Shown: piece after piece, positions 1 to 64,000 of the stretch
How positions within the stretch are numbered: position 1 is the stretch's first letter
How the letters are laid out: every line of letters begins with the position of its first letter
Assembly (NCBI RefSeq): GCF_021390495.1
Contig: NZ_JAJEJP010000002.1
Coordinates: forward strand, 2,170,001-2,234,000
Reading direction: 5' to 3'
Length of the DNA stretch: 64,000 bases
DNA from: Paraburkholderia sp. ZP32-5
Lineage (GTDB): Bacteria > Pseudomonadota > Gammaproteobacteria > Burkholderiales > Burkholderiaceae
Position numbers and translations under genes: made by a program
Notes under the pieces: model-generated
Seen by the model: only the letters and a program-made list of their open reading frames with translations
What the model was told of the DNA's origin: nothing
The model's database searches: none

Positions 1-458
1 CGATGGTTGTAGGTGAACGGCATCGCCAGCACCGGGCTGCTGCCGAACATCATGAACGCGAGCTGGTCGTTGGGCCGTTGCTCGACGAAGCTCGTCAACG
101 AAGCGCGCGCCACCTTGTTCTTCGATTCGCCGCGCGGCGCCTCGACGCCTGCGCTACCCATCGGCTCGTCCATGCTCGCGCTGCGGTCCATCAGAATCAG
201 GATCTGCGCGCCGCTGCCGGTGCGCAGCACCTGCCGTTGCGAACGCCCCGGCCCGGCCAATCCGACGACGATCGCCGCGATCGCGAGTACCGCGCTGCCG
301 CGCGCGAGCCATTTGGCCCACTGTCCGATGCGATCGACCGGCAGCCACGCGACACTCGGAAACACCAGCGTATCGCTGCGCCGCGGCAGCACCGGCAACA
401 CCGCGAGCGGCAGCAGCACCAGCAGCCACGGAAACGTGAAGTCGAACGGAATGCTCAT
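1..458 (-). CDS. MxaC-like von Willebrand factor A domain protein (3' end beyond window)
   Basis: The 152 visible codons begin with a membrane segment (LLVLLPLAVLPVLP), a second one near residues 53-68, and then the start of a VWA domain with an intact MIDAS-type DxSxS motif (MDRSASMDEP, about residue 90). This order fits the BatA/MxaC group of membrane-anchored VWA proteins that help activate methanol dehydrogenase. The start codon overlaps the stop of the preceding MxaA-like gene (ATGA), so it is the last visible gene of a moxR-mxaS-mxaA-mxaC operon. The role in metal insertion is known for the mxa homologues and is inferred here. The carboxy end lies to the left of the window. Confidence 0.8.
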   Translation of the reverse strand, partial: MSIPFDFTFPWLLVLLPLAVLPVLPRRSDTLVFPSVAWLPVDRIGQWAKWLARGSAVLAIAAIVVGLAGPGRSQRQVLRTGSGAQILILMDRSASMDEPMGSAGVEAPRGESKNKVARASLTSFVEQRPNDQLAFMMFGSSPVLAMPFTYNH

Positions 459-1402
459 CGCTGATGACGCCGCTCGGCCCGATACAGCGCGCGGCACAGC
501 GCGTGTAACGGAAACTCGGCGACGCCCGGCGCGGGTTTGAAAAAGCGCTCGGCCGACACCTGATAGAAGTGTTCGAGTTGCGCGCGCAACGGTTGCAGAT
601 ACGGTGCGCGCGCAAGCAGTCTGGGCAGCGAACCCGCATGCACGACCTGCCCGGCGGCTTCGTTCAACGCCTGATGCAAACAAAACCAGGCGTCGCTCGA
701 TGCGGCCGTTTGCGCATCCGGAAACCGTTGCATGCGCTGCCATGCGCGCGCGAACGGTAGCCGCGCCGACTCACGCCGGTTGCGCCAGCCCCACCAGATC
801 GCCCATGCGACGAGCGTCGCGAGCAGCAGGCCGCACGCCCACGCAAGCTGACGGCGCAAGCCGGCGGTGTCCAGCAACGGCGGCTCGCGATCGGGCCGCA
901 ACGGCAGCAGGTCGCCGGCCGCGAACGCGTTCGGCGGTGTCAGCGGTCCGACGCTCGCGGGCCATTCGGCGATCTGCAATTGCGTGCCGGTGGCCGAACT
1001 CAGCGTCAACGCGGGCAACGTGATTTGCGTCAGCGCCTGTGGCGCGTTGACGACCTGATAGGCGATCACCATCCACCTGCGGCCTTCAGCATCGGTTTCG
1101 AGCGACACGGGCCGCCGTTCGAGCCACATGCCGGTGCGGCCGACCGAAGGCGGCGTCACGGCACCGACGTCCTTACCGTCGGCCTGCAGCAGCACGCGCT
1201 GCGTCAGCACGTCGCCGAGCACATAGCCGAACGCGCGCGGCTCCTGCACGAACGCAGGCACCGTCGCGGCGGCCGCGCTGCTTGCAGCACCCAGCGCACA
1301 CATCGCGTACGCAGCACCCGACAGCAGCAACGCAAGCAATACGCGAGACGCGCGCAGCGCGTTGCCGCGCATCGGACCGCCCCGGCGCACGCACGATCTC
1401 AT
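455..1402 (-). CDS. mxaA: MxaA-like methanol dehydrogenase maturation protein
   Basis: A 315-residue protein with an amino-terminal signal or anchor segment (about residues 18-46), a periplasmic beta-rich region and a single transmembrane segment (about residues 187-205, GLLLATLVAWAIWWGW), followed by a cytoplasmic tail. This architecture and its position between MxaS and MxaC homologues match MxaA, needed in methylotrophs for metal insertion into methanol dehydrogenase. The start overlaps the mxaS stop by ATGA and its own stop overlaps the next start the same way, so translation is probably coupled. MxaA sequences diverge strongly, so the name rests on context as well as sequence. No mxaF or mxaI lies in the window. 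Confidence 0.72.
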   Translation of the reverse strand: MRSCVRRGGPMRGNALRASRVLLALLLSGAAYAMCALGAASSAAAATVPAFVQEPRAFGYVLGDVLTQRVLLQADGKDVGAVTPPSVGRTGMWLERRPVSLETDAEGRRWMVIAYQVVNAPQALTQITLPALTLSSATGTQLQIAEWPASVGPLTPPNAFAAGDLLPLRPDREPPLLDTAGLRRQLAWACGLLLATLVAWAIWWGWRNRRESARLPFARAWQRMQRFPDAQTAASSDAWFCLHQALNEAAGQVVHAGSLPRLLARAPYLQPLRAQLEHFYQVSAERFFKPAPGVAEFPLHALCRALYRAERRHQR

Positions 1403-2262
1403 GCGGTCATCTCCAGAAAATAGCGCGACATGGCTTCCGGATCGAACCCGCCTTCGACATAAAACGGCCGGATGCCGCGCGCGCCGAATACCTCGCCCAG
1501 TTCATCGCGACGGCGCGCGACGCCATCACGCCAGCGCTCGCGCATCCGTTCGCGCAGCCACACCATGCGCTGCTCGCCCGACTCGGCATCGTTGACGGCC
1601 AGCAGCGGCGCATGGCGCGGTGGCGAGATTTCCGCGTCGTCCCACACGACGATCGGCACCACGCATGCATGCACCAGCATGTCGAGCACCGACGGCAGTT
1701 GCGCGAGCGGCCAGTGGAAATCGGACACGACGAACACCAACGCCTGACGGCCGGCCAGACGCGTCGCGCAGCGCCGCAGCCCTTCGATCGCGCCACGCCC
1801 GGCGGCGCGGCTCGCGCACTCGCGCAGCATCGTCGCGAGCAGATTGCCGGTGCCGCGGCCGGTGCGTGCCGGCATGAACAGATCGTCGCGCTCGCTCGCG
1901 TCGAAGGCCAGCATGCCGAGCCGGTCGCCGACGCGGAACGCGCTGTAGCCGAGCGCTTCGACGAAATCGGCGGCGACGTGCAGCTTGGTTCGGTGCGAGC
2001 CGAATTGCATCGACGCCGACACGTCGGCGATCACCACCACCTGCACCGCCACGCGCTGCAGATGAACCCGCACCAGCCATTCGTCGCGCGCCGCGCGCAG
2101 GCTCGCGCGCAGATCGAGACGGCGTGGATCCGGGTAGTCGAACAGACGCCCGTGCATCGCAAATTGCTGACCCGAGCCGAAGCTCGAACCAGGATGCGAG
2201 CCGGGCCGCGCGCCCGCGGCGCGCATCGGCAAGCGGTAGCTGAATTCGGCGATGCCGTTCAT
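1399..2262 (-). CDS. mxaS: MxaS-like DUF58 protein
   Basis: A 287-residue soluble protein of the DUF58/VWA-like family, with a degenerate MIDAS region (VVIADVSASMQFG, about residue 77) and no membrane segment. DUF58 proteins sit next to MoxR ATPases and are thought to act as adaptors for substrate maturation; in methylotrophs this gene is mxaS. It lies 17 bp after moxR and overlaps mxaA by ATGA. The amino end is rich in Gly, Ser and Arg and is poorly conserved, so the exact start could be a little further in. Confidence 0.75.
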   Translation of the reverse strand: MNGIAEFSYRLPMRAAGARPGSHPGSSFGSGQQFAMHGRLFDYPDPRRLDLRASLRAARDEWLVRVHLQRVAVQVVVIADVSASMQFGSHRTKLHVAADFVEALGYSAFRVGDRLGMLAFDASERDDLFMPARTGRGTGNLLATMLRECASRAAGRGAIEGLRRCATRLAGRQALVFVVSDFHWPLAQLPSVLDMLVHACVVPIVVWDDAEISPPRHAPLLAVNDAESGEQRMVWLRERMRERWRDGVARRRDELGEVFGARGIRPFYVEGGFDPEAMSRYFLEMTA

Positions 2263-2279
2263 GATTTAGCGCCCCAGCT

Positions 2280-3302
2280 TCAGCGAGGCACGGCCACTTT
2301 CGCCGTGATCTGCGCGATCAGCGCTTCGGCCAGCTCCTGGCGGCGCAGCTCGTAGATCGGCGTGAAGAACACGCGATGGCCGAGCGCCGGCAGCAGCACC
2401 TCGTGGATGTCCTCCGGAATCAGATGCGTGCGTCCGGCCAGCCACGCGACCACGCGCGCGGCCCGCAGCAGCGCGCTCATCCCGCGCGGGCTCGCACCGG
2501 CGAGAATCAGCTGCTGCATATCGACGCCATCGAGCGTGATGCCGAAACGCAGCGGCGTTTCGGTGGCCTGCCAGATATCCAGCACGTAACGCTCGATCGC
2601 CTCGCTCGCCTGCACCTCCTGCTGGATCGACGCGCCGATACGGTTCAACTGCTCCCACGGCACGATCGACGGCGTCAGTTGCGCGAGCAAGCGGTCGACG
2701 TCATGGAACATCGTGTCGAATACCAGCATGCGGCGCGCGTCCTCGTCGGCGGGTGTCGGCATGTTCAGTTCGAACAGGAAGCGGTCGCGCGCCGCCGACG
2801 CCAACTCGAAGGTCTCTTCCTTTTCGACCTTGTTGCGATCGGCGAACACGGTCATATGCGGGAAGCGGTGCTCGCGCCCGAACGCCCACACGGAACGCTC
2901 GGCCATCGCTCGCAGCAACAGCGACTGCACCTGCGGGCGCGCGCGATTGATCTCGTTGAAGAAGAACGTGGTCAACTGCTCGCCGTGCCGCAACAACGGG
3001 CCGGGCTCGATACGCGGCTTGCCGTCGGCATCGACATAGGTGTGATAAACGAGGTCGCCCGGCATCAGATCGATCGTGCCTTCGACACGCTCGAAGTCGC
3101 CGCCGACCACGCGCGCGAACGCACGCAACACGGTGGTCTTGCCGACGCCGACGCCGCCTTCGAGCAACACGTGGCCCCGTGCGAACAACGCGACGTTGAC
3201 GAGCCTCAAGGTTTGCCGCTGGCCGATCACCACCCTGGCCACTTCGGTTTCGATTTGCTGGGCGTGAGCGCGCCAGTCCTGAAGCTGTTCGCCAGAAGTC
3301 AT
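2280..3302 (-). CDS. moxR: MoxR-family AAA+ ATPase
   Basis: A 340-residue MoxR ATPase. The Walker A motif is GGVGVGKTT (residues 49-57) and the Walker B region TTFFFNEINRA (about 111-121), where Asn replaces the first acidic residue as is usual in MoxR proteins. MoxR works with VWA proteins as a chaperone-like complex that activates metalloenzymes, here presumably a PQQ methanol dehydrogenase. It is the first gene of the mxaRSAC-like operon and is preceded by a sigma-54-type promoter signal at 3444-3459 and a dyad at 3526-3540. Family assignment is firm; which dehydrogenase it serves is not shown. Confidence 0.88.
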   Translation of the reverse strand: MTSGEQLQDWRAHAQQIETEVARVVIGQRQTLRLVNVALFARGHVLLEGGVGVGKTTVLRAFARVVGGDFERVEGTIDLMPGDLVYHTYVDADGKPRIEPGPLLRHGEQLTTFFFNEINRARPQVQSLLLRAMAERSVWAFGREHRFPHMTVFADRNKVEKEETFELASAARDRFLFELNMPTPADEDARRMLVFDTMFHDVDRLLAQLTPSIVPWEQLNRIGASIQQEVQASEAIERYVLDIWQATETPLRFGITLDGVDMQQLILAGASPRGMSALLRAARVVAWLAGRTHLIPEDIHEVLLPALGHRVFFTPIYELRRQELAEALIAQITAKVAVPR

Positions 3303-3443
3303 CGCTGGGATCCCCTCCTCGTGGCTTGCGTGCGGGCCTGCTTGGGCGTGTGCATGCGTCTGTGCTGGCAGGCTATACGAATGCGTTTATGTGCTGGGCA
3401 AGCCGCGCCGCCGATACGCCGAGGACTCGCCAGCATCTGTTGA

Positions 3444-3459
3444 AGCACGGTTTGTGCCG
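3444..3459 (-). promoter_or_regulatory. Putative sigma-54 promoter of moxR operon
   Basis: Read on the minus strand: CGGCACAAACCGTGCT, with GG and GC exactly 10 nt apart as in the TGGCACG-N4-TTGC consensus. Predicted start is near 3433, giving a leader of about 130 nt before moxR. Eye-based match, supported by the same arrangement at other C1 operons in the window. Confidence 0.55.
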
Positions 3460-3525
3460 GTCGCGCGAACGGGCCGGCGTGGTAGGCCGCTTGCGAATAG
3501 TTGGCAGCCTGTCACGAGATTCGGG

Positions 3526-3540
3526 TACACACTGTGCCAT
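3526..3540. promoter_or_regulatory. Putative activator-binding dyad upstream of moxR
   Basis: TACACACTGTGCCAT, centred on CAC-T-GTG, about 70 bp upstream of the -24 element. The overlapping 15-mer at 3524-3538, read on the minus strand, matches the perfect palindrome at 19056-19070 in 13 of 15 positions. It fits the position of an enhancer site for a sigma-54 activator. Confidence 0.4.
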
Positions 3541-3613
3541 CGGTCGTGGCTATAACGCGCTTGTGCGTCACCTGTGCCTCACCTTGCGGCGACGTCATGC
3601 CGACGCCGACGCG

Positions 3614-4195
3614 TCATCGAGGCGAGCCCGCCTTCGCACCATCATCGACGAGCAGGCCGACGAGCGCCGTCGCGCCGCGCCGCCACGACAGGTCCGTATT
3701 GCCGCGAATATCGACCGAGCGCTGGAACAGGGTCCTGCCGCTGGCGACGTCCTGCACGCGCAGGTTCATGTTCAGAATCAGATTGCTGACCTTCTGGACC
3801 CAGCAGACGCCCACCTGTTCGACGCCCAGTTCGCTGCCGACCTGGCGGGCGCAGCCGTCGCACGAAGTGAGGTCCTGGTTCGCGCCGAGCCGCGCGATCA
3901 GGCCGGCGGCACGCTGGTTATCGGCGACGCGGTAGCGCCCGCTCGTGTCTAGCTGAGCGCGCAGCGCGTCGCTGACCATGCCGAGACGAGACGCTTGCGC
4001 GCGGTTGGTATCGGCATCGTTATAGGCGGCGTTGTCGTCGATCAGTCCGCAGTTCAGCACGGCAATCGAAACCGGCTCGGCCGATGCCGGCATCGCGCCG
4101 AACAGCAACAAAGCCGAAGCGCAAACCGCAGGTGCACCCGCGCGAAGCGGCGCACAAAACGCGAACCCGATCCGCAAAAAGTCCGCTCTCCGCAT
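3614..4195 (-). CDS. Exported DUF2380-type protein
   Basis: 193 residues from the ATG at 4195, chosen because it starts directly before a signal peptide (MRRADFLRIGF... ASALLLFGAMPASA) and leaves just 4 bp after the LysR stop; the frame stays open upstream but that part looks non-coding. The mature part contains a cysteine pair (TSCDGCARQ, about residue 135) and ends in a compact domain typical of DUF2380, a family of periplasmic or outer-membrane proteins of unknown function seen near methanol oxidation genes. A role in methanol oxidation is inferred from location only. It is last in the xoxF-G-J transcription direction. Confidence 0.65.
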   Translation of the reverse strand: MRRADFLRIGFAFCAPLRAGAPAVCASALLLFGAMPASAEPVSIAVLNCGLIDDNAAYNDADTNRAQASRLGMVSDALRAQLDTSGRYRVADNQRAAGLIARLGANQDLTSCDGCARQVGSELGVEQVGVCWVQKVSNLILNMNLRVQDVASGRTLFQRSVDIRGNTDLSWRRGATALVGLLVDDGAKAGSPR

Positions 4196-4199
4196 CTCG

Positions 4200-5204
4200 C
4201 TACCGCTCCACGCCAACCGCCGGCTTCGTGAACACCCCTGCAAACTCCGCATATTCGCGCTCCAGATGCGCGGCTGCATGCTCAAGCAGAAACTGCCGGA
4301 ACATCACACTGGTCGGCGAAAGCTGCTTCGAGCGCAAATGCACGACCTGCCACGTACGTTCGATCGGCGTGCCGTTCACATCGAGCAGCGCGATCTCGCC
4401 GGTACGCAATTCGAGCTGCAACGTATGCAGCGAAATCAGGCTCACGCCCATGCCCGCCATCACCGCCTGCTTGATGGTTTCGTTGCTGCCGAGCGTGACC
4501 GTCTTGGCGGGCGTGAACAGATGCTGGCGGAACATCACCTCGGACGATATGCGCGTCCCAGAGCCCGGTTCGCGTAGCAGAAACGTATCGCCGCGCAACT
4601 CCTGCAGATCGAAGCGGCGCGCGCCGCGCAACGGATGACTGACCGGCGCGATCACCACCTGCGGATGGCTCGCCAGCGGCTCGGCGGTGGTGTCGAGTTC
4701 CGGCGGCGGGCGCCCCATGATCGCGAGATCGATTGCGTTGTCCTGCAGCAGACGCAGCAACGCATCGCGATTGCCGACGGAGAAATGCACGTCGACCTTC
4801 GGGTACAGATGCGAGTACTGCGCGAGCAGTTTCGGCGCGAAGTAGGTCGCCGAACTGACGATGCCGACGTTGATCGAGCCGCTATCGGCCTGCTTCAGCG
4901 ACATCATCGCGTCTTCGGCATCCTTGATTTCGCCGAGAATGCGGCTCGCGTGATGCGTCAGCATCTCGCCCGCCTCGGTCAGCGCCAGCTTGCGCGCGAC
5001 GCGCTCGAACAGGCGCAGGCCGACCGCGTCTTCGAGCTGATGAATCTGCATCGATACCGCCGGCTGCGTCAGATGCAATTCCTCGGCCGCGCGCGCGAAA
5101 CTCGTGTAGCGGCTCGCGACGACGAAGATCTGCAATTGCCGCAAGGTCAGCGTGCGAACGAAATTCAGATTGACCCGGTTCGTCGCGAAGCGCGCGCTCT
5201 GCAT
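4200..5204 (-). CDS. cbbR: CbbR-like LysR-family transcriptional regulator
   Basis: 334 residues. The amino-terminal helix-turn-helix (LRQLQIFVVASRYTSFARAA... LTQPAVSMQIHQLED) and the substrate-binding region resemble CbbR, the LysR regulator of Calvin cycle operons, more than other LysR groups. The start at 5204 was chosen because the longer frame upstream is Arg-rich and uncharacteristic. CbbR is normally divergent from its cbb operon; here it lies in the xox cluster about 28 kb from cbbL in the same orientation. It could instead control the xox genes. The LysR family is certain, the CbbR assignment probable. Confidence 0.75.
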   Translation of the reverse strand: MQSARFATNRVNLNFVRTLTLRQLQIFVVASRYTSFARAAEELHLTQPAVSMQIHQLEDAVGLRLFERVARKLALTEAGEMLTHHASRILGEIKDAEDAMMSLKQADSGSINVGIVSSATYFAPKLLAQYSHLYPKVDVHFSVGNRDALLRLLQDNAIDLAIMGRPPPELDTTAEPLASHPQVVIAPVSHPLRGARRFDLQELRGDTFLLREPGSGTRISSEVMFRQHLFTPAKTVTLGSNETIKQAVMAGMGVSLISLHTLQLELRTGEIALLDVNGTPIERTWQVVHLRSKQLSPTSVMFRQFLLEHAAAHLEREYAEFAGVFTKPAVGVER

Positions 5205-5226
5205 GTGAATTAGCCGCCGCCCGCTT

Positions 5227-6003
5227 TCAACGGCTGGCCCTCGGCGCGTTGGCGGACGGCTTCGCCGGCGCATTGGCCGGCGGCGACAACTTGCGCACCA
5301 CCGACTGGAAGCTCATCGATTCGCTATGCGCCGGATGCGCGAAGTCGTTGTTCGGCCCCGGCACGTCGGTGCGAATCTGCACGAGCTGGCCGGGCACGTC
5401 GTCGGCGAGCAGGAACGTGTAGCGCTTGCCAATGTATTGCGCAAAGCGCTCCGCATTCGGATCGTTCAGATAGGGCTGCACGACGATGCGGCGCGTGTGG
5501 ACCGGCTTGCCGCCGACTTCTCCCGGCACGTTCTCGATCTGCGGCCCGGCGGCGAGCGCGAGACGCAAACGCTGCTGGAAATAGCGGCGTTGGCCGCCCG
5601 TCAGCCCCTGCATCTCGGCGATGTCGCGTTCGAGAAAATAGATGATCGCCGGATTGCATTGCAGCCCGCCGATCGGCAGATTCACGTTGCCGCTATGGTC
5701 CGATACCTGAGCGTCGCCTTTTGCGTTGTCCGGGCTCACCACCAGCACCTTGACGACGTCGGCGCTATGCGACGGCTGCTCGGAATTGATCACCGAGTAG
5801 TCGAGTTCGGTCTGCGCATCGACGCCGTGCAGATGATCGGTCAGAAAGATCAGGCGTTCGGCCGGCGTGATGTCGCTGCTGCCCTGCTCGCCCGCCGCCA
5901 GCGCAAGCGCGGGCGTCAGGCTCGACACACAGACCACGCACATCATCAGCGTCGACATCAACGCGACGCTGGCCGCGCGTACCCAGCCGCGCGCGCGCGT
6001 CAT
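5227..6003 (-). CDS. Secreted protein of unknown function in the xox cluster
   Basis: 258 residues from an ATG that overlaps the xoxJ stop (ATGA). It has a signal peptide (residues 1-37, ending near LALAAG) and a mature part with one cysteine (GLQCNPAIIYFLERDIAEM) and a Pro/Ala-rich tail. I do not recognise a characterised family. Translation coupling to xoxJ and export suggest a periplasmic partner of XoxF, XoxG or XoxJ; this is inference. The longer open frame upstream overlaps xoxJ and is rejected. Confidence 0.7.
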   Translation of the reverse strand: MTRARGWVRAASVALMSTLMMCVVCVSSLTPALALAAGEQGSSDITPAERLIFLTDHLHGVDAQTELDYSVINSEQPSHSADVVKVLVVSPDNAKGDAQVSDHSGNVNLPIGGLQCNPAIIYFLERDIAEMQGLTGGQRRYFQQRLRLALAAGPQIENVPGEVGGKPVHTRRIVVQPYLNDPNAERFAQYIGKRYTFLLADDVPGQLVQIRTDVPGPNNDFAHPAHSESMSFQSVVRKLSPPANAPAKPSANAPRASR

Positions 6004-6911
6004 TGCGAAGAATCGCCGGCCTTCGACGCCGGCACGTCGACCGGCTTGAGCATCGGCACCTCGTAGGTGGCGAGAATGCTGTCGATCTTGTCGTGATTCG
6101 CGCCGATCCATTGATCCACCTTGTCCTTCCAGTCCTTCTCGCCGTAACGCACGCCCATCGAGATCGTGTAGTCGAAGCGGATGCCGGGCTGCGCGGGGAA
6201 CGGCACGAGCCTGACCGAATCGCCGGCGCGCTTCGCGAAGTAGCCGGCGATCGGCCCCCACAGGAACACCACGTCGACGTTGCCGGCGCGCAGGTCGTGT
6301 TCGATCATCTGGCCGGGGTATTCGGCGGGGTCGCCGCTTTGCACGCGGTACGACACCGCCTGGTCGATCAGGTTGTGACCGAGCAGCCAATCCACCGCGG
6401 GGGTCTGCGTGAAGATGCCGAAGCGCAGTTTGTGCAGTTGATCCGGCGGCAGTTTCAGCAGATCGTCAGGCGTCTGGATGCTCGCGAACTCGGGGCGGTT
6501 CGGGAACACCATCGCGTAGGTCGAGCGCAGATACGGCTGCGTCGTCGACGTCATGTCGTAACCCTTCGGCACGCCGATGATCAGATCGCACCGGTAGCGC
6601 TGGGTGTTTTCCTCTTTCTCGCGCAACGTGTGACGCACGAAGCCCATGCGCTGCGGGAAGTACGTGTATTCGAGCTTGTAGCCGAAATCGCTCGCCATCT
6701 GCGCGGCGATCCGGTTTTCATAACCTTCGCCCTTGTCGTTCGACAACGGCATGTTGTTCGGGTCCGCGCACACTCTGAGCACACCGTCCGCGCCGTCGTT
6801 ATTCGGCAGCGCCGGGCCATCCGCCCTGACCGCCGCGCTTGCGAGCGCCGCGCAGCACAGCGCGGCGGCGATCACGGCGACATGCATGGACATGCTTCTC
6901 TTATCGCGCAT
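6000..6911 (-). CDS. xoxJ: XoxJ periplasmic protein (PQQ dehydrogenase-associated, SBP fold)
   Basis: 303 residues with a signal peptide (cleavage near residue 30, after ASAAVRA) and a substrate-binding-protein fold (LRVCADPNNMPLSN... ENRIAAQMASDFGYKLEY) typical of the quinoprotein dehydrogenase-associated MoxJ/XoxJ family. XoxJ is thought to help apo-XoxF mature or accept cofactor rather than to work with an ABC transporter, and none is encoded here. It follows xoxG by 35 bp, giving the usual xoxF-G-J order. Confidence 0.9.
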   Translation of the reverse strand: MRDKRSMSMHVAVIAAALCCAALASAAVRADGPALPNNDGADGVLRVCADPNNMPLSNDKGEGYENRIAAQMASDFGYKLEYTYFPQRMGFVRHTLREKEENTQRYRCDLIIGVPKGYDMTSTTQPYLRSTYAMVFPNRPEFASIQTPDDLLKLPPDQLHKLRFGIFTQTPAVDWLLGHNLIDQAVSYRVQSGDPAEYPGQMIEHDLRAGNVDVVFLWGPIAGYFAKRAGDSVRLVPFPAQPGIRFDYTISMGVRYGEKDWKDKVDQWIGANHDKIDSILATYEVPMLKPVDVPASKAGDSSQ

Positions 6912-6946
6912 CGTAAGCCTCCGAGGTATGACGGCCTGCCGGTTTG

Positions 6947-7366
6947 TTATTGTGCGTCGATGGCGTGCAGATCGCCCGGCTTGATCTGTCCGTCGGAACG
7001 CCCTTTCAGATAGGCGTACAGGTTTTCCCAGTTCTTCTGCATCATCTGGCTGCTGCTGAAATCCGGCATGCCTTTATCAACCCGGCCGCCGAACACCGTG
7101 CGATGAAACTCGGTCTTGTCGAGCGTCTTGAACGCATCGATCAGCGACGGTCCGACCATCCCCTGCTGCTGCGCGCCATGGCAGCGTTCGCAGGCGAGCG
7201 CGCGCCACGTTTTCCATCCCTGTAGCGTATTGCTGTCGACCTTGTTGCCGTCGACTACCTTGAACGCGACCTGCGCAATCGAGGGATTGTTCTGCGCGTA
7301 GACGACCGGCAGCAGAACGAGCGTCGCGGGCACCGCCGCGAGCAACAGGATTGATCGGCCTTTCAT
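6947..7366 (-). CDS. xoxG: XoxG cytochrome c, electron acceptor of XoxF
   Basis: 139 residues from the ATG at 7366, which directly precedes a signal peptide (MKGRSILLLAAVPATLVLL, cleavage near residue 25). There is one haem c site, CERCH (residues 59-63), and a candidate axial Met at residue 100 (VDKGMPDF). The small single-haem form and position after xoxF identify XoxG, which takes electrons from the PQQ of XoxF in the periplasm. The frame stays open upstream to 7465 but has no signal or family likeness. A hairpin lies between xoxF and this gene. Confidence 0.88.
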   Translation of the reverse strand: MKGRSILLLAAVPATLVLLPVVYAQNNPSIAQVAFKVVDGNKVDSNTLQGWKTWRALACERCHGAQQQGMVGPSLIDAFKTLDKTEFHRTVFGGRVDKGMPDFSSSQMMQKNWENLYAYLKGRSDGQIKPGDLHAIDAQ

Positions 7367-7496
7367 GCAATTGTCTCCATAATTAGCCGTGCCCCGGTGC
7401 GTTTCGTCAACGCATCCGCCAGCGGGCACGGGTAGGTAATTCCGCGGGGTGAATCCGCGTGGCAAATCATCTGACTGGCGAAGCGCTGAAGGCGAA

Positions 7497-7529
7497 GCCG
7501 GTGCGCTCTCGTACCACGAGCGCGCCGGC
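7497..7529 (-). promoter_or_regulatory. Intercistronic hairpin between xoxF and xoxG
   Basis: An inverted repeat of 6 bp (GCGCTC/GAGCGC, 7503-7508 with 7518-7523) extended by 5 more pairs after one mismatch (7497-7501 with 7525-7529). No T-run follows in the direction of transcription, so it looks like an mRNA-stabilising or attenuating structure, which would allow more XoxF than XoxG. Function is inferred. Confidence 0.5.
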
Positions 7530-7566
7530 CACGACCCTTCAGATCGCCATCATTTCAGCGAGCCGT

Positions 7567-9384
7567 TCAGCTCTTTTCGTTCGGAATCGCGAACACGAAC
7601 AGCGTGCCGCCCAGCGCGGTGTACTTCGCCAGTTCACGATAGCCGCCGACCGCGCCCAGACCTTCGGTCGACTTTTCCAGACCGGCTGCCATGCCGATGC
7701 CGGCCCAGCCGCCGATGCCCGAGTACACGCCGACATACTGCTTGCCCTGATACTCGTAGGTGAAGACGTTGCCGATGATCCCGGACGGCGTCTTGAAGCG
7801 CCACAGTTCCTTGCCGTCGCTGATGCGAACCGCCTTCAGGTAGCCTTCGAGCGTGCCGTAGAACGCGATGCCGCCGCCGGTTGCGAGCACGCCCGACCAC
7901 ACCGAAAACTTCTCCGGCTTCGAGTAGACGATCTTGCCTTTGCTCGCGTCCCACGCGATGAAGTTGCCCATCGCGTTGTTCTCGTTCGGACCCGGATACA
8001 TCGACAGCGTGGCGCCCACATACGGCTGACCGGACACGTAGTCGACATCGAACGGCTCATAGTCCATACAGACGTGGTTGGTCGGCACGAGGAACATCTT
8101 GCTGTTCGGATCGAACGCGGCCGGTTGCTGGTCTTTCGAGCCGAGCGCGGCCGGGCAGATGTTCTTCACGTTGTGATCGGAACCGGCTGCCTGGGTGGAA
8201 TACGCGGCGTTGCGAATCGGCAGACCGCTTTGCAGATCGACGCGATCGGCCCAGTTCACCGCCGGGTCGTACTTCTGCGCAACCAGCAACTGACCGGTTT
8301 CGCGATTGAGCGTATAGCCGAAGCCGTTACGGTCGAAGTGAACGATCGCCGGCACCGTCTTGCCGTTGATGTTCAGATCGGACAGGATCATTTCGTTGAC
8401 GCCGTCATAGTCCCATTCGTCGTGCGGCGTCATCTGGTAGACCCATCTGGCGGTGCCGGTATTCAGGTCGCGCGCGAAGATCGACATCGACCATTTGTTG
8501 TCGCCCGGACGTTGCGTCGGGTTCCATGTGCCCGGATTGCCAGTGCCGTAGTAGACAAGGTTCAGTTTTGGATCCCACGCATACCAGCCCCACGTGGTGC
8601 CGCCGCCGAGCTTCCACTGATCGCCCTTCCACGACTTCAGCGACGAATCCGCGCCCACCGGCACCATCTTGCCGTCGGTATACGTCATCGTCTTTTGCGG
8701 GTCGAGCAGCATTTCGTTGTCGGGGCCCGTGCTGTACGCGGTCCAGGCCGGCTTGCCGGTCTTGATGTCGTACGCGATCAGACGCCCGCGCACGCCGAAC
8801 TCGCCGCCCGAAATGCCGGTCAGCACCTTGTCGCCGAATACGTGCGGCGCGTTGGTGTTGGTTTCACCCGCCTTCGGATTGCCGTTCTGCGCAGTCCACA
8901 CCACTTCGCCGGTTTTCGCGTTCAACGCCACCAGCTTGGTGTCGGCCTGCTGCAGGAAGATCTTGCCGTCACCGTAGGCGAGGCCGCGGTTCACGGTATC
9001 GCAGCACATCACGGAGACCACCTGCTCGTCCTGCTTCGGCTGATACTGCCAGATGAAGGTCTGATCCTTCAGGTTGATCGCAATCACCTTGTTCGGAAAC
9101 GGCGAATGGATATACATCGTGTCGCCGATCACGAGAGGCGAACCCTCGTGGCCGCGCAGCACGCCCGTCGACATCGTCCATGCGACCTGCAGCTTGCCGA
9201 CGTTGTTCTCGTTGATCTGCTTGAGCGGGCTGTAGCGGTGATTCGCATAATCGCCCGCCTGGGCCGCCCAGTTGGCCGGGTTTTTCATCAGTCCATCGAG
9301 CTGCGAATCGGCCTGCGCAGCCAGAGAGCTAAAGGCTGCCGATGCGAGGATCGCGAGCCCAAGAACCACAGTGCGTAAGTTCAT
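7567..9384 (-). CDS. xoxF: Lanthanide-dependent methanol dehydrogenase XoxF
   Basis: 605 residues with a signal peptide (cleavage after about residue 25) and the eight-bladed quinoprotein propeller. The vicinal disulfide CC (residues 127-128) is intact. In the motif [12 protein letters not shown] the catalytic Asp325 is followed two positions on by Asp327, the extra acidic ligand that marks lanthanide-type enzymes; calcium-type MxaF has Ala there. The protein looks like the XoxF5 clade. It oxidises methanol in the periplasm with PQQ and passes electrons to XoxG. It is first in the xoxF-G-J operon, with a sigma-54-like promoter about 145 bp upstream. Confidence 0.96.
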
Positions 9385-9527
9385 GTCTCCTCCAGAATTG
9401 TCCTGCTGTTCAACTCACGAATGACCCACGCTACCTCGTCGCATCGTGCGCGCCTTCTCGAGTACAGGTAACGATTCAGCGCCCTGGCCCGATTCGATGT
9501 CGGGCTCCGCGGCGCATGGAGGGCCAA

Positions 9528-9543
9528 CGCATATTCCATGCCG
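9528..9543 (-). promoter_or_regulatory. Putative sigma-54 promoter of xoxF
   Basis: Minus-strand reading CGGCATGGAATATGCG: GG and GC are 10 nt apart, and the -24 half GGCATGGA is identical to that of the pqqA and fhcB promoters. The -12 half is ATGC rather than TTGC. Predicted start near 9517, leader about 133 nt. Confidence 0.55.
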
Positions 9544-9678
9544 GAAAGTGGCGGCGAATGCCGTGGCCGTTGCGCGAACCCGCTTGAGCGGCGCGCGCGT
9601 CGTATCACAGCCGCTCTCGCGTCGCACGTTCGCTCGCGCGCTGTGGCAACCTTGAACTGGTTGCGCCACCGAACGCGG

Positions 9679-9693
9679 CACATACTGTGTCAC
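9679..9693. promoter_or_regulatory. Putative activator-binding dyad upstream of xoxF
   Basis: CACATACTGTGTCAC; the right half GTGTCAC is a perfect match to the half-site seen as GTGACAC at 10401 and 39016. It lies about 140 bp upstream of the xoxF -24 element. Confidence 0.4.
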
Positions 9694-9803
9694 TTCGGTG
9701 ATACGAATCGTGTCCTTTGCGAATCGTGCGCCGCACCACCGGTCCGCCGCTCGCGGCAACGCCTGGCACGACGGACGATTCCCGCATCCGAGGAGCGACA
9801 GTC

Positions 9804-10202
9804 ATGGCAAAGACAGAGCAGGTCTATACGGACGACGAGGTTCAGCAGCGTCTCGTCGGTCCGTTGCAGCACTGGTATCTGGAGGACGGCTGGCTGCGGC
9901 GCAAGTACCGCACCGAGGGCTGGAAAGGCACGCTGATGGTGGTCAACACGGTCGGCCATCTGGCGGAGGCCGCGTGGCATCACCCGGATCTGACGGTGTC
10001 GTACGCGTTCGTCACGGTGAAGCTCAAGACGCATAGCGCGAAAGGCATCACCGACAAGGACTTCGCGCTCGCGACGAAGATCGAATCGGTGGTCCACTGG
10101 CAGCCCGGTCTCGAAGACGGGCCGCTCGAAGGCACGCCGTCCGACGATCAGCGCTTCCGCTATATCAAGTACGACGCGCCGAAAGCGGCAGAAGGCAGCT
10201 GA
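9804..10202 (+). CDS. pcd: Pterin-4a-carbinolamine dehydratase-like protein
   Basis: 132 residues from ATG 9804 with AGGAG at 9791-9795. The central EAAWHHPDLTVSYAFV carries the HHP motif of the PCD/DCoH family and is followed by the THSAKGITDKDFALA region also typical of it. In methylotrophs a pcd gene accompanies H4MPT genes and is presumed to act in pterin synthesis. The protein is longer than the roughly 100-residue standard form, with a specific carboxy extension. Family assignment is solid; the role in H4MPT synthesis is inferred from location. Confidence 0.82.
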   Translation: MAKTEQVYTDDEVQQRLVGPLQHWYLEDGWLRRKYRTEGWKGTLMVVNTVGHLAEAAWHHPDLTVSYAFVTVKLKTHSAKGITDKDFALATKIESVVHWQPGLEDGPLEGTPSDDQRFRYIKYDAPKAAEGS

Positions 10203-10400
10203 GTGGGCCGCTGAACTGCGAAGAAGCTGGGCATCTCCATGCCTCGCACACCCGGCGCCGAATCCTCGCGACGCCGCGCCGGGTATTTCTGCTTGCGCGC
10301 GCCTACGCGCCTACGCGCATGCGCGCCGAATCGCTCGACGCGCAATCGATGCGTCGCCATCCGTGATACACCGTGCGCCGGTGCCGCGATGAAACAGCGC

Positions 10401-10415
10401 GTGACACAGTGCACC
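10401..10415. promoter_or_regulatory. Putative activator-binding dyad upstream of H4MPT operon
   Basis: GTGACACAGTGCACC. The left half is the ideal GTGACAC; the right half keeps GTG and the final C. It lies about 120 bp upstream of the -24 element. Confidence 0.45.
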
Positions 10416-10535
10416 TCCGGCGTCACATAGCGTCCATTCGCGCCCGCAACAGCGAAGCACGCCGCCCGGCATGCAACGCGTGCCGCGCCAGGCGCCAGCG
10501 GCCCGATCCCCTCGCCAGCCCCCGCGCCACGCGGT

Positions 10536-10551
10536 TGGTACGGCTTCTGCT
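10536..10551 (+). promoter_or_regulatory. Putative sigma-54 promoter of the H4MPT operon
   Basis: TGGTACGGCTTCTGCT matches TGGCACG-N4-TTGC at all but two of the conserved positions, with correct 10-nt spacing between GG (10537-10538) and GC (10549-10550). Predicted start near 10562, leader about 128 nt. Confidence 0.55.
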
Positions 10552-10689
10552 TGAACACCCCCGAGCGTACTGCCGCGTTGGCCCGCGCCGCATTCCCGGA
10601 CGCCCGGCGTCCTGAGCATTGCGGCGCGCATCGAGCCACACGCAGCGACTCCGACGGACCCGCAAGGACGACACTTAAGGACACGTGAG

Positions 10690-11715
10690 ATGCCGCTTCA
10701 GCTCCGCCGCCTCCCGCCGCGCACCGCCGTCACGATCGACGCACCCGCGCGCCTGCATCTGGGTTTTCTCGATCCGAACGCATCGCTGGGCCGCGCGTTC
10801 GGCAGCCTCGGACTGGTGATCGACGCACACAGCACACGGATCGAAGCACGCATCGCCGAGCGCGAGCAAATCAACGGCGCGGCCAACGATGCCGAACGCG
10901 AACGCATCGCGCTATGTGTCGCGCGCCTGCAGGCCGCTTACGGACCCACGACGCTCGCCATCGACGTGCTCCATGCGCCGCGCGCTCACACCGGCCTCGG
11001 CTCCGGCACGCAACTGGCGCTGGCCATCGGCACCGCGTTCGCGCGCCTCGCCGGCGAGCCGGCCAGCAGCGCCGAAATCGCCAGTCTGCTCGGGCGCGGC
11101 GCGCGCTCCGGCATCGGCATTCTCGGTTTCGATCACGGCGGCCTGCTGCTCGACGGCGGGCCAGCCGGCGATCTGCGTCGGAGCATGCCGCCGTTGCTCG
11201 CGCGCCAGCCGTTTCCGGAGCCGTGGCGCGTGCTGCTCGTCAGCGACAACAGCCGCGAGGGTTTGCACGGCGGCGAGGAACGCCGCGCACTGGCGTCGCT
11301 CGCGCCGTTCCCGCAGCGGCTCGCCGCGCATCTGTGCCATCTGGTGCTGATGCAGATCCTGCCGGGCGCCGCCGAACATAACTTCGTGCCGTTCGCGCAC
11401 GGCCTCACCGAAATGCAGCAGACCATCGGCGAATACTTCGCGAGCGCGCAAGGCGGCGTGTTCGCGAGCCCCGACGTCGAGCGCGTGCTGCGCGCGGTCG
11501 CCGCCGAGCGCACCGCCGGCATCGGCCAGACCTCGTGGGGGCCGACCGGCTTCGCGATCGTCGCGAGCGCGCGCGAGGCCGACAGCGCGCTCGCGACCGC
11601 GCGCGCGGCGGCACGCGCGATGCCGCATATCGAATGCAGCATCGTGGCGGGCCGCAATAGCGGCGCGGAGATTCGCGACGCCCACGCGCACGCGCCGCAT
11701 ATCGACGCCGCATGA
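10690..11715 (+). CDS. Beta-ribofuranosylaminobenzene 5'-phosphate synthase (H4MPT biosynthesis)
   Basis: 341 residues of the GHMP-kinase-like fold, with the family's glycine-rich segment RAHTGLGSGTQLALAIG (about residues 97-113) and a typical opening (VTIDAPARLHLGFLDPN). Beta-RFAP synthase joins 4-hydroxy- or 4-aminobenzoate to phosphoribosyl pyrophosphate, the first committed step of methanopterin synthesis, with loss of CO2 and PPi. Length and motif order match the methylotroph enzymes. It heads a plus-strand series running to the small exported protein at 18.4 kb. Confidence 0.9.
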   Translation: MPLQLRRLPPRTAVTIDAPARLHLGFLDPNASLGRAFGSLGLVIDAHSTRIEARIAEREQINGAANDAERERIALCVARLQAAYGPTTLAIDVLHAPRAHTGLGSGTQLALAIGTAFARLAGEPASSAEIASLLGRGARSGIGILGFDHGGLLLDGGPAGDLRRSMPPLLARQPFPEPWRVLLVSDNSREGLHGGEERRALASLAPFPQRLAAHLCHLVLMQILPGAAEHNFVPFAHGLTEMQQTIGEYFASAQGGVFASPDVERVLRAVAAERTAGIGQTSWGPTGFAIVASAREADSALATARAAARAMPHIECSIVAGRNSGAEIRDAHAHAPHIDAA

Positions 11716-11865
11716 TGCACAGCCTCTGCTCCCGGCCTCCGCCACGCGCCACCGTCCGGTCCCTGCCCGGCCGCAGCCGGCAGCGCGCGCCGCATCCGCA
11801 TCGTGAACCGTGCCGGCGCGGCGCCGTGATGCGCTGCCTCGCGGCGCGGCGTCCTCCCGCGTGGC

Positions 11866-11944
11866 CCTGAAGCGCCTGAAGCCCCAGAAGCCTGCTGAAC
11901 CGACCCGAAGCCTGCTCCCGAAGCCCGAAGCCACCGAAACGAGC
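11866..11944 (+). repeat. Degenerate short tandem repeats before mtdB
   Basis: Imperfect repeats of a 7-14 bp unit built on (C)YGAAGCC occur six to seven times directly upstream of the mtdB start. The 236-bp gap before mtdB has no other recognisable feature. Similar short-period repeats sit at other gene borders in the window. Confidence 0.55.
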
Positions 11945-11951
11945 CCCCGCC

Positions 11952-12878
11952 ATGTCAGAAACCATTGAAAGGCCCTACATCCTGCACATGTTCACGGCCA
12001 CGCCGCAGATGAGCCCGTTCGACGTCAACATGGCCGCCGACGCGGGCTACCAGGTCATCGTGCCGTACTGCGGCGTCGACGCCGGCATGGTCGCGAACCT
12101 GACGCAGGACGCGATCTTTTCGCGCGGACCCAAGGGCGTGTCGCGCACCGGCATCTTTATCGGCGGACGCGACGTGATGCAGGCCGCCGACATGCTCGAC
12201 ATCGCGCGCCGCGCGATGGTGCCGCCGTTCGAGGTATCGGTGTTCGCCGACCCGAGCGGTTCGTATACGACCGCGGCCGCGCTGGTCGCGCTGGTCGAGC
12301 GGCATCTGGGCAAACAGCACGGCGTCGAGCTGGGCGGCAAGCGCGTGCTGATACTCGGCGGCACCGGCGCGGTCGGCCGCATCGCGGCGGCGATCGCCGC
12401 GTCGCGCGGCGCCGACGTGACGATCGCGAGCCATAGCAACGGCGCGCGCGCGCTTTCCGTGGCGGCCGAACTGAACCAGCGCTTCGGCATCGTCATCAAC
12501 GGCATCGGCACCACGAACGCCGACGAATTGCGCGGCGCGCTGGCCGATACCGAGATCGTGCTGGCCACCGCCGTCGCCGGTACGCAGGTGATCGGCCGAG
12601 ACGATCTCGCGCACGCCAGGCGTCTGCTGGTCGCGGCGGACGTCAACGCGGTGCCGCCCGAAGGCATCGCGGGCGTCAACGTGATGAACGACGGCAAGCC
12701 GATCGACGGCGTGCCGAACGCGGGCGCGATCGGCATCGGCGCGCTGGCGATCGGCAATGTCAAGTATCAGGTCGAGCATCGGCTGTTCATGCAGATGCGC
12801 ACCGGCGGCAAGCCGGTCTACCTCGGCTTCCCGCAGGCGTTCGACGAGGCCCGCGCGGTCGCGGCCGGGCTCGGCTGA
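11952..12878 (+). CDS. mtdB: Methylene-H4MPT dehydrogenase MtdB
   Basis: 308 residues. The amino-terminal half binds the pterin (YILHMFTATPQMSPFDVNMA) and the second half is a Rossmann domain with GGTGAVGRIAA (about residues 133-143). MtdB oxidises methylene-H4MPT to methenyl-H4MPT in the cytoplasm with NAD or NADP. It lies between the beta-RFAP synthase gene and mch, the arrangement seen in methylotroph C1 operons. The related MtdC cannot be excluded by eye. Confidence 0.9.
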   Translation: MSETIERPYILHMFTATPQMSPFDVNMAADAGYQVIVPYCGVDAGMVANLTQDAIFSRGPKGVSRTGIFIGGRDVMQAADMLDIARRAMVPPFEVSVFADPSGSYTTAAALVALVERHLGKQHGVELGGKRVLILGGTGAVGRIAAAIAASRGADVTIASHSNGARALSVAAELNQRFGIVINGIGTTNADELRGALADTEIVLATAVAGTQVIGRDDLAHARRLLVAADVNAVPPEGIAGVNVMNDGKPIDGVPNAGAIGIGALAIGNVKYQVEHRLFMQMRTGGKPVYLGFPQAFDEARAVAAGLG

Positions 12879-12888
12879 GGCGGCCGCC

Positions 12889-14148
12889 GTGAAGCCGCAG
12901 CGGCCGCCTCCGCACGCACACACGCACGCGCAGCATGCGCAGCACACGCATGCTCATGCGCCGTTCGTCGCGGTGGCCGGCGTGTCCGCGCGGCTCGTCG
13001 CGCAATCGGCGGTGCGCGCGGGGCTGCGCGTCGCCGCGCTCGATCTCTTCGGCGACCGCGACACGCGCGACGCCGCCGAGCTGTGGTTCGACATCGGCTG
13101 CGGCGCGCTGGCGGTCGATCGCGTGCGGCTCGTCGATGCGCTGACGCGGCTTGCGCGCCTGCCGGACCTGCTCGGCTGGATCGGCGGCAGCGGGCTCGAA
13201 CCGCTAATGGCACGGCTGTGCCGCGAACCCGGTCTGCCGCGCCTGCTCGGCAACGCGGCCGACACGCTCGAAGCGGTCCGCGAGCCGCGGCGCTTCTTCG
13301 CGCTGCTCGATGCGTTGGGCATTGCGCATCCCTCCGTGTCGTTCGAACGGCCCACGCCGGCCGACGATTGGCTCTTCAAAGATGCGGACGGTTGCGGCGG
13401 CACGCATATCCGGCCCGCGGCACAAGTCGACGCGGCGCCGCTGCCCGCGCGCGGCTATTTCCAGCACATCGGCGGCGGCCAGTCGATGTCGGCGCTCTTT
13501 ATCGGCGCGCGCGGCCGCGCTTATCTGATCGGCTTCGCCGAGCAGTTGAGCTGCCAGATCGGCACGCTGAACTATGTGCATGCCGGCTCGATCGGCCCGA
13601 TCGCGATGCCGCCGGCGGTGGTTGTGCGCATTCAGGCCGCGCTCGACGCACTGTGCGAACGCACCGGTCTGGTCGGCATCAATAGCTGCGATTTTCTGTT
13701 CGACGGCGCCGAGTTCCAGTGGCTCGAAATCAACGCGCGGCCTTCATCGACGATGGCGCTGTACGAAACCGCGTCGCCCGATGCGTGGCCGCGCGGGCTG
13801 CTCGCCTGCCATCTCGATGCGTGCCGTTTCGGCCGCGCGCCGTCGAGCGCGAGTCTCGCGCTCGCGCGTGAGCCGCGCTGGTGCGCGGGCCAGCAGGTGC
13901 TGTTCGCGCCGACGCCGTTCACCGTATCGCTGGCATTTTCCGACCTGTGCGCGAACGATCCGCAATGCCGCGACGTGCCGATGCCCGGCACCGCGATCGA
14001 AGCCGGGCAACCGGTGTGTACGCTGCTCGTGCGCGCGGCATCGGCGAGCGCGGTGCGGTGCGCGCTCGATGACGCGCACACGCGCGTCGCCCTCCGAATC
14101 GAAACCTGCGATGAACCCGACTATGCCTTCATCCAATCCCATTTCTGA
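12889..14148 (+). CDS. ATP-grasp protein of the H4MPT cluster (Orf17-like), His-rich amino end
   Basis: 419 residues from GTG 12889, 10 bp after mtdB; no ATG lies downstream before the first strand of the fold. The domain begins at FVAVAGVSARLVAQSA with the ATP-grasp core ending in the metal-binding FQWLEINARPSSTM (about residues 280-293). Related genes are part of conserved H4MPT clusters and are thought to add amino acids to the cofactor side chain, which is not proven. Unusual is a leader with seven His in 15 residues (residues 9-23). The end overlaps the mch start by 38 bp. Confidence 0.75.
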   Translation: MKPQRPPPHAHTHAQHAQHTHAHAPFVAVAGVSARLVAQSAVRAGLRVAALDLFGDRDTRDAAELWFDIGCGALAVDRVRLVDALTRLARLPDLLGWIGGSGLEPLMARLCREPGLPRLLGNAADTLEAVREPRRFFALLDALGIAHPSVSFERPTPADDWLFKDADGCGGTHIRPAAQVDAAPLPARGYFQHIGGGQSMSALFIGARGRAYLIGFAEQLSCQIGTLNYVHAGSIGPIAMPPAVVVRIQAALDALCERTGLVGINSCDFLFDGAEFQWLEINARPSSTMALYETASPDAWPRGLLACHLDACRFGRAPSSASLALAREPRWCAGQQVLFAPTPFTVSLAFSDLCANDPQCRDVPMPGTAIEAGQPVCTLLVRAASASAVRCALDDAHTRVALRIETCDEPDYAFIQSHF

Positions 14149-15154
14149 ACCCGCCGGGCTGCCGGCCGACGCGCCCAGCGTCAATGCGCTGAGCGAGCGG
14201 CTGGTCGCCCGCCTCGTCGACAATGCCGCGCGCCTCGGCGTCGCGATCACGCGCACCGACAGCGGCACCGTGATCGCCGATGCCGGCGTCGACGCGCGCG
14301 GCGGCATCGAAGCCGGCGTGCTGATCGCGCGGATCTGCATGGGCGGACTCGGGCGCGTCGCGGTACGCGCGAACTTCGACGCCGCGCCGCTGTGGCCAAC
14401 GATGATCGAAGTCAGCACGTCGTCGCCGGTGCTGGCCTGCCTCGGCAGCCAGTACGCGGGCTGGAGCCTCGCGGCGACCAAGGAGCAGACCGGCGGCAAG
14501 AAGTTCTTCTCGCTCGGCTCCGGCCCCGCGCGCGCATTGGCCGTCAAGGAGCCGCTGTTCGCGGAACTCGGCTACCGCGATCGCCACGAGCGCGGCGCGC
14601 TGGTGCTCGAAGTGGACCGGCTGCCGCCGCAGGTGATCATCGACAAGGTGCTGCACGATTGCGGCCTCGCGCCCGATCAACTGACGCTGATCGTCACGCC
14701 GACACAGTCTGTCGCGGGAACGGTACAGGTGGTCGCGCGCGTCGTCGAAGTTGCATTGCACAAGGTGCATGTGCTCGGCGTGCCGCTCGATGAAGTGGTC
14801 GAAGGCGCGGGTTCGGCGCCGTTGCCGCCGCCCGCTCCCGACGGCATTCAGGCGATGGGCCGCACCAACGACGCGATCCTGTACGGCGGCCGCGTGCATC
14901 TGACCGTGCGGCACGACGAGGTCGCGCGACGGCTCGCCGACGAGCTGCCCGCCGCGACATCGCGCGATTACGGCCGGCCGTTCGCGGACATTTTCACGTC
15001 GTTCAATTTCGACTTCTATCAGATCGATGCGGCGCTGTTCGCGCCGGCCGAAGTGTGGGTCAGCAGCCTCGAAAGCGGCGCGACCTATCATGGCGGCCGG
15101 CTCGATGGCCGCCTGCTGCAGGACCAGTGGGGCGGCAAGTCCGTAACCGCATGA
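14111..15154 (+). CDS. mch: Methenyl-H4MPT cyclohydrolase
   Basis: 347 residues from ATG 14111; an ATG at 14123 in the same frame is an alternative. Conserved Mch segments are clear: GGLGRVAVRANFD, EVSTSSPVLACLGSQYAGW and SLGSGPARALAVKE. The enzyme hydrolyses methenyl-H4MPT to N5-formyl-H4MPT in the cytoplasm, the step after MtdB. It overlaps both neighbours, by 38 bp with the ATP-grasp gene before it and by ATGA with the one after it, so translation is likely coupled. Confidence 0.93.
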   Translation: MNPTMPSSNPISEPAGLPADAPSVNALSERLVARLVDNAARLGVAITRTDSGTVIADAGVDARGGIEAGVLIARICMGGLGRVAVRANFDAAPLWPTMIEVSTSSPVLACLGSQYAGWSLAATKEQTGGKKFFSLGSGPARALAVKEPLFAELGYRDRHERGALVLEVDRLPPQVIIDKVLHDCGLAPDQLTLIVTPTQSVAGTVQVVARVVEVALHKVHVLGVPLDEVVEGAGSAPLPPPAPDGIQAMGRTNDAILYGGRVHLTVRHDEVARRLADELPAATSRDYGRPFADIFTSFNFDFYQIDAALFAPAEVWVSSLESGATYHGGRLDGRLLQDQWGGKSVTA

Positions 15155-16173
15155 CACTCACGCACAGCAGCCTGCGCGTCGCGATCATGACCGACGAGAC
15201 CGGCTGGCACACTGGCCGGCTGAAGAAAGCATTGCGCGCGCGCGGCGCCGATGCGCGCTGCGTCGATCTCGCGAACTGCCGCATCGACACCACCTGGCAG
15301 CCGCACGGACTCGCGATTCCCGGCTTCGGTCATACGCTGCCGGACGCGGTGTTCGTGCGCGGTATCGCGGGCGGCAGCTTCGAGCAGGTGACGCTGCGGC
15401 TCGGCATCCTGCATGCGCTGCGCGAATCGGGCGTGCCGGTCTATAACGATGCGCGCGCGATCGAGCGCAGCGTCGACAAATCGATGACGAGCTTTCTGCT
15501 GCATCGCGCGGGCGTGCCGACACCGGCCACGTGGGCCGGCGAATCCGCGGCGTTCGCGCAGCGCGTGCTGATCCGCGAGGCGGCCGCCGGGCGGCAGGTC
15601 GTGCTGAAGCCGCTGTTCGGCTCGCAGGGTCAAGGGCTCAGGCGGCTCGGCGCGCGCGGCGGGTCGCTGGCGCCGTTGCCGTCGCTCGCGCGTTATCAGC
15701 AGGTCGCTTATTTGCAGCGCTATGTCGCTAGCGGCCGGCCCGGTTTCGACTGGCGCGTGCTGGTGATCGGCGGCCGCGCGGTCGCGGCGATGCGGCGCGT
15801 CGGCGGTAAGGGCTGGATTCATAACTTTGCGCAAGGCGCGCGCTGCGAGCCGGCCGAGTTGTCGACGCGGCTTGCGCAGACAGCGGTGCAAGCGGCCGCG
15901 GCGCTTGGGCTCGACTATGCGGGTGTGGATCTGATTCCGGATGCCTGCGGCGCTGACGGTGGCGACGCGCTCGATGGCGGCGGCGCCGCGCCGCTGGTGC
16001 TCGAAGTGAACGGCGTGGCCGCGTGGCGCGGCTTGCAGTCGGTGACGCCGTTCGACATCGCGACGGTGCTAGTCGACGATCTGCTCGATCGGAAGCTCGC
16101 TGTGCATCGGATCGCGAGCGGGCAGGCTGGGGAAGCGGCGGTAGCGGACGGGTTGCCGGAGTTGAGGGCATGA
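15151..16173 (+). CDS. RimK-like ATP-grasp ligase of the H4MPT cluster
   Basis: 340 residues starting with ATGA overlap to mch. The ATP-grasp fold is shown by VVLKPLFGSQGQGLRRLG (about residues 150-167), DWRVLVIGGRAVAAMRR and the metal-binding LVLEVNGVAAWRGLQ. RimK-type ligases join amino acids such as glutamate to acceptors; in methylotrophs this conserved gene (called orf5 in Methylobacterium, to my recollection) is required for H4MPT-linked C1 metabolism and may finish the cofactor tail. The substrate is unknown. Confidence 0.78.
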   Translation: MTLTHSSLRVAIMTDETGWHTGRLKKALRARGADARCVDLANCRIDTTWQPHGLAIPGFGHTLPDAVFVRGIAGGSFEQVTLRLGILHALRESGVPVYNDARAIERSVDKSMTSFLLHRAGVPTPATWAGESAAFAQRVLIREAAAGRQVVLKPLFGSQGQGLRRLGARGGSLAPLPSLARYQQVAYLQRYVASGRPGFDWRVLVIGGRAVAAMRRVGGKGWIHNFAQGARCEPAELSTRLAQTAVQAAAALGLDYAGVDLIPDACGADGGDALDGGGAAPLVLEVNGVAAWRGLQSVTPFDIATVLVDDLLDRKLAVHRIASGQAGEAAVADGLPELRA

Positions 16174-16195
16174 GCGGCGCGCCTGAACACCATCC

Positions 16196-17179
16196 ATGAC
16201 CGGCCCACCCACCTCCCTCACCCCGTTGCTCGAACGCGCTCGCGCGGCCTTCCTCGAAGCCTGCGCGCTCGATGTCGCGACGCCGAAACCCGGCAACGTC
16301 AGCACGCAGAGCCCCGGTCACGGCATGAGCGCCGACCAGTTCGTCGCCAGCGCGCATGCGTCGCTCGACGCGCTGTTCACACCCGGTGCGCGCGTCGGCC
16401 AGCGCATTCTCGACGCGGTCACCCGCACGCGCGCGGTAGCCGGCTGCAACACGAATCTCGGCATCGTGCTGCTCGTCGCCCCGCTCGCGGCGGCGCTCGA
16501 CCAACTCGACGACCGCGGCAACTCCAGCGCCCCGAGCGAAGCCAGCGAAACCAGCGAAAACCACAAGCCCACCCTATCCACTCAAACCTGGCGCGCAGCA
16601 GTATCACGCGTGCTGACAAAACTCGATATCGACGACGCCCACCTCGCATACCGCGCGATTGCACTCGCCAACCCGGGCGGACTCGGCGACGCGCCCGAGC
16701 AGTCGATCCACGCGCCGCCGACCATCGGCCTGCGCGACGCGATGCGTCTCGCCAGCGAGCGCGACAGCATCGCCCGGCAATACGCAAACGGCTTCGCGGA
16801 CCTGTTCGACACCGGCCTCGCCGCGTACCGCGAAGCCCCCGCCGAAGCCCCAGCAGATGCCCTCGAAGTCGCAATGCTCAACGTCTTTCTCGCGTTCCTC
16901 GGCGGCTGGCCGGACTCTCACATTGTGCGCAAGCACGGCCTTGAGCTGGCGCAGAGTGTCACGCTTGCGGCACGCGAGCAGCAGGCGCGCTGGCGGCAAA
17001 CAGCAGCCCTGTCGCCGCAATCCCACCGCACCACCGCCGATCCGCAACTCGACGCCTGGGATGCCCAACTGAAAGCGCGCGCGATCAATCCCGGCACCAG
17101 CGCGGACCTGGCGGTAGCCACGCTCTTCGTCGCGCGCTGTATCGAAGCTGGCCGCGCGCCTGAGCCCGCCGCGAGCTGA
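16196..17179 (+). CDS. Triphosphoribosyl-dephospho-CoA synthase (CitG) family protein
   Basis: 327 residues with CitG-family landmarks: EACALDVATPKPGNVS near residue 21, RTRAVAGCNTNLGIVLL near residue 80 and a late HIVRKHGLELAQSV. True CitG makes the citrate lyase prosthetic group, but no citrate lyase genes are here. CitG-like genes are a fixed part of H4MPT clusters (orf7 in Methylobacterium, to my recollection), so it more likely transfers a phosphoribosyl-type group during H4MPT or methylofuran synthesis. A low-complexity Ser/Glu insert lies about residue 108. Confidence 0.75.
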   Translation: MTGPPTSLTPLLERARAAFLEACALDVATPKPGNVSTQSPGHGMSADQFVASAHASLDALFTPGARVGQRILDAVTRTRAVAGCNTNLGIVLLVAPLAAALDQLDDRGNSSAPSEASETSENHKPTLSTQTWRAAVSRVLTKLDIDDAHLAYRAIALANPGGLGDAPEQSIHAPPTIGLRDAMRLASERDSIARQYANGFADLFDTGLAAYREAPAEAPADALEVAMLNVFLAFLGGWPDSHIVRKHGLELAQSVTLAAREQQARWRQTAALSPQSHRTTADPQLDAWDAQLKARAINPGTSADLAVATLFVARCIEAGRAPEPAAS

Positions 17180-17236
17180 GCACCACGGCATGCACCGCAC
17201 CCACGCGGCGCGCCCGTATGTATTCCCGATCAAAAC

Positions 17237-17252
17237 TGGCACGGAACCTGTT
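17237..17252 (+). promoter_or_regulatory. Putative sigma-54 promoter of fae
   Basis: TGGCACGGAACCTGTT has a perfect -24 half TGGCACG; the -12 half is CTGT, so the usual GC is GT. Predicted start near 17263, leader about 95 nt. No GTGACAC-type dyad was found upstream, so confidence is modest. Confidence 0.45.
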
Positions 17253-17357
17253 AGTTAGTACCGCCCGTGCATCCGGCGCCGCGGTGCGACGCAGCATCCG
17301 GACGATTACAGGCGGCGTGTCGTCAGCAGGTCCATACCTACTCATTGGAGGAACAGA

Positions 17358-17867
17358 ATGGCCAAGATCAACCGCGTCATGATCGGGGAGTCGCTCGTCG
17401 GTGACGGCAACGAGGTCGCGCATATCGACTTGCTGATCGGACCGCGAGGTTCGGCTGCGGAAACCGCGTTCTGCAACGCGCTCACCAACAACAAGGACGG
17501 CTTTACTTCGCTACTCGCCGTCGTCGCGCCCAATCTCCTTACCAAGCCGAACACGATCCTGTTCAACAAGGTGACGATCAAGGGTGCGAAGCAGGCAGTG
17601 CAGATGTTCGGCCCCGCTCAGCACGCGGTGGCGCTAGCGGTTGCCGACAGCGTCGAGGACGGCACCATCCCGAAAGACGAGGCCGACGATCTGTTCGTGT
17701 GCGTCGGTGTCTTCATTCACTGGCAGGCGGACGACGACAAGAAGATCCAGGAGTTCAACTACCAGGCGACGCGCGAGGCGATCAAACGCGCGGTCAACGG
17801 CGAGCCGAGCGCCGCCGAAGTGGTATCGAAGAAAGGCAGCGTCGCGCATCCGTTCGCGCCGAACTGA
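17358..17867 (+). CDS. fae: Formaldehyde-activating enzyme
   Basis: 169 residues with GGAGG just before ATG 17358. Fae signatures are complete: [19 protein letters not shown] with the catalytic His (residue 22 here), [16 protein letters not shown] and [17 protein letters not shown]. Fae speeds the condensation of formaldehyde with H4MPT to methylene-H4MPT and is usually among the most abundant proteins in methylotrophs. It follows the CitG-like gene by 178 bp and has its own candidate promoter, which fits a need for high expression. Confidence 0.97.
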
Positions 17868-18021
17868 GCGCCCGATGCACACGGGGGAAGAGGAGACGCG
17901 GCGCCGTGGCCCGGCCCGGTCTCCTCGCGCTGGATCTCGCGCGATCGCCGCGCGCGGGATGGCGCACCGGTTAGTGAAGCAGGCCCGATGGCCTTGCTCA
18001 ATGCTCTCCTAGAGGCATGAC

Positions 18022-18453
18022 ATGACTCCAACACGGACTCCAGCACGTCGCGCGCTTCTCGCTATTTCGTTCGCTGTTACCGCTGCCGCGCTGGCCGCCC
18101 CGCCCGTCTGGGCGGACGGCGATGCGCCCACGTCCGCAGCTCCAGCGGGCGGCTACAACTATCCGACCCAAGGCCGCGTCGAGTACGTGCTCGGTTGCAT
18201 GGACGACAACGGCCACGATTTCGCCAACGTCTACAAATGCTCGTGCGTGATCGACAAGATGGCCGCGGTATTGCCGTACGACGAATACGTGAACCAGATG
18301 ACCTTCGCGAAGTACGCGACGCTCGGCGGCGAAGGCGGCGCGGAATTCCGCGTCGATCGCGCGAAGGACCAGACGAAGAAATTCCGCACGCTGCAGACGA
18401 ACGCGTATCGGGCCTGCGGACTGGGGCCGCAGAACACGACCGCGGCGAAATGA
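18022..18453 (+). CDS. Small exported protein of unknown function next to fae
   Basis: 143 residues with AGAGG 6 nt before ATG 18022. A signal peptide (about residues 1-31, cleavage after WADG) is followed by a mature part of about 110 residues with four cysteines (VLGCMDD, KCSCVID and RACGL), suggesting two disulfides or a metal site. I do not recognise the family. It is 154 bp after fae and ends 7 bp from the convergent FolB-like gene. A periplasmic role in methanol oxidation is possible but unsupported beyond location. Confidence 0.65.
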   Translation: MTPTRTPARRALLAISFAVTAAALAAPPVWADGDAPTSAAPAGGYNYPTQGRVEYVLGCMDDNGHDFANVYKCSCVIDKMAAVLPYDEYVNQMTFAKYATLGGEGGAEFRVDRAKDQTKKFRTLQTNAYRACGLGPQNTTAAK

Positions 18454-18460
18454 GGCCCGC

Positions 18461-18979
18461 TCAGTTCGGCACCAGCCCCTCGCCGAGCGACGCGTAGCAC
18501 GCCACACCCGAAGCAGCACCCGAGGTAACCCCCGCCGCTTGCGCCGGCAGATCACCGCGACGCCGTTCGATCTGCACGCCGACGGCCGCGACGTCATCGA
18601 ATTTCGCCGGCTTGGCGAGGCAAACGCGTACCCAGTGCGCGCCGAAGTCGTTGATCAACAGGCGCGCGATGGTCTCAGCCAATGCTTCGAGCAGCCGCAC
18701 GTGATGCGATTCGAATAGCGCGAGCAATGCCTGGCGCACGGCTGCGTAGTTGACCGTATCTTCGATGCGATCCGTCGTGCATGCGCGGATCGCCGGCACG
18801 CCGATCGCCAGATCGACGCGCACCGGTTGCGGCACATGCAGCTCGCTGCTGTCGATTCCGATAACCGTCTGACCTATGAAGTTTTCGATGAACACGATAT
18901 CCATGCGCTCGGGCACCGTGCTGGTCTCGGCGCCGAAGCGGGAAAAAGCGGCAAGGCGAACGGCATCGATACGATCCAT
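18461..18979 (-). CDS. FolB-like dihydroneopterin aldolase
   Basis: 172 residues from ATG 18979, chosen because FolB-type sequence starts there (MDRIDAVRLAAFSRFG); the frame upstream is not FolB-like. The core VRVDLAIGVPAIRAC... DTVNYAAVRQALLALFES and the Glu of LLEALAETIARLL match the T-fold aldolase family. Such enzymes cleave dihydroneopterin to the hydroxymethyl pterin used for folate or H4MPT. Placement among H4MPT genes suggests a dedicated copy for that cofactor. It has an unusual carboxy extension of about 40 residues rich in Ala and Gly. Confidence 0.78.
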   Translation of the reverse strand: MDRIDAVRLAAFSRFGAETSTVPERMDIVFIENFIGQTVIGIDSSELHVPQPVRVDLAIGVPAIRACTTDRIEDTVNYAAVRQALLALFESHHVRLLEALAETIARLLINDFGAHWVRVCLAKPAKFDDVAAVGVQIERRRGDLPAQAAGVTSGAASGVACYASLGEGLVPN

Positions 18980-19347
18980 GGTGTACTCCGCCGCGGTGCG
19001 GCCCAAAGGTTGAACAGCGGTTGAACAGCGTGTCAGCAACGATGCGACGGCGCGCGGCACACTGTGTGCCGAAGCTGCAACAGGCATATAGCGCGCGATA
19101 TAACGCCGGCGTCGTACAGGCAGAAAAGCAAATTTCGGGCACACTGCAACAACACCGTATGAGTCCCGGTTGTACCAAAGCGGTATCGGGCGTAGAGTTT
19201 TAAATCACCACCTGAGAGACGGTTGGTCGCGAGGGCGCAAGCGGACACACGATTCCGCGGCACCAAGGGCATATCGGCTTGATAAAGCGGCATTCGCGGT
19301 GCAAATGCGTAGGGCGCGCCCGAAATGACGCAACGGAGACATCCCCC
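18980..19347. promoter_or_regulatory. Divergent control region between folB-like gene and sigma-54 activator
   Basis: 368 bp with no credible gene. It contains a perfect palindrome at 19056-19070 and a related partial site near 19138 (GGGCACACTGC). A weak -24/-12-like sequence directed at the activator gene is at 19224-19239 (TGGTCGCGAGGGCGC core). Confidence 0.5.
19056..19070. promoter_or_regulatory. Perfect 15-bp palindrome, candidate activator operator
   Basis: GGCACACTGTGTGCC: seven-base arms around a central T. It is about 280 bp upstream of the activator start and about 77 bp upstream of the folB-like start. It is the most symmetric member of the GTGACAC-N-GTGTCAC-like set in this window. 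Confidence 0.5.
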
Positions 19348-21444
19348 ATGTCATTGCTCGCTGACAGCAGCACGCATGTCCGAGAGGTGCTGAACGTGGT
19401 CAACCATCAGTTGACCACACGGCCCACCAGCGAATCCGTGGCCCAGTCATGGGCACGCTGCATCAACGAATTCCAGCTAGACCCCGCCCGTTTCGTCCCA
19501 CCACCTGTTCTTACCGAGTACGAACTCAGCGCGCGCCGTGAAGCGCTCGGCGATCTGATCGCCTGTTCGAAGCTCGAAATGACCACGCTCTACCAGCAAC
19601 TGGCCGACCCCGAACTGGCGGTCGTGCTGGTCGACTCGGGCGGCGTGATCGTGCATCAGGTGTCGTCGGTGCCATTCGCCGAGGCGGTCGCCGGCGACGG
19701 CTTCCGCGTCGGCGCGCTGTGGAGCGAACGCGAAGCCGGCACCAACGGCATGGGCACCTGCCTCGCCGAGCGCGATTGCATCGCGGTGTGCCAGCACGAA
19801 CATTTCTATCCGCGCTATACGTCGCTCACCTGCTCGGCCGCGCCGATTTTCGACGACAGCGGCGAGATCGCCGGCGTGCTCGACGTGACCAGCCGCTCGA
19901 AGCTGCTGCAACAGCACTCGCTGGTACTGGTCGGCATGTCGCGGCAGATGATCGAAAACCGTCTGCTCGACGCGCGCTACCGGCACGCGAACATGATCCA
20001 CTTCCACAGCCGCCCGGAATTCGTCGGCACGTTGCACGGCGGCAAGCTCGCGGTCGCGGACGACAGCACCGTGCTCGCCGCGAATCGCAGCGCGCTGTTC
20101 CAGCTCGGCTTCCGCTCGCTCAGCGAATTGCGCGGACGGCGTATCGAAGAGGCCTTCAACGCGTCGCTCGAAGACATGATCGCGCGCAGTATCCGCGGCT
20201 CGTTCCATCCGGTCACCGTCTATAGCGCGAACGCGACGAACCGCTTTTTCCTCGTCGCGCAGACACCGCAGAACAGCGCTGGCCGCGTCGCGCGCGTGCT
20301 GGTGCCCGAATACGCGACGCGCAACACCGGCAGCACCAGCGCCGCGAGCAGCAGCGGTAGCAGCAACGGCAGCGCGGCCGACAGGCACACGCACACATCT
20401 GCACCGAAACTCGACGAGATCGCTCACCTGGAGTTCGGCGATCCGCGCATGGCCTCGCAGATCCAGCTCGCCGCGCGCGTGATTCAACGCAAGATTCCGA
20501 TCGTGCTGCGCGGCCAGACCGGCACCGGCAAGGAAGTGTTCGCGCAGGCGCTGCACAGCATCAGCCCGCATGCGGACGGGCCATTCGTGCCGGTCAACTG
20601 CGCATCGCTGCCGGAGAATCTGATCGAGAGCGAACTGTTCGGCTATCGCGCCGGCGCATTCACCGGCGCGCAACGCGAAGGCCGGCGCGGCAAGATCGTG
20701 CAGGCCAACGGCGGCACGCTGTTTCTCGACGAAATCGGCGACATGCCGCTGGTGTTGCAGGCGCGTCTGCTGCGCGTGATCGAGGAGCACGAGGTCACGC
20801 CGCTCGGCGCCGAAACCACGGTCAAGGTCAACTTCCAGTTGATCAGCGCGAGCCACCGCAATCTGCTCGAACTCGTGCAGAGCGGGCAATTCCGCGAGGA
20901 TCTGTATTACCGCCTCAAAGGTGTCGAGCTGAATCTGCCGGCGCTGCGCGAGCGGGTCGACAAACTGCCGCTGATCCATCATCTGCTCGCCAACGAAACC
21001 GATGATCCGCCCGAGCTGACCCGGGAAGCCGAGCACGCGCTGCTGACGTACGCGTGGCCGGGCAATATCCGGCAACTGCGCCATGTGCTGCAGATGGCGA
21101 TCGCGCTGTCCGACGGTCAACCGATCAGTTGCGAGCACCTGCCGCCCGAGGTCACGCAACGGATGTCGGCGCTCGATATCCCCACCGCGTTGCGGCTCGC
21201 CAGCGCCGACATGGACGCGCATCTTGCCGACGACGCCGATATCTCCGCGCTCAACGCGATCCAGTTGAACGAGCGCGAAACCGTGCTGTCGCTGCTCGAC
21301 GAGCATCGCTGGAACGTCAGCAACGTCGCGAAGGCGCTCGGCATCAGCCGCAACACGCTGTACCGGAAGATGCGCCGGCTGCATATCCGGCTGTCGCACG
21401 AGGGCTCGCCGCCCGACGGCATGCCGTTCGATCCCGACGCATGA
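19348..21444 (+). CDS. Sigma-54-dependent transcriptional activator (AcoR-like)
   Basis: 698 residues. A GAF-type sensory region (about residues 80-200), a PAS-like segment (about 220-320) and a Ser/Gly linker (325-345) precede an intact AAA+ domain: Walker A GQTGTGKE (389-396), the sigma-54 contact loop GAFTGA (436-441), Walker B GGTLFLDEIGD (455-465). A Fis-type helix-turn-helix ends the protein (NVSNVAKALGISRNTLYRK). The layout is that of AcoR-like regulators that sense small alcohols, aldehydes or ketones. The gene overlaps dmrB by ATGA, tying it to H4MPT metabolism. The start at 19348 was preferred over an upstream frame with no similarity. Confidence 0.9.
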   Translation: MSLLADSSTHVREVLNVVNHQLTTRPTSESVAQSWARCINEFQLDPARFVPPPVLTEYELSARREALGDLIACSKLEMTTLYQQLADPELAVVLVDSGGVIVHQVSSVPFAEAVAGDGFRVGALWSEREAGTNGMGTCLAERDCIAVCQHEHFYPRYTSLTCSAAPIFDDSGEIAGVLDVTSRSKLLQQHSLVLVGMSRQMIENRLLDARYRHANMIHFHSRPEFVGTLHGGKLAVADDSTVLAANRSALFQLGFRSLSELRGRRIEEAFNASLEDMIARSIRGSFHPVTVYSANATNRFFLVAQTPQNSAGRVARVLVPEYATRNTGSTSAASSSGSSNGSAADRHTHTSAPKLDEIAHLEFGDPRMASQIQLAARVIQRKIPIVLRGQTGTGKEVFAQALHSISPHADGPFVPVNCASLPENLIESELFGYRAGAFTGAQREGRRGKIVQANGGTLFLDEIGDMPLVLQARLLRVIEEHEVTPLGAETTVKVNFQLISASHRNLLELVQSGQFREDLYYRLKGVELNLPALRERVDKLPLIHHLLANETDDPPELTREAEHALLTYAWPGNIRQLRHVLQMAIALSDGQPISCEHLPPEVTQRMSALDIPTALRLASADMDAHLADDADISALNAIQLNERETVLSLLDEHRWNVSNVAKALGISRNTLYRKMRRLHIRLSHEGSPPDGMPFDPDA

Positions 21445-22085
21445 CCTCGACGCCCGCAGACGAGTCCGCCGGCGAGCCCCCACCCGCATCGGCCCCTGTG
21501 CCCGCGCGCGATCTCGCCGACTTCAAGGCGGACGCACGCTTCGCGTGGTGCGTGACCGGCTCCGGTCATCTGCTCGAAGAATCGATTGCGCTCGCGCGGC
21601 GGCTGCCGCGCGTGGACCTGTTTCTATCGTCCGCGGCCGAGGAAGTACTGCCGCTCTATGGCTGGCCGCTCGATAAACTGCGCGAGCAGTTTCGCGTGCT
21701 GCGCGACAACAGCGCGAGCGGCGTGCCGGTCGGCATGCTGTATCACGGCGTCTATCACACGGTCGTCATCGCGCCCGCGACCAGCAACACCGTCGCCAAA
21801 TGCGCGTATGGCATCTCCGATACGCTGCCGACCAACATGTACGCACAGGCCGGCAAGCAATGCATCCCCGGCATCGTCTTTGCATGCGATACCGAACCGA
21901 GCGTCGTCACGCATAGCCCGGACGAATGGGTCGAACTGCGGCCGCGCGCGATCGAACTCGATAACGTCGAGCGCCTCGCGCGCTTCGAATACACGACGCT
22001 CGTGCGCTCGCTCGACGAACTGAAGGCAGCGCTCGATCAACGTCTCGCGACTCTCGATCTCGCATGGACCACCTCCTCTTCCTGA
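21441..22085 (+). CDS. dmrB: Dihydromethanopterin reductase, flavoprotein type
   Basis: 214 residues, start overlapping the activator stop (ATGA). After a Pro/Ala-rich leader, the flavoprotein fold begins with FAWCVTGSGHLLEES, and the second half carries APATSNTVAKCAYGISDTLPTN and two further cysteines. This matches the archaeal-flavoprotein-like DmrB family, described from Burkholderia xenovorans, which reduces dihydromethanopterin to H4MPT with FMN. It overlaps the next gene by 22 bp. Confidence 0.85.
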   Translation: MTSTPADESAGEPPPASAPVPARDLADFKADARFAWCVTGSGHLLEESIALARRLPRVDLFLSSAAEEVLPLYGWPLDKLREQFRVLRDNSASGVPVGMLYHGVYHTVVIAPATSNTVAKCAYGISDTLPTNMYAQAGKQCIPGIVFACDTEPSVVTHSPDEWVELRPRAIELDNVERLARFEYTTLVRSLDELKAALDQRLATLDLAWTTSSS

Positions 22086-23446
22086 CCGGCCGGCTCGCCG
22101 AGCCGAGCCTGCGGCGCGTGCTCGACGGCATGGCGCCGGCGCCGTTCAGTTGGGAGGTCCGCGAAATCGGCGTACAGGTCGCCGCATTGATGACCGCCGA
22201 TCTGATTCAACGCCGACTATCCGCGCCGCTCAATGCTCAGCGCGTGATCGTGCCGGGGCGCTGCCGTGGCGATCTGGATGCGTTGAGCGCGCACTATGGC
22301 GTGCCGTTCGAGCGCGGTCCCGAAGAAGTGAAGGACTTGCCGCAGTTTTTCGGCCGCAAGGCGAAGCCGTTCGATCTGAGCCGCTACGACACCGAGATTT
22401 TCGCGGAGATCGTGGACGCGCCGCGCCACGATCTTGACGGCATCGCCGCGCGAGCACGCGAATACCAGGCGCAAGGCGCGGACGTGATCGACATCGGCTG
22501 TCTGCCGGACACGCCGTTTCCGCATCTCGAAGACGCGGTGCGACTGCTGAAAAGCGAAGGCTATCGCGTCAGCGTCGATTCAATGCGTAGCGACGAACTG
22601 CTGCGCGGCGGCCGCGCGGGCGCCGACTATCTGATGAGCCTGAACCTCGACACGTTGTGGATCGCCGACGAGGTGCCGTCGACGCCGATCCTCGTCGCGC
22701 GCGAACCCGCCGATATGGCGTCGCTCGATGCCGCGATCGATGCGTTGTCCGCACGCGGCCGCGCGTTTCTCGCCGATCCGATTCTCGATCCGATTCCGTT
22801 CGGGCTGGCTGCATCGATCGCGCGCTATGTGCGGCTGCGCGAGCGCTATCCGGACATAGCGATCATGATGGGGATCGGCAATGTGACCGAGTTGACCGAG
22901 GCCGACACCAGCGGCATCAACGCGGTACTGCTCGGCATGGCGGCCGAGTTGCGCATTGGCGCGGTGCTCACCACGTCGGTGAGTCTGCATGCGCGACGTG
23001 CGCTGCGCGAAGCCGACATCGCGCGCCGCGTGATGCATGCGGCGCGCGATGCGCAGGTGCTGCCCAAAGGCATCAGCGGCGACCTCGCGCAGGTCCACGC
23101 CAAGCGGCCGTTCCCCTATAGCGCCGACGAAATCGACGAACTCGCGCGTGGCGTGCGCGATCCGAATTTCCGCGTACAGGTCAGCGCCGACGGCATCCAT
23201 GTGTACAACCGCGACGGCCATCGGCGCGGTGACGATCCATTCGCGCTGTATCCGCAGTTGAATCTGGAAAGCGACTGCGGCCACGCGTTCTATATGGGCG
23301 TGCAACTCGCGCGCGCGGAGATCGCATGGCGGCTCGGCAAGCGCTTCGATCAGGACCAGCCGCTCGACTGGGGTTGCGCGGTGGACCGGCCCGAGGAAGA
23401 TCTGCTCGCGTGGCGCGCGCCGGGTGAGACGATGAAAAAGCGCTGA
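22064..23446 (+). CDS. Dihydropteroate synthase-like protein (H4MPT biosynthesis)
   Basis: 460 residues. An amino-terminal domain of about 120 residues precedes a TIM-barrel with dihydropteroate-synthase features: GADVIDIGCLPDTPFPHLED, YRVSVDSMRSDELL and GIGNVTELTEADTSGINAVLLG. Such large DHPS-like proteins occur in H4MPT makers and are thought to join the pterin to the beta-RFAP product, in place of folate-type DHPS. It is third in the activator-dmrB-DHPS operon and overlaps dmrB. Confidence 0.82.
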   Translation: MDHLLFLTGRLAEPSLRRVLDGMAPAPFSWEVREIGVQVAALMTADLIQRRLSAPLNAQRVIVPGRCRGDLDALSAHYGVPFERGPEEVKDLPQFFGRKAKPFDLSRYDTEIFAEIVDAPRHDLDGIAARAREYQAQGADVIDIGCLPDTPFPHLEDAVRLLKSEGYRVSVDSMRSDELLRGGRAGADYLMSLNLDTLWIADEVPSTPILVAREPADMASLDAAIDALSARGRAFLADPILDPIPFGLAASIARYVRLRERYPDIAIMMGIGNVTELTEADTSGINAVLLGMAAELRIGAVLTTSVSLHARRALREADIARRVMHAARDAQVLPKGISGDLAQVHAKRPFPYSADEIDELARGVRDPNFRVQVSADGIHVYNRDGHRRGDDPFALYPQLNLESDCGHAFYMGVQLARAEIAWRLGKRFDQDQPLDWGCAVDRPEEDLLAWRAPGETMKKR

Positions 23447-23451
23447 CGTCG

Positions 23452-23468
23452 GCGCAAAAAGCTTGCGC
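23452..23468. terminator. Putative bidirectional terminator hairpin
   Basis: GCGCAA-AAAGC-TTGCGC in the 28-bp gap between the convergent DHPS-like gene and cbbE: six paired bases, 5-nt loop. There is no strong T-run on either side, so this is a moderate call. Confidence 0.4.
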
Positions 23469-23474
23469 GCGTGA

Positions 23475-24182
23475 TCACTCCAGCGCCGCGACGCTCGCCT
23501 GCTCTTCCACGCCTGCCAGTTCGTCGCGCATCGCGCGAATCGCCTGCGCGCGATCGCTCGCGCCGAACACCGCCGAGCCGGCGACGAACACATCGGCGCC
23601 CGCCGCCGCGATGCGCGCGATATTCGACGCCTTCACGCCGCCGTCCACTTCGATCAGCAGCGGCCGCCCGGTGCGCTGCATCGTCGTATCGACCCGTTCA
23701 CGCAAGAGCCGCAGCTTGTCGAGCGTTTCCGCGATGAACGCCTGGCCGCCAAAGCCCGGATTGACCGACATCACCAGCACGACGTCGAGCATCTCCATCA
23801 CGTGATCGAGCACCGCGAGCGGCGTCGCCGGATTCAGCGCGAGGCCCGCGCGTGCGCCGTGCGAATGGATCAGTTCGATGGTCCGATGCACATGCAACGA
23901 TGCCTCCGGATGAAAACTGATCAGGTTCGCGCCCGCGTCGGCAAACATCGCGACGAGCGGATCGACTGGCGTGGTCATCAGATGCACGTCGAACGGTATC
24001 GACGCATACGGCCGGATCGCCGAGCACACCAGCGGCCCGACCGTCAGGTTCGGCACATAGTGGTTGTCCATCACGTCGAGATGGAGCCAGTCCGCGCCGG
24101 CCGCCGTCACGTCGCGAATCTCGTCGGCGAGGCGGGCAAAGTCCGCCGACAACAGCGACGGAGCAATCAGGAATTCGCGCAT
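23475..24182 (-). CDS. cbbE: Ribulose-5-phosphate 3-epimerase
   Basis: 235 residues from ATG 24182. The family hallmarks are present: APSLLSADFARLADEI, WLHLDVMDNHYVPNLTVGP, VMSVNPGFGGQAFI and LIEVDGGVKASNI. It interconverts xylulose and ribulose 5-phosphate in the regenerative Calvin cycle. It is the last gene of the cbb operon. The frame runs far upstream but that part consists of short-period repeats and overlaps cbbA, so it is not coding. Confidence 0.93.
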   Translation of the reverse strand: MREFLIAPSLLSADFARLADEIRDVTAAGADWLHLDVMDNHYVPNLTVGPLVCSAIRPYASIPFDVHLMTTPVDPLVAMFADAGANLISFHPEASLHVHRTIELIHSHGARAGLALNPATPLAVLDHVMEMLDVVLVMSVNPGFGGQAFIAETLDKLRLLRERVDTTMQRTGRPLLIEVDGGVKASNIARIAAAGADVFVAGSAVFGASDRAQAIRAMRDELAGVEEQASVAALE

Positions 24183-24203
24183 CGCGTCCTCCGTGCAGGT
24201 GCA

Positions 24204-24262
24204 AATACGAATGCGGGTGTAGGTGAATAAACTGGTAAATGAGCAGGTGAATGAGCCGCCGA
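24204..24262 (-). repeat. Degenerate 12-bp tandem repeats between cbbA and cbbE
   Basis: On the minus strand the segment repeats units like GCTCATTCACCT, GCTCATTTACCA, GTTTATTCACCT (period 12). It fills about half of the 98-bp gap and is distinctly AT-richer than its surroundings. Confidence 0.6.
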
Positions 24263-24280
24263 GTGACAGGCGCAAGCGCC

Positions 24281-25318
24281 TCAGTGATAGCGGCTCGCCA
24301 TCGTTTCGAGCGGCAGCGGCTTGATGCGGTCCGCCTGGCCCGCGCAACCGAACGCCTCGAAGCGCTCGACACAGATCGCGCTGGCCGCCGCCGTGGCCGC
24401 CTTCAACGCGGCGCGCGGATCGAATTCGGCGCGCGCGCTCGCGAGCGACTTGCGCATCGCGCCGCTCATCGCGAGCCGGATGTCGGTGTCGATATTGACC
24501 TTGCGCACGCCGTGCGCGATGCCGCGGCGGATCTCTTCGACCGGCACGCCGTAGGTGGCCGGAATCTCGCCGCCGTATTCGCGAATCACCGCGAGCCATT
24601 GCTGCGGCACCGACGACGAGCCATGCATCACCAGATGCACGTTCGGAATCCGCGCATGGATATCGGCGATGCGATCGATCGCGAGAATGTCGCCGGTCGG
24701 CTCGCGGCTGAACTTGTACGCGCCATGCGAAGTGCCGATTGCAATCGCGAGCGCATCGACGCCGGTCGCGTCGACGAACTGGCGCGCTTCGTCCGGGTCG
24801 GTCAGCAAATGCGCGCGCGTCAACGTGCCGGCCGCGCCGACGCCGTCCTCCTCCCCGGCCGTGCCGGTTTCAAGCGAGCCGAGACAACCCAGCTCCCCTT
24901 CCACCGACACGCCGACCGCATGCGCGGCGTCAACCACGCGGCGGCTCACGTCGACGTTGTAGTCGTAGTCGGCGGGCGTTTTCTGATCGGGCAGCAGCGA
25001 GCCGTCCATCATCACCGACGTGAAGCCGGATCGGATCGCCTGCTGACACACGGCCGGGCTCGCGCCGTGATCCTGATGCAACACTAGCGGAATGTCCGGA
25101 TGCGCTTCGAGCGCGGCCAGCACCAGATGCCGCAGATACGGCTCGCCCGCGTATTTGCGCGCGCCCGCCGACGCCTGCAGGATCACCGGGCTGCCGGTGA
25201 TCTCGGCCGCGCGCATGATCGCGTGAATCTGCTCCATGTTGTTGACGTTGAACGCGGGCACGCCATAGTCGTGTTCGGCCGCGTGATCGAGTAGTTGCCG
25301 CAGCGTGATGAAGGCCAT
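24281..25318 (-). CDS. cbbA: Fructose-bisphosphate aldolase class II
   Basis: 345 residues from ATG 25318. Zinc-aldolase motifs are clear: [18 protein letters not shown] (about residues 79-96), [15 protein letters not shown] and [13 protein letters not shown]. It matches CbbA-type class IIA/B aldolases of Calvin cycle operons, making fructose and sedoheptulose bisphosphates. It is preceded by cbbT (47 bp). The longer upstream frame overlaps cbbT and is a frame coincidence. Confidence 0.94.
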
Positions 25319-25365
25319 TTGCTTACTCCGGGAGATGAAATCGTGTTGGCGCGGTGCATCGACGC

Positions 25366-27450
25366 TTAGCGACCGCCGTGCGCGACGCGGCGTGCTTCGT
25401 CGACCAGCGCCTGCGTGTTCAGCTTGAAATACTCGAACAGCGCGGCGGCGGGCGCCGATTCGCCGAACGTATCGATGCCGACCACGCCGCCTTCGAGCCC
25501 GACATATTGCCGCCAGAACGCGCGCACGCCTGCTTCGATCGCGACGCGCCGCACGTCCGGCGGCAGCACCGCGTCGCGCCACTCGCGCGGCTGGCGGTCG
25601 AACACACTGGTGGACGGCATCGACACCACGCGCGCGGCGATGCCGGCGGCCGCGAGCGGCGCGACCGCATCGAGTGCGAGCGCGACTTCGGAACCGGTCG
25701 CAATCAGCACGATCCGCACGGGTTGTTGATGTGCTGAGTCGGCCGCCCAGTCGCGCAGCACATAAGCGCCGCGCGCGATGTCGGCGATCTGCGCGGCCGA
25801 CCGCGTGACGAACGGCAGGTTCTGCCGGCTCAGCAACAGACACGAAGGGCCGTCCCGCTCGACCGCGCTGATCCATGCCCGCGCGGTTTCGACGGTGTCG
25901 CACGGACGCCAGACGTCGAGCCCCGGAATCAGCCGCAGACTTGCCGCATGTTCGACGGCCTGGTGGGTCGGGCCGTCTTCGCCGAGACCGATCGAGTCGT
26001 GCGTGAACACGAAGATCGCGCGCGTTTTCATCAGCGCGGCCATCCGCAATGCGTTGCGCGAATAGTCGGAGAACGTCAGGAAGGTGCCGCCGAACGGCAG
26101 ATAGCCGCGATGCAGCGCGATGCCGTTCATCGCCGCGCTCATGCCGAATTCGCGCACGCCATAGTGCAGATAGTTGCCGCCGCGCAGGCCGTGACTATCG
26201 TTGTTCTTGTTGTCACCGTCGTTCTCGCCGTCGACACGAACCTCGACCGCGCCGGGCCAATCAGTCAGGTTCGAGCCGGTCAGATCCGCCGAGCCGCCGA
26301 GCATTTCCGGCAGGCTACGCGCGAGCGCGGCGATCGCCTTTTGCGAAGCCTTGCGCGTCGCCACCGACTCACCCGCGACATCCGCATCGCGCAGCAGCGC
26401 GTGCACCGTGTCGTGCCAATGCGCGGGCAGCCCGCCCTGCGTGCGCCGCTCGAATTCGGCCGCCTCGCCCGGATAGCGCTTGCGATAGGCATCGAAACGC
26501 GCGCGCCAGTCCGCTTCGGCGGCGGCGCCGCGCTCGTTCGCGTCGAAGCGCGCGCGGACCTCGTCCGGAATCACGAACGGCGGATAGGTCCAGCCGAGCG
26601 CGCGCCGCGTGCGTTCGACTTCGTCCGCGCCGAGCGGCGCGCCGTGCACGTCGTGCGTACCGGCCTTCGACGGCGCGCCCTGGCCGATCACCGTGCGGCA
26701 GCAGATCAGCGTCGGCCGGTCGCTCGCGCGCGCCGCGTGCAACGCGCGATCGACCGCGTCGACGTCGTGGCCATCCACGTCGCGCACCACGTGCCAGCCA
26801 TAGGCCGCGAAGCGCGCGGGCGTATCGTCGGCGAACCACTGCGCGACGTGGCCGTCGATCGAAATGCCGTTGTCGTCGTACAGCACCGTCAGCTTGTCGA
26901 GTTTCAGCGTGCCCGCAAGCGATGCCGCTTCGTGCGAGACGCCTTCCATCAGGCAGCCGTCACCGGCGAACACATAGGTGCGGTGATCGACGATCCGCTG
27001 GCCGGGTCGGTTGAATTCGCGCGCGAGCAATGCCTCGGCGAGGGCCATGCCGACCCCGTTCGCGAGACCTTGCCCAAGCGGCCCGGTGGTCGTTTCGACG
27101 CCGGGCGTCACGCCCACCTCCGGGTGCCCCGGCGTTTTGCTATGCAACTGCCGAAAGCGCTTCAATTCATCGATGGGCAGGTCGTAGCCGGTCAGATGCA
27201 GCAACCCGTACAGCAGCATCGAGCCGTGTCCGTTCGACAGGATGAAGCGGTCGCGATCGGGCCACGCCGGATTACGCGGATTGTGCTTCAGATGCCGGTC
27301 CCACAACGCGACCGCGATCTCGGCCATGCCGAGCGGCATGCCGGGATGCCCCGATTTCGCCGCTTCCACCGCGTCGATCGCGAGCATCCGCAGCGCGTCG
27401 GCCATCCGGCGGGTGGCGGGATCGGTCAGCGATTGAGCCACTGCACTCAT
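25366..27450 (-). CDS. cbbT: Transketolase
   Basis: 694 residues, full family length. Conserved parts: [36 protein letters not shown], the thiamine-diphosphate motif [18 protein letters not shown] and [19 protein letters not shown] short Asp/Asn-rich insertion ([13 protein letters not shown], about residue 408) is unusual. It moves two-carbon units in the Calvin cycle. It is in the middle of the cbb operon, with 82 bp before it. Confidence 0.96.
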
Positions 27451-27532
27451 CGAATCTCTCCTTTGCGAAATGAACGTCGGGCATGCATTAGGCGCGCATC
27501 GGGCACAACAGCGCGCGGATCTCAGACCGATA

Positions 27533-28405
27533 TCAGGCTCGCGCGCGCCGGTCGATCAGTTGCAGAATCATCGGCGTGAAGATCAGTTGCATCGCGAGTC
27601 CCATCTTGCCGCCCGGCACGACGATCACATTCGGGCGCGACATGAACGAGTCGTGCAGCATCGTCAGCAGATACTGAAAGTCGATCCCCTTCGGCCGCGC
27701 GAAGCGGATCACGACGAAGCTCTCGTCCGGCTGCGGAATCTCACGGGCGATAAACGGATTCGACGTGTCCACCGTCGGCACGCGCTGAAAATTCACATGC
27801 GTGCGCGAGAACTGCGGGCAGATGTAGTTCACGTAGTCCGGCATGCGCCGCAGAATCGTGTCGACCACCGCTTCGTGCGTGTAGCCGCGCATCGTCTGAT
27901 CGCGGTGCAGCTTCTGGATCCATTCGAGGTTGATGATCGGCACGACACCGATCAGCAGATCCGCGTGCCGCGCGATATCCACCTTGTCGGTCACGGCCGC
28001 GCCGTGCAGCCCCTCGTAGAACATCAGGTCGGTGTCGGGCGCGACGTCCTCCCATGGCGTGAAGGTGCCGCCGTCCTGTTTGTACAGCACCGCTTCGCCG
28101 GCATCGTGCACATAGTGGCGAAACTGGCCGCTGCCGCTTTCTCCATAGCTCGTGAACAGCGCCTCCAGCTCTTCGAGCAGATTCGCTTCCGGGCCGAAAT
28201 GGCTGAAATTCGACACGCCGTCGCGTTCGCGTTCCTGCATCGCCGCGCGCATGCCGTTGCGGTCGTAGCGATGGAACGCGTCGCCTTCGACGATCTGCGC
28301 GTTGATGTGCTCGCGTCTGAAGATATGCATGAAGCTCTTCATGACGGTGGTGGTGCCCGCGCCGCTGGAGCCGGTCACCGCGATGATCGGATGTTTGACT
28401 GACAT
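27533..28405 (-). CDS. cbbP: Phosphoribulokinase
   Basis: 290 residues from ATG 28405. The P-loop is [17 protein letters not shown] (about residues 9-25), in the form used by proteobacterial phosphoribulokinases, and the product-binding [17 protein letters not shown] follows at about residue 131. It makes ribulose 1,5-bisphosphate from ribulose 5-phosphate and ATP, a Calvin-specific step. It lies between cbbF and cbbT as in many betaproteobacteria. Confidence 0.96.
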
Positions 28406-28520
28406 GCGTTTGTCTCCGGATGACTGTGTTCTGTGCGCTGTCGTTGTCGCATCGGCGAGTGGTGGCCGCGCGAGCGAGCCGTGCTCGATCTCCCGCCGGC
28501 CCACTCAACCGCACCGCGCT

Positions 28521-29642
28521 TCAAGCGGTAAAGTCGGGCAAAAACAGCGAGCGCGTGCCGAATAGCGGCGACGTAAAGGGCTTGTCCTCGCCGCGGTCGT
28601 ATTCACCGTGATAGCGCGCGATGCGCTCCACCTCGTTCTTCGAGCCGAGGATCACCGGCACGCGGCCATGCAGCGAACGCGGACGGACGTCGAGAATGCG
28701 CTCGCGCCCAGTGATCGACAGACCGCCTGCCTGCTCAATCAGAAAGCTCATCGGGTTCGCCTCGTAGAGCAGCCGCAAGCGCCCTTCCATTGCGGGCGTT
28801 TTCGAATCGCGCGGGTACATGAACACGCCGCCGCGCATCAGGATGCGATGCACTTCCGCGACCATCGACGCGATCCAGCGCATATTGAAGTCGCGCGCGC
28901 GGCAGCCGCTGCGCCCGTCCTTGCATTCCTGTACATAGCGACGCACCGGCGGTTCCCAGAAGCGCTCGTTCGATGCGTTGATCGCGAATTCGGCGGTATC
29001 GTCGGGAATCCGGATATTCGAATGCGTGAGCACGAAATTGCCGATCTCGCGCTCCAGCGTGAAGCCGTGCGTGCCGTTGCCGACCGACAGCACCAGCATC
29101 GTCGATGGTCCATACACCGCGTAGCCGGCCGCGACCTGTTCGCAGCCGGGGCGCAGAAACGCGGCCTCGCAAGCCGCCGCTTCCATGCCTTCCGCGCATT
29201 GGGCCGATTCGCCCACGCGCAGCACCGAGAAGATCGACCCGACCACACCATTGATGTCGATATTCGACGAGCCATCGAGCGGATCGAATGCGAGCAGATA
29301 CTCGCCGCGCGGGTACTCGGACGGAATCGCGTACACGTGCTCCATTTCCTCGGACACCATCGCCGCGAGCAGCCCGTCCCATTCGCATTGCTGCACGAAG
29401 ATTTCGTTGGTCGCGACGTCGAGCTTTTTCTGCTCCTCGCCGTGCGTGTTGACGGTTTGCGCGGAGCCGTAGTTGCCGCCGAGCGCGCCTTTGGTCAGCA
29501 TCGCCGAGATCGATTTGATCGCTGCGGCCACATCGATCAGCAACGCCGACAGTCCCGCCGTTTCCGGCGCGCCGGTGCAACCGGGCTGGCGATCGAGCGT
29601 GTCGATCAGGAATTTCGAAAGTGTCGTGCGTCCGTCCTGCAT
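28521..29642 (-). CDS. cbbF: Fructose-1,6-bisphosphatase class I
   Basis: 373 residues. The metal and substrate motif [20 protein letters not shown] (about residues 118-137) is intact, as is the late [20 protein letters not shown]. In chemoautotroph operons this enzyme also acts on sedoheptulose 1,7-bisphosphate; no separate SBPase gene is present, so dual activity is likely here. It is 27 bp downstream of cbbX and 115 bp before cbbP. Confidence 0.95.
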
Positions 29643-29669
29643 GGCGTTCTCCCTGGAAGATGTTTTGGT

Positions 29670-30704
29670 TCACGCGGACGGCGCAGTCGCGGTGCGCGCC
29701 GCTTCTAACGGCGGCGGCGGCGACGATGACGATGACGACGGCTCATCGAATACGCGGCTCGCGCGCACGTCGGCGGCGTCGATCAGCGTCAGCGTCGCGG
29801 CGTCGATCGGCTGGCCGCCCTGCAATGCGCTCGCGAACAAACGGTTCGCCTGGCGCAGCCGCGCGCGGTCGAGCGCGTTGCGCACCGAGCGCGCATTGGC
29901 GAAGTTCGGCTGACGGATGCGCCGCGCCAGATAATCGGCGAACGCGCGTTGCGATGCGGCATCGAAGCGGTAATGCATCGTGTCGAGCATGCGCGCGGCG
30001 ATGTCGAGCAGTTCCGTTTCACTGTAATCGGGGAACGTGATGTGATGCGCGATCCGCGAACGGAAACCCGGATTGCTCTCGAAGAACACTTCCATCCGCG
30101 ACGCGTAGCCGGCCAGAATCACGACCAGATCGCTGCGCTGGTTCTCCATCGTCTGCAACAGGATTTCGATCGCTTCCTGGCCGTAGTCGCGCTCGTTTTC
30201 CGGGCGATACAGGTAATACGCTTCGTCGATGAACAGCACGCCGCCCATCGCGCGCTTCAGTACATCGCGCGTTTTCGGCGCGGTATGACCGATGTACTGG
30301 CCGACCAGATCGTCACGCGTGACCGAGACCAGATGATTGCGACGGATATAGCCGAGCCGGTGCAGCACCTCGGCCATACGCAACGCGACCGTTGTCTTGC
30401 CGGTGCCGGGGTTGCCGGAGAAGCACATATGCAGCGTCGGCGCGCCGCCGGCGAGGCCGAGCGAAGCGCGCGCGCGTTCGACCAGCAGATGCGCGGCGAC
30501 CTCGCGAATGCGGGTCTTGACCGGCGCGAGCCCGGCCAGATCGCGATCGAGTTCGGCGAGCACGTCGCTGATACCGGAGTCGCGATACAGCGCGGCCAGA
30601 TCGACCTGGGGCGCGGGCTGGGATGCCTGCTGCGCGGCACGCGCATCACCGGTTTGCGTGGCGGACGGCGAGAGGGCGTCCGCGATGGCAGTATCGTCTG
30701 TCAT
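29670..30704 (-). CDS. cbbX: Red-type RuBisCO activase CbbX
   Basis: 344 residues, AAA+ family. Walker A is GNPGTGKT (residues 97-104), Walker [14 protein letters not shown] (about 151-163). CbbX removes inhibitory sugar phosphates from red-type form I RuBisCO and is encoded next to it, as here (94 bp after cbbS). The carboxy tail has a run of Ser and Pro encoded by a simple repeat and is about 30 residues longer than usual; the amino end has a Gln/Ala-rich leader. Confidence 0.95.
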
Positions 30705-30798
30705 GGTTCCTCCTTGCGATGCGCCGGCCGTTCGTCAGGTGTCACCTGGCCCGTTGCGAATCGCCGGATGCTGGATGCTTCGCTGAGACCGGCTCGGG

Positions 30799-31227
30799 TT
30801 AGCTGGCCGGGCCGTAACGCTCGCCCGCCGGCCGGTCGCCCGCATAGCTGGACAGGCTGTAGCGCTGCGTGCGCCCCGGCGCGTCCTGGCGCGTCAGACG
30901 GAAGCCCGGCTCGACGTCCGGCCGGTTGACGATGAACGACAGCCGCATCGTCTCGAACGTGCGCACCGAATCGAACGCATTGACCTTGATGTAGTACTGC
31001 GGACGCGCTTCGCGGCAGGCCTTCACTTCCTGCAACACGCCGGCCGCGTCGCGCAGATCGAACATCGGCAGCCCCCACATTTCCCAGTACGTGTTGCGCG
31101 GATGCGGGTCGTCGGTGAATTCGACCGAACATGCCCAGCCCTGGCGCAACGCATAGTCGATCTGCAAGCCGATTTCCTCGTCGGTCAGCTCCGGCAGAAA
31201 GGAGAACGTTCCTTGTGTAATGCGCAT
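30799..31227 (-). CDS. cbbS: RuBisCO small subunit, form I red-type
   Basis: 142 residues from ATG 31227, opening [19 protein letters not shown] as in red-type (form IC/ID) small subunits. The carboxy extension after about residue 110, typical of this form, is present. It associates with CbbL in the L8S8 enzyme. The gene lies 158 bp after cbbL, a rather long gap that contains a strong hairpin (31302-31321). Confidence 0.96.
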
Positions 31228-31301
31228 GACGAACCTCGTTGATGAATATCGCTGGATGTCACTGAATATCGCGGCGAAAAACGGCGTCGACGGTGCCCCC
31301 G

Positions 31302-31321
31302 CGCGATGCCGTTGCATCGCG
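31302..31321 (-). promoter_or_regulatory. Intercistronic hairpin between cbbL and cbbS
   Basis: CGCGATGC-CGTT-GCATCGCG: eight perfect pairs and a 4-nt loop, in the middle of the 158-bp cbbL-cbbS gap. No T-run follows. It probably stabilises or segments the mRNA. Short direct repeats TGAATATCGC (31242 and 31263) lie beside it. Confidence 0.5.
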
Positions 31322-31385
31322 TTGCGAGTTGCCTTTTATGAAGCTGCTCGTGAAGCTGCCAGCCGTCGCCGCGATTCGATAAAAC

Positions 31386-33248
<1,863 letters not shown>

Positions 33249-33272
33249 TCATTTCGTGCCGTCGGCACACGT

Positions 33273-33288
33273 GGGCATGGAGCTTGCG
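33273..33288 (+). promoter_or_regulatory. Putative sigma-54 promoter of pqqA
   Basis: GGGCATGGAGCTTGCG: GG (33274-33275) and GC (33286-33287) with 10-nt spacing and a canonical TTGC. The 14-base core GGCATGGAGCTTGC is identical to the one upstream of fhcB. Predicted start near 33299, leader about 69 nt. Confidence 0.65.
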
Positions 33289-33309
33289 TAATGCCGGCTG
33301 CCGTCGCAA

Positions 33310-33326
33310 CCCGGCATCATGCCGGG
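33310..33326. promoter_or_regulatory. Perfect palindrome in the pqqA leader
   Basis: CCCGGCAT-C-ATGCCGGG, eight-base arms, just after the predicted start of the pqqA transcript. A further ATGCCGG at 33291 could compete for the left arm. It could be a repressor operator or a leader hairpin. Confidence 0.45.
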
Positions 33327-33367
33327 CCGGCGGCGCAACGCTGTTTCAACCTGTGGAGGAAGCACGT

Positions 33368-33442
33368 ATGCAATGGACGACTCCGAGCTATACCGACGTA
33401 CGCCTCGGTTTTGAAATCGTGATGTATGTCGCTACGCGTTAA
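33368..33442 (+). CDS. pqqA: PQQ precursor peptide PqqA
   Basis: A 24-residue peptide beginning MQWTTPSYTDVRLGFE, with Glu16 and Tyr20 spaced ExxxY; these two side chains become the PQQ skeleton. A strong ribosome-binding site GGAGGAA ends 7 nt before the ATG. PqqE cross-links Glu and Tyr while PqqD presents the peptide. Unusually, the gene is 12.4 kb from pqqBCDE, and is followed by a terminator-like hairpin with a T-run. No second pqqA was seen near pqqB. Confidence 0.97.
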   Translation: MQWTTPSYTDVRLGFEIVMYVATR

Positions 33443-33452
33443 GCCCGCGATC

Positions 33453-33490
33453 GGGCCGCACGCCGCGGCCCCTTCACGGTTGGTTTTTTT
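33453..33490 (+). terminator. Terminator-like hairpin after pqqA
   Basis: GGGCCGC-ACGCC-GCGGCCC (33453-33471) followed 12 nt later by seven T (33484-33490). It would let the short pqqA message accumulate over the downstream DUF447 and mfnB genes, with some read-through. Confidence 0.65.
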
Positions 33491-33540
33491 CTTCACTTAA
33501 CCGGTCGGCCCCTCCGCTGTCGGGACACGCGTTACCAGCC

Positions 33541-34146
33541 ATGATCCACGAAACGATCGTTACCACGGCAGCGTGTGATGGCCGTCCACATATCGCGCCG
33601 ATGGGCGCGCGCTACGAGGGTGAGCGCATCATCCTCTCTCCTTTCCGTCCGTCCACGACGCTCGACAATATCGTTGCGTCGCGCGCGGCGGTTCTGAATT
33701 TCACCACCGACGTGCGCATCTTCGCGGGCTGCGTCACGCACTGCGCAACCGACTGGCCGACCGTGGCCGCGAGCCGCGTCGCCAGCGTGCGGCTTGTCGA
33801 ATCGCTCGCGCATGCCGAGCTCGAACTCGACGAACTGCGCGACGATGCGCAGCGCCCGGTGCTCTATATGAAATGCGTGCACCGCGAAAACCATGCGCCG
33901 TTCGCCGGTTTCAACCGCGCGCAATCGGCAGTGGTGGAAGGCGCGATTCTGGTGAGCCGGCTCTTTATGCTGCCGCCGGAAAAGATCGATAGCGAAATGG
34001 CGTATCTGCAAATCGCGATCGACAAGACCGCCGGCGAGCACGAGCGCACCGCATGGGGCTGGCTCGTCGCCGCGGTCGCGCGGCATCGCGCGAGTCTCGA
34101 AGCGTCGCCCAGTGCTAGCGGGCACGCCGCCGCTGTACATCATTGA
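33541..34146 (+). CDS. DUF447-family flavin-reductase-fold protein
   Basis: 201 residues, beginning MIHETIVTTAACDGRPHIAPMGARYEG, characteristic of DUF447, whose members have a split-barrel FMN-binding fold and occur with H4MPT and methanofuran genes in archaea and methylotrophs. The reaction is unknown. It lies between pqqA (98 bp) and mfnB (21 bp), in the same direction, so it likely belongs with methylofuran or H4MPT synthesis. Confidence 0.75.
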   Translation: MIHETIVTTAACDGRPHIAPMGARYEGERIILSPFRPSTTLDNIVASRAAVLNFTTDVRIFAGCVTHCATDWPTVAASRVASVRLVESLAHAELELDELRDDAQRPVLYMKCVHRENHAPFAGFNRAQSAVVEGAILVSRLFMLPPEKIDSEMAYLQIAIDKTAGEHERTAWGWLVAAVARHRASLEASPSASGHAAAVHH

Positions 34147-34167
34147 CCCGTTCCTCGGAGAATCCCG

Positions 34168-34908
34168 ATGACCGCATTGCTCGCGAGCGTTCGCTCGGAT
34201 GACGAAGCATTCGACGCCGCTCGCGCGGGCGCCGAACTGATCGACCTGAAAGAGCCGAACGACGGCGCGCTCGGCGGCCTTGCGATCGGCGACATCGCGA
34301 ACATTGCGCGGCAGTTGCGCGCGCGCTATCCGGTCAAGCCGATCAGCGCGGCGATCGGCGATGTGCCGGCCGATGCGGCCGACGAGATCGCCACGCGCGT
34401 GATCGAGGTCAGTGACGCGGGCGTCGACTATGTGAAAGTCGGCATCGCGCGCGGACCGGCCGCGCGGCGTTGCATCGAGCAGCTTGCCAGTTTGCCGGCC
34501 ACCGTCGTGCCGGTGCTGCTGTGCGACGGCGGCATGGACGACGACCTGGTCGCGCACACGGCCGCGCTCGGCTTTGCCGGTGTGATGTTCGATACCGCGA
34601 GCAAGGACGGCGGCACGCTGTTCGATCACGTCGATGTCGACACGCTCGCGCGCTGGTTGCGGCTCGCGCGCCAGCGCGGCGCGATGGTCGGCATCGCCGG
34701 CGCGCTCGGCTGGGCGCAACTCGCGCAGATCCGCGCGCTCGCGCCCGACGTGGCAGGTTTTCGCACCGCACTGTGCAGTGATGGAAGGCGGTCGCGGCTC
34801 GATCCGGAGCGCGTCGCGCAGTGGGCTAGCGCGTTGCATCGGCCGCTGGGTGGGCGTGGCGCGGGTGGGGATGCGGCGGTGGGTGTTGGAGATGCGGCGC
34901 GGCGGTGA
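34168..34908 (+). CDS. mfnB: (5-formylfuran-3-yl)methyl phosphate synthase
   Basis: 246 residues. The amino end MTALLASVRSDDEAFDAARAGAELIDLKEPNDGALGG carries the Schiff-base lysine in DLKEPNDG; the second conserved segment is DYVKVGIARG and the third GFAGVMFDTASKDGG. MfnB condenses two glyceraldehyde-3-phosphates to the furan ring of methanofuran; methylotrophs use it for methylofuran, the carrier of the Fhc complex encoded 5 kb away. The last 20 residues are Gly/Ala/Arg-rich. Confidence 0.88.
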   Translation: MTALLASVRSDDEAFDAARAGAELIDLKEPNDGALGGLAIGDIANIARQLRARYPVKPISAAIGDVPADAADEIATRVIEVSDAGVDYVKVGIARGPAARRCIEQLASLPATVVPVLLCDGGMDDDLVAHTAALGFAGVMFDTASKDGGTLFDHVDVDTLARWLRLARQRGAMVGIAGALGWAQLAQIRALAPDVAGFRTALCSDGRRSRLDPERVAQWASALHRPLGGRGAGGDAAVGVGDAARR

Positions 34909-34972
34909 AGCGATGGATCGATGAGAGGCGCGTCCGTTAGCGGCGCGCCGATCACACCGCTCGCCCAATCAT

Positions 34973-35563
34973 TCAGGCAACCGGAATATTCAGCAACCGG
35001 TCGCGCATCAGCGCCACATTATTCTTGTCGAACAGTTCGACCACATAGTTCGCATCGCTCACGTGGTCGACGAACTTGCCGTCGACGACCCCCGCCGCGG
35101 CCAGTGTCTCCAGCGGGTCGTCCGCGGCGATCGGGCAGGATTTCACGACGATCAGCCGCTCCGCGTTGAGCATCGTCGACAGCCACGCGGCGAGGCTGTC
35201 CGAGGTCGTGTCCCAGTTGCTCATCGCGTCGGGCGTGTCGCGCATCAGCGCGGTCGGCACCCACACGGCGACATGGCCGTCGCGCAGCGTGCGGCGGATC
35301 TTCGCCTCGCTCGACGCGAGCACGAGTTCCGGCGCCACCCCCTGCATCAGCAGCGCGTATTGCGTCATCGCGAGCAGACACATGTTGTGCGCGGCGAGAT
35401 CGTCGAAACGCCATTCATTCTGGTATTGCCGCACTTTGTCCGCGAAATCGCCGCCGCCGGGCACGATCACGACCCGTCCGCCGCCGACTTCGCATAGTTC
35501 GCCGAGCCAGTGGCGCAGCGCCGGGTCGTGACTCAGACTGCCTCCGATCTTGACCACCCACAT
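34973..35563 (-). CDS. Amino acid kinase family protein, MfnE-like
   Basis: 196 residues from ATG 35563. The amino-acid-kinase fold shows as MWVVKIGGSLSHDPALRHWL and VVIVPGGGDFADKVRQYQ. Such proteins in H4MPT clusters correspond to the kinase that adds a phosphate to aminomethylfuran-methyl phosphate (MfnE) in methanofuran synthesis. It is convergent with mfnB (64-bp gap) and has the MfnF- and MfnD-like genes upstream, which supports that role. The upstream open frame is the tandem repeat at 35721-35828, not coding. Confidence 0.72.
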   Translation of the reverse strand: MWVVKIGGSLSHDPALRHWLGELCEVGGGRVVIVPGGGDFADKVRQYQNEWRFDDLAAHNMCLLAMTQYALLMQGVAPELVLASSEAKIRRTLRDGHVAVWVPTALMRDTPDAMSNWDTTSDSLAAWLSTMLNAERLIVVKSCPIAADDPLETLAAAGVVDGKFVDHVSDANYVVELFDKNNVALMRDRLLNIPVA

Positions 35564-35720
35564 GACTGTTGTCCTCGCGTCCAGTTGAGTGCCCGGCTGG
35601 GTTCCGTCATGTTTCAAACCGCGTGCACGCTGCAATTCGCTTATTTCCCACCACACGGTCCTTTGTGCGCGTCCTTTCAGGCGACGACGCTTCGTGGATC
35701 GCTTGATACGCCCCGCATAG

Positions 35721-35828
35721 GTCCTTTCGCACTGCCCCTTCGCACTGCCCCTTCGTATAGCCCCTTCGTATACCCGCTTCGTACAGCCCTTTCGCACAGC
35801 CCCTCATTTAGCGCCCTTCCTACAGCCC
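35721..35828. repeat. Tandem array of eight degenerate 13-bp units
   Basis: Six units of exactly 13 bp such as GCCCCTTCGCACT and GCCCCTTCGTATA (35721-35798), then units of 12 and 14 bp, end just before the MfnF-like stop. The array lies in the 266-bp gap between the MfnF-like and MfnE-like genes. Both adjacent copies at 35747 and 35760 are identical, indicating recent slippage. Confidence 0.75.
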
Positions 35829-35829
35829 A

Positions 35830-37089
35830 TCACGCCGCACGCGACCCCACCCGCGCCGCCACCCGCCGCTCACCCCGCCGCCCCACCGGCAACTCACCCG
35901 CCGCCAGCAACGCGACCGCGACGCTCGGTGCGCATGTCGCCGCCCACCCGGCGCATTCGTCCGGCACGCCCGCCAGCGCGCCGAAGTCGATATAGCCGCG
36001 CGCCTCGTCGCGCGCGAGCGCGGTGACCAGAAACCGTCCGCAGCCGGCGCCGACCAGCGGCGCGCTGACGAGCGCCGGATGCGCGGCCACCACGCGCGCC
36101 AGATTCGCGCCGATTTCGCGCAACTGCAGCGCGCGCCAGCGCTGCGCGAAACCCAGCCACGCGCACTCGCTCGCTTCGTGCGCGTCGCGTCCGATCATGC
36201 GCGCGATTCGCGCACGACTTGCCGCCGGTGTCTTCGGTCCCTGGTCGGCGCTCGGCTGCACGTCGTGCAGCGGATCCAGTTCGCCGGTCAGCCGGTAGAC
36301 GTCGGCGGTCGTCGCAAACCATTCGTTCATCACGTTGACCGTGACGCCCGCGAATTCGATGCAATGCGCGACACCGCACAACGGCGTGCGCACCACGCCC
36401 TGATACACGAGTTCGCCAGTCGCGAGCCGGCCGGCATCGGTCGTGGCACGCGCGGCCACCTGGCCGTCGACGATCGGAATGATGTCGGTGGTCGTGCTGC
36501 CGATATCGATCAGCACCGCGTCCGCCACGCGGGTGCGAACCCAGTTCGCGGTGGCGAGCCAGTTCGCCGACGCGACATCACGCCAGCCGGCCGCGCAGTC
36601 ATCGGCGGCGAGCCAGCCGGTCTCGCCGGCATAAAAGCGCAACCGCGACGGCGCGCGCGTGGACGACTGCGCGCCAAGCCGCCGCGCGAGCGTGGCGACG
36701 ATCGCGCGCACGCCATCCGCGCGATCCGCGAACAGATCGACCATCTCGCCGGTCATCGTCACCGCGTGCCGCGCGGTGGCCGCGCGAGCCTGCGGCCAGC
36801 GTTCGAAAACGAGGCCGATCGTGGTCTCCAGATGGTCGAGCCCCTGCCACAGCGGACACGCCCATTGCGCGACATCGCGCACCGCGCCGCCATCGTCGGC
36901 CAGCGACACCTTCACATGCGCGCCACCGACGTCCCAGCCGAACACCGCCGCGGCGTCCGCAGCGTCGTTAGCTGCTCCACTAGCCGCTCCGGTCGCTGGT
37001 CCGTTTGCCGCTTCGTTCGCCGCTTTCACCGTTGCATTCGCCATTTCGTTTGCCACCTCATTGCCACCTCGTCGCCATCTGATGGCCAC
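35830..37089 (-). CDS. H4MPT-linked C1 pathway protein, hydantoinase/oxoprolinase fold (MfnF-like)
   Basis: 419 residues from the first ATG; ATG 37044 is equally possible. The ASKHA fold starts at VFGWDVGGAHVKVSLAD (about residue 49) and continues with VLIDIGSTTTDIIPI (about 191). This matches the family called probable H4MPT-linked C1 transfer pathway protein; to my recollection the archaeal member MfnF joins the furan unit to glutamyl-tyramine. The first 48 residues are an Ala/Asn repeat (ANEV, ANEM, ANEA, ANGP) encoded by a 12-bp periodic sequence and probably dispensable. Confidence 0.72.
   Translation of the reverse strand: MAIRWRRGGNEVANEMANATVKAANEAANGPATGAASGAANDAADAAAVFGWDVGGAHVKVSLADDGGAVRDVAQWACPLWQGLDHLETTIGLVFERWPQARAATARHAVTMTGEMVDLFADRADGVRAIVATLARRLGAQSSTRAPSRLRFYAGETGWLAADDCAAGWRDVASANWLATANWVRTRVADAVLIDIGSTTTDIIPIVDGQVAARATTDAGRLATGELVYQGVVRTPLCGVAHCIEFAGVTVNVMNEWFATTADVYRLTGELDPLHDVQPSADQGPKTPAASRARIARMIGRDAHEASECAWLGFAQRWRALQLREIGANLARVVAAHPALVSAPLVGAGCGRFLVTALARDEARGYIDFGALAGVPDECAGWAATCAPSVAVALLAAGELPVGRRGERRVAARVGSRAA
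36949..37065 (-). repeat. 12-bp periodic repeat inside the 5' end of the MfnF-like gene
   Basis: Encodes repeated Ala-Asn-containing blocks (residues about 9-47). The DNA repeats units like GGTGGCAATGA and GCGGCGAACGA. It suggests repeat slippage has lengthened the coding sequence at its 5' end. Confidence 0.6.
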
Positions 37090-37098
37090 CTAACACAC

Positions 37099-38196
37099 TC
37101 AAGGCCGCAGCTCGGAAGCTCGCCGCAACGAATCGGTCCGCGCCGTCGTGGATCGCCCGACCCGTACGCCGTGCGCGTCGAGCAACGCGCGCGCGAGTGT
37201 GCCGCCGCGTGCCGCCGACAAGCCCGCATACGCGACCGTCAGACGCGGATTCACTTCGATCACGACCGGCCCACGGCGCGGATGCCACACCACATCGATA
37301 CCGACGAAGCCACGCAAGCCCGGTATCGCTCGCGCGACACGCTGCGCGAGCGCATGCAGCACGCGGCCCTGGTCGCTGAGACGATCGATCTGATCGACCA
37401 GCACGCCATCGAATTCGACGATTTGTGCCGCGTGATTCTCCATGTGATTAGCCGTGTATTCACCGCTCAAACCGATCTGCTGCCGATTGATGCTGACGAG
37501 TTCGGTGCCGCCGTCGCGGCAGATCAGCGACAGGCTCAACGGCTCGCCGTCGACCCACGCCTGCAGCACCGGATTGCGCGCCGCCGCCGCACGCGCGTCG
37601 TATTCAGCGCAGGCATCGGCGAAGCGCTCGAATACGATCGTGTCGAGGCCGCCCGCGCCGTCGTCCGGCTTGACGACCCAGCGCTCCGCGTCGTCTTCGC
37701 CCGACTCGTCCGGCTCACCCACGAGGCCCGGCTCCAGCGCGGGCGTCGTCGCGATGCCGTGCGTGGCCAGGCACGCGGCGGTCGCGCTCTTGCTCGACGT
37801 GACGCGAATCGCCTCCTTCGCGCAGCCGAGCCAGCGCGCGCTGCCGACCGCATCATGAAAACGCAGCAGCAGGCCGTCGCATTCCGGCGCGATGATCCAC
37901 GCGTAATCGTGCTCGCGCGCCGCGCGCGCGACGAAGGCCGTCATCGATTCGCCGGGCGCGGCCATACAATGGGCGTCACCCGCGCCAAGCGTTTCGAAGC
38001 GCGACGTCGCGAACGTGACCTCGACGCCGTCGACTTCGCGCAGATCGGCGACCAGCGCGTCGCGCATCACCCGTCCTTCGACGATCAGCGCGCTCAGGTC
38101 GGCGAGACTGCCCGCGCCGGCCAGTTCGGGATCGATGCCGCCGCCGGTGAGATACTCGTAGACAAAGATCTTGGTCAAAGGAACGCGCCCCCACAT
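37099..38196 (-). CDS. ATP-grasp ligase, MfnD-like (tyramine/tyrosine-glutamate ligase)
   Basis: 365 residues from ATG 38196; a TTG at 38178, giving LTKIFVYEYLTGGG as the start of the fold, is the more natural start because the ATG coincides with the divergent gene's start. ATP-grasp features: RWVVKPDDGAGGLDTIVF (about 170-187), PVLQAWVDGEPLSLSL and GPVVIEVNPRLTVAYAGL. MfnD adds glutamate to tyramine (tyrosine in bacterial methylofuran). It is 9 bp upstream of the MfnF-like gene. Confidence 0.75.
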   Translation of the reverse strand: MWGRVPLTKIFVYEYLTGGGIDPELAGAGSLADLSALIVEGRVMRDALVADLREVDGVEVTFATSRFETLGAGDAHCMAAPGESMTAFVARAAREHDYAWIIAPECDGLLLRFHDAVGSARWLGCAKEAIRVTSSKSATAACLATHGIATTPALEPGLVGEPDESGEDDAERWVVKPDDGAGGLDTIVFERFADACAEYDARAAAARNPVLQAWVDGEPLSLSLICRDGGTELVSINRQQIGLSGEYTANHMENHAAQIVEFDGVLVDQIDRLSDQGRVLHALAQRVARAIPGLRGFVGIDVVWHPRRGPVVIEVNPRLTVAYAGLSAARGGTLARALLDAHGVRVGRSTTARTDSLRRASELRP

Positions 38197-38944
38197 GCAG
38201 GTGATACCGGTTATCGATCTGCTCGACGGCCACGTCGTGCGCGCGGTGCGCGGCGAACGCAGTGCCTATCGGCCGATCCAGTCCCGCCTCGCCGCGAGCA
38301 GCGAGCCGCTTGCCATCGCTGCCGCGCTGCTCGAGGCCAGCGGCGCAAGCACGCTCTATATCGCCGACCTCGGCGCGATCCTGCGGCACGGCGCGCATGC
38401 GTCGACGCTCGCCGCGGTGCGCGCCGCGCTGCCCGGCGTCGAGCTGTGGCTCGATGCGGGCTTCACCGACTACGCATCGATGCGCGCGCTGTTCGATCGC
38501 ATCGACGCACATGGCGACGCACACGCCCCCACTGCCCCACAACTCGCGACGCTCGTGCCCATATTCGGCACCGAGTCGCTGCGCGACATCGACGCGTTGC
38601 GCGCGTCGCAAGCCGACGGCCTTGCCCCGATCCTGTCGCTCGATCACCGCGCGGGCCAACTGCTGACCGCCGCCGAACTCGACCCTTCATCGGCATGGTG
38701 GCCGTCGCGCGTGATCGCGATGACACTCGACCAGGTGGGCAGCTACGCCGGCCCCGATCTCGCCAGCTTCGAACGCATCCGCTCACGTGCCGCCGCGCAC
38801 ACCACGGTGATCGGCGCGGGCGGCATCCGCAATCGCGACGATATGGCCGCCGCGGCCCGCACCGGCGCGACGGCCTGGCTGGTTGCATCGGCGCTGCACG
38901 ATCGGCACATCGACGCCACGCGCTCCGATTCCACGCCGGCTTGA
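38195..38944 (+). CDS. HisA/HisF-like TIM-barrel protein of the methylofuran cluster
   Basis: 249 residues from ATG 38195. It opens MQVIPVIDLLDGHVVRAVRG like HisA and has STLYIADLGAIL and VIGAGGIRNRDDMAAAA, but no histidine operon is nearby and the central region diverges. HisA-like proteins recur in H4MPT and methanofuran clusters with no proven function. Its start codon shares the CATG with the opposite ATP-grasp frame, so the two genes are tightly divergent. Confidence 0.72.
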   Translation: MQVIPVIDLLDGHVVRAVRGERSAYRPIQSRLAASSEPLAIAAALLEASGASTLYIADLGAILRHGAHASTLAAVRAALPGVELWLDAGFTDYASMRALFDRIDAHGDAHAPTAPQLATLVPIFGTESLRDIDALRASQADGLAPILSLDHRAGQLLTAAELDPSSAWWPSRVIAMTLDQVGSYAGPDLASFERIRSRAAAHTTVIGAGGIRNRDDMAAAARTGATAWLVASALHDRHIDATRSDSTPA

Positions 38945-39015
38945 CCATACAATTTCCATGCCACGCGGTAAGTAACCTGCGAATGTAAGCGAACGACAAG
39001 CTGCGCGAAATTCGC

Positions 39016-39030
39016 GTGACACTCTGCTCC
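39016..39030. promoter_or_regulatory. Putative activator-binding dyad upstream of fhcB
   Basis: GTGACACTCTGCTCC, left half ideal, about 180 bp upstream of the fhcB -24 element. Near-copy of the pqqA site at 33134. Confidence 0.4.
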
Positions 39031-39209
39031 AGCTCCGCACACAACCTGTGAGACGCAGCGGCCTTCGAGCCCGCATGTCACGCGCGCGATCGACACGCAT
39101 TCGCACCCGCGCAACGAATCCGTCATCCGCTTAAACACGAAGCCGCACGACCGTGCTGCGTGTGCGGACTCGCCGTGCCGATGCTGCGCCTGCGCATCGT
39201 CATCGCAAT

Positions 39210-39225
39210 CGGCATGGAGCTTGCT
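39210..39225 (+). promoter_or_regulatory. Putative sigma-54 promoter of the fhc-pqq operon
   Basis: CGGCATGGAGCTTGCT: GG (39211-39212) and GC (39223-39224), 10-nt spacing, canonical TTGCT. The 14-base core is identical to that before pqqA. The predicted start, near 39236, is one base before the fhcB ATG. Confidence 0.65.
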
Positions 39226-39236
39226 AAAAGTGCGCC

Positions 39237-40685
39237 ATGCACCTCTCGCCCAACGATCCATCGCCGCCCAGCACGAGCGCACCGGGCCTCTCCGGCGCGC
39301 GCGTTCCGGCCATCACGCGCGACTGGACCTGCCCGTTCTGCACGCTGCTATGCGACGACCTCAGTGCTCACCTGAGCGCCGACGCACAGCACGACGGCGC
39401 GCTCAGCGTGGCGGATGCGGATTGCCCACGGCTTGCCGATGCGCTCGCGCGTTACGGCGCGGCGGATGCGCAATGCGGCAGCAGCGTCGAGGGCAACGAG
39501 ACCGACATTGACGCCGCGCTGACACGCGCCGCGCAATGGCTCGCGAACGCGCGGCGTCCGCTGTTCGGCGGCCTCGCGACCGATGTCGCGGGCGCCCGCG
39601 CGCTCTATCCGCTCGCTGCCGCGTGCGGCGCGATACTCGATCATCTGCATGGCGACGCATTGAGCGCCGCGACGCTCGCGCTGCAGGACCGCGGGTCGTT
39701 TTTCACGACGCTCTCTGAAGTGCGCACGCGCGCGGATCTGCTGGTGTTTTTCGGCTGCCAGCCGTCGCGGCGTTATCCGCGCTTTTTCACGCGCGTGCTG
39801 AGCGGCACGGCGATCGCGCGCGAACTGATGTTCGTCGGCGGCGAGGTCGATCCGGCGGCGCAAGGCTTCGCGCAAACGCGCGTGGAAGCGGTGCTGCCTG
39901 ATGCCGAGCCGTACGACACGCTCGCGCTGTGGTCGGCACTCAGCGAAGGGCGCGATGCCGCGACGTTGGGCCGCGCCGACGAAGGCGCACGCGATAACAC
40001 CGGCACGGCGGCAACTGTCGCAACACTCGCATCGCTGCAAGCACGCATCGCAGCCGCGCACTACACAGTGATCGTCTACGAGCCCGCCGCGCTGCCCGGC
40101 CCGCACGCGGCGCTGCTGATCGAAGCGCTGAACCGGATCGTCAAGACGGTGAACCGCACGACGCGCGCGGCCTGTCTCGCGCTCGGCGGCGACGACGGCG
40201 CGGCGACGGTCAACCAGACCGTGACGTGGCTATCCGGCATGCCGCTGCGCACGCGCGTCGCGACACCCGCGCGCATCGCGCAGACCGCGCCGCTCGATCA
40301 CGATCCGTATCGCTATCGCACGAGCCGGCTGCTCGCAGAACGCGAGGTGGATGCACTGCTATGGATAGCGAGCTTTGCGCCGGATGCATGGCCCGCGTCG
40401 CTCGATCCCGCGCTTCCGCTGATCGTGTTCGGCCATCCGGCGCTCGCCGATGCCGCGAAAGCGCGCGGCGCGAACACGGTGTTTATCCCGGTCGCGACGC
40501 CGGGCATCGATAGCGGCGGCCATCTGTTTCGCGTCGACAGTTCGGTCGTGATGCCGCTTGCCGCCGCGCGCGGCGCCGCGCTGGAAACGGTCGCATCGCT
40601 TGCTGCGCGCTTGAATGAGCAACTAAATGAACGCTTGAACGACCCGTTGCACGCACAGCCAACCACCCACGAGGCCCACCCATGA
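39237..40685 (+). CDS. fhcB: Formyltransferase/hydrolase complex subunit B
   Basis: 482 residues. It resembles the molybdopterin-protein-like subunit B of archaeal formylmethanofuran dehydrogenase, with the cysteine cluster WTCPFCTLLCDD at about residues 30-41. In bacteria the subunit has lost its metal cofactor and is structural in the Fhc complex. No other in-frame ATG, GTG or TTG lies before the cysteine motif, so 39237 is the start although no ribosome-binding site is visible. The carboxy end carries a short repeat (LNEQLNERLND). It overlaps fhcA by ATGA. Confidence 0.9.
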   Translation: MHLSPNDPSPPSTSAPGLSGARVPAITRDWTCPFCTLLCDDLSAHLSADAQHDGALSVADADCPRLADALARYGAADAQCGSSVEGNETDIDAALTRAAQWLANARRPLFGGLATDVAGARALYPLAAACGAILDHLHGDALSAATLALQDRGSFFTTLSEVRTRADLLVFFGCQPSRRYPRFFTRVLSGTAIARELMFVGGEVDPAAQGFAQTRVEAVLPDAEPYDTLALWSALSEGRDAATLGRADEGARDNTGTAATVATLASLQARIAAAHYTVIVYEPAALPGPHAALLIEALNRIVKTVNRTTRAACLALGGDDGAATVNQTVTWLSGMPLRTRVATPARIAQTAPLDHDPYRYRTSRLLAEREVDALLWIASFAPDAWPASLDPALPLIVFGHPALADAAKARGANTVFIPVATPGIDSGGHLFRVDSSVVMPLAAARGAALETVASLAARLNEQLNERLNDPLHAQPTTHEAHP

Positions 40686-42382
40686 GCCTCGTCCGACTCA
40701 AAGGCGGCATGCTGTTCGATCCGGTTCACAACGTGAACGGCGAGCGCCGCGATCTGCTGTTCCGCGACGGCCGCATCGTCGACGCCGATGCCAATACGCC
40801 GGCCGATCGCGAATACGACGCGACCGGCATGATCGTGATGGCCGGCGGCATCGACCTGCATTCGCATATCGGCGGCGGCAAGACCAATCTGTCGCGGCTG
40901 TTGCTTCCCGAGGACCATCGCGCCGACACACCGCGCGATGCCGCGTATGAATCGGTACGGGACGACGCGGGCCGCTATCTGCGCCTGCCGTCTTGCGGCG
41001 TGTGCGCGCCCGGCACGCTCGCGACCGGCTTTCGCTATGCCGAGATGGGCTACACGGCCGCGTTCGAGCCGGCGATGATGCCGTCCAACGCGCGCCACAC
41101 GCACCTCGAAATGGGCGATACGCCGATCATCGATCACGGCGCATACGTGATGCTCGGCAACGACGAACTGTTCCTGCAGATGCTGGCCGCGCGCGACGAC
41201 TTCGAACGGCTGCGCGACTACATCGGCTGGACGATTCATGCGAGCAAGGCGCTCGGCGTAAAGGTCGTGAACCCCGGCGGCATCTCCGCGTTCAAGTTCA
41301 ACCAGCGGTCGCTCGATGTCGACGAAGCGCACACGCATTACGGCATCACGCCGCGCGACGTGCTGCGCACGCTGTCGCGCGCGCTCACCGAGCTGCGCGT
41401 GCCGCATCCGCTGCATGTGCACGCAAGCAATCTCGGCGTGCCCGGCAATATCGCGTCGACGATCGCGACGATGGACGCCGCCGACGGCCTGCCGATCCAT
41501 CTGACGCATATCCAGTTTCATAGCTACGGAACCGAAGGACCGCAAAAGTTTTCGTCCGGCGCGCGGCAGATTGCCGACGCGGTGAACGCGCGGCCAAATG
41601 TATCGATCGACGTCGGCCAGATCATCTTTGGACAGACCGTCACTGCGTCGGGTGACACGATGATGCAGTTCCGCAACACGCCGCTCGCGCAGCCGCACAA
41701 GTGGATAGCCGGCGATATCGAATGCGATGCCGGCTGCGGCGTCGTGCCGTTCCGCTATCGCGAGCAAAGCTATGTGAATGCGCTGCAATGGATCATCGGC
41801 CTGGAAATCTTCCTGCTGGTCGACGACCCGTGGCGTGTCGCGATGACCACCGATCATCCGAACGGCGGCCCGTTCACCAGCTATCCGCATCTGATCCGGC
41901 TGTTGATGGACAAGTCGTTTCGCGACGAGCAGCTGGCGAAGCTGCATCCCGAAGCGCAGGTCGCGAGCGCCTTGCCGGAACTGAAGCGTGAATTCTCGCT
42001 GTACGACATCGCGATCATCACGCGCGCGGGCCCCGCTCGATTGCTTGGCTTGCGCGATCGCGGCCATCTCGGCGCGGGCGCGGCGGCCGATATCGCCGTC
42101 TATCGCGACGAGCCGGATCGCGAGCGGATGTTCACGTCGCCGGCCTATGTGTTCAAGGACGGCGAACTGGTCGCGCGCGACGGTACGCTGGTCGCGACGC
42201 CGACCGGCGGCATCCATTTCGTCGCGCCGGAGTTCGACCGGGGCATCGAAAAGACGCTTCGCGCGTATAGCGACGCGAACCTGGCGAGCAACTTCGCGCA
42301 TGCGGCGATCAGCGACGACGAAATCTGCCGCTGCTGCCGAGGCGGGCGTCTGCTGCCCGTCGAATGCCTGGCTCAGTCCTGA
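40682..42382 (+). CDS. fhcA: Formyltransferase/hydrolase complex subunit A
   Basis: 566 residues of the amidohydrolase family: GGIDLHSHIGGGKTNLSRL (His-x-His metal site about residues 57-59), HVHASNLGVPGN and TTDHPNGGPFTSYPHLIRLL. FhcA hydrolyses formyl-methylofuran to formate in the cytoplasm. It starts with ATGA overlap to fhcB and is followed by fhcD after 15 bp. Length and motif order are as in methylotroph homologues. A cysteine pair DEICRCCRGG near the end is of note. Confidence 0.95.
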   Translation: MSLVRLKGGMLFDPVHNVNGERRDLLFRDGRIVDADANTPADREYDATGMIVMAGGIDLHSHIGGGKTNLSRLLLPEDHRADTPRDAAYESVRDDAGRYLRLPSCGVCAPGTLATGFRYAEMGYTAAFEPAMMPSNARHTHLEMGDTPIIDHGAYVMLGNDELFLQMLAARDDFERLRDYIGWTIHASKALGVKVVNPGGISAFKFNQRSLDVDEAHTHYGITPRDVLRTLSRALTELRVPHPLHVHASNLGVPGNIASTIATMDAADGLPIHLTHIQFHSYGTEGPQKFSSGARQIADAVNARPNVSIDVGQIIFGQTVTASGDTMMQFRNTPLAQPHKWIAGDIECDAGCGVVPFRYREQSYVNALQWIIGLEIFLLVDDPWRVAMTTDHPNGGPFTSYPHLIRLLMDKSFRDEQLAKLHPEAQVASALPELKREFSLYDIAIITRAGPARLLGLRDRGHLGAGAAADIAVYRDEPDRERMFTSPAYVFKDGELVARDGTLVATPTGGIHFVAPEFDRGIEKTLRAYSDANLASNFAHAAISDDEICRCCRGGRLLPVECLAQS

Positions 42383-42397
42383 GCGAGCGGCCGAACG

Positions 42398-43378
42398 ATG
42401 CCAACCGAACCGCCCACGATGAACGCGCCCGCCACGCTCGCGATCAACGGCACCGCAATCGACGCGACCTTCGCGGAAGCCTTTCCGATGAAGGCGACGC
42501 GCCTCGTGATCACCGCGCACACGCCGGTGTGGGCGATGCACGCGGCGAATTCGCTGACGGGCTTCGCGACCTCGGTGATCGGCTGCGGCTGCGAGGCCGG
42601 CATCGAACGCCTGCTGTCGGCCGCCGAAACACCGGATGGACGGCCCGGCGTCGCGGTGCTGCTATTCGCGGTGTCGTCGAAGGAACTCGCGAAGCAGATC
42701 GGCCGGCGCGTTGGCCAGTGCGTGCTGACCTGCCCGAGCACTGCCGTGTTCGGCGGCATCGATACGGCCACGAGCCGCGCGCCGCTGTCCGATCGCGCAC
42801 CGCTCGGCAGCGGGCTGCGCTTTTTCGGCGACGGCTGGCAGATCGCGAAGATGATCGGCGACACGCGCTACTGGCGCGTGCCGGTGATGGACGGCGAGTT
42901 CGTCTGCGAAGACACGGCCGCGACGGTCAAGGCGGTCGGCGGCGGCAACCTGCTGCTGCTCGCGCGCGATCTCGACGCCGCGCTCGCGGCCACCGAGGCC
43001 GCGGTCGCGGCAATGCGCCGGCTGCCGAACGTGATCATGCCGTTCCCCGGCGGCATCGTCCGCTCGGGATCGAAGGTCGGCTCGAAATACGCGGGCGCGA
43101 CCGCGTCGACCAACGACGCGTTCTGCCCCAGCCTGATCGGTCTGTCGCCGCGCAGCGAATTGAGCGCGGACGTGGGCTGCGTGCTGGAGATCGTCATCGA
43201 TGGGCTCACCGACGCCGATGTCGGCGCGGCGATGACAGCCGGCATTGCAGCGGCCTGCGAATTCGGCAGCGCGGCCGGCATGCTGCGGATTTCTGCGGGC
43301 AACTACGGCGGCAAGCTCGGGCCGTATCACTTCCATCTGCATGAGCTGGCGGCGGGGCTCGACGGGAGCCGCGCATGA
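42398..43378 (+). CDS. fhcD: Formylmethanofuran-H4MPT formyltransferase, Fhc subunit D
   Basis: 326 residues, the Ftr family. Typical segments: FPMKATRLVITAHTPVWAMHAA, GCGCEAGIERLL, MPFPGGIVRSGSKVGSKY and LRISAGNYGGKLGPYHFHLHEL. It moves the formyl group from formyl-H4MPT to methylofuran. The start could also be the second Met (residue 8). It overlaps fhcC by ATGA. Confidence 0.95.
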   Translation: MPTEPPTMNAPATLAINGTAIDATFAEAFPMKATRLVITAHTPVWAMHAANSLTGFATSVIGCGCEAGIERLLSAAETPDGRPGVAVLLFAVSSKELAKQIGRRVGQCVLTCPSTAVFGGIDTATSRAPLSDRAPLGSGLRFFGDGWQIAKMIGDTRYWRVPVMDGEFVCEDTAATVKAVGGGNLLLLARDLDAALAATEAAVAAMRRLPNVIMPFPGGIVRSGSKVGSKYAGATASTNDAFCPSLIGLSPRSELSADVGCVLEIVIDGLTDADVGAAMTAGIAAACEFGSAAGMLRISAGNYGGKLGPYHFHLHELAAGLDGSRA

Positions 43379-44232
43379 CCACGAACACAAGCACGAGCAC
43401 GACGTTGCGCGTGAAGACGGCGCCCGGCTTTCGCGTCGATGCCGCCGCGCTGCGGCCGCTTGCGCTGGCGGCGCTGAGCGTCGCCGACATCGAACGCATC
43501 GTGCTGCCAGCCGGCAACGAGCACTGTGTAGTCGGCGATGTATTCGACGTGCGGCGCGACGACGGTACGGCTGCGAAGCAGTCAGGTCACGACACCCCCG
43601 CGCTGGTGATCGACGGCGCGGCGCCATGGCTCGACCGCGTCGGCGCGGACATGGACGGCGGCTGCCTGACGGTACACGGCTCGACCGGCGACTACAGCGG
43701 CTTGCGAATGAGCGGCGGCTCGCTGCAAATCGACGGCGACGCGGGCCACTTCACCGGCTGCGAAATGCGCGGCGGGCGCGTGACAGTACGCGGCAACAGC
43801 GGCGATTTCGTCGCGGGCGCGCTGACCGGCGACATGGAAGGCATGAGCGGCGGCACGCTGACGATCCACGGCAACGTGGGCGCGCGGCTCGCCGACCGGA
43901 TGCGCCGCGGCCTCGTGCTGGTCGGCGGCGATGCGGGCGACTTCGCCGCGTCGCGGCTGGTGGCGGGCACCGTCGGCGTGGCGGGCCAACTGGGCGCGCA
44001 TTTCGCGTACGGGATGCGGCGTGGCACCTTGCTGCTCGCGCGGCGGCCCGCACACTGGCCGGCGACATTCGTCGGCGGCGGGCAGGGTTTCGACGTATTC
44101 TGGTCATTGCTCGTGCGCAATCTCGCGGCGGAAATCGCTCCCTTTTCGCAGTGGCGCACGGACCGCTTGCCGGCCCGTTATTCGGGCGATCTGGCGGTCG
44201 ACGGTAGAGGCGAAATACTGATCGCCGGCTGA
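43375..44232 (+). CDS. fhcC: Formyltransferase/hydrolase complex subunit C
   Basis: 285 residues, mostly a right-handed beta-helix of Gly-rich repeats (GGCLTVHGSTGDYSGLRMSGG, GGRVTVRGNSGDFVAGAL, GGTLTIHGNVGARLADRM), the pattern shared with glutamate synthase and FwdC. It is the scaffold subunit of Fhc. Last of fhcB-A-D-C but the operon seems to continue after 19 bp into a cytochrome gene. Confidence 0.94.
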   Translation: MTTNTSTSTTLRVKTAPGFRVDAAALRPLALAALSVADIERIVLPAGNEHCVVGDVFDVRRDDGTAAKQSGHDTPALVIDGAAPWLDRVGADMDGGCLTVHGSTGDYSGLRMSGGSLQIDGDAGHFTGCEMRGGRVTVRGNSGDFVAGALTGDMEGMSGGTLTIHGNVGARLADRMRRGLVLVGGDAGDFAASRLVAGTVGVAGQLGAHFAYGMRRGTLLLARRPAHWPATFVGGGQGFDVFWSLLVRNLAAEIAPFSQWRTDRLPARYSGDLAVDGRGEILIAG

Positions 44233-44251
44233 AGCACACAAGGAGACAGGC

Positions 44252-44836
44252 ATGACGACAACGGATTCTCCGCATGTGAAGCCTGGTATTGCAACCAAAG
44301 CCGGCGCCAATGCCGGCACCCAGCGCTATGCCGGGCTGATGATCGCGCTGCACTGGCTGATCGCGCTCGGCATCATCGGCATGCTCGCGCTGGGACTCTA
44401 TATGGTCGGGTTGCCGAAGGGCTTGCCGGTCAAATCGACGCTGATCAATCTGCACAAGTCACTCGGCATGACGGTTTTCCTGCTGGTGCTTCTGCGCATC
44501 GGGGCGCGGCTGGTCCTTCACAGGCCGCCGCTGCCGCCGATGCCAGCGTGGCAACGCGCCGCCGCGCGCACTACGCAGGGTCTTTTATACGTGGGCATGG
44601 TGGCGATGCCGCTCGCCGGTTATCTCGGCTCGTCGTTCAACAAATACGGCACCCGCTTCTGGGGCATCCTGCTGCCGAAGTGGGGTTGGGACGACCCGCA
44701 TCTGCGCGAACTTTGCTTCGGAATCCATGCGGTAATCGGCTACGTGCTGATCGCGCTGATCGTGCTGCATGTCGCGGGCGCGCTCAAGCATCAGTTGATC
44801 GATCGCGACAACCTGCTCGCGAGGATGCTGCCATGA
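44252..44836 (+). CDS. Cytochrome b561-family membrane protein
   Basis: 194 residues with AAGGAG 9 nt upstream. Four transmembrane helices are predicted; haem-ligand histidines sit in RYAGLMIALHWLIALGI, LINLHKSLGMTVFLLV, CFGIHAVIGYVLIALIVLHVAG. Such proteins move electrons between quinones and periplasmic carriers. It is unusual between fhcC and pqqB; it may serve XoxG, PQQ synthesis or a dehydrogenase, none of which is shown. Confidence 0.85.
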   Translation: MTTTDSPHVKPGIATKAGANAGTQRYAGLMIALHWLIALGIIGMLALGLYMVGLPKGLPVKSTLINLHKSLGMTVFLLVLLRIGARLVLHRPPLPPMPAWQRAAARTTQGLLYVGMVAMPLAGYLGSSFNKYGTRFWGILLPKWGWDDPHLRELCFGIHAVIGYVLIALIVLHVAGALKHQLIDRDNLLARMLP

Positions 44837-45849
44837 CGCCGCGCACGCCGACGCGAAATCCGCCGCTCGAAGCCGCGACGCTGCGCACACGCGATGGTCA
44901 TCGCGTGTGGTTCGCGGTGGCCGGCGCGCGCGACGGTGTGCCGGTCGTGGTGCTGCATGGCGGGCCCGGCAGCGGCAGCCAGCTGGGCGTGTTGCGGCTG
45001 TTCGATCTGAGCCGCTTTCGCGTCGTGCTGGTCGATCAGCGCGGCACCGGTGAATCGACGCCGCACGGCAGCCTGCGCCACAACAGCACCCGCTATCTGA
45101 TCGCCGATCTCGAAGCGATTCGCGCGCGGCTCGGCATCGAACGCTGGGGTGTACTCGGCGGCTCGTGGGGCGCGGCGCTCGCGCTCGCGTATGCGGGGCA
45201 ATGTCCGCAAGCGGTGACGGGCGTTGTGATGCGCGGCCTGTTTCTGACCTCCGCGCGGGAAGTGCGCGGTCTGTTCGTCACGTCGCGCCGGCGCGCGCCG
45301 CGTGCGTGGTCGAGGCTGCGCGACGCGGCTCGTTGTGAACACGCTTCGAAACTCGCCGCGCGTTGCTATTCCATGCTGCTGCAAGTCGGTGCGAACGAAA
45401 CGCGGCAACGTGCAGTCGCGCTCGCGTGGCGCGGCTATGAAAACGCGGTGCTCGCGAGCGCGTCGCCGGGTGGCCCGGCACAGCACGCGCTACAGCGACG
45501 CTCGCCCAGTTCAGCGCGCAATGCCCGCAAGCTGATCGGCAAATACCGGATTCAGGCGCACTACCTCGCACATCGCTGCTGGCTCGGCGAAGCGCGTTTG
45601 CTGTCGTTGGCCCGCCGCGCGGCGAGCGCCGGCGTGCCGCTTGCCGCGATCCACGGCTCGCGCGATCCGGTGTGTCCGCCGGCCAATGCGCGGCGCCTGT
45701 CGCGCGCGGTGCCCGCCGCGCACGTCGACGCTGTGCGCGCGGGTCATCTGGCGAGCGACCCCGCGCTGCATGCGCGCGTCGCGCAGGCACTCGCGGCGAT
45801 GTTTATCCCGATCGATCAGGAGGGGCGCAGCATGCGTCGTGCGGCATGA
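44833..45849 (+). CDS. Alpha/beta hydrolase, proline iminopeptidase-like (S33)
   Basis: 338 residues with ATGA overlaps on both sides (cytochrome b561 and pqqB). The oxyanion motif VVLHGGPGSGSQ, DQRGTGES, the nucleophile motif LGGSWGAALALAYAG, the Asp in IHGSRDPVCPP and the His in RAGHLASD are all intact, so it is probably active. Similarity is to proline iminopeptidases, which release amino-terminal residues from peptides. Translational coupling to pqqB suggests it may trim the PqqA-derived peptide, an activity supplied elsewhere by PqqF/G-type proteases, which are absent from this window. Confidence 0.82.
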   Translation: MTPRTPTRNPPLEAATLRTRDGHRVWFAVAGARDGVPVVVLHGGPGSGSQLGVLRLFDLSRFRVVLVDQRGTGESTPHGSLRHNSTRYLIADLEAIRARLGIERWGVLGGSWGAALALAYAGQCPQAVTGVVMRGLFLTSAREVRGLFVTSRRRAPRAWSRLRDAARCEHASKLAARCYSMLLQVGANETRQRAVALAWRGYENAVLASASPGGPAQHALQRRSPSSARNARKLIGKYRIQAHYLAHRCWLGEARLLSLARRAASAGVPLAAIHGSRDPVCPPANARRLSRAVPAAHVDAVRAGHLASDPALHARVAQALAAMFIPIDQEGRSMRRAA

Positions 45850-46793
45850 AAATCAAGGTACTCGGCTCATCGGCGGGTGGCGGTTTTCCGCAGTGGAACT
45901 GCAATTGCCGCAATTGCGACGGCGTGCGTAGCGGCACGCTGAAGGCGACGCGCCGTACGCAGTCGTCGATCGCGGTCAGCTCAAATGGCGAGGACTGGCT
46001 GCTCGTCAACGCATCGCCGGATCTGCTCGCGCAGATCGCCGCCAATCCCGAGTTGCAACCGGCGCGCCGCGCGCGCGACAGCGGCATTGCCGCGGTGCTC
46101 GTGATCGACGCGCAGATCGACCATGTGACGGGCCTGTTGATGCTGCGCGAACGCGACACGCCGTTGCCGCTCTATGCGACCGATGCGGTATGGCAAGACC
46201 TGTGCACGGGCTTTCCGGTCGCGCCGATCCTGTCGCACTACTGCGGCGTCGAGCATCGCCGCATCGCGCTCGATGACGCGCCGCTCAGCGTCGACGCCCT
46301 GCCCGGCATCCGGATCGACGCGCTGCCGCTATCGAGCAAGGCGCCGCCCTACTCGCCGCATCGCAACGCGCCCGAACGCGGCGACAACATCGGGCTCGTG
46401 CTGACGAATCTGCGCTCGGGCAAGCGCGTGTTCTACGCGCCGGGACTCGGCGCGATCGAAGAGCACGTACTCGCCGCGATGCGCGACGCCGATCTGCTGC
46501 TGGTGGACGGCACGCTATGGACCGGCGATGAAATGATCCGCCTCGGCCTGTCGAAGAAAACGGCCGCCGATATGGGCCATCTGCCGCAGACCGGCGCGGG
46601 CGGCATGATCGAAACACTGGATTCGCTCGACGCGAAGCGGGCTGACGTGAGCGGCAAAACCAGTGCAATCCGCAAGGTGCTGATCCATATCAACAACACG
46701 AATCCGATCCTGGTCGAGGACGGCCCCGAGCGGCGCATGCTGGGCGAGCACGGCATCGAAATAGCCTATGACGGCATGAGCTTCGAACTTTGA
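45846..46793 (+). CDS. pqqB: PQQ biosynthesis protein PqqB
   Basis: 315 residues. It opens [20 protein letters not shown] followed by the cysteine cluster CNCRNC, and ends with [20 protein letters not shown], both typical of PqqB. PqqB is a metallo-beta-lactamase-fold hydroxylase that oxidises the Glu-Tyr intermediate. It overlaps the hydrolase by ATGA; pqqC follows after a 121-bp gap that contains short repeats. Confidence 0.96.
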
Positions 46794-46795
46794 CG

Positions 46796-46836
46796 CATCG
46801 AATCAAGCATTGAATGAAGCGTTGAATCGGCAACGT
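46796..46836 (+). repeat. Short 12-bp repeats between pqqB and pqqC
   Basis: GAATCAAGCATT and GAATGAAGCGTT in tandem, then GAATCGG, directly after pqqB. The gap of 121 bp carries nothing else visible apart from the pqqC ribosome-binding site GGAGA. Confidence 0.5.
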
Positions 46837-46914
46837 GAATGCATGGAAGCGAGGCAGTGTGCAGGTGCGGTAACGAGGCGCGGCAGTGAACGACCCTACA
46901 AAAACGGAGACGGC

Positions 46915-47673
46915 ATGAACGCGAAAGACACCCACGACACGACGCCGATGCGCGCCGCGAATGCGACCCGTAGCCCGCACGCGGATCAACCCGCGTGGAA
47001 CCGCGAGGAATTCGAGGCGCAGTTGCGCGCAAAAGGCACCGCGTATCACATTCATCACCCGTTCAACGTAAAGATGAATACGGGCGGCTGCTCGCGCGAG
47101 CAGATTCGCGGCTGGGTCGCGAACCGTTTCTACTATCAGATCAACATTCCGCTGAAGGACGCGGCCGTGTTGTCGAATTGTCCGGACCGCGAAACGCGCC
47201 GCCGCTGGGTGCTGCGCATTCTCGATCACGACGGCTATGACGGCGCGGAAGGCGGTATCGAAACCTGGGCGCGTCTGGGCGACGCGGTCGGTCTGAGCCG
47301 CGACGAGCTGTGGTCGCTCGAACACGTGACACCTGGCGTGCGCTTTGCCGTCGATGCCTACGTGAACTTCGCGCGCCGCGCGCCTTGGCAGGAATCGGTG
47401 TGCTCGTCGCTAACCGAAATGTTCGCGCCGCAGGTGCATAAAGATCGCCTTGCGAGCTGGCCCGAGCATTACCCGTGGATCGAACCCGATGGCCTCGCCT
47501 ATTTCCGCTCACGCATTTCGCTCGCGCAGCGCGACGTGCAGCACGGGCTCGAAGTCACGCTCGATTACTTCACGCGACGCGAACAGCAGGAACGGGCGCT
47601 CGAGATTCTGCAGTTCAAGCTCGACATTCTGTGGACCATGCTCGATTCGATCGAAAAGGCGTTCCCGCAATGA
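46915..47673 (+). CDS. pqqC: Pyrroloquinoline-quinone synthase PqqC
   Basis: 252 residues from ATG 46915 (GGAGA 5 nt upstream). The haem-oxygenase-like fold is shown by [40 protein letters not shown] and [11 protein letters not shown]. PqqC catalyses the final ring closure and oxidation to PQQ with O2, without a metal. The frame extends upstream but that part is the repeat region. It overlaps pqqD by ATGA. Confidence 0.97.
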
Positions 47674-47960
47674 ACGATACGACCCGCGCCGAAGATGCCA
47701 GGCAAGCCGCCACGCCGCTGACGATCGCGAAGCCGTTCCGTCTGCAATGGGAGGCCGCGCAGAACGCGCATGTGCTGCTTTATCCGGAGGGGATGGTGAA
47801 GCTGAATCAGAGCGCCGGAGAAATCCTGAAGCGCTGCGACGGCACTCGCGACATCGATACGCTGGTCGCCGAGCTGGAGCAGGCGTTCAACGCGACCGGC
47901 ATCGGCGGCGAGGTGCGGGCCTTCATCGCCGACGCGCACTCGCGCGGCTGGCTGGAGTAG
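47670..47960 (+). CDS. pqqD: PqqA-binding chaperone PqqD
   Basis: 96 residues, ATGA overlap with pqqC. The winged-helix PqqD fold appears as [23 protein letters not shown] followed by [12 protein letters not shown]. PqqD binds PqqA and presents it to the radical SAM enzyme PqqE, encoded 4 bp downstream. Length is normal, with a short amino extension. Confidence 0.95.
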
Positions 47961-47964
47961 CGCG

Positions 47965-49191
47965 ATGACCGATCTTTCCCAGCCAACCTCTAGCGCGCAG
48001 TCCGATGTTACGGCCGCCCCCGCCGTGCCGCCGCCGTTGTGGCTGCTCGCGGAGCTGACCTATCGCTGTCCGCTGCATTGCGCGTTCTGCTACAACCCGC
48101 TCGACTACACCGATCACAATCGCGAACTGAGTACCGCGCAATGGCTCGACGTGCTGCGCGACGCGCGCGCGCTCGGCGCGGTGCAGCTCGGTTTTTCGGG
48201 CGGCGAGCCGCTGGTGCGCGACGACGTCGAAGTGCTGGTGGAGGAAGCGCACAAGCTCGGCTTCTATACGAATCTGATCACCTCCGGCGTCGGACTGACC
48301 GACAAGCGGCTCGGCGATCTGAAGGCGGCCGGTCTCGATCACATCCAGTTGTCGTTCCAGGATTCGACGCAGGAACTGAACGACTTTCTGAGCAGCACGC
48401 GGACGTTCGATCTGAAGCAGCGCGTTGCCGCTTCGCTGAAACGTCATGGCTTTCCGATGGTGATGAACTGCGTGCTGCATCGCTACAACCTGCCGCACGT
48501 CGACAAGATCATCGAGATGGCGCTCGCGCTCGGCGCCGAATATCTGGAACTGGCGAACACGCAGTACTACGGCTGGGCACACGCGAACGAAGCGCAATTG
48601 ATGCCGACGCGCGAACAGCTCGAAGAAGCCGAGGCGGTGGTTGCGCGCTACCGCCGCACGCATGGCGAGCGCTGCAAGATTTTCTTCGTCGTGCCCGACT
48701 ACTTCGAGAACCGGCCGAAGCGCTGCATGAACGGCTGGGGCGCGGTGTTTCTCGGCGTCGCGCCCGACGGTGTCGCACTGCCCTGCCATGCCGCGCGCGG
48801 GCTGCCTGGCCTCACGCTACCGAACGTCAAAGACACGCCATTGCGCGACATCTGGTACCACAGCGACGCGTTCAACCGCTTTCGCGGTCTGCAGTGGATG
48901 AAGGAACCCTGCCGCAGTTGCAACGAAAAGGAACACGACCTCGGCGGCTGCCGCTGCCAGGCCTATCTGCTCACCGGCGACGCGGCTAACGCCGACCCGG
49001 TCTGCGACAAGTCGCCGTTTCACGAACAGGTGGTCAAGGTCGTGCAACGCGCGGCGGCTGCGTCCACATCCGCGGCGGCAGCGGCAGCGCGCGAACAGCC
49101 GATCCTGTTTCGCAACGACGCCAACTCGCGCAAGTTCACGGCGGCGGGTCGCCAACCCGGTGCCGCTGGCGACAACGGAGGCTCATCATGA
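47965..49191 (+). CDS. pqqE: PqqE radical SAM enzyme
   Basis: 408 residues. The radical SAM cluster is CPLHCAFC (Cys35, Cys39, Cys42); the SPASM-type auxiliary cysteines are in KRCMNGWGAVFLGVAPDGVALPCHA and CRSCNEKEHDLGGCRCQ. PqqE forms the Glu-Tyr carbon bond in PqqA. The tail has an Ala/Ser stretch of low complexity. It overlaps the response regulator start by ATGA. Confidence 0.97.
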   Translation: MTDLSQPTSSAQSDVTAAPAVPPPLWLLAELTYRCPLHCAFCYNPLDYTDHNRELSTAQWLDVLRDARALGAVQLGFSGGEPLVRDDVEVLVEEAHKLGFYTNLITSGVGLTDKRLGDLKAAGLDHIQLSFQDSTQELNDFLSSTRTFDLKQRVAASLKRHGFPMVMNCVLHRYNLPHVDKIIEMALALGAEYLELANTQYYGWAHANEAQLMPTREQLEEAEAVVARYRRTHGERCKIFFVVPDYFENRPKRCMNGWGAVFLGVAPDGVALPCHAARGLPGLTLPNVKDTPLRDIWYHSDAFNRFRGLQWMKEPCRSCNEKEHDLGGCRCQAYLLTGDAANADPVCDKSPFHEQVVKVVQRAAAASTSAAAAAAREQPILFRNDANSRKFTAAGRQPGAAGDNGGSS

Positions 49192-49850
49192 GTGCGGAAA
49201 TTATCTCCGTCCTGCTCGTCGACGACCATGCGGTCGTGCGCGAAGGCTACCGGCGTCTGCTCGAACTGAACGCGGATGTCGAGGTGTGCGGCGAAGCCGG
49301 CGACGCCGCGCTGGCTTATCAGCGCTTTTGTGCGCTGCGGCCCGACGTGGTCGTGATGGATGTGTCGCTGCCCGGCGCGAGCGGCATCGAAGCGATGCGG
49401 CGCATGCTCGCGCGCGAGCCGGATGCGCGCGTGCTGATCTTTAGCGTGCATGAGGAATCGATCTTCGTGCGCCGCGCGCTCGATGCCGGCGCGCTCGGCT
49501 ACGTGACCAAGGCGAGCGCGCCCGACGTGCTGGTCGAAGCGGTGCGCACGATCGCGCGGCGCGCCGGTTATCTGAGCCCGGATATCTCGCAGGCGCTGGC
49601 GCTGCGCACTGCGTTCAACGAAGGGCCGCCGGGGCGACAGTTATCGGCGCGCGAATTCGAGGTGCTGCGTTTGCTGGTGCAGGGTTATACGCTGCCGAGC
49701 ATCGCCGAGAAACTCGGGCTCAGTCAGAAGACCGTGGCCAACCATCAATCGGTGATCCGGCAGAAGTTCGGCGCCGACAACGGCGTGCAGCTCGCGCAGA
49801 TGGCGAGCCGGCTCGGGCTTCAGTTCACCGGCTCGGCCAGCCCCGCCTGA
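49188..49850 (+). CDS. NarL/LuxR-family response regulator
   Basis: 220 residues. Receiver domain with acidic pair in LLVDDHAVVREGYRR, phospho-acceptor Asp in VVVMDVSLPGASG and Lys in LGYVTKASAP; LuxR-type helix-turn-helix in LSAREFEVLRLLVQGYTLPSIAEKLGLS. Coupled by ATGA to pqqE, so its level follows the pqq operon. Regulators of this type (AgmR/ErbR, MxaB) control PQQ alcohol dehydrogenases in other bacteria. Its partner is probably the convergent histidine kinase, which overlaps it by 31 bp. Confidence 0.9.
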   Translation: MSAEIISVLLVDDHAVVREGYRRLLELNADVEVCGEAGDAALAYQRFCALRPDVVVMDVSLPGASGIEAMRRMLAREPDARVLIFSVHEESIFVRRALDAGALGYVTKASAPDVLVEAVRTIARRAGYLSPDISQALALRTAFNEGPPGRQLSAREFEVLRLLVQGYTLPSIAEKLGLSQKTVANHQSVIRQKFGADNGVQLAQMASRLGLQFTGSASPA

Positions 49851-50857
49851 GCGGGCAGACGCGCGCAGAACAGAAAACCGCGCTGCGGCTCGCTCGCGAC
49901 GTGAAACTCGCCGCCGAGCGCCTCGACGCGCTCGCGCATGCCGATCAGCCCGAGCCCCGCGCGCGGCTGGGTCAGATCGGTGCCGGGGCCGTCGTCGGCC
50001 ATCGTCACGACGATTTCGTCGATCTGCGTGGGCGTGGCGGTGCCGCAAGCGTTGCTAGCGCCGCTTGCGTTCTGCGCCTCGCGCGGCGCGCGCACCATGA
50101 AAAGCTCCACACGCGAGCGGCGCGCGAACTTCGATACATTCGTCAGTCCTTCCTGCACGAGCCGATATAGCGTGATCGTCAGCGTATCGCTGAGGCCGCT
50201 GAAATCCCCTTCGATGGTGACCGAGAACGACGCTTCCGGCAGCCGCTCGCGCCAGCCGTCGACGCAGTGTTCGAGCGCGCTCGGCAAGCCGAACTCATCG
50301 AGACCGATCGGCCGCAAGCGGCGAATCATGCCGCCGATCTCTCGGTACACGTGAGTCGCGCTGTGAATCACACCGAGCGATATGCGATGAATCTCCGGCT
50401 CGCGCTCGCTGGATAAATCGCGGATACGCGCGGCATCGAGCGAGATCGCATTCAGATACTGGCCGAGTTCGTCGTGAAGTTCGCGCGCCATATGGCGGCG
50501 TTCGAGTTCCTGCGCCTGCAGCGCCTGGTTGGCGAGGCGCCGGTTGTCGGCCAGCAGCTGCTCGGCCTGTTCTTCGAGCCGGCGTCGATAGCCGAGTTCG
50601 CGGCGGGCGTCGCGGTAGCGGCGCCATGCGAACCACGCCAGACCGATCGACAGCACGAACAGCGTGCCCGGCAGTTCGTCGAGCTGGAAGCGCTCCATGC
50701 CGCGCGTGAGGCGGTAGGCCCGTTCGCTGACATCGAACGCGGCGCCGAGCACCATCGCCAGCACGGCGGCCGCGATGACCCACGCGAGATCGCGCCATAC
50801 CGTCGAATGGGACGGCGGGCGGTCTGTGGAAGATGACGTGATCGGGTCGCTCGACAT
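49820..50857 (-). CDS. Membrane histidine kinase (HisKA_3 type)
   Basis: 345 residues. Two transmembrane helices (about residues 26-43 and 66-78) enclose a short periplasmic loop; a coiled coil leads to the phospho-acceptor motif ELERRHMARELHDELGQYLNAI (His about 130), and the ATP-binding end has DDGPGTDL and GLGLIGMRERVEALGG. This is a NarX/UhpB-type kinase, the usual partner of NarL-type regulators. Its 3' end overlaps the regulator gene on the other strand. Confidence 0.9.
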   Translation of the reverse strand: MSSDPITSSSTDRPPSHSTVWRDLAWVIAAAVLAMVLGAAFDVSERAYRLTRGMERFQLDELPGTLFVLSIGLAWFAWRRYRDARRELGYRRRLEEQAEQLLADNRRLANQALQAQELERRHMARELHDELGQYLNAISLDAARIRDLSSEREPEIHRISLGVIHSATHVYREIGGMIRRLRPIGLDEFGLPSALEHCVDGWRERLPEASFSVTIEGDFSGLSDTLTITLYRLVQEGLTNVSKFARRSRVELFMVRAPREAQNASGASNACGTATPTQIDEIVVTMADDGPGTDLTQPRAGLGLIGMRERVEALGGEFHVASEPQRGFLFCARLPAQAGLAEPVN

Positions 50858-50912
50858 GACGTTTGCATTCTACTCAGCGCGATAGCACACGGCGGACTTT
50901 TGTGCGGGGTTT

Positions 50913-50948
50913 GGGAACGCTTCCCTGGCAGATCGGGAAAAGCTCCCG
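50913..50948. promoter_or_regulatory. Twin dyads upstream of the TonB-dependent receptor
   Basis: GGGAA-CGC-TTCCC (50913-50925) and CGGGA-AAAGC-TCCCG (50934-50948), about 21 bp centre to centre. The second has the same CGGGA-N5-TCCCG form as the site before tonB (57668-57682). They lie between the divergent histidine kinase and receptor genes, so both could be controlled from here. Confidence 0.5.
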
Positions 50949-51035
50949 CGCGGTTTGCAGATGCGTATGCGAAGCTTTATCCATACATCGAAGAACGCGC
51001 GCGACGCGCGCATCGAGCCGGCAGGAGACAAAACG

Positions 51036-53420
51036 ATGAGCATGCGATCACAAGCACGCCGCCAACGGCGCTTTCAGCGGCGCGCCGGCATCACACTCTG
51101 TTTCGGCGGCACGCTGGCGGCGCTATCCGCGAGCGCGTGGGCGCAGTCGGAGACGCCGGCCGCGCCCCCCGCGGCTTCAGCACCAGCCGCGGCCTCAGAA
51201 CCAGCGACCGCATCGCCAGGCAACGATAACGCCGCCGCCAACACGACACCGACCACGACCCTTGCGCCGATCGTCATCGTCGGCACGACGCCGCTGCTCG
51301 GTATCGGCACGCCGCTGTCGCAGGTGCCGGCCAACGTCCAAACGATCCGCGCGGCCGATATCGAACAGCAGCACCGCCAGACGCTGACCGACTACCTCGC
51401 GCAGAACGTGCCGAGCGTCAGCATCGCCGACGCGCAGGGCAACCCGTATCAGATGAACCTGACCTATCGCGGCTTCACCGCGTCGCCGTTGCTCGGCACG
51501 CCGCAGGGGCTATCGGTATTCGTCGACGGCGTGCGCGTGAACGAGCCGTTCGGCGACGTCGTCAACTGGGATCTGCTGCCGCAACAGGCGATCGACACGA
51601 TGCAGATCATTCCCGGTTCGAATCCGACCTACGGCTTCAATACGCTCGGCGGCGCGCTGTCGATCACGACCAAAAACGGCAAGGACGACCCGGTCGGCGA
51701 AGCCGAAATAAGCGGCGGCTCGTGGGGCCGCAAAGCGGCGCAGATCGAACAGGGCGGCACGGTCGGCAGCAACCTCGACTACTACTTCACCGCCAACGCG
51801 TTGAACGACAACGGCTGGGCCGAGCAGAACGAAAGCCGCATCCGCCAGGCGTTCGGCAAGCTGCGCTACACCGATGCCAATACGACGATATCGTTATCGG
51901 GCGGCGGCGCGGACAACGATCTGCATGGCACGCAGACGATTCCGCGCTCGTTCCTGAACAACTTCAAGCAGCCCTACACCTACCCCGACCAGAATCAGAA
52001 CACGGTTGGTTATCTGACGCTGTCGGGCGATCACTACTTCAACGACCATGTCGAGCTGAGCGGCAACGCGTACTACCGGCACTTCCGCAATACCAACACC
52101 AGCAGTAACGTCAACGACGACTACGGCACGATCGACGACGACGGCAACGTCGATACCTTGCAGGCAACCAATGAACAGTCGGTCGTGTCGACCGACAGCT
52201 ATGGCGCGAGCTTGCAACTGACGCTGCTCGGCAAGCTTGCCGGCATGGAGAACCAGTTCATCGCGGGCATGGCCGTCGATGCCGCCAATTCGCGCTTCCA
52301 GCAGTCGTCGCAGGACGCGGCGTTCACCGCTTCGCGCGCGACGATCGGCATCGGTGATTTCGAGCAGCAGACCTACGCGAAGACGCACAACACCAACTAC
52401 GGCATCTATTTCTCGGACACGCTGTCGCTGACGCATCAATGGTCGTTGACGCTCGCCGGCCGCTATAACTGGGCCGATGCGACGATCGGTGACGAGAGCG
52501 GCACGCAACCGAGCCTGGACGGCCATCACACGTTCTCGCGCTTCAATCCGGCGGTCGGCATCAACTGGAATCCGACACCGGCGCTCACCGCGTACGCGAC
52601 CTACAACGAAGGAATGCGCTCACCGACCGCGATCGAACTGGCCTGCGCCGATCCGGCCGCGCCGTGTTCGCTGCCGAACGACTTCATCTCCGATCCGTCG
52701 TTGCAGCCGGTGATTTCGAAAACCTATGAAATCGGCGCGCGCGGCAAGATCGGCTCGAACACGACATGGAGCGCCGCGATGTACAGCACGACGCTCGATA
52801 ACGACATCGAGTTCATCAGCAGCAATGGCGCGGGAAGTTCGCAGGGCTTTTTCCAGAACGTCGGCCGCACGCGCCGGCAAGGTGTCGAACTCGCGGGGCA
52901 AACCAAACTCGGGCCAGTCACGGTGACCGGCAGCTATAGCTACGTCGACGCCACCTACCGCTCGACGTGGACCGAAAGCAGCCCGAGCAACTCCAGCGCC
53001 GATGCCAACGGCAATATCACCGTGAACTCGGGCGATCATATTCCGGGCATTCCGGCGACGACCGTCAAGCTGCGGCTCGACTATTCGGCGACGCCGAAAT
53101 GGCGGATCGGCACCAACCTCACCTGGCGCGGCAGCGTCTATGCACAGGGCGACGAGAACAACCAGGACGCGAACGGCAAGATCTCCGGCTATCTGCTGAT
53201 CGACATGGATACGTCCTATCAGGTGACCAAACAGCTACAGGTGTTCGCTTCCGTGTCGAACCTGCTGGATAAGCGCTATGCGAGCTTCGGTGCGCTCGGT
53301 CAGAACTTCTTTACCGGCCCGGGCAATACCTTCAACGGCGCGAACCCGGTCAACGAGCAATTCGTCGGACCGGGCGCGCCGCGAGGCTTCTGGATGGGTT
53401 TGCGCTATGCGTGGAAATAG
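51036..53420 (+). CDS. TonB-dependent outer membrane receptor
   Basis: 794 residues from ATG 51036 (CAGGAGA upstream). Signal peptide (about residues 1-37), an Ala/Pro-rich spacer, a TonB-box-like APIVIVG, a plug domain (QTLTDYLAQNVPSVSI to GGALSITTKNG) and a large beta-barrel ending in GLRYAWK. It imports a chelate or other scarce ligand across the outer membrane with energy from TonB. With tonB-exbBD 4 kb away and a XoxF-based pathway, a lanthanide chelate is the most attractive ligand, but this is inference; iron or another substrate is possible. Confidence 0.9.
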   Translation: MSMRSQARRQRRFQRRAGITLCFGGTLAALSASAWAQSETPAAPPAASAPAAASEPATASPGNDNAAANTTPTTTLAPIVIVGTTPLLGIGTPLSQVPANVQTIRAADIEQQHRQTLTDYLAQNVPSVSIADAQGNPYQMNLTYRGFTASPLLGTPQGLSVFVDGVRVNEPFGDVVNWDLLPQQAIDTMQIIPGSNPTYGFNTLGGALSITTKNGKDDPVGEAEISGGSWGRKAAQIEQGGTVGSNLDYYFTANALNDNGWAEQNESRIRQAFGKLRYTDANTTISLSGGGADNDLHGTQTIPRSFLNNFKQPYTYPDQNQNTVGYLTLSGDHYFNDHVELSGNAYYRHFRNTNTSSNVNDDYGTIDDDGNVDTLQATNEQSVVSTDSYGASLQLTLLGKLAGMENQFIAGMAVDAANSRFQQSSQDAAFTASRATIGIGDFEQQTYAKTHNTNYGIYFSDTLSLTHQWSLTLAGRYNWADATIGDESGTQPSLDGHHTFSRFNPAVGINWNPTPALTAYATYNEGMRSPTAIELACADPAAPCSLPNDFISDPSLQPVISKTYEIGARGKIGSNTTWSAAMYSTTLDNDIEFISSNGAGSSQGFFQNVGRTRRQGVELAGQTKLGPVTVTGSYSYVDATYRSTWTESSPSNSSADANGNITVNSGDHIPGIPATTVKLRLDYSATPKWRIGTNLTWRGSVYAQGDENNQDANGKISGYLLIDMDTSYQVTKQLQVFASVSNLLDKRYASFGALGQNFFTGPGNTFNGANPVNEQFVGPGAPRGFWMGLRYAWK

Positions 53421-53468
53421 CGCGAGCGCGTCACGAGTTGCGACAGTGTCGATTCCAGCGAGCACCGC

Positions 53469-54536
53469 TCACTTGATCGATTCGATCTGATTGGTGCTCA
53501 GCTCCCACGTGTGCGGCGGCAGCGGAATGAAATGCACCGCCTCCAGATACGCGGCGTTCTGCTCGGACGGCACGATCGACCATTCGAGGAATTTGCGGAT
53601 CTCGGCGGCAAGCGCCGGGCTCGGCTGCCGCGTCGACACCACCGCGTATTCGTAGTTGACGAGCGGATACGTGCCGGAAGCCGGCGCGAACACCAGACTC
53701 AGACGCTCGTCCGCCGGCGTGCGCGCGCCGAGCGACGCGGCGCCGGCCATGATCGTCGCCTTCGTCGGCAGCACGAACTCGCCCGCGCCGTTCTTCAGCG
53801 CGGCGGTGCCGAGCTGCGCCGCGGCGATGTCCTTCGTATAGCTGACGCCGACATAGCCGACCGAGTACGGCGTCGTCTTCAGCGCATTCACCACGCCCGC
53901 GTTGCCGGCCACGGCCAGCGCGCCCGGTACGCCCGGCCACGCGATCGTCGTGCCATAGCCGAGCGAGTCTTCCCACGACGGCGTGGAGAACGTCAGAAAT
54001 TGCGTGAACACGAAGGTGTCGCCGGAGCCTTCGCTGCGCCGCACCGGCACGATGTCGTGATGCGGCAGATGCATGCCCGGGTTCAGCGCGGCGATCTGCG
54101 GCGCGTCCCACGCGCGGATCGCGCCGGTATAGATGCCGGCGAGCGTCGGGCCGTCGAGCTTCAGATGGGCGTCGTTCAGTCCGGGCACGTTGTAGTTGAT
54201 CGTCTGCGCGGCGATCGCGAGCGGCACGCTGATGATCTGCGGGTGTTTCATGGCATCGGCGTCCGACATGAACGCATCGGATGCGCCGATGTTCATGTTG
54301 CCGGCGATCGCCTGATCGATGCCGGCCTGCGAACCGGTCGCGCCGACCGACAGACGCACGTCCGGATGCGCCTTCGCGTAAGCGTCGCGCCATGTTTCGA
54401 ACAGCGGCGCGAGCAGGGTCGAGCCGGTTTCGGTCAGCGTCACCTGTTGCGCGTACGCGTGTGCGCCGAGCATCGCGGCGGCGAGCGCCACGGTGGCGCG
54501 AGCTACGAATGAGTTGCGTCGTGCTGCGGTCATCAT
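53469..54536 (-). CDS. PstS-like phosphate-type periplasmic binding protein
   Basis: 355 residues from ATG 54536 (the next codon is also ATG). A signal peptide ends near AHAYAQ, then the PstS fold: ETGSTLLAPLFETWRDAYAK, VGATGSQAGIDQAIAGNMNIGASDA and RRSEGSGDTFVFTQFL, the last two being phosphate-contact regions. No pstCAB genes are near; instead an MFS transporter gene precedes it (80 bp). It may bind phosphate or another oxyanion. The open frame continues upstream across the MFS gene in another frame and is not a fusion. Confidence 0.85.
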   Translation of the reverse strand: MMTAARRNSFVARATVALAAAMLGAHAYAQQVTLTETGSTLLAPLFETWRDAYAKAHPDVRLSVGATGSQAGIDQAIAGNMNIGASDAFMSDADAMKHPQIISVPLAIAAQTINYNVPGLNDAHLKLDGPTLAGIYTGAIRAWDAPQIAALNPGMHLPHHDIVPVRRSEGSGDTFVFTQFLTFSTPSWEDSLGYGTTIAWPGVPGALAVAGNAGVVNALKTTPYSVGYVGVSYTKDIAAAQLGTAALKNGAGEFVLPTKATIMAGAASLGARTPADERLSLVFAPASGTYPLVNYEYAVVSTRQPSPALAAEIRKFLEWSIVPSEQNAAYLEAVHFIPLPPHTWELSTNQIESIK

Positions 54537-54616
54537 GTCCCTTGTTGCGTGTCGGACGGCGCGCGCCGTGCGGCGCCGGTGGGGCCGCGCTGCGGCCAAT
54601 ATCGAGCGAAGCTGCG

Positions 54617-56104
54617 TTACTTGCCGATCTGGTCGAGCCGCACGCCGGTCGTCTCGATCCGGAACAGCCACGTGACGACCGCGCCGAACAGCGACGTGAC
54701 GACGAGGCAGTACAGCAGCGTGCTGGTGCCGATGCTGACCAGCAGGATCGGGAACATGAACGCGGTCAGGATCGCGCCGATCTTGCCGACCGCCGCCGCG
54801 AAACCCGCACCCGCGCCACGAATCGCGGTCGGGAACACCTCGCCCGCGAGCAGGTAGGTCTGCGCATTCGGGCCGACGTTGGTCATGAAATTGAACAGCA
54901 TGAAGCCCGCGAAGATCAGCATCGTCTTCGTGCTGCCTTCGGCGTTGCCGGACAGCGCCGCGATGAACAGCCCCACCGCGCAGCCGATAAAACCGCCCAC
55001 CTGCAGTTTCACGCGGCCAACGCGGTCCGCAAGCATCACCGCGAACATGATCCCGACGATCAGCAGCGACGTGGTCAGCGCGGCACCCTTGGCCGCGAGA
55101 ATGTCGTTGGCGATCAGGTCGCTGACGCTGCGTACGTGATCGGGCTTGCTGCCGAGCGCGACCGCGAGAATCGTCGGCGTGAAGATGCCGATGCCGTAGG
55201 TGCCGAGATCCTGCAGGAACCACGGCGCCGACGAGAAGATCGTCGCGCGCAGGTTCTTGCGATTGAACAGTTGCAGAAACATCTTCGGACCGCCGTGGCT
55301 CTCGCCGGCTTCCGCCGCGACATGCAGCGAGATGTCGGCCGGGTAAGGCGGATTGCGGTGCAGCAGCCGGCGCGTGGCTTCCTCGGCCCGGTCGAGCTTG
55401 CCGCGCACATGCAGCCAGCTCGGGCTTTCGGTGATGAAGAAGCGGCCGACCGTCACGATCACCGCGGGGATGATCGCGGTCGCGTACATCCAGCGCCATG
55501 CTTCGAGCTGCGGCATGAACACCAGCACCAGATAGCCGATGCCGGTGCCGCCCAGCGCGCCGAGCGCCTGGAAGCCGAACGCCGCGAGCACCAGCTTGCC
55601 GCGGCTCGCGCTCGGGATGCTCTCGGAAATGATCATGTGCGCGGTCGGATAGTCGCAGCCGAGCGCGACGCCGAGGCCGAACAGGCTGATCACGAGCGAC
55701 GTGAAATTGCCGCAGACGGTAAGCAGCACGAGGAAGCAGCAGAACAGCACCATCTCGACGATGAACATGCGCTTGCGGCCGAAGTAATCGGACATGCCGC
55801 CGAGACCGAGCGCGCCGACCAGGATGCCGATCAGGCTGGCGGCCGACACAAGGCCGTTCTGTGCCGCGCCGATGCCGAACTCGCGCGAGATCAACGGCAG
55901 CGCGACACCCGTCATGAACACGACGAAGCCTTCGAAGAACTTGCCGGCCGCGGCCAGCGACCAGATCCGCCACTGCATCGCCGTCATCGGCGTGGACAGC
56001 AGCCGGGTACCGTCCGGCCAGACTGGGCATTCGTCGATGTATTCCTGCACGGATTTCGCGCTGCCCCGAGCCGCTGCGATAACCGTCGCCGTCTGATCCG
56101 CCAT
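54617..56104 (-). CDS. MFS transporter (sugar/phosphate-symporter type)
   Basis: 495 residues with twelve predicted helices. The amino end (VQEYIDECPVWPDGTRL) is cytoplasmic; family motifs include GGMSDYFGRKRMFIVEM and GVALGCDYPTAHMIISES, the second typical of Pho84-like and metabolite:H+ symporters. With the PstS-like gene directly downstream, phosphate or a phosphate-like anion is a plausible substrate, but many members carry organic acids. Placed among the TonB genes. Confidence 0.82.
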   Translation of the reverse strand: MADQTATVIAAARGSAKSVQEYIDECPVWPDGTRLLSTPMTAMQWRIWSLAAAGKFFEGFVVFMTGVALPLISREFGIGAAQNGLVSAASLIGILVGALGLGGMSDYFGRKRMFIVEMVLFCCFLVLLTVCGNFTSLVISLFGLGVALGCDYPTAHMIISESIPSASRGKLVLAAFGFQALGALGGTGIGYLVLVFMPQLEAWRWMYATAIIPAVIVTVGRFFITESPSWLHVRGKLDRAEEATRRLLHRNPPYPADISLHVAAEAGESHGGPKMFLQLFNRKNLRATIFSSAPWFLQDLGTYGIGIFTPTILAVALGSKPDHVRSVSDLIANDILAAKGAALTTSLLIVGIMFAVMLADRVGRVKLQVGGFIGCAVGLFIAALSGNAEGSTKTMLIFAGFMLFNFMTNVGPNAQTYLLAGEVFPTAIRGAGAGFAAAVGKIGAILTAFMFPILLVSIGTSTLLYCLVVTSLFGAVVTWLFRIETTGVRLDQIGK

Positions 56105-56300
56105 GTCAGGGATTCCTTTTGCTATTCGTCACTTGCGGTGCCGACCCGCCTCCGATCTCGCTGCCGCCGCGCGAGGTCATGCTGAAATCCACGCATCCGG
56201 TCAACCTGTCAGAGGAATCGAGCGAGAAGCCGATGCCGTGTCGCGACCCGTGCGGGCGCGACGAAGCGCATCGGTATCGAATTCTAGAAATCGATCGATG

Positions 56301-56317
56301 TCCTGTCTGTGACAGGA
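56301..56317. promoter_or_regulatory. Palindromic operator-like site upstream of MFS gene
   Basis: TCCTGTC-TGT-GACAGGA, seven-base arms, about 200 bp upstream of the MFS start, with single CCTGTC half-sites at 56205-56210 and 56334-56339 (inverted). The cluster suggests an operator. Confidence 0.45.
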
Positions 56318-56349
56318 AGGTTAGGGAATGTAAGACAGGCGGGTCAGCG

Positions 56350-56381
56350 CGTCATGGCGGTGCATCGGCGCCGCCATGACG
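56350..56381 (-). terminator. Long inverted repeat after the beta-propeller gene
   Basis: CGTCATGGCGG and CCGCCATGACG, eleven perfect pairs and a 10-nt loop, 60-90 nt after the stop. No T-run follows; probably a second, backup 3' structure. Confidence 0.5.
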
Positions 56382-56410
56382 TTGGACCAGGTTGGACCCA
56401 AGGTTGGACC
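56381..56410. repeat. Triple GTTGGACC direct repeat
   Basis: GTTGGACC occurs at 56381, 56391 and 56403, spacing 10 and 12 bp, between the two hairpins. Confidence 0.6.
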
Positions 56411-56431
56411 CGGCACCGGCGCGGGTGCCGG
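56410..56431 (-). terminator. Hairpin directly after the beta-propeller stop
   Basis: CCGGCACC and GGTGCCGG, eight pairs with a 6-nt loop, beginning about 10 nt after the stop codon. Likely 3' end structure of the message. Confidence 0.5.
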
Positions 56432-56440
56432 CAGGTTCGC

Positions 56441-57574
56441 TCAATGCGATTCGATCGAGCCGTCGCTATGCGGGTAGGTGACGATGCCCCATGCAAGCGG
56501 CAACTCGCCGATCTGCTTGATCGGCTGATAGCTCTTCGCGTCGAGCACATAGACCGCGTCGGAGCGGCCGCACGCGACCATCAGCTTCGAGCCGTCCGGC
56601 GTGAAACTGAAGTGCCAGCAACGCTGACCGACCGGTACGTCGGCGATATGTTCGTATGTGTGGCCATCGAACACCTGCACCGCCTTGTCGCGCGCCGCCG
56701 CAACGAAAAGCCGCTGGCCGTCGGGGCCGAACGCGACGCCGTAGGGGCCGAGCTTGGTGTCGACGGTCTTCGCGACCTGGAACGTATGCGCGTCGATCAG
56801 AACGAACTTGCTCAGCGACTCCAGCGTGACCACGTAGTACTTGCCATCCGGCGACAGGCGGATGCCGCGCGGCCGTCCGCCGGCCGCGAGCTTCACCGTG
56901 CGGATCGGCGCGCCGGTGCGCGCGTGATACACCGACACCGTGTCGTCGCCTTCGTTGGTGACCAGCATCTCCTGACCGTCGCGCGAGAACTCGATGCCTT
57001 CGGTTTCGTGACCGCTCGTCACCGAGCGGATCACACGCCAGTCTTTCATATCGACGATCGCGATTTCGGCCGGCGGCTTGTTCGCATCGTCATCGTCGCC
57101 GCCGGGTTTGCCGTCCGCCGCCTTGGCGTCGGGTTTTCCATCGGGTTTGCCGTCCGGCTTCGCTCCCGGCGGGCCGCCGTCTTCGCCGGGTTCGTAGGTC
57201 ACGTACGCGTAGCCGTTATGCACGCGCACATACTCCGGGTTCTTGCCGATCTTCACGCGTTTGACGACCTTGCCGGTGGCCGTATCGATCACCGCGAGGT
57301 CGTTGGTGTTCTTGTTGGCGACCAGCAAACGGGTGCCGTTTGCGTTCAGGCTCAGGCCGCGCGGGCCGTCGGCACCGACCGGAAAGGTCTGCGCGAGCGT
57401 CATCTGATCGAGATCGATCACGCCGACGCCGGCCTTCTCGCTCGTCACATAGGCAAGCGGCGCGGCGGCCGCATGCGCGGCGCTCGCGGCCAGCACGAGC
57501 GCGCCGGCTATTGCGAGGCCATAGCGTGGTTTCGGGGTGGACATGCTGCGGGTGGGAATCCGTGTCTCCGGCAT
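56441..57574 (-). CDS. Periplasmic YVTN beta-propeller protein (PQQ-associated)
   Basis: 377 residues from the first ATG; Met11 (57544) directly before the signal peptide is the likelier start. Repeats such as TRLLVANKNTNDLAVIDTAT, QEMLVTNEGDDTVSVYHA and QRLFVAAARDKAVQVFDG make a seven-bladed propeller like those encoded near PQQ-dependent dehydrogenases. Between blades 2 and 3 it has an unusual insert (residues about 130-168) of Pro-Asp-Gly-Lys repeats ending in GGDDDD. Function unknown; divergent from tonB. Confidence 0.8.
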   Translation of the reverse strand: MPETRIPTRSMSTPKPRYGLAIAGALVLAASAAHAAAAPLAYVTSEKAGVGVIDLDQMTLAQTFPVGADGPRGLSLNANGTRLLVANKNTNDLAVIDTATGKVVKRVKIGKNPEYVRVHNGYAYVTYEPGEDGGPPGAKPDGKPDGKPDAKAADGKPGGDDDDANKPPAEIAIVDMKDWRVIRSVTSGHETEGIEFSRDGQEMLVTNEGDDTVSVYHARTGAPIRTVKLAAGGRPRGIRLSPDGKYYVVTLESLSKFVLIDAHTFQVAKTVDTKLGPYGVAFGPDGQRLFVAAARDKAVQVFDGHTYEHIADVPVGQRCWHFSFTPDGSKLMVACGRSDAVYVLDAKSYQPIKQIGELPLAWGIVTYPHSDGSIESH

Positions 57575-57667
57575 TGTTGTACTCCGTGTTGAAATCGCGG
57601 CGCGCGATGATTCGCGTCATCCATTCAAAGTAGCCCACCGGGCGATTGTTTGACAACGCGGATCGGG

Positions 57668-57682
57668 CGGGAGAATTTCCCG
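57668..57682. promoter_or_regulatory. CGGGA-N5-TCCCG dyad upstream of tonB
   Basis: CGGGA-GAATT-TCCCG, same arms and spacing as the site before the TonB-dependent receptor (50934-50948). It lies about 75 bp before the tonB start and about 95 bp before the beta-propeller gene, so it could serve both. Confidence 0.5.
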
Positions 57683-57755
57683 AATTGACGCAGCCCGCCC
57701 GGCGCGGGTTCTAAAACGCCAGGCACGGGGTGACAATGACCTCGGAGGTGCAGTG

Positions 57756-58523
57756 ATGCAAACCGCCATGGCAAACCGCGCAAACGCTATGCATGCCGCG
57801 ACCGGCTACCGGCGCGCGGGCATCGTGCTGGGCGCCGTGATCGCTGCGCATCTGGCGTTGCTCGCGCTGATGCTGGTGGCGCGCGATAGAACCATCGAGC
57901 GCATCGTCGAACCGCGCACGATCACGGCACTGCTGTTGAGCCCCGAGCCCGCACCCGCAACGCCCGCGCCCGCGCCTGTCGCCGCGCCACCCACGCCGGC
58001 ACCGCGCGCCGCTGTCATTCCGCCGACACCGCCCGCCGCCCGTCCGCCCGTGCGCGTCAAACCGGCGCCGCCGCGCCCACATGTCGCGCGCAGTGAGCCG
58101 ACGCCCGCGCCGGTCCCTGCGCCCGAAAGCACGGCGCAGCCCACTGCCGCGCCGCCGGTGTCGGCTCCCGCTGCCGCGCCTGCTGCTGCCCCGTCGACGA
58201 CGCCCGCCCCCGCGGTCCAAGCCGCCGCGCCCGCGTCGACCGAGCCGAGGAACGTATCGCATGTCGATTGCTCGATTCCGAAGCCCGACTATCCGGACAT
58301 CTCGAAGCGGCGCCGCGAAAACGGCACGGCCGTCGTGCGTTTCGTGGTCGGGCTCACCGGACGGATCGAAACCGCGCAACTGCAAAAGAGCAGCGGCTAC
58401 GACCGCCTGAACGACGCCGCGCTCGCCGCCGTCCAGGCTGGCACCTGCCGGCCCTACCGCGAAAACGGCACGGCGGTGCGCGCCGCGTATTCGCAGTCGT
58501 TCGTGTTCGGGCTGAGCGAGTGA
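57756..58523 (+). CDS. tonB: TonB energy-transducing protein
   Basis: 255 residues from ATG 57756 (GGAGG 7 nt upstream; GTG 57753 is also open). One membrane helix (about residues 22-43), a Pro/Ala-rich periplasm-spanning region (about 55-165) and a TonB carboxy-terminal domain (PKPDYPDISKRRRENGTAVV onward). It couples the inner-membrane ExbB-ExbD motor to outer-membrane receptors. It heads tonB-exbB-exbD. Confidence 0.93.
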   Translation: MQTAMANRANAMHAATGYRRAGIVLGAVIAAHLALLALMLVARDRTIERIVEPRTITALLLSPEPAPATPAPAPVAAPPTPAPRAAVIPPTPPAARPPVRVKPAPPRPHVARSEPTPAPVPAPESTAQPTAAPPVSAPAAAPAAAPSTTPAPAVQAAAPASTEPRNVSHVDCSIPKPDYPDISKRRRENGTAVVRFVVGLTGRIETAQLQKSSGYDRLNDAALAAVQAGTCRPYRENGTAVRAAYSQSFVFGLSE

Positions 58524-58599
58524 GCCGGCATCGATGAATGAGCACCCGGCGCTACGCGCCGATCAAAGGACCACGAATCACAGAACGAAGGAAACAGTC

Positions 58600-59361
58600 A
58601 TGCAACACTACGGAATCGCAAACGTCTGGCAATCGGGCGATCTCGTCACGCGCTGCATTCTGAGCGTGCTCGTCATCATGTCGGTGATGTCGTGGACGGT
58701 GATCATCGTCAAGCTGTTGCAGGTGATACGCCTGCGCCGAGTGACCCGCCAAAGCGATGCGCGCTTCTGGAGCGCGGATCGCTTCGACGACGGCCTGCGC
58801 AGCCTCGGCCATCCGGACACGGACCCGCGCGACAATCCGCTGCTCGCGCTCGCGTTGGCCGGCCATGAAGCGGCCACGCATCACCGGCAAACGCAGCAGC
58901 ATCTGCACGACCGCATCGACGTGTCCGACTGGATCACGCGGCGTCTGCAGGACACGATGGACGAAACGATCGCGCGGCTGCAAAGCGGCCTCGCGATTCT
59001 CGCGTCGATCGGCAGCACCGCGCCTTTCGTCGGACTGTTCGGCACCGTGTGGGGCATCTATCACGCGCTGATCGTGATCGGCGAGACCGGCCAGACGTCG
59101 ATCGATCACGTCGCGGGGCCGGTCGGCGAATCGCTGATCATGACCGCGTTCGGCCTGTTCGTCGCGATTCCGGCGGTGCTCGGCTACAACGGACTGGCGC
59201 GCGCGAACCGCACGATCGTCGCGCGCCTGAAGCGCTTCGCGCACGGTCTGCACGCGTACTTCGTGACCGGCTCGCAATTGCCGTCGAGCGCGGGCCCGCA
59301 GATGCGCGTCGTGCCGCGCAACGGCAACACAACCCGCGACGGAGACCTCGGATGGCAATGA
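58600..59361 (+). CDS. exbB: ExbB proton-channel protein
   Basis: 253 residues from ATG 58600 with GAAGGA upstream. MotA/TolQ/ExbB fold: first helix LVTRCILSVLVIMSVMSWTV, later GLAILASIGSTAPFVGLFGTVWG and ESLIMTAFGLFVAIPAVLGY. It forms the channel that energises TonB. It overlaps exbD by 10 bp. Confidence 0.95.
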   Translation: MQHYGIANVWQSGDLVTRCILSVLVIMSVMSWTVIIVKLLQVIRLRRVTRQSDARFWSADRFDDGLRSLGHPDTDPRDNPLLALALAGHEAATHHRQTQQHLHDRIDVSDWITRRLQDTMDETIARLQSGLAILASIGSTAPFVGLFGTVWGIYHALIVIGETGQTSIDHVAGPVGESLIMTAFGLFVAIPAVLGYNGLARANRTIVARLKRFAHGLHAYFVTGSQLPSSAGPQMRVVPRNGNTTRDGDLGWQ

Positions 59362-59774
59362 CACCCTTCTCCGACGACGACGATCAAGGTCTGATGAACG
59401 AGATCAACATGACGCCGCTCGTCGACGTGATGCTGGTTCTGCTGATCATCTTTCTCGTCACGATTCCCGCGATGCAGCATGCGGTCAAAATCGATCTGCC
59501 GCATGCGAGCAGCCAGCCCGAAGCGGTCAAACCCGCGCACGTCGATGTCGCGGTGCAGGCGGACGGTTCGATTCTGTGGGACGGTCAGCCGGTCAGCGAC
59601 GACGGTTTGCGCGCGCGCATCGCTCAGGCCGCGCTTGCCACGCCGCAGCCGGAGCTGCATCTGCGCGCCGATCGCAAGGTGCCGTATGAACGGGTGGCCG
59701 CGGTGATGTCGGCTGCGCAGAGCGGCGGGCTGACGAAGATGGGGTTCGTGACGAATCCGCAGCCGGGGAAATAA
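59352..59774 (+). CDS. exbD: ExbD proton-channel protein
   Basis: 140 residues. The single helix NEINMTPLVDVMLVLLIIFL carries the essential membrane Asp (about residue 25). The periplasmic domain follows the family (AVQADGSILWDGQPVS). Last gene of the tonB operon; start ATG 59352 lies inside the exbB end. Confidence 0.95.
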   Translation: MAMTPFSDDDDQGLMNEINMTPLVDVMLVLLIIFLVTIPAMQHAVKIDLPHASSQPEAVKPAHVDVAVQADGSILWDGQPVSDDGLRARIAQAALATPQPELHLRADRKVPYERVAAVMSAAQSGGLTKMGFVTNPQPGK

Positions 59775-59864
59775 CGTCGCGCGGCTTGATGCACTTAAAG
59801 AGCGGCTTATCCGCGGCGAAAGAATCTCTGAATTCAAATCGGCGGACGGCTCGGCTATCGTGGT

Positions 59865-59880
59865 GCGTGTCTGAACACGC
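59865..59880 (+). terminator. Hairpin between exbD and cbbY
   Basis: GCGTGT-CTGA-ACACGC, six pairs, no T-run. It may end the exbD message or lie in the cbbY leader. Confidence 0.3.
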
Positions 59881-59904
59881 GAATCACAGGCCAGGGACCG
59901 GACG

Positions 59905-60717
59905 ATGCACACGCCGCTGCAAGCTCTTATTTTCGACGTCGACGGCACGCTCGCCGACACCGAGACCGCGCATCTGCATGCATTCAATGCTGCGTTCGCG
60001 GAAGCCGGGCTCGACTGGTGCTGGGACCAAGCGCTCTATACGCGGTTGCTGAAAGTGGCCGGCGGCAAGGAGCGTCTGTTGCACTACTGGCGCACGATCG
60101 AGTGGGAGGAAGCCGAAGGCGTGCGGGCACTCGAAGTCGTCGACGCATTGCACGCGTTGAAAACCCGCCACTACACCGAGCGAATGCGCGGCACCGGCTT
60201 GCCGTTGCGTCCCGGTATAGTGCGTCTGTTCGATGAAGCGCACGCGGCCGGCATCCGCCTGGCCATCGCGACGACCACGACGCCGGCCAATCTCGACGCA
60301 TTGCTGCAAGCGCATTTCGGCATGCACTGGCGCACGCGCTTCGCGGTCATCGGCGATGCCGGCACTACGCGCGCGAAGAAGCCCGCCCCCGACGTCTATC
60401 ACGACGTGCTAGCACAACTCGATCTGCCGGCGGCGGCGTGCCTCGCATTCGAGGACTCCGGCAATGGCCTGCTCGCGGCGCTTGGCGCACGCGTGCCGAC
60501 CATCGTCACGCCGACCGCGTACACGTCGCGCGATTGCTTCGACGGTTCGCTCGCCGTGCTGCCTCATCTCGGCGATCCGCACACGCCGCTGGTTCAGCCG
60601 GTGCGCGGCGAACCGCATCGCTGGATCGATCTGACGACACTGCGCCGCTGGCGTCGCGACGCCATCCATCAAGCCGAGCCGGCCGCACAGAGTCCATTGA
60701 ACGCGAGCGCGCAATGA
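59905..60717 (+). CDS. cbbY: CbbY-type HAD phosphatase
   Basis: 270 residues. HAD motif I is [16 protein letters not shown] (Asp about residues 11 and 13), motif [11 protein letters not shown], motif III Lys in [11 protein letters not shown] and motif [13 protein letters not shown]. CbbY removes the phosphate from xylulose-1,5-bisphosphate, a RuBisCO misfire product that blocks the enzyme. It is separated from the cbb operon by 27 kb and overlaps the next phosphatase by ATGA. Confidence 0.88.
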
Positions 60718-61439
60718 CCACGAACCTGCACCACGACGCACTGTTGATCGATCTCGACGGCACGATGGTCGATACCGCGCCCGATATCGTCGCGGCAGTC
60801 AGCCGCATGCTGACGGACCTCGGCGCGACGCCGTTGCCGTTCGATACGGTGGCCGGCTTCATCGGTAAAGGCGTGCGCAATCTGGTGCGGCGTTCGCTGG
60901 AAACCGCGGGCATCGGCGAGTGGTTCGATATCGACCATGCGCAGCCGATGTTCGAGCGCCACTATGCGGCGACCAACGGCCGACTGGGCCGCGTGTTTCC
61001 GGGTGTGATGGCCGGATTGCACGCGTTGCGGCAACGCGGATATCGCTGCGCGTGCGTGACCAACAAGCCGCAAGCGCTCGCGGCGTCGCTGCTGGAGATG
61101 ACTGGCCTCGCCGCCTATCTGGAGGTGCTGGTTGCGGGCGACATGCTCGCGAGCATGAAGCCGTCGCCCGAACCGCTGTGGCACGCGTGCCGTCTGCTCG
61201 ATGCCGACCCCACGCATTGCACGCTGATCGGCGATTCCGCCGTCGATGTCGCGGCGGCACGCGCCGCCGGTGTGCCGGTGGTTCTCGTCAGTTACGGCTA
61301 CGGTGGCGACGGTGGCGCCAACGCATTACGTGGCGATGCGCTGATTGACTCGTTCGAAGCGTTGCCGGCGATTCTCACTGCGTGGCGACAAGGTGCAAAG
61401 GCGAACGCGGGAGCGGAAACGAATTCGCCCGCGAAATAA
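60714..61439 (+). CDS. gph: Phosphoglycolate phosphatase (CbbZ/Gph)
   Basis: 241 residues. HAD motif [16 protein letters not shown], Lys in [12 protein letters not shown] and motif [18 protein letters not shown]. The enzyme hydrolyses 2-phosphoglycolate formed when RuBisCO reacts with oxygen. Coupled to cbbY by ATGA; the pair forms a RuBisCO repair/clearing operon. Chromosomal Gph serves DNA repair as well, so a general role is also possible. Confidence 0.88.
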
Positions 61440-61469
61440 GCGCCTTCCCATCGCCGCGCAATCGCACCG

Positions 61470-62135
61470 CTATCCCGCCGACAGCAACCCCGCCACGTGT
61501 GCCGACTTCGTCTGCACCGCGATATCTTTCGCGGTCATGCCGCGGTTGTCCTTCAACGCCTGGTTCGCGCCATGCGCGAGCAGAAACTGCGCGGTCTCCT
61601 CGCGATCGTAGCCCGCCGCCCACATCAGCGCGGTCAGATCGTTCTTGTAGATCCGGTTCACATCGATGCCGGCGTCGAGCAATTTGCCGACGACCTTCGT
61701 TTGCCCCTGCCCCGCCGCGTATTCCATCGCGGTCTTGCCGACCCGGTCGGTCGCGAGCGGATCGGCGCCATGCGCGAGCAGCAACGCGACGATGTCGTCG
61801 AAGCCGCCGTACGCGGCGGCCATCAACGGCGTGACGCCCGGCGCGCTCGCATGTTGCACGTTCGCGCCGTGCTCGATCAGCGTTTGCGCCATCGCGGTAT
61901 CGCCCTTCTTGCACGCGGTGATCAGCGCGGTGTCGCCGATCCGGTTCATCGCGTCGACCGACGCGCCGCGTTGCAATGCAGCGAGCAGCGACGGCTGGTC
62001 GTCGTCTTTCGCGGCGGCCAGCAGTTGCCGGTTGGTCTCCCCCTGATCCTGCGCCGCCGCGGGCCCGCATACGCCGCATAAAGCGGCGCATGCGACGGCC
62101 AGCGCGAGCGGGCGCAGCAACGTTGCTTTGGTCAT
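61470..62135 (-). CDS. Exported ankyrin-repeat protein
   Basis: 221 residues with a signal peptide (to about residue 28, GPAAAQ) and five ankyrin-type repeats (GDTALITACKKGDTAMAQTL, GVTPLMAAAYGGFDDIVALL, DLTALMWAAGYDREETAQFL). Ankyrin proteins of this type occur next to periplasmic cytochromes and PQQ dehydrogenases, possibly as protein-protein adaptors. It follows the di-haem cytochrome gene by 12 bp, so it is in the same operon as the truncated alcohol dehydrogenase. Confidence 0.8.
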   Translation of the reverse strand: MTKATLLRPLALAVACAALCGVCGPAAAQDQGETNRQLLAAAKDDDQPSLLAALQRGASVDAMNRIGDTALITACKKGDTAMAQTLIEHGANVQHASAPGVTPLMAAAYGGFDDIVALLLAHGADPLATDRVGKTAMEYAAGQGQTKVVGKLLDAGIDVNRIYKNDLTALMWAAGYDREETAQFLLAHGANQALKDNRGMTAKDIAVQTKSAHVAGLLSAG

Positions 62136-62147
62136 GTCTGCTCCGTG

Positions 62148-62765
62148 CTACTGCAGATTGTTGATATAGGCGGCCAGATTGCGAATGTCTTCGTCGCTCA
62201 GGTTGCGCGTCACGCTGGCCATATTGCCCGCGTCGTTGGTCCGGGTGTGCGAGCGGAAGTCCTGCAACTGCTTGACGATGTACTGATACTGCTGACCGGC
62301 TACGCGCGGAATCTCGTTCTGTCCGGAGAAGCCGCCCAGGTGGCACATCGTGCACAGCACCTCGGCGGCTTTCTTGCGGCCCGCCTCGATGCTCGCGCCA
62401 TCCGCGTTGTACGGCACCGGCACGAGCTTTTGCGCGGCGAAGTAATCGGCGAGATCCTGCATGTCCTCGCGCGACAAGTTCGCCGCCATCGGCGACATGC
62501 GCGGATCGCTGCGGCGTCCTTCCTTGAAGTCTTTCAGCTGAAGGTACAGATAGCGCGAGGTCTGCCCGGCCAGAATCGGATAGTCCGGCGTCGTCGAATT
62601 ACCCATCGGACCATGACAGGCCACGCACACCTGCGCTTTTGCCTTGCCTGCCTCGGCGTCGGCGCACGCGCTCGACGGCAGCCCCGCGACGGCCAGCCAG
62701 CCGCCCAGCAGGGCCATCCATAGTGCGCGCGTCGAACCCAGCGTTACCCGTAGCGCTGGCCTCAT
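62148..62765 (-). CDS. Di-haem cytochrome c (c4-like)
   Basis: 205 residues with a signal peptide (to about residue 36). Two haem sites: CVACH (47-51) and CTMCH (138-142), in two similar halves as in cytochrome c4. It overlaps the PQQ dehydrogenase stop by ATGA, and so is likely its electron acceptor in the periplasm. Confidence 0.9.
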
Positions 62766-64000
62766 GGCAACGCGAAGACAACCACGCTATTGCCACGCTT
62801 GAAGTCGAGCTGCGTATTGCCGCCCGCCGCGACCGCGATGTATTGCTTGCCGTTCACCGTGTACGACACCGCCGGTGCATTGACGCCCGCGCCGCACTGG
62901 AACTCCCACAGCTTCCTGCCGCTCGCGGCATCGAACGCGCGGAACAGGCCATTACCCTCGCCGTTGAACACGAGACCGCCGGCGGTTGCGAGCACGCCGC
63001 CGATCAGCGGCTGATCGGTCTTGTAGTCCCACGCGATCTTGCCGGTGTCGATGTTCACCGCCGACAGCTTGCCCCACTGCTGCTCGCTCGCTATCACCTT
63101 GAACGCGCCGCCGAGCCACAGTTTGCTGCCGCCCGGATAGGCGGCTTCCTCGACCTGATAGGTCATCGGCTGATGCAGGTTGGCCGCGTAGACGAGGCGT
63201 GTTTGCGGATCGAACGCGATCGGCGACCACTCGACCCCGCCGTTCGCGCCCGGCAGCATGCGCGCGCCCTGCGCGGTCGGCAGCGTCCACATGTTCTCCT
63301 GCGGAATCATCGCCTGCGAGAAGCGGATCAGCCTACCGGTCGCGCGATCGTGCACGTACACATGACCGGTTTTGCCCGCATGCACGACGCCCGGAATCAT
63401 CTTGCCGTCGGTGTCGCGCACGTCGACCAGAACCGGCGGGCTCACCGCGTCGAGATCCCATACGTCATGCGGCACGTACTGGTAGTGCCATTTGTATTTG
63501 CCGGTGTCCAGATCGATCGCGACGAGCGAATCCGTGTACAGGTTGTCTCCCGGCCGGATCGCGCCATACAGGTCCGGCGACGGATTGCCGACGACGAAGA
63601 ACACGGTGTGCGTTTTCCGGTCGATCGCCGGTGTCATCCACACGCCGCCGCCGAGCGTCTTGTAGAAGTCGCCGCCCTTGTCGGCCAACTGCTTTTTCTC
63701 CGCGGCGATATCGCGCTTTTCGTCGCGACCGGTCGCGTCCTTGGTTGCCCATACACCTTCCTGGCCGCTGTCCGGGATCGTGTAGAAAGTCCACAGCAGT
63801 TGCCCGGAATTCGCGTCGAACGCTTTCACGAAGCCGCGAATGCCATACTCGCCGCCATTCGTGCCGATCAGCACCTTGCCGTCGACGACCGTCGGCGCCA
63901 TCGTTTCCGAGTAGCCCTCGTCGGGGTCGGCGATCTGGCTTTGCCACAGCACGTTGCCGGTTTTGGCGTCGAGCGCGACGAGCTTCGAGTCGAGCGTACC
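62762..64000 (-). CDS. PQQ-dependent alcohol dehydrogenase (5' part beyond window)
   Basis: The last 412 residues of a quinoprotein propeller; the amino end, with the signal peptide and any vicinal disulfide, lies to the right. Repeats such as [14 protein letters not shown] and [17 protein letters not shown] are clear. The active-site segment [15 protein letters not shown] places an Asp two residues after the catalytic Asp (codons at 63455-63457 and 63449-63451), the spacing found in lanthanide-type enzymes. Substrate is unknown; it is a different branch from the XoxF in this window. Confidence 0.88.

Follow-up and report, generated by a model that had tools for sequence, protein, structure and literature searches.

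A predicted sigma-54 regulon with a candidate activator of its own in the C1 island of Paraburkholderia sp. ZP32-5

The C1 island of Paraburkholderia sp. ZP32-5 is very probably a sigma-54 regulon that is switched on through an activator encoded in the cluster itself, as judged from a window of 64,000 nucleotides (the whole stretch of DNA analysed) and from related genomes. A sequence-only reading of the same DNA had suggested joint sigma-54 control of the XoxF, H4MPT, PQQ (pqqA) and Fhc genes, and this suggestion is strongly supported by conserved promoter-like sites, an activator gene within the cluster, palindromes at several of the promoters and a like layout in paralogous (type-2) islands. 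To our knowledge, the control of XoxF and H4MPT-linked formaldehyde oxidation has been little studied in facultative Burkholderiales methylotrophs. Control by one sigma-54 activator would account for the balance of a toxic intermediate, with its producer (XoxF), the cofactor (PQQ) and the consumer (Fae, H4MPT, Fhc) on matching promoters.

Transcription from sigma-54 promoters depends on RpoN and starts approximately 12 nt downstream. Six sites of this type are found at the places previously proposed, each aimed at its neighbouring gene. The promoter-like site of moxR (2280-3302, minus strand) lies at 3444..3459 on the minus strand (CGGCACAAACCGTGCT), and the predicted xoxF promoter is at 9528..9543, also on the minus strand (CGGCATGGAATATGCG), before xoxF at 7567-9384 (minus strand). 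The best two structure matches of the XoxF product, 6dam and 6oc5, are both XoxF, and the product has the Asp of DEWDYDG, which we take as the mark of XoxF lanthanide methanol dehydrogenase. On the plus strand, a predicted promoter at 10536..10551 (TGGTACGGCTTCTGCT) precedes the H4MPT genes, which from their spacing appear to form an operon of beta-RFAP synthase (10690-11715), an mtdB-like gene (11952), an ATP-grasp gene (12757), mch (within 13574-15154), an mptN-like gene (15055) and a citG-like gene (16196-17179). The site of fae (17358-17867, plus strand) is at 17237..17252 on the plus strand (TGGCACGGAACCTGTT) and is a near-site, as had been noted, with GT rather than GC at -12. Predicted plus-strand promoters also precede pqqA (33273..33288, GGGCATGGAGCTTGCG; coding from 33369) and fhcBADC (39210..39225, CGGCATGGAGCTTGCT; genes at 39237-44232, plus strand). 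Behind pqqA stand DUF447 (33541-34146) and a (5-formylfuran-3-yl)methyl phosphate synthase-like gene (34168-34908), and the cytochrome b561 gene at 44252-44836 is perhaps also under the fhcB promoter. The spacing GG-N10-GC in a TGGCAYG/TTGC context is matched to varying degree by the moxR, xoxF, H4MPT, pqqA and fhcB sites, whereas fae fails at -12.

One explanation of these sites is chance, given a short motif and GC-rich DNA. The sequence-only reading had argued against it from a shared core, an argument that holds for xoxF, pqqA and fhcB but not for the other three sites (GGCATGGA occurs in 3/6). GG-N10-GC by itself is common, and GGCATGGANNNNGC (with at most 2 mismatches) gives 145 matches against 119 expected, a slight excess that is nevertheless equalled in 0/100 shuffles. 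Site density was compared with shuffled DNA in 34 upstream regions (8,212 nt), using a matrix built from the sigma-54 consensus. At a threshold of at least 10.5 bits, 7 sites are found (the six and one before dhps), against a shuffle mean of 0.72 with 0/200 shuffles reaching 7 and 3 sites on the antisense strand. Raising the threshold to 11 bits leaves 6 sites, with xoxF (10.8) lost (shuffle mean 0.54, 0/200; antisense 1), and at 13 bits or more there are 2 sites, a number equalled by 2/200 shuffles (antisense 1). The dhps site (12.6 bits here; 12/34 islands) is rejected as a false positive because it lies inside an open frame between the activator gene and dhps (21054-22085), absent from the gene list used for the upstream regions, and its third codon positions vary. 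Across the 9.09 Mb genome, GGCATGGANNNTGC, a pattern derived from these very sites, occurs at 7 places, 3 of them inside the window (binomial 1.2e-5). A genome-wide search with the stricter TGGCAYGNNNNTTGC finds 13 places against 8 in the reversed control, with 0 in the window. If judged by this genome alone, the moxR, fae and xoxF sites are weak.

Conservation in relatives is a stronger proof than motif counts in a single genome. The cores at xoxF, H4MPT, fhcB, fae and pqqA are 81-98% identical in relatives, while their flanks are 33-36% identical; for the xoxF 14-mer the identity is 0.98 against 0.36 for the flanks in type-1 islands. Sites are retained in 35/35 type-1 islands at xoxF, 34/34 at H4MPT, 29/29 islands with detectable pqqA, and 26/26 type-1 plus 5/5 type-2 islands with fhcB covered, although the islands share descent and their counts are thus not independent. 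In four genomes (G011, G021, G107, G070) pqqA lies farther upstream of DUF447, and the site remains at pqqA. Before fae, TGGCAYG..TGTT/TGAT is retained in 34/34 islands and GC at -12 occurs in none. With the shuffle test and such conserved cores in random-like flanks, chance is an extremely improbable account of the sites as a group, and the conserved footprints rule it out for xoxF, H4MPT, fae, fhcB and pqqA. The moxR site could be chance; it is present in 6/8 islands covering moxR (missing in G067 and G351), and moxR is the least certain member of the predicted regulon. No conserved site is seen before pqqB (0/9), pqqC (0/7), tkt (0/18), rbcL (0/28), lysR (0/33), the xoxJ-like gene (0/34) or folB (0/34) in the islands scanned, with 1/34 for the cytochrome gene. 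The activator's own gene has a site in 4/35 islands, which is not conserved, and the pterin dehydratase (phs) has one in 14/34 that is unconvincing in this genome. The antisense control is imperfect, with sites at fhcB (13/26), rbcL (10/28) and phs (9/34).

The conserved 14-mers could instead be operators of another regulator rather than -24/-12 elements, which would accommodate a fae site whose -12 never fits. This is very unlikely, as the positions kept in relatives match the sigma-54 elements (GGCAYG, TTGC), the middle being variable at H4MPT, pqqA and fhcB, and as the rfap promoters of two paralogous islands (G079, G133) are nearly perfect consensus matches (TGGCAYGACGCTTGCA). Assignment of the sites as -24/-12 promoters is well supported by sequence, and we infer that RpoN uses them; the genome has two rpoN matches.

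A gene for an AcoR-like sigma-54 enhancer-binding protein, missed by the sequence-only reading, lies inside the cluster at 19348..21444 on the plus strand (TTG 19279 is a possible alternative start). The product has GAF, PAS_4, Sigma54_activat, AAA lid and Fis-type HTH domains, and the AAA+ domain with its GAFTGA loop together with the HTH marks it as a sigma-54 enhancer-binding protein. The HTH sequence RWNVSxVAxxLGxxRNTLYRKM is common to the activators of both island types with small changes. Among 144 congeneric genomes, the same 68 have xoxF (E<=1e-250) and the type-1 activator. True fae (E<1e-59) is found in 73 genomes, all of which have an activator; G008 has an activator without true fae. 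The cluster activator is likely the master activator of the island.

Sigma-54 enhancer-binding proteins bind upstream enhancer sites, which are often tandem inverted repeats. A palindrome resembling GTGACACWSTGTCAC, also missed previously, is found 65-275 bp upstream of most of the sites. The candidate enhancer of moxR is the 15-bp palindrome GGTACACACTGTGCC at 3524..3538, 65 bp upstream of the -24 element; GGYACANNNTGTRCC occurs at 3 places in the whole genome, including this one. GGCACATACTGTGTC (9677..9691), with a second, weaker copy at 9700-9714, lies in the gap that separates xoxF from a divergent pterin dehydratase gene (9804-10202, plus strand), and the palindrome-like GTGACACAGTGCACC (10401..10415) is upstream of the H4MPT promoter. 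GGCGCAGAGTGTCAC (16948..16962) falls within the citG 3' end and precedes the fae site by 275 bp; it scores at least 7 in a fraction 0.97 of 34 islands, a conservation that is ambiguous because the palindrome is within coding DNA. The activator gene is likewise preceded by a palindrome, GGCACACTGTGTGCC (19056..19070), close to the beginning of a divergent folB-like gene; it has 0-1 mismatch to GGYACANNNTGTRCC in 6/22 islands. A weak palindrome-like GAGACACTTTGCTTC (33134..33148) precedes pqqA, and the fhcB site is preceded by the pair GTGACACTCTGCTCC (39016) and GCACACAACCTGTGA (39037), spanning 39016..39051 and approximately 21-22 bp apart.

The top dyad is CACA-N3-TGTG, in 31/130 regions against 1.0 expected (pseudocount 0.5), and 3/5 genome-wide places of GTGACACWSTG are inside the window. 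A matrix for the palindrome, trained on type-2 islands, places 6 of its 10 best window matches within the 2.1 kb that precede the six sites (2.3e-7). The palindromes are in part independent of the training set. By count the palindrome matrix shows no excess, with 5 matches of at least 8.0 bits in comparison to a shuffle mean of 3.05 (maximum 6). It is passed in 0/28 islands at the pqqA/DUF447 regions (type-2-trained matrix) and in only a fraction 0.12 of 8 islands at moxR, while mptN, an intended control, reaches at least 7 bits in a fraction 0.41 of 34 islands. A wider regulon in this genome was rejected by pattern searches rather than a full genome scan: the best palindrome within 320 bp upstream of the 4 remaining GGCATGGANNNTGC places and of the 13 places of the stricter pattern is at most 1.7 bits, and none of the three palindrome places beyond the window (L213, L214, L220) has a site of at least 11 bits within 450 bp.

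The pairing of the cluster activator with these palindromes is itself inferred, there is no convincing palindrome at the pqqA promoter, and G147 has a second sigma-54 activator (372 aa) beside its island. The promoters could thus be true sigma-54 promoters driven by another activator, with the cluster protein serving another role. This is unlikely, given the 68/68 co-occurrence of type-1 activator and xoxF, the constant position of the activator within the cluster in those type-1 islands that were read (G351 is an exception, and its island is without H4MPT genes), and the fact that the window ORFs scanned (up to 53.4 kb) encode no further sigma-54 activator; the response regulator encoded with a histidine kinase at 49188-50857 is LuxR-type.

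In the proposed mechanism, RpoN-RNA polymerase would bind the -24/-12 sites of xoxF, fae, fhcBADC, the H4MPT operon, pqqA (together with the methanofuran-type genes that follow it) and probably moxR. The GAF/PAS region of the activator would sense a small C1 signal, and the activator, bound at the palindromes 65-275 bp upstream, would assemble and open these promoters by ATP hydrolysis. The dehydrogenase, the supply of cofactor and the oxidation of formaldehyde would then increase jointly. A sigma-54 design had been put forward in place of two-component control; the sigma-54 regulon is supported, but it leaves room for other genes to be under two-component control, since the LuxR-type regulator and kinase are encoded in the island.

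Type-2 islands come with an activator of their own, and similar sites precede their H4MPT and fhc genes. The site is present at DUF447 in 1/7 (G008), missing at rfap in G409, and seen at fae as a near-site only, in G147 (1/5). No xoxF is found in the 40 kb read in type-2 islands, and N-demethylation genes are present in the three annotated ones. Since these islands share activator type, sites and palindromes but have no xoxF, our tentative guess for the signal is formaldehyde, or its adduct with H4MPT, rather than methanol. It is possible, though less likely than not, that H4MPT-linked formaldehyde oxidation in bacteria is a portable module run by a family of formaldehyde-sensing sigma-54 activators, one branch of which gained xoxF, pqqA and moxR for its regulon, with like promoters going with N-demethylation pathways in the other. 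Alternatively, the activator could sense methanol (or lanthanide/methanol) in the manner of BmoR, with type-2 activators differing in specificity. More distant AcoR-like activators adjoin PQQ-alcohol-dehydrogenase genes, and BmoR, a sigma-54 activator, responds to C4-C6 alcohols according to two reports (PMC6366067, PMC8899819). Methanol sensing seems somewhat doubtful given like H4MPT/fhc promoters in islands that lack xoxF in the region read and carry N-demethylation genes. With either signal, the cluster activator is a tractable candidate for a transcriptional sensor of formaldehyde or methanol.

Two-component systems, namely MxbDM/MxcQE and PedS2/PedR2, control methanol/alcohol oxidation. 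The regulated enzyme class is the same here, but the promoters are of -24/-12 type and the activator is without a receiver domain. Sigma-54 control of xoxF/H4MPT genes was not found described in the mostly open-access literature searched, which leaves its absence unproven, nor in the accessible text of five papers (PMC5023235, PMC10992012, PMC12997753, PMC13300288, PMC12628762). One of the closest cases, likewise encoded in or near a C1-oxidation cluster, is MmoR, a sigma-54 activator that with RpoN controls soluble methane monooxygenase in methanotrophs and has a GAF domain in two species; its target differs, the chaperone MmoG is required in M. trichosporium, and joint control of XoxF, H4MPT, Fhc and PQQ genes is not described for it in the accessible part of that source (PMC5874634). 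No mmo genes, and hence no MmoR-type linkage, were found among the window ORFs scanned. In Thauera butanivorans, the alcohol-responsive sigma-54 activator BmoR acts at Pbmo with an inverted-repeat upstream site 193 bp from -24/-12, although it serves one alkane-monooxygenase promoter and C4-C6 alcohols, in comparison to at least 5 C1-pathway promoters here (PMC8899819).

The GAF-PAS-AAA+-Fis layout of the cluster activator is that of AcoR-type proteins. AcoR is linked to acetoin dehydrogenase genes, whereas the identified neighbours of the cluster activator are C1 genes. Of its 120 listed relatives, many carry the name 'transcriptional regulator of acetoin/glycerol metabolism' and others simply 'sigma-54-dependent Fis family'; the reference to acetoin seems to be a transferred annotation.

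Within the 9.09 Mb source genome (four contigs), the window, G000:C2:2170001-2234000, was scanned for open reading frames up to 53.4 kb. It contains moxR/DUF58 genes, a CbbR-like lysR, a xoxJ-like gene, a cytochrome, xoxF, H4MPT genes, fae, a sigma-54 activator, Calvin-cycle genes, pqqA with methanofuran-type genes, fhcBADC, other pqq genes, a response regulator/kinase pair and a TonB receptor. Solved XoxF proteins are nearest to its quinoprotein. A sigma-54 regulon under the local activator is a well-supported reading of this island.

The sequence-only reading had proposed -24/-12 sites before moxR, xoxF, the H4MPT operon, fae, pqqA and fhcB, and all six were confirmed at the positions claimed. 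The expected excess over shuffled upstream DNA was also borne out, using a matrix built on the general sigma-54 consensus. The 34 regions scored, 8,212 nt of upstream DNA in total, contained seven sites of at least 10.5 bits, the six plus one at dhps, versus a mean of 0.72 over 200 shuffles, none of which reached seven; the antisense strand gave three. At 11 bits or more there were six sites (moxR, rfap at the head of the H4MPT operon, fae, dhps, pqqA and fhcB; shuffle mean 0.54, antisense one), the xoxF site being lost at 10.8 bits. Strict TGGCAYGNNNNTTGC has no match in the window. The dhps site was rejected as a promoter since it falls in coding DNA. An open frame at 21445-22063 (within 21054-22085, plus strand), between the activator gene and dhps, looks coding because GGCATCGTCTTTGCA changes at third codon positions across islands.

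For conservation, 42 islands were read (35 of type 1, with xoxF, and 7 of type 2): the window's own, locus L001 and 40 others, hand-picked to give a broad spread among the genomes with a match (74 of 144 in the genus and 68 of 349 in the family, the family draw overlapping the genus). In type-1 islands the site was kept at xoxF (35/35), the H4MPT operon (34/34), fae (34/34) and fhcB (26/26), and at pqqA in all 29 islands where that gene was detectable (none was found in 6); moxR had it in 6/8. Even the off-consensus -12 of fae (TGTT or TGAT) is conserved. Mean pairwise identity was 0.81-0.98 for the site 14-mers versus 0.33-0.36 for the flanks. The remaining genes mostly lack a site, and the antisense control was not empty (fhcB 13/26, rbcL 10/28, phs 9/34). 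Sigma-54 promoters are close to certain at xoxF, H4MPT, fhcB and pqqA and likely at fae; that at moxR is a candidate. The sites would be used by RpoN; rpoN has two matches in the genome (G000:C1:440154-440621 and C2:1687477-1687947). At phs, the pterin dehydratase gene divergent from xoxF, a sigma-54-like site such as TGGCGCGCTGCTTGCA lies about 45 nt before the gene start in 14/34 islands (9740-9804 here, where it is not convincing); were it real, phs and xoxF would have the xoxF palindrome in common.

In the activator, GAF, PAS_4, Sigma54_activat and AAA lid domains accompany a Fis-type HTH, and GAFTGA is present. Among 144 congeners, the same 68 genomes carry xoxF and the type-1 activator; a few of these have stops within its frame, and in G129 it is split. 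Among 120 listed relatives of the activator, those with an organism name are mostly from Paraburkholderia, Trinickia and Caballeronia, with a few from Burkholderia. The activator presumably pairs with an upstream palindrome, and the signal could be formaldehyde, methanol or another.

The top dyad of the upstream regions, which are related by descent, is CACA-N3-TGTG (31/130 versus 1.0 expected, including a pseudocount). With a palindrome matrix trained on type-2 islands, the fraction of type-1 islands reaching at least 7 bits was 0.97 for fae, 0.85 for fhcB, 0.51 for xoxF, 0.50 for phs, 0.38 for rfap, 0.14 for the activator, 0.12 for moxR and 0.00 for pqqA/DUF447; mptN, the intended control, reached 0.41. 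Genome-wide, GTGACACWSTG occurs at five places, three in the window (reversed control four), and GGYACANNNTGTRCC at three, two in the window (reversed control three per strand), both patterns being partly shaped on these sites. Sites like GTGACACTGTGTCAC are also present at type-2 promoters. The matrix trained on these type-2 palindromes alone placed six of its ten best window matches in the 2.1 kb of DNA that precedes the six sites; its window match count was not above shuffles.

The seven type-2 islands have an activator 56-62% identical in island alignments and no xoxF match in the 40 kb read; both activator types co-exist in some genomes. Sites, partly different in sequence and some near-perfect, precede the H4MPT operon in 6/7 islands (none in G409) and fhcB in 5/5 covered; DUF447 has one in 1/7, in G008 only. 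N-demethylation-type genes occur in all three annotated neighbourhoods (G046, G147 and G409, of the seven), with OYE/TMADH-like and Fe-S proteins and variously GCV_T, LRV or ETF proteins. G147 also has a protein resembling a haem-dependent N-demethylase, and G409 one resembling DmmA. Adjoining the G147 island is a second sigma-54 activator (L193:15613-16731, 372 aa), with only AAA+ and lid domains matched.

In more distant relatives, Dyella (L002) and Nevskia (L043) each have an AcoR-like activator, at about 41% identity, in the neighbourhood of a xoxF-like gene that is 57% identical in the former and 71% in the latter and has a good sigma-54 site. Other PQQ-dehydrogenase genes near AcoR-like activators have a site at five loci (L005, L006, L007, L030 and L048), a weaker one at L011 and none at L004, L023 and L039. 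The palindrome was looked for at these distant loci and not found.

The fhcB frame as listed (39237-39330 region) opens about 12 nt past the -12 element of its own promoter, and family similarity starts at residue 30; translation therefore probably begins at a later codon. Directly past the HisA/F-like gene, and oriented away from fhcB, is a sigma-54-like site with GT at -12 (TGGCATGGAAATTGTA, 38948-38963, minus strand), found by strict pattern in 11/42 islands. This site and the fhcB promoter flank palindromes at 39016 and 39037 in a layout like that of a divergent pair. A LuxR-type response regulator, a histidine kinase and the TonB receptor (49188-53420) adjoin the pqq genes, a possible second control layer, perhaps for metal uptake.
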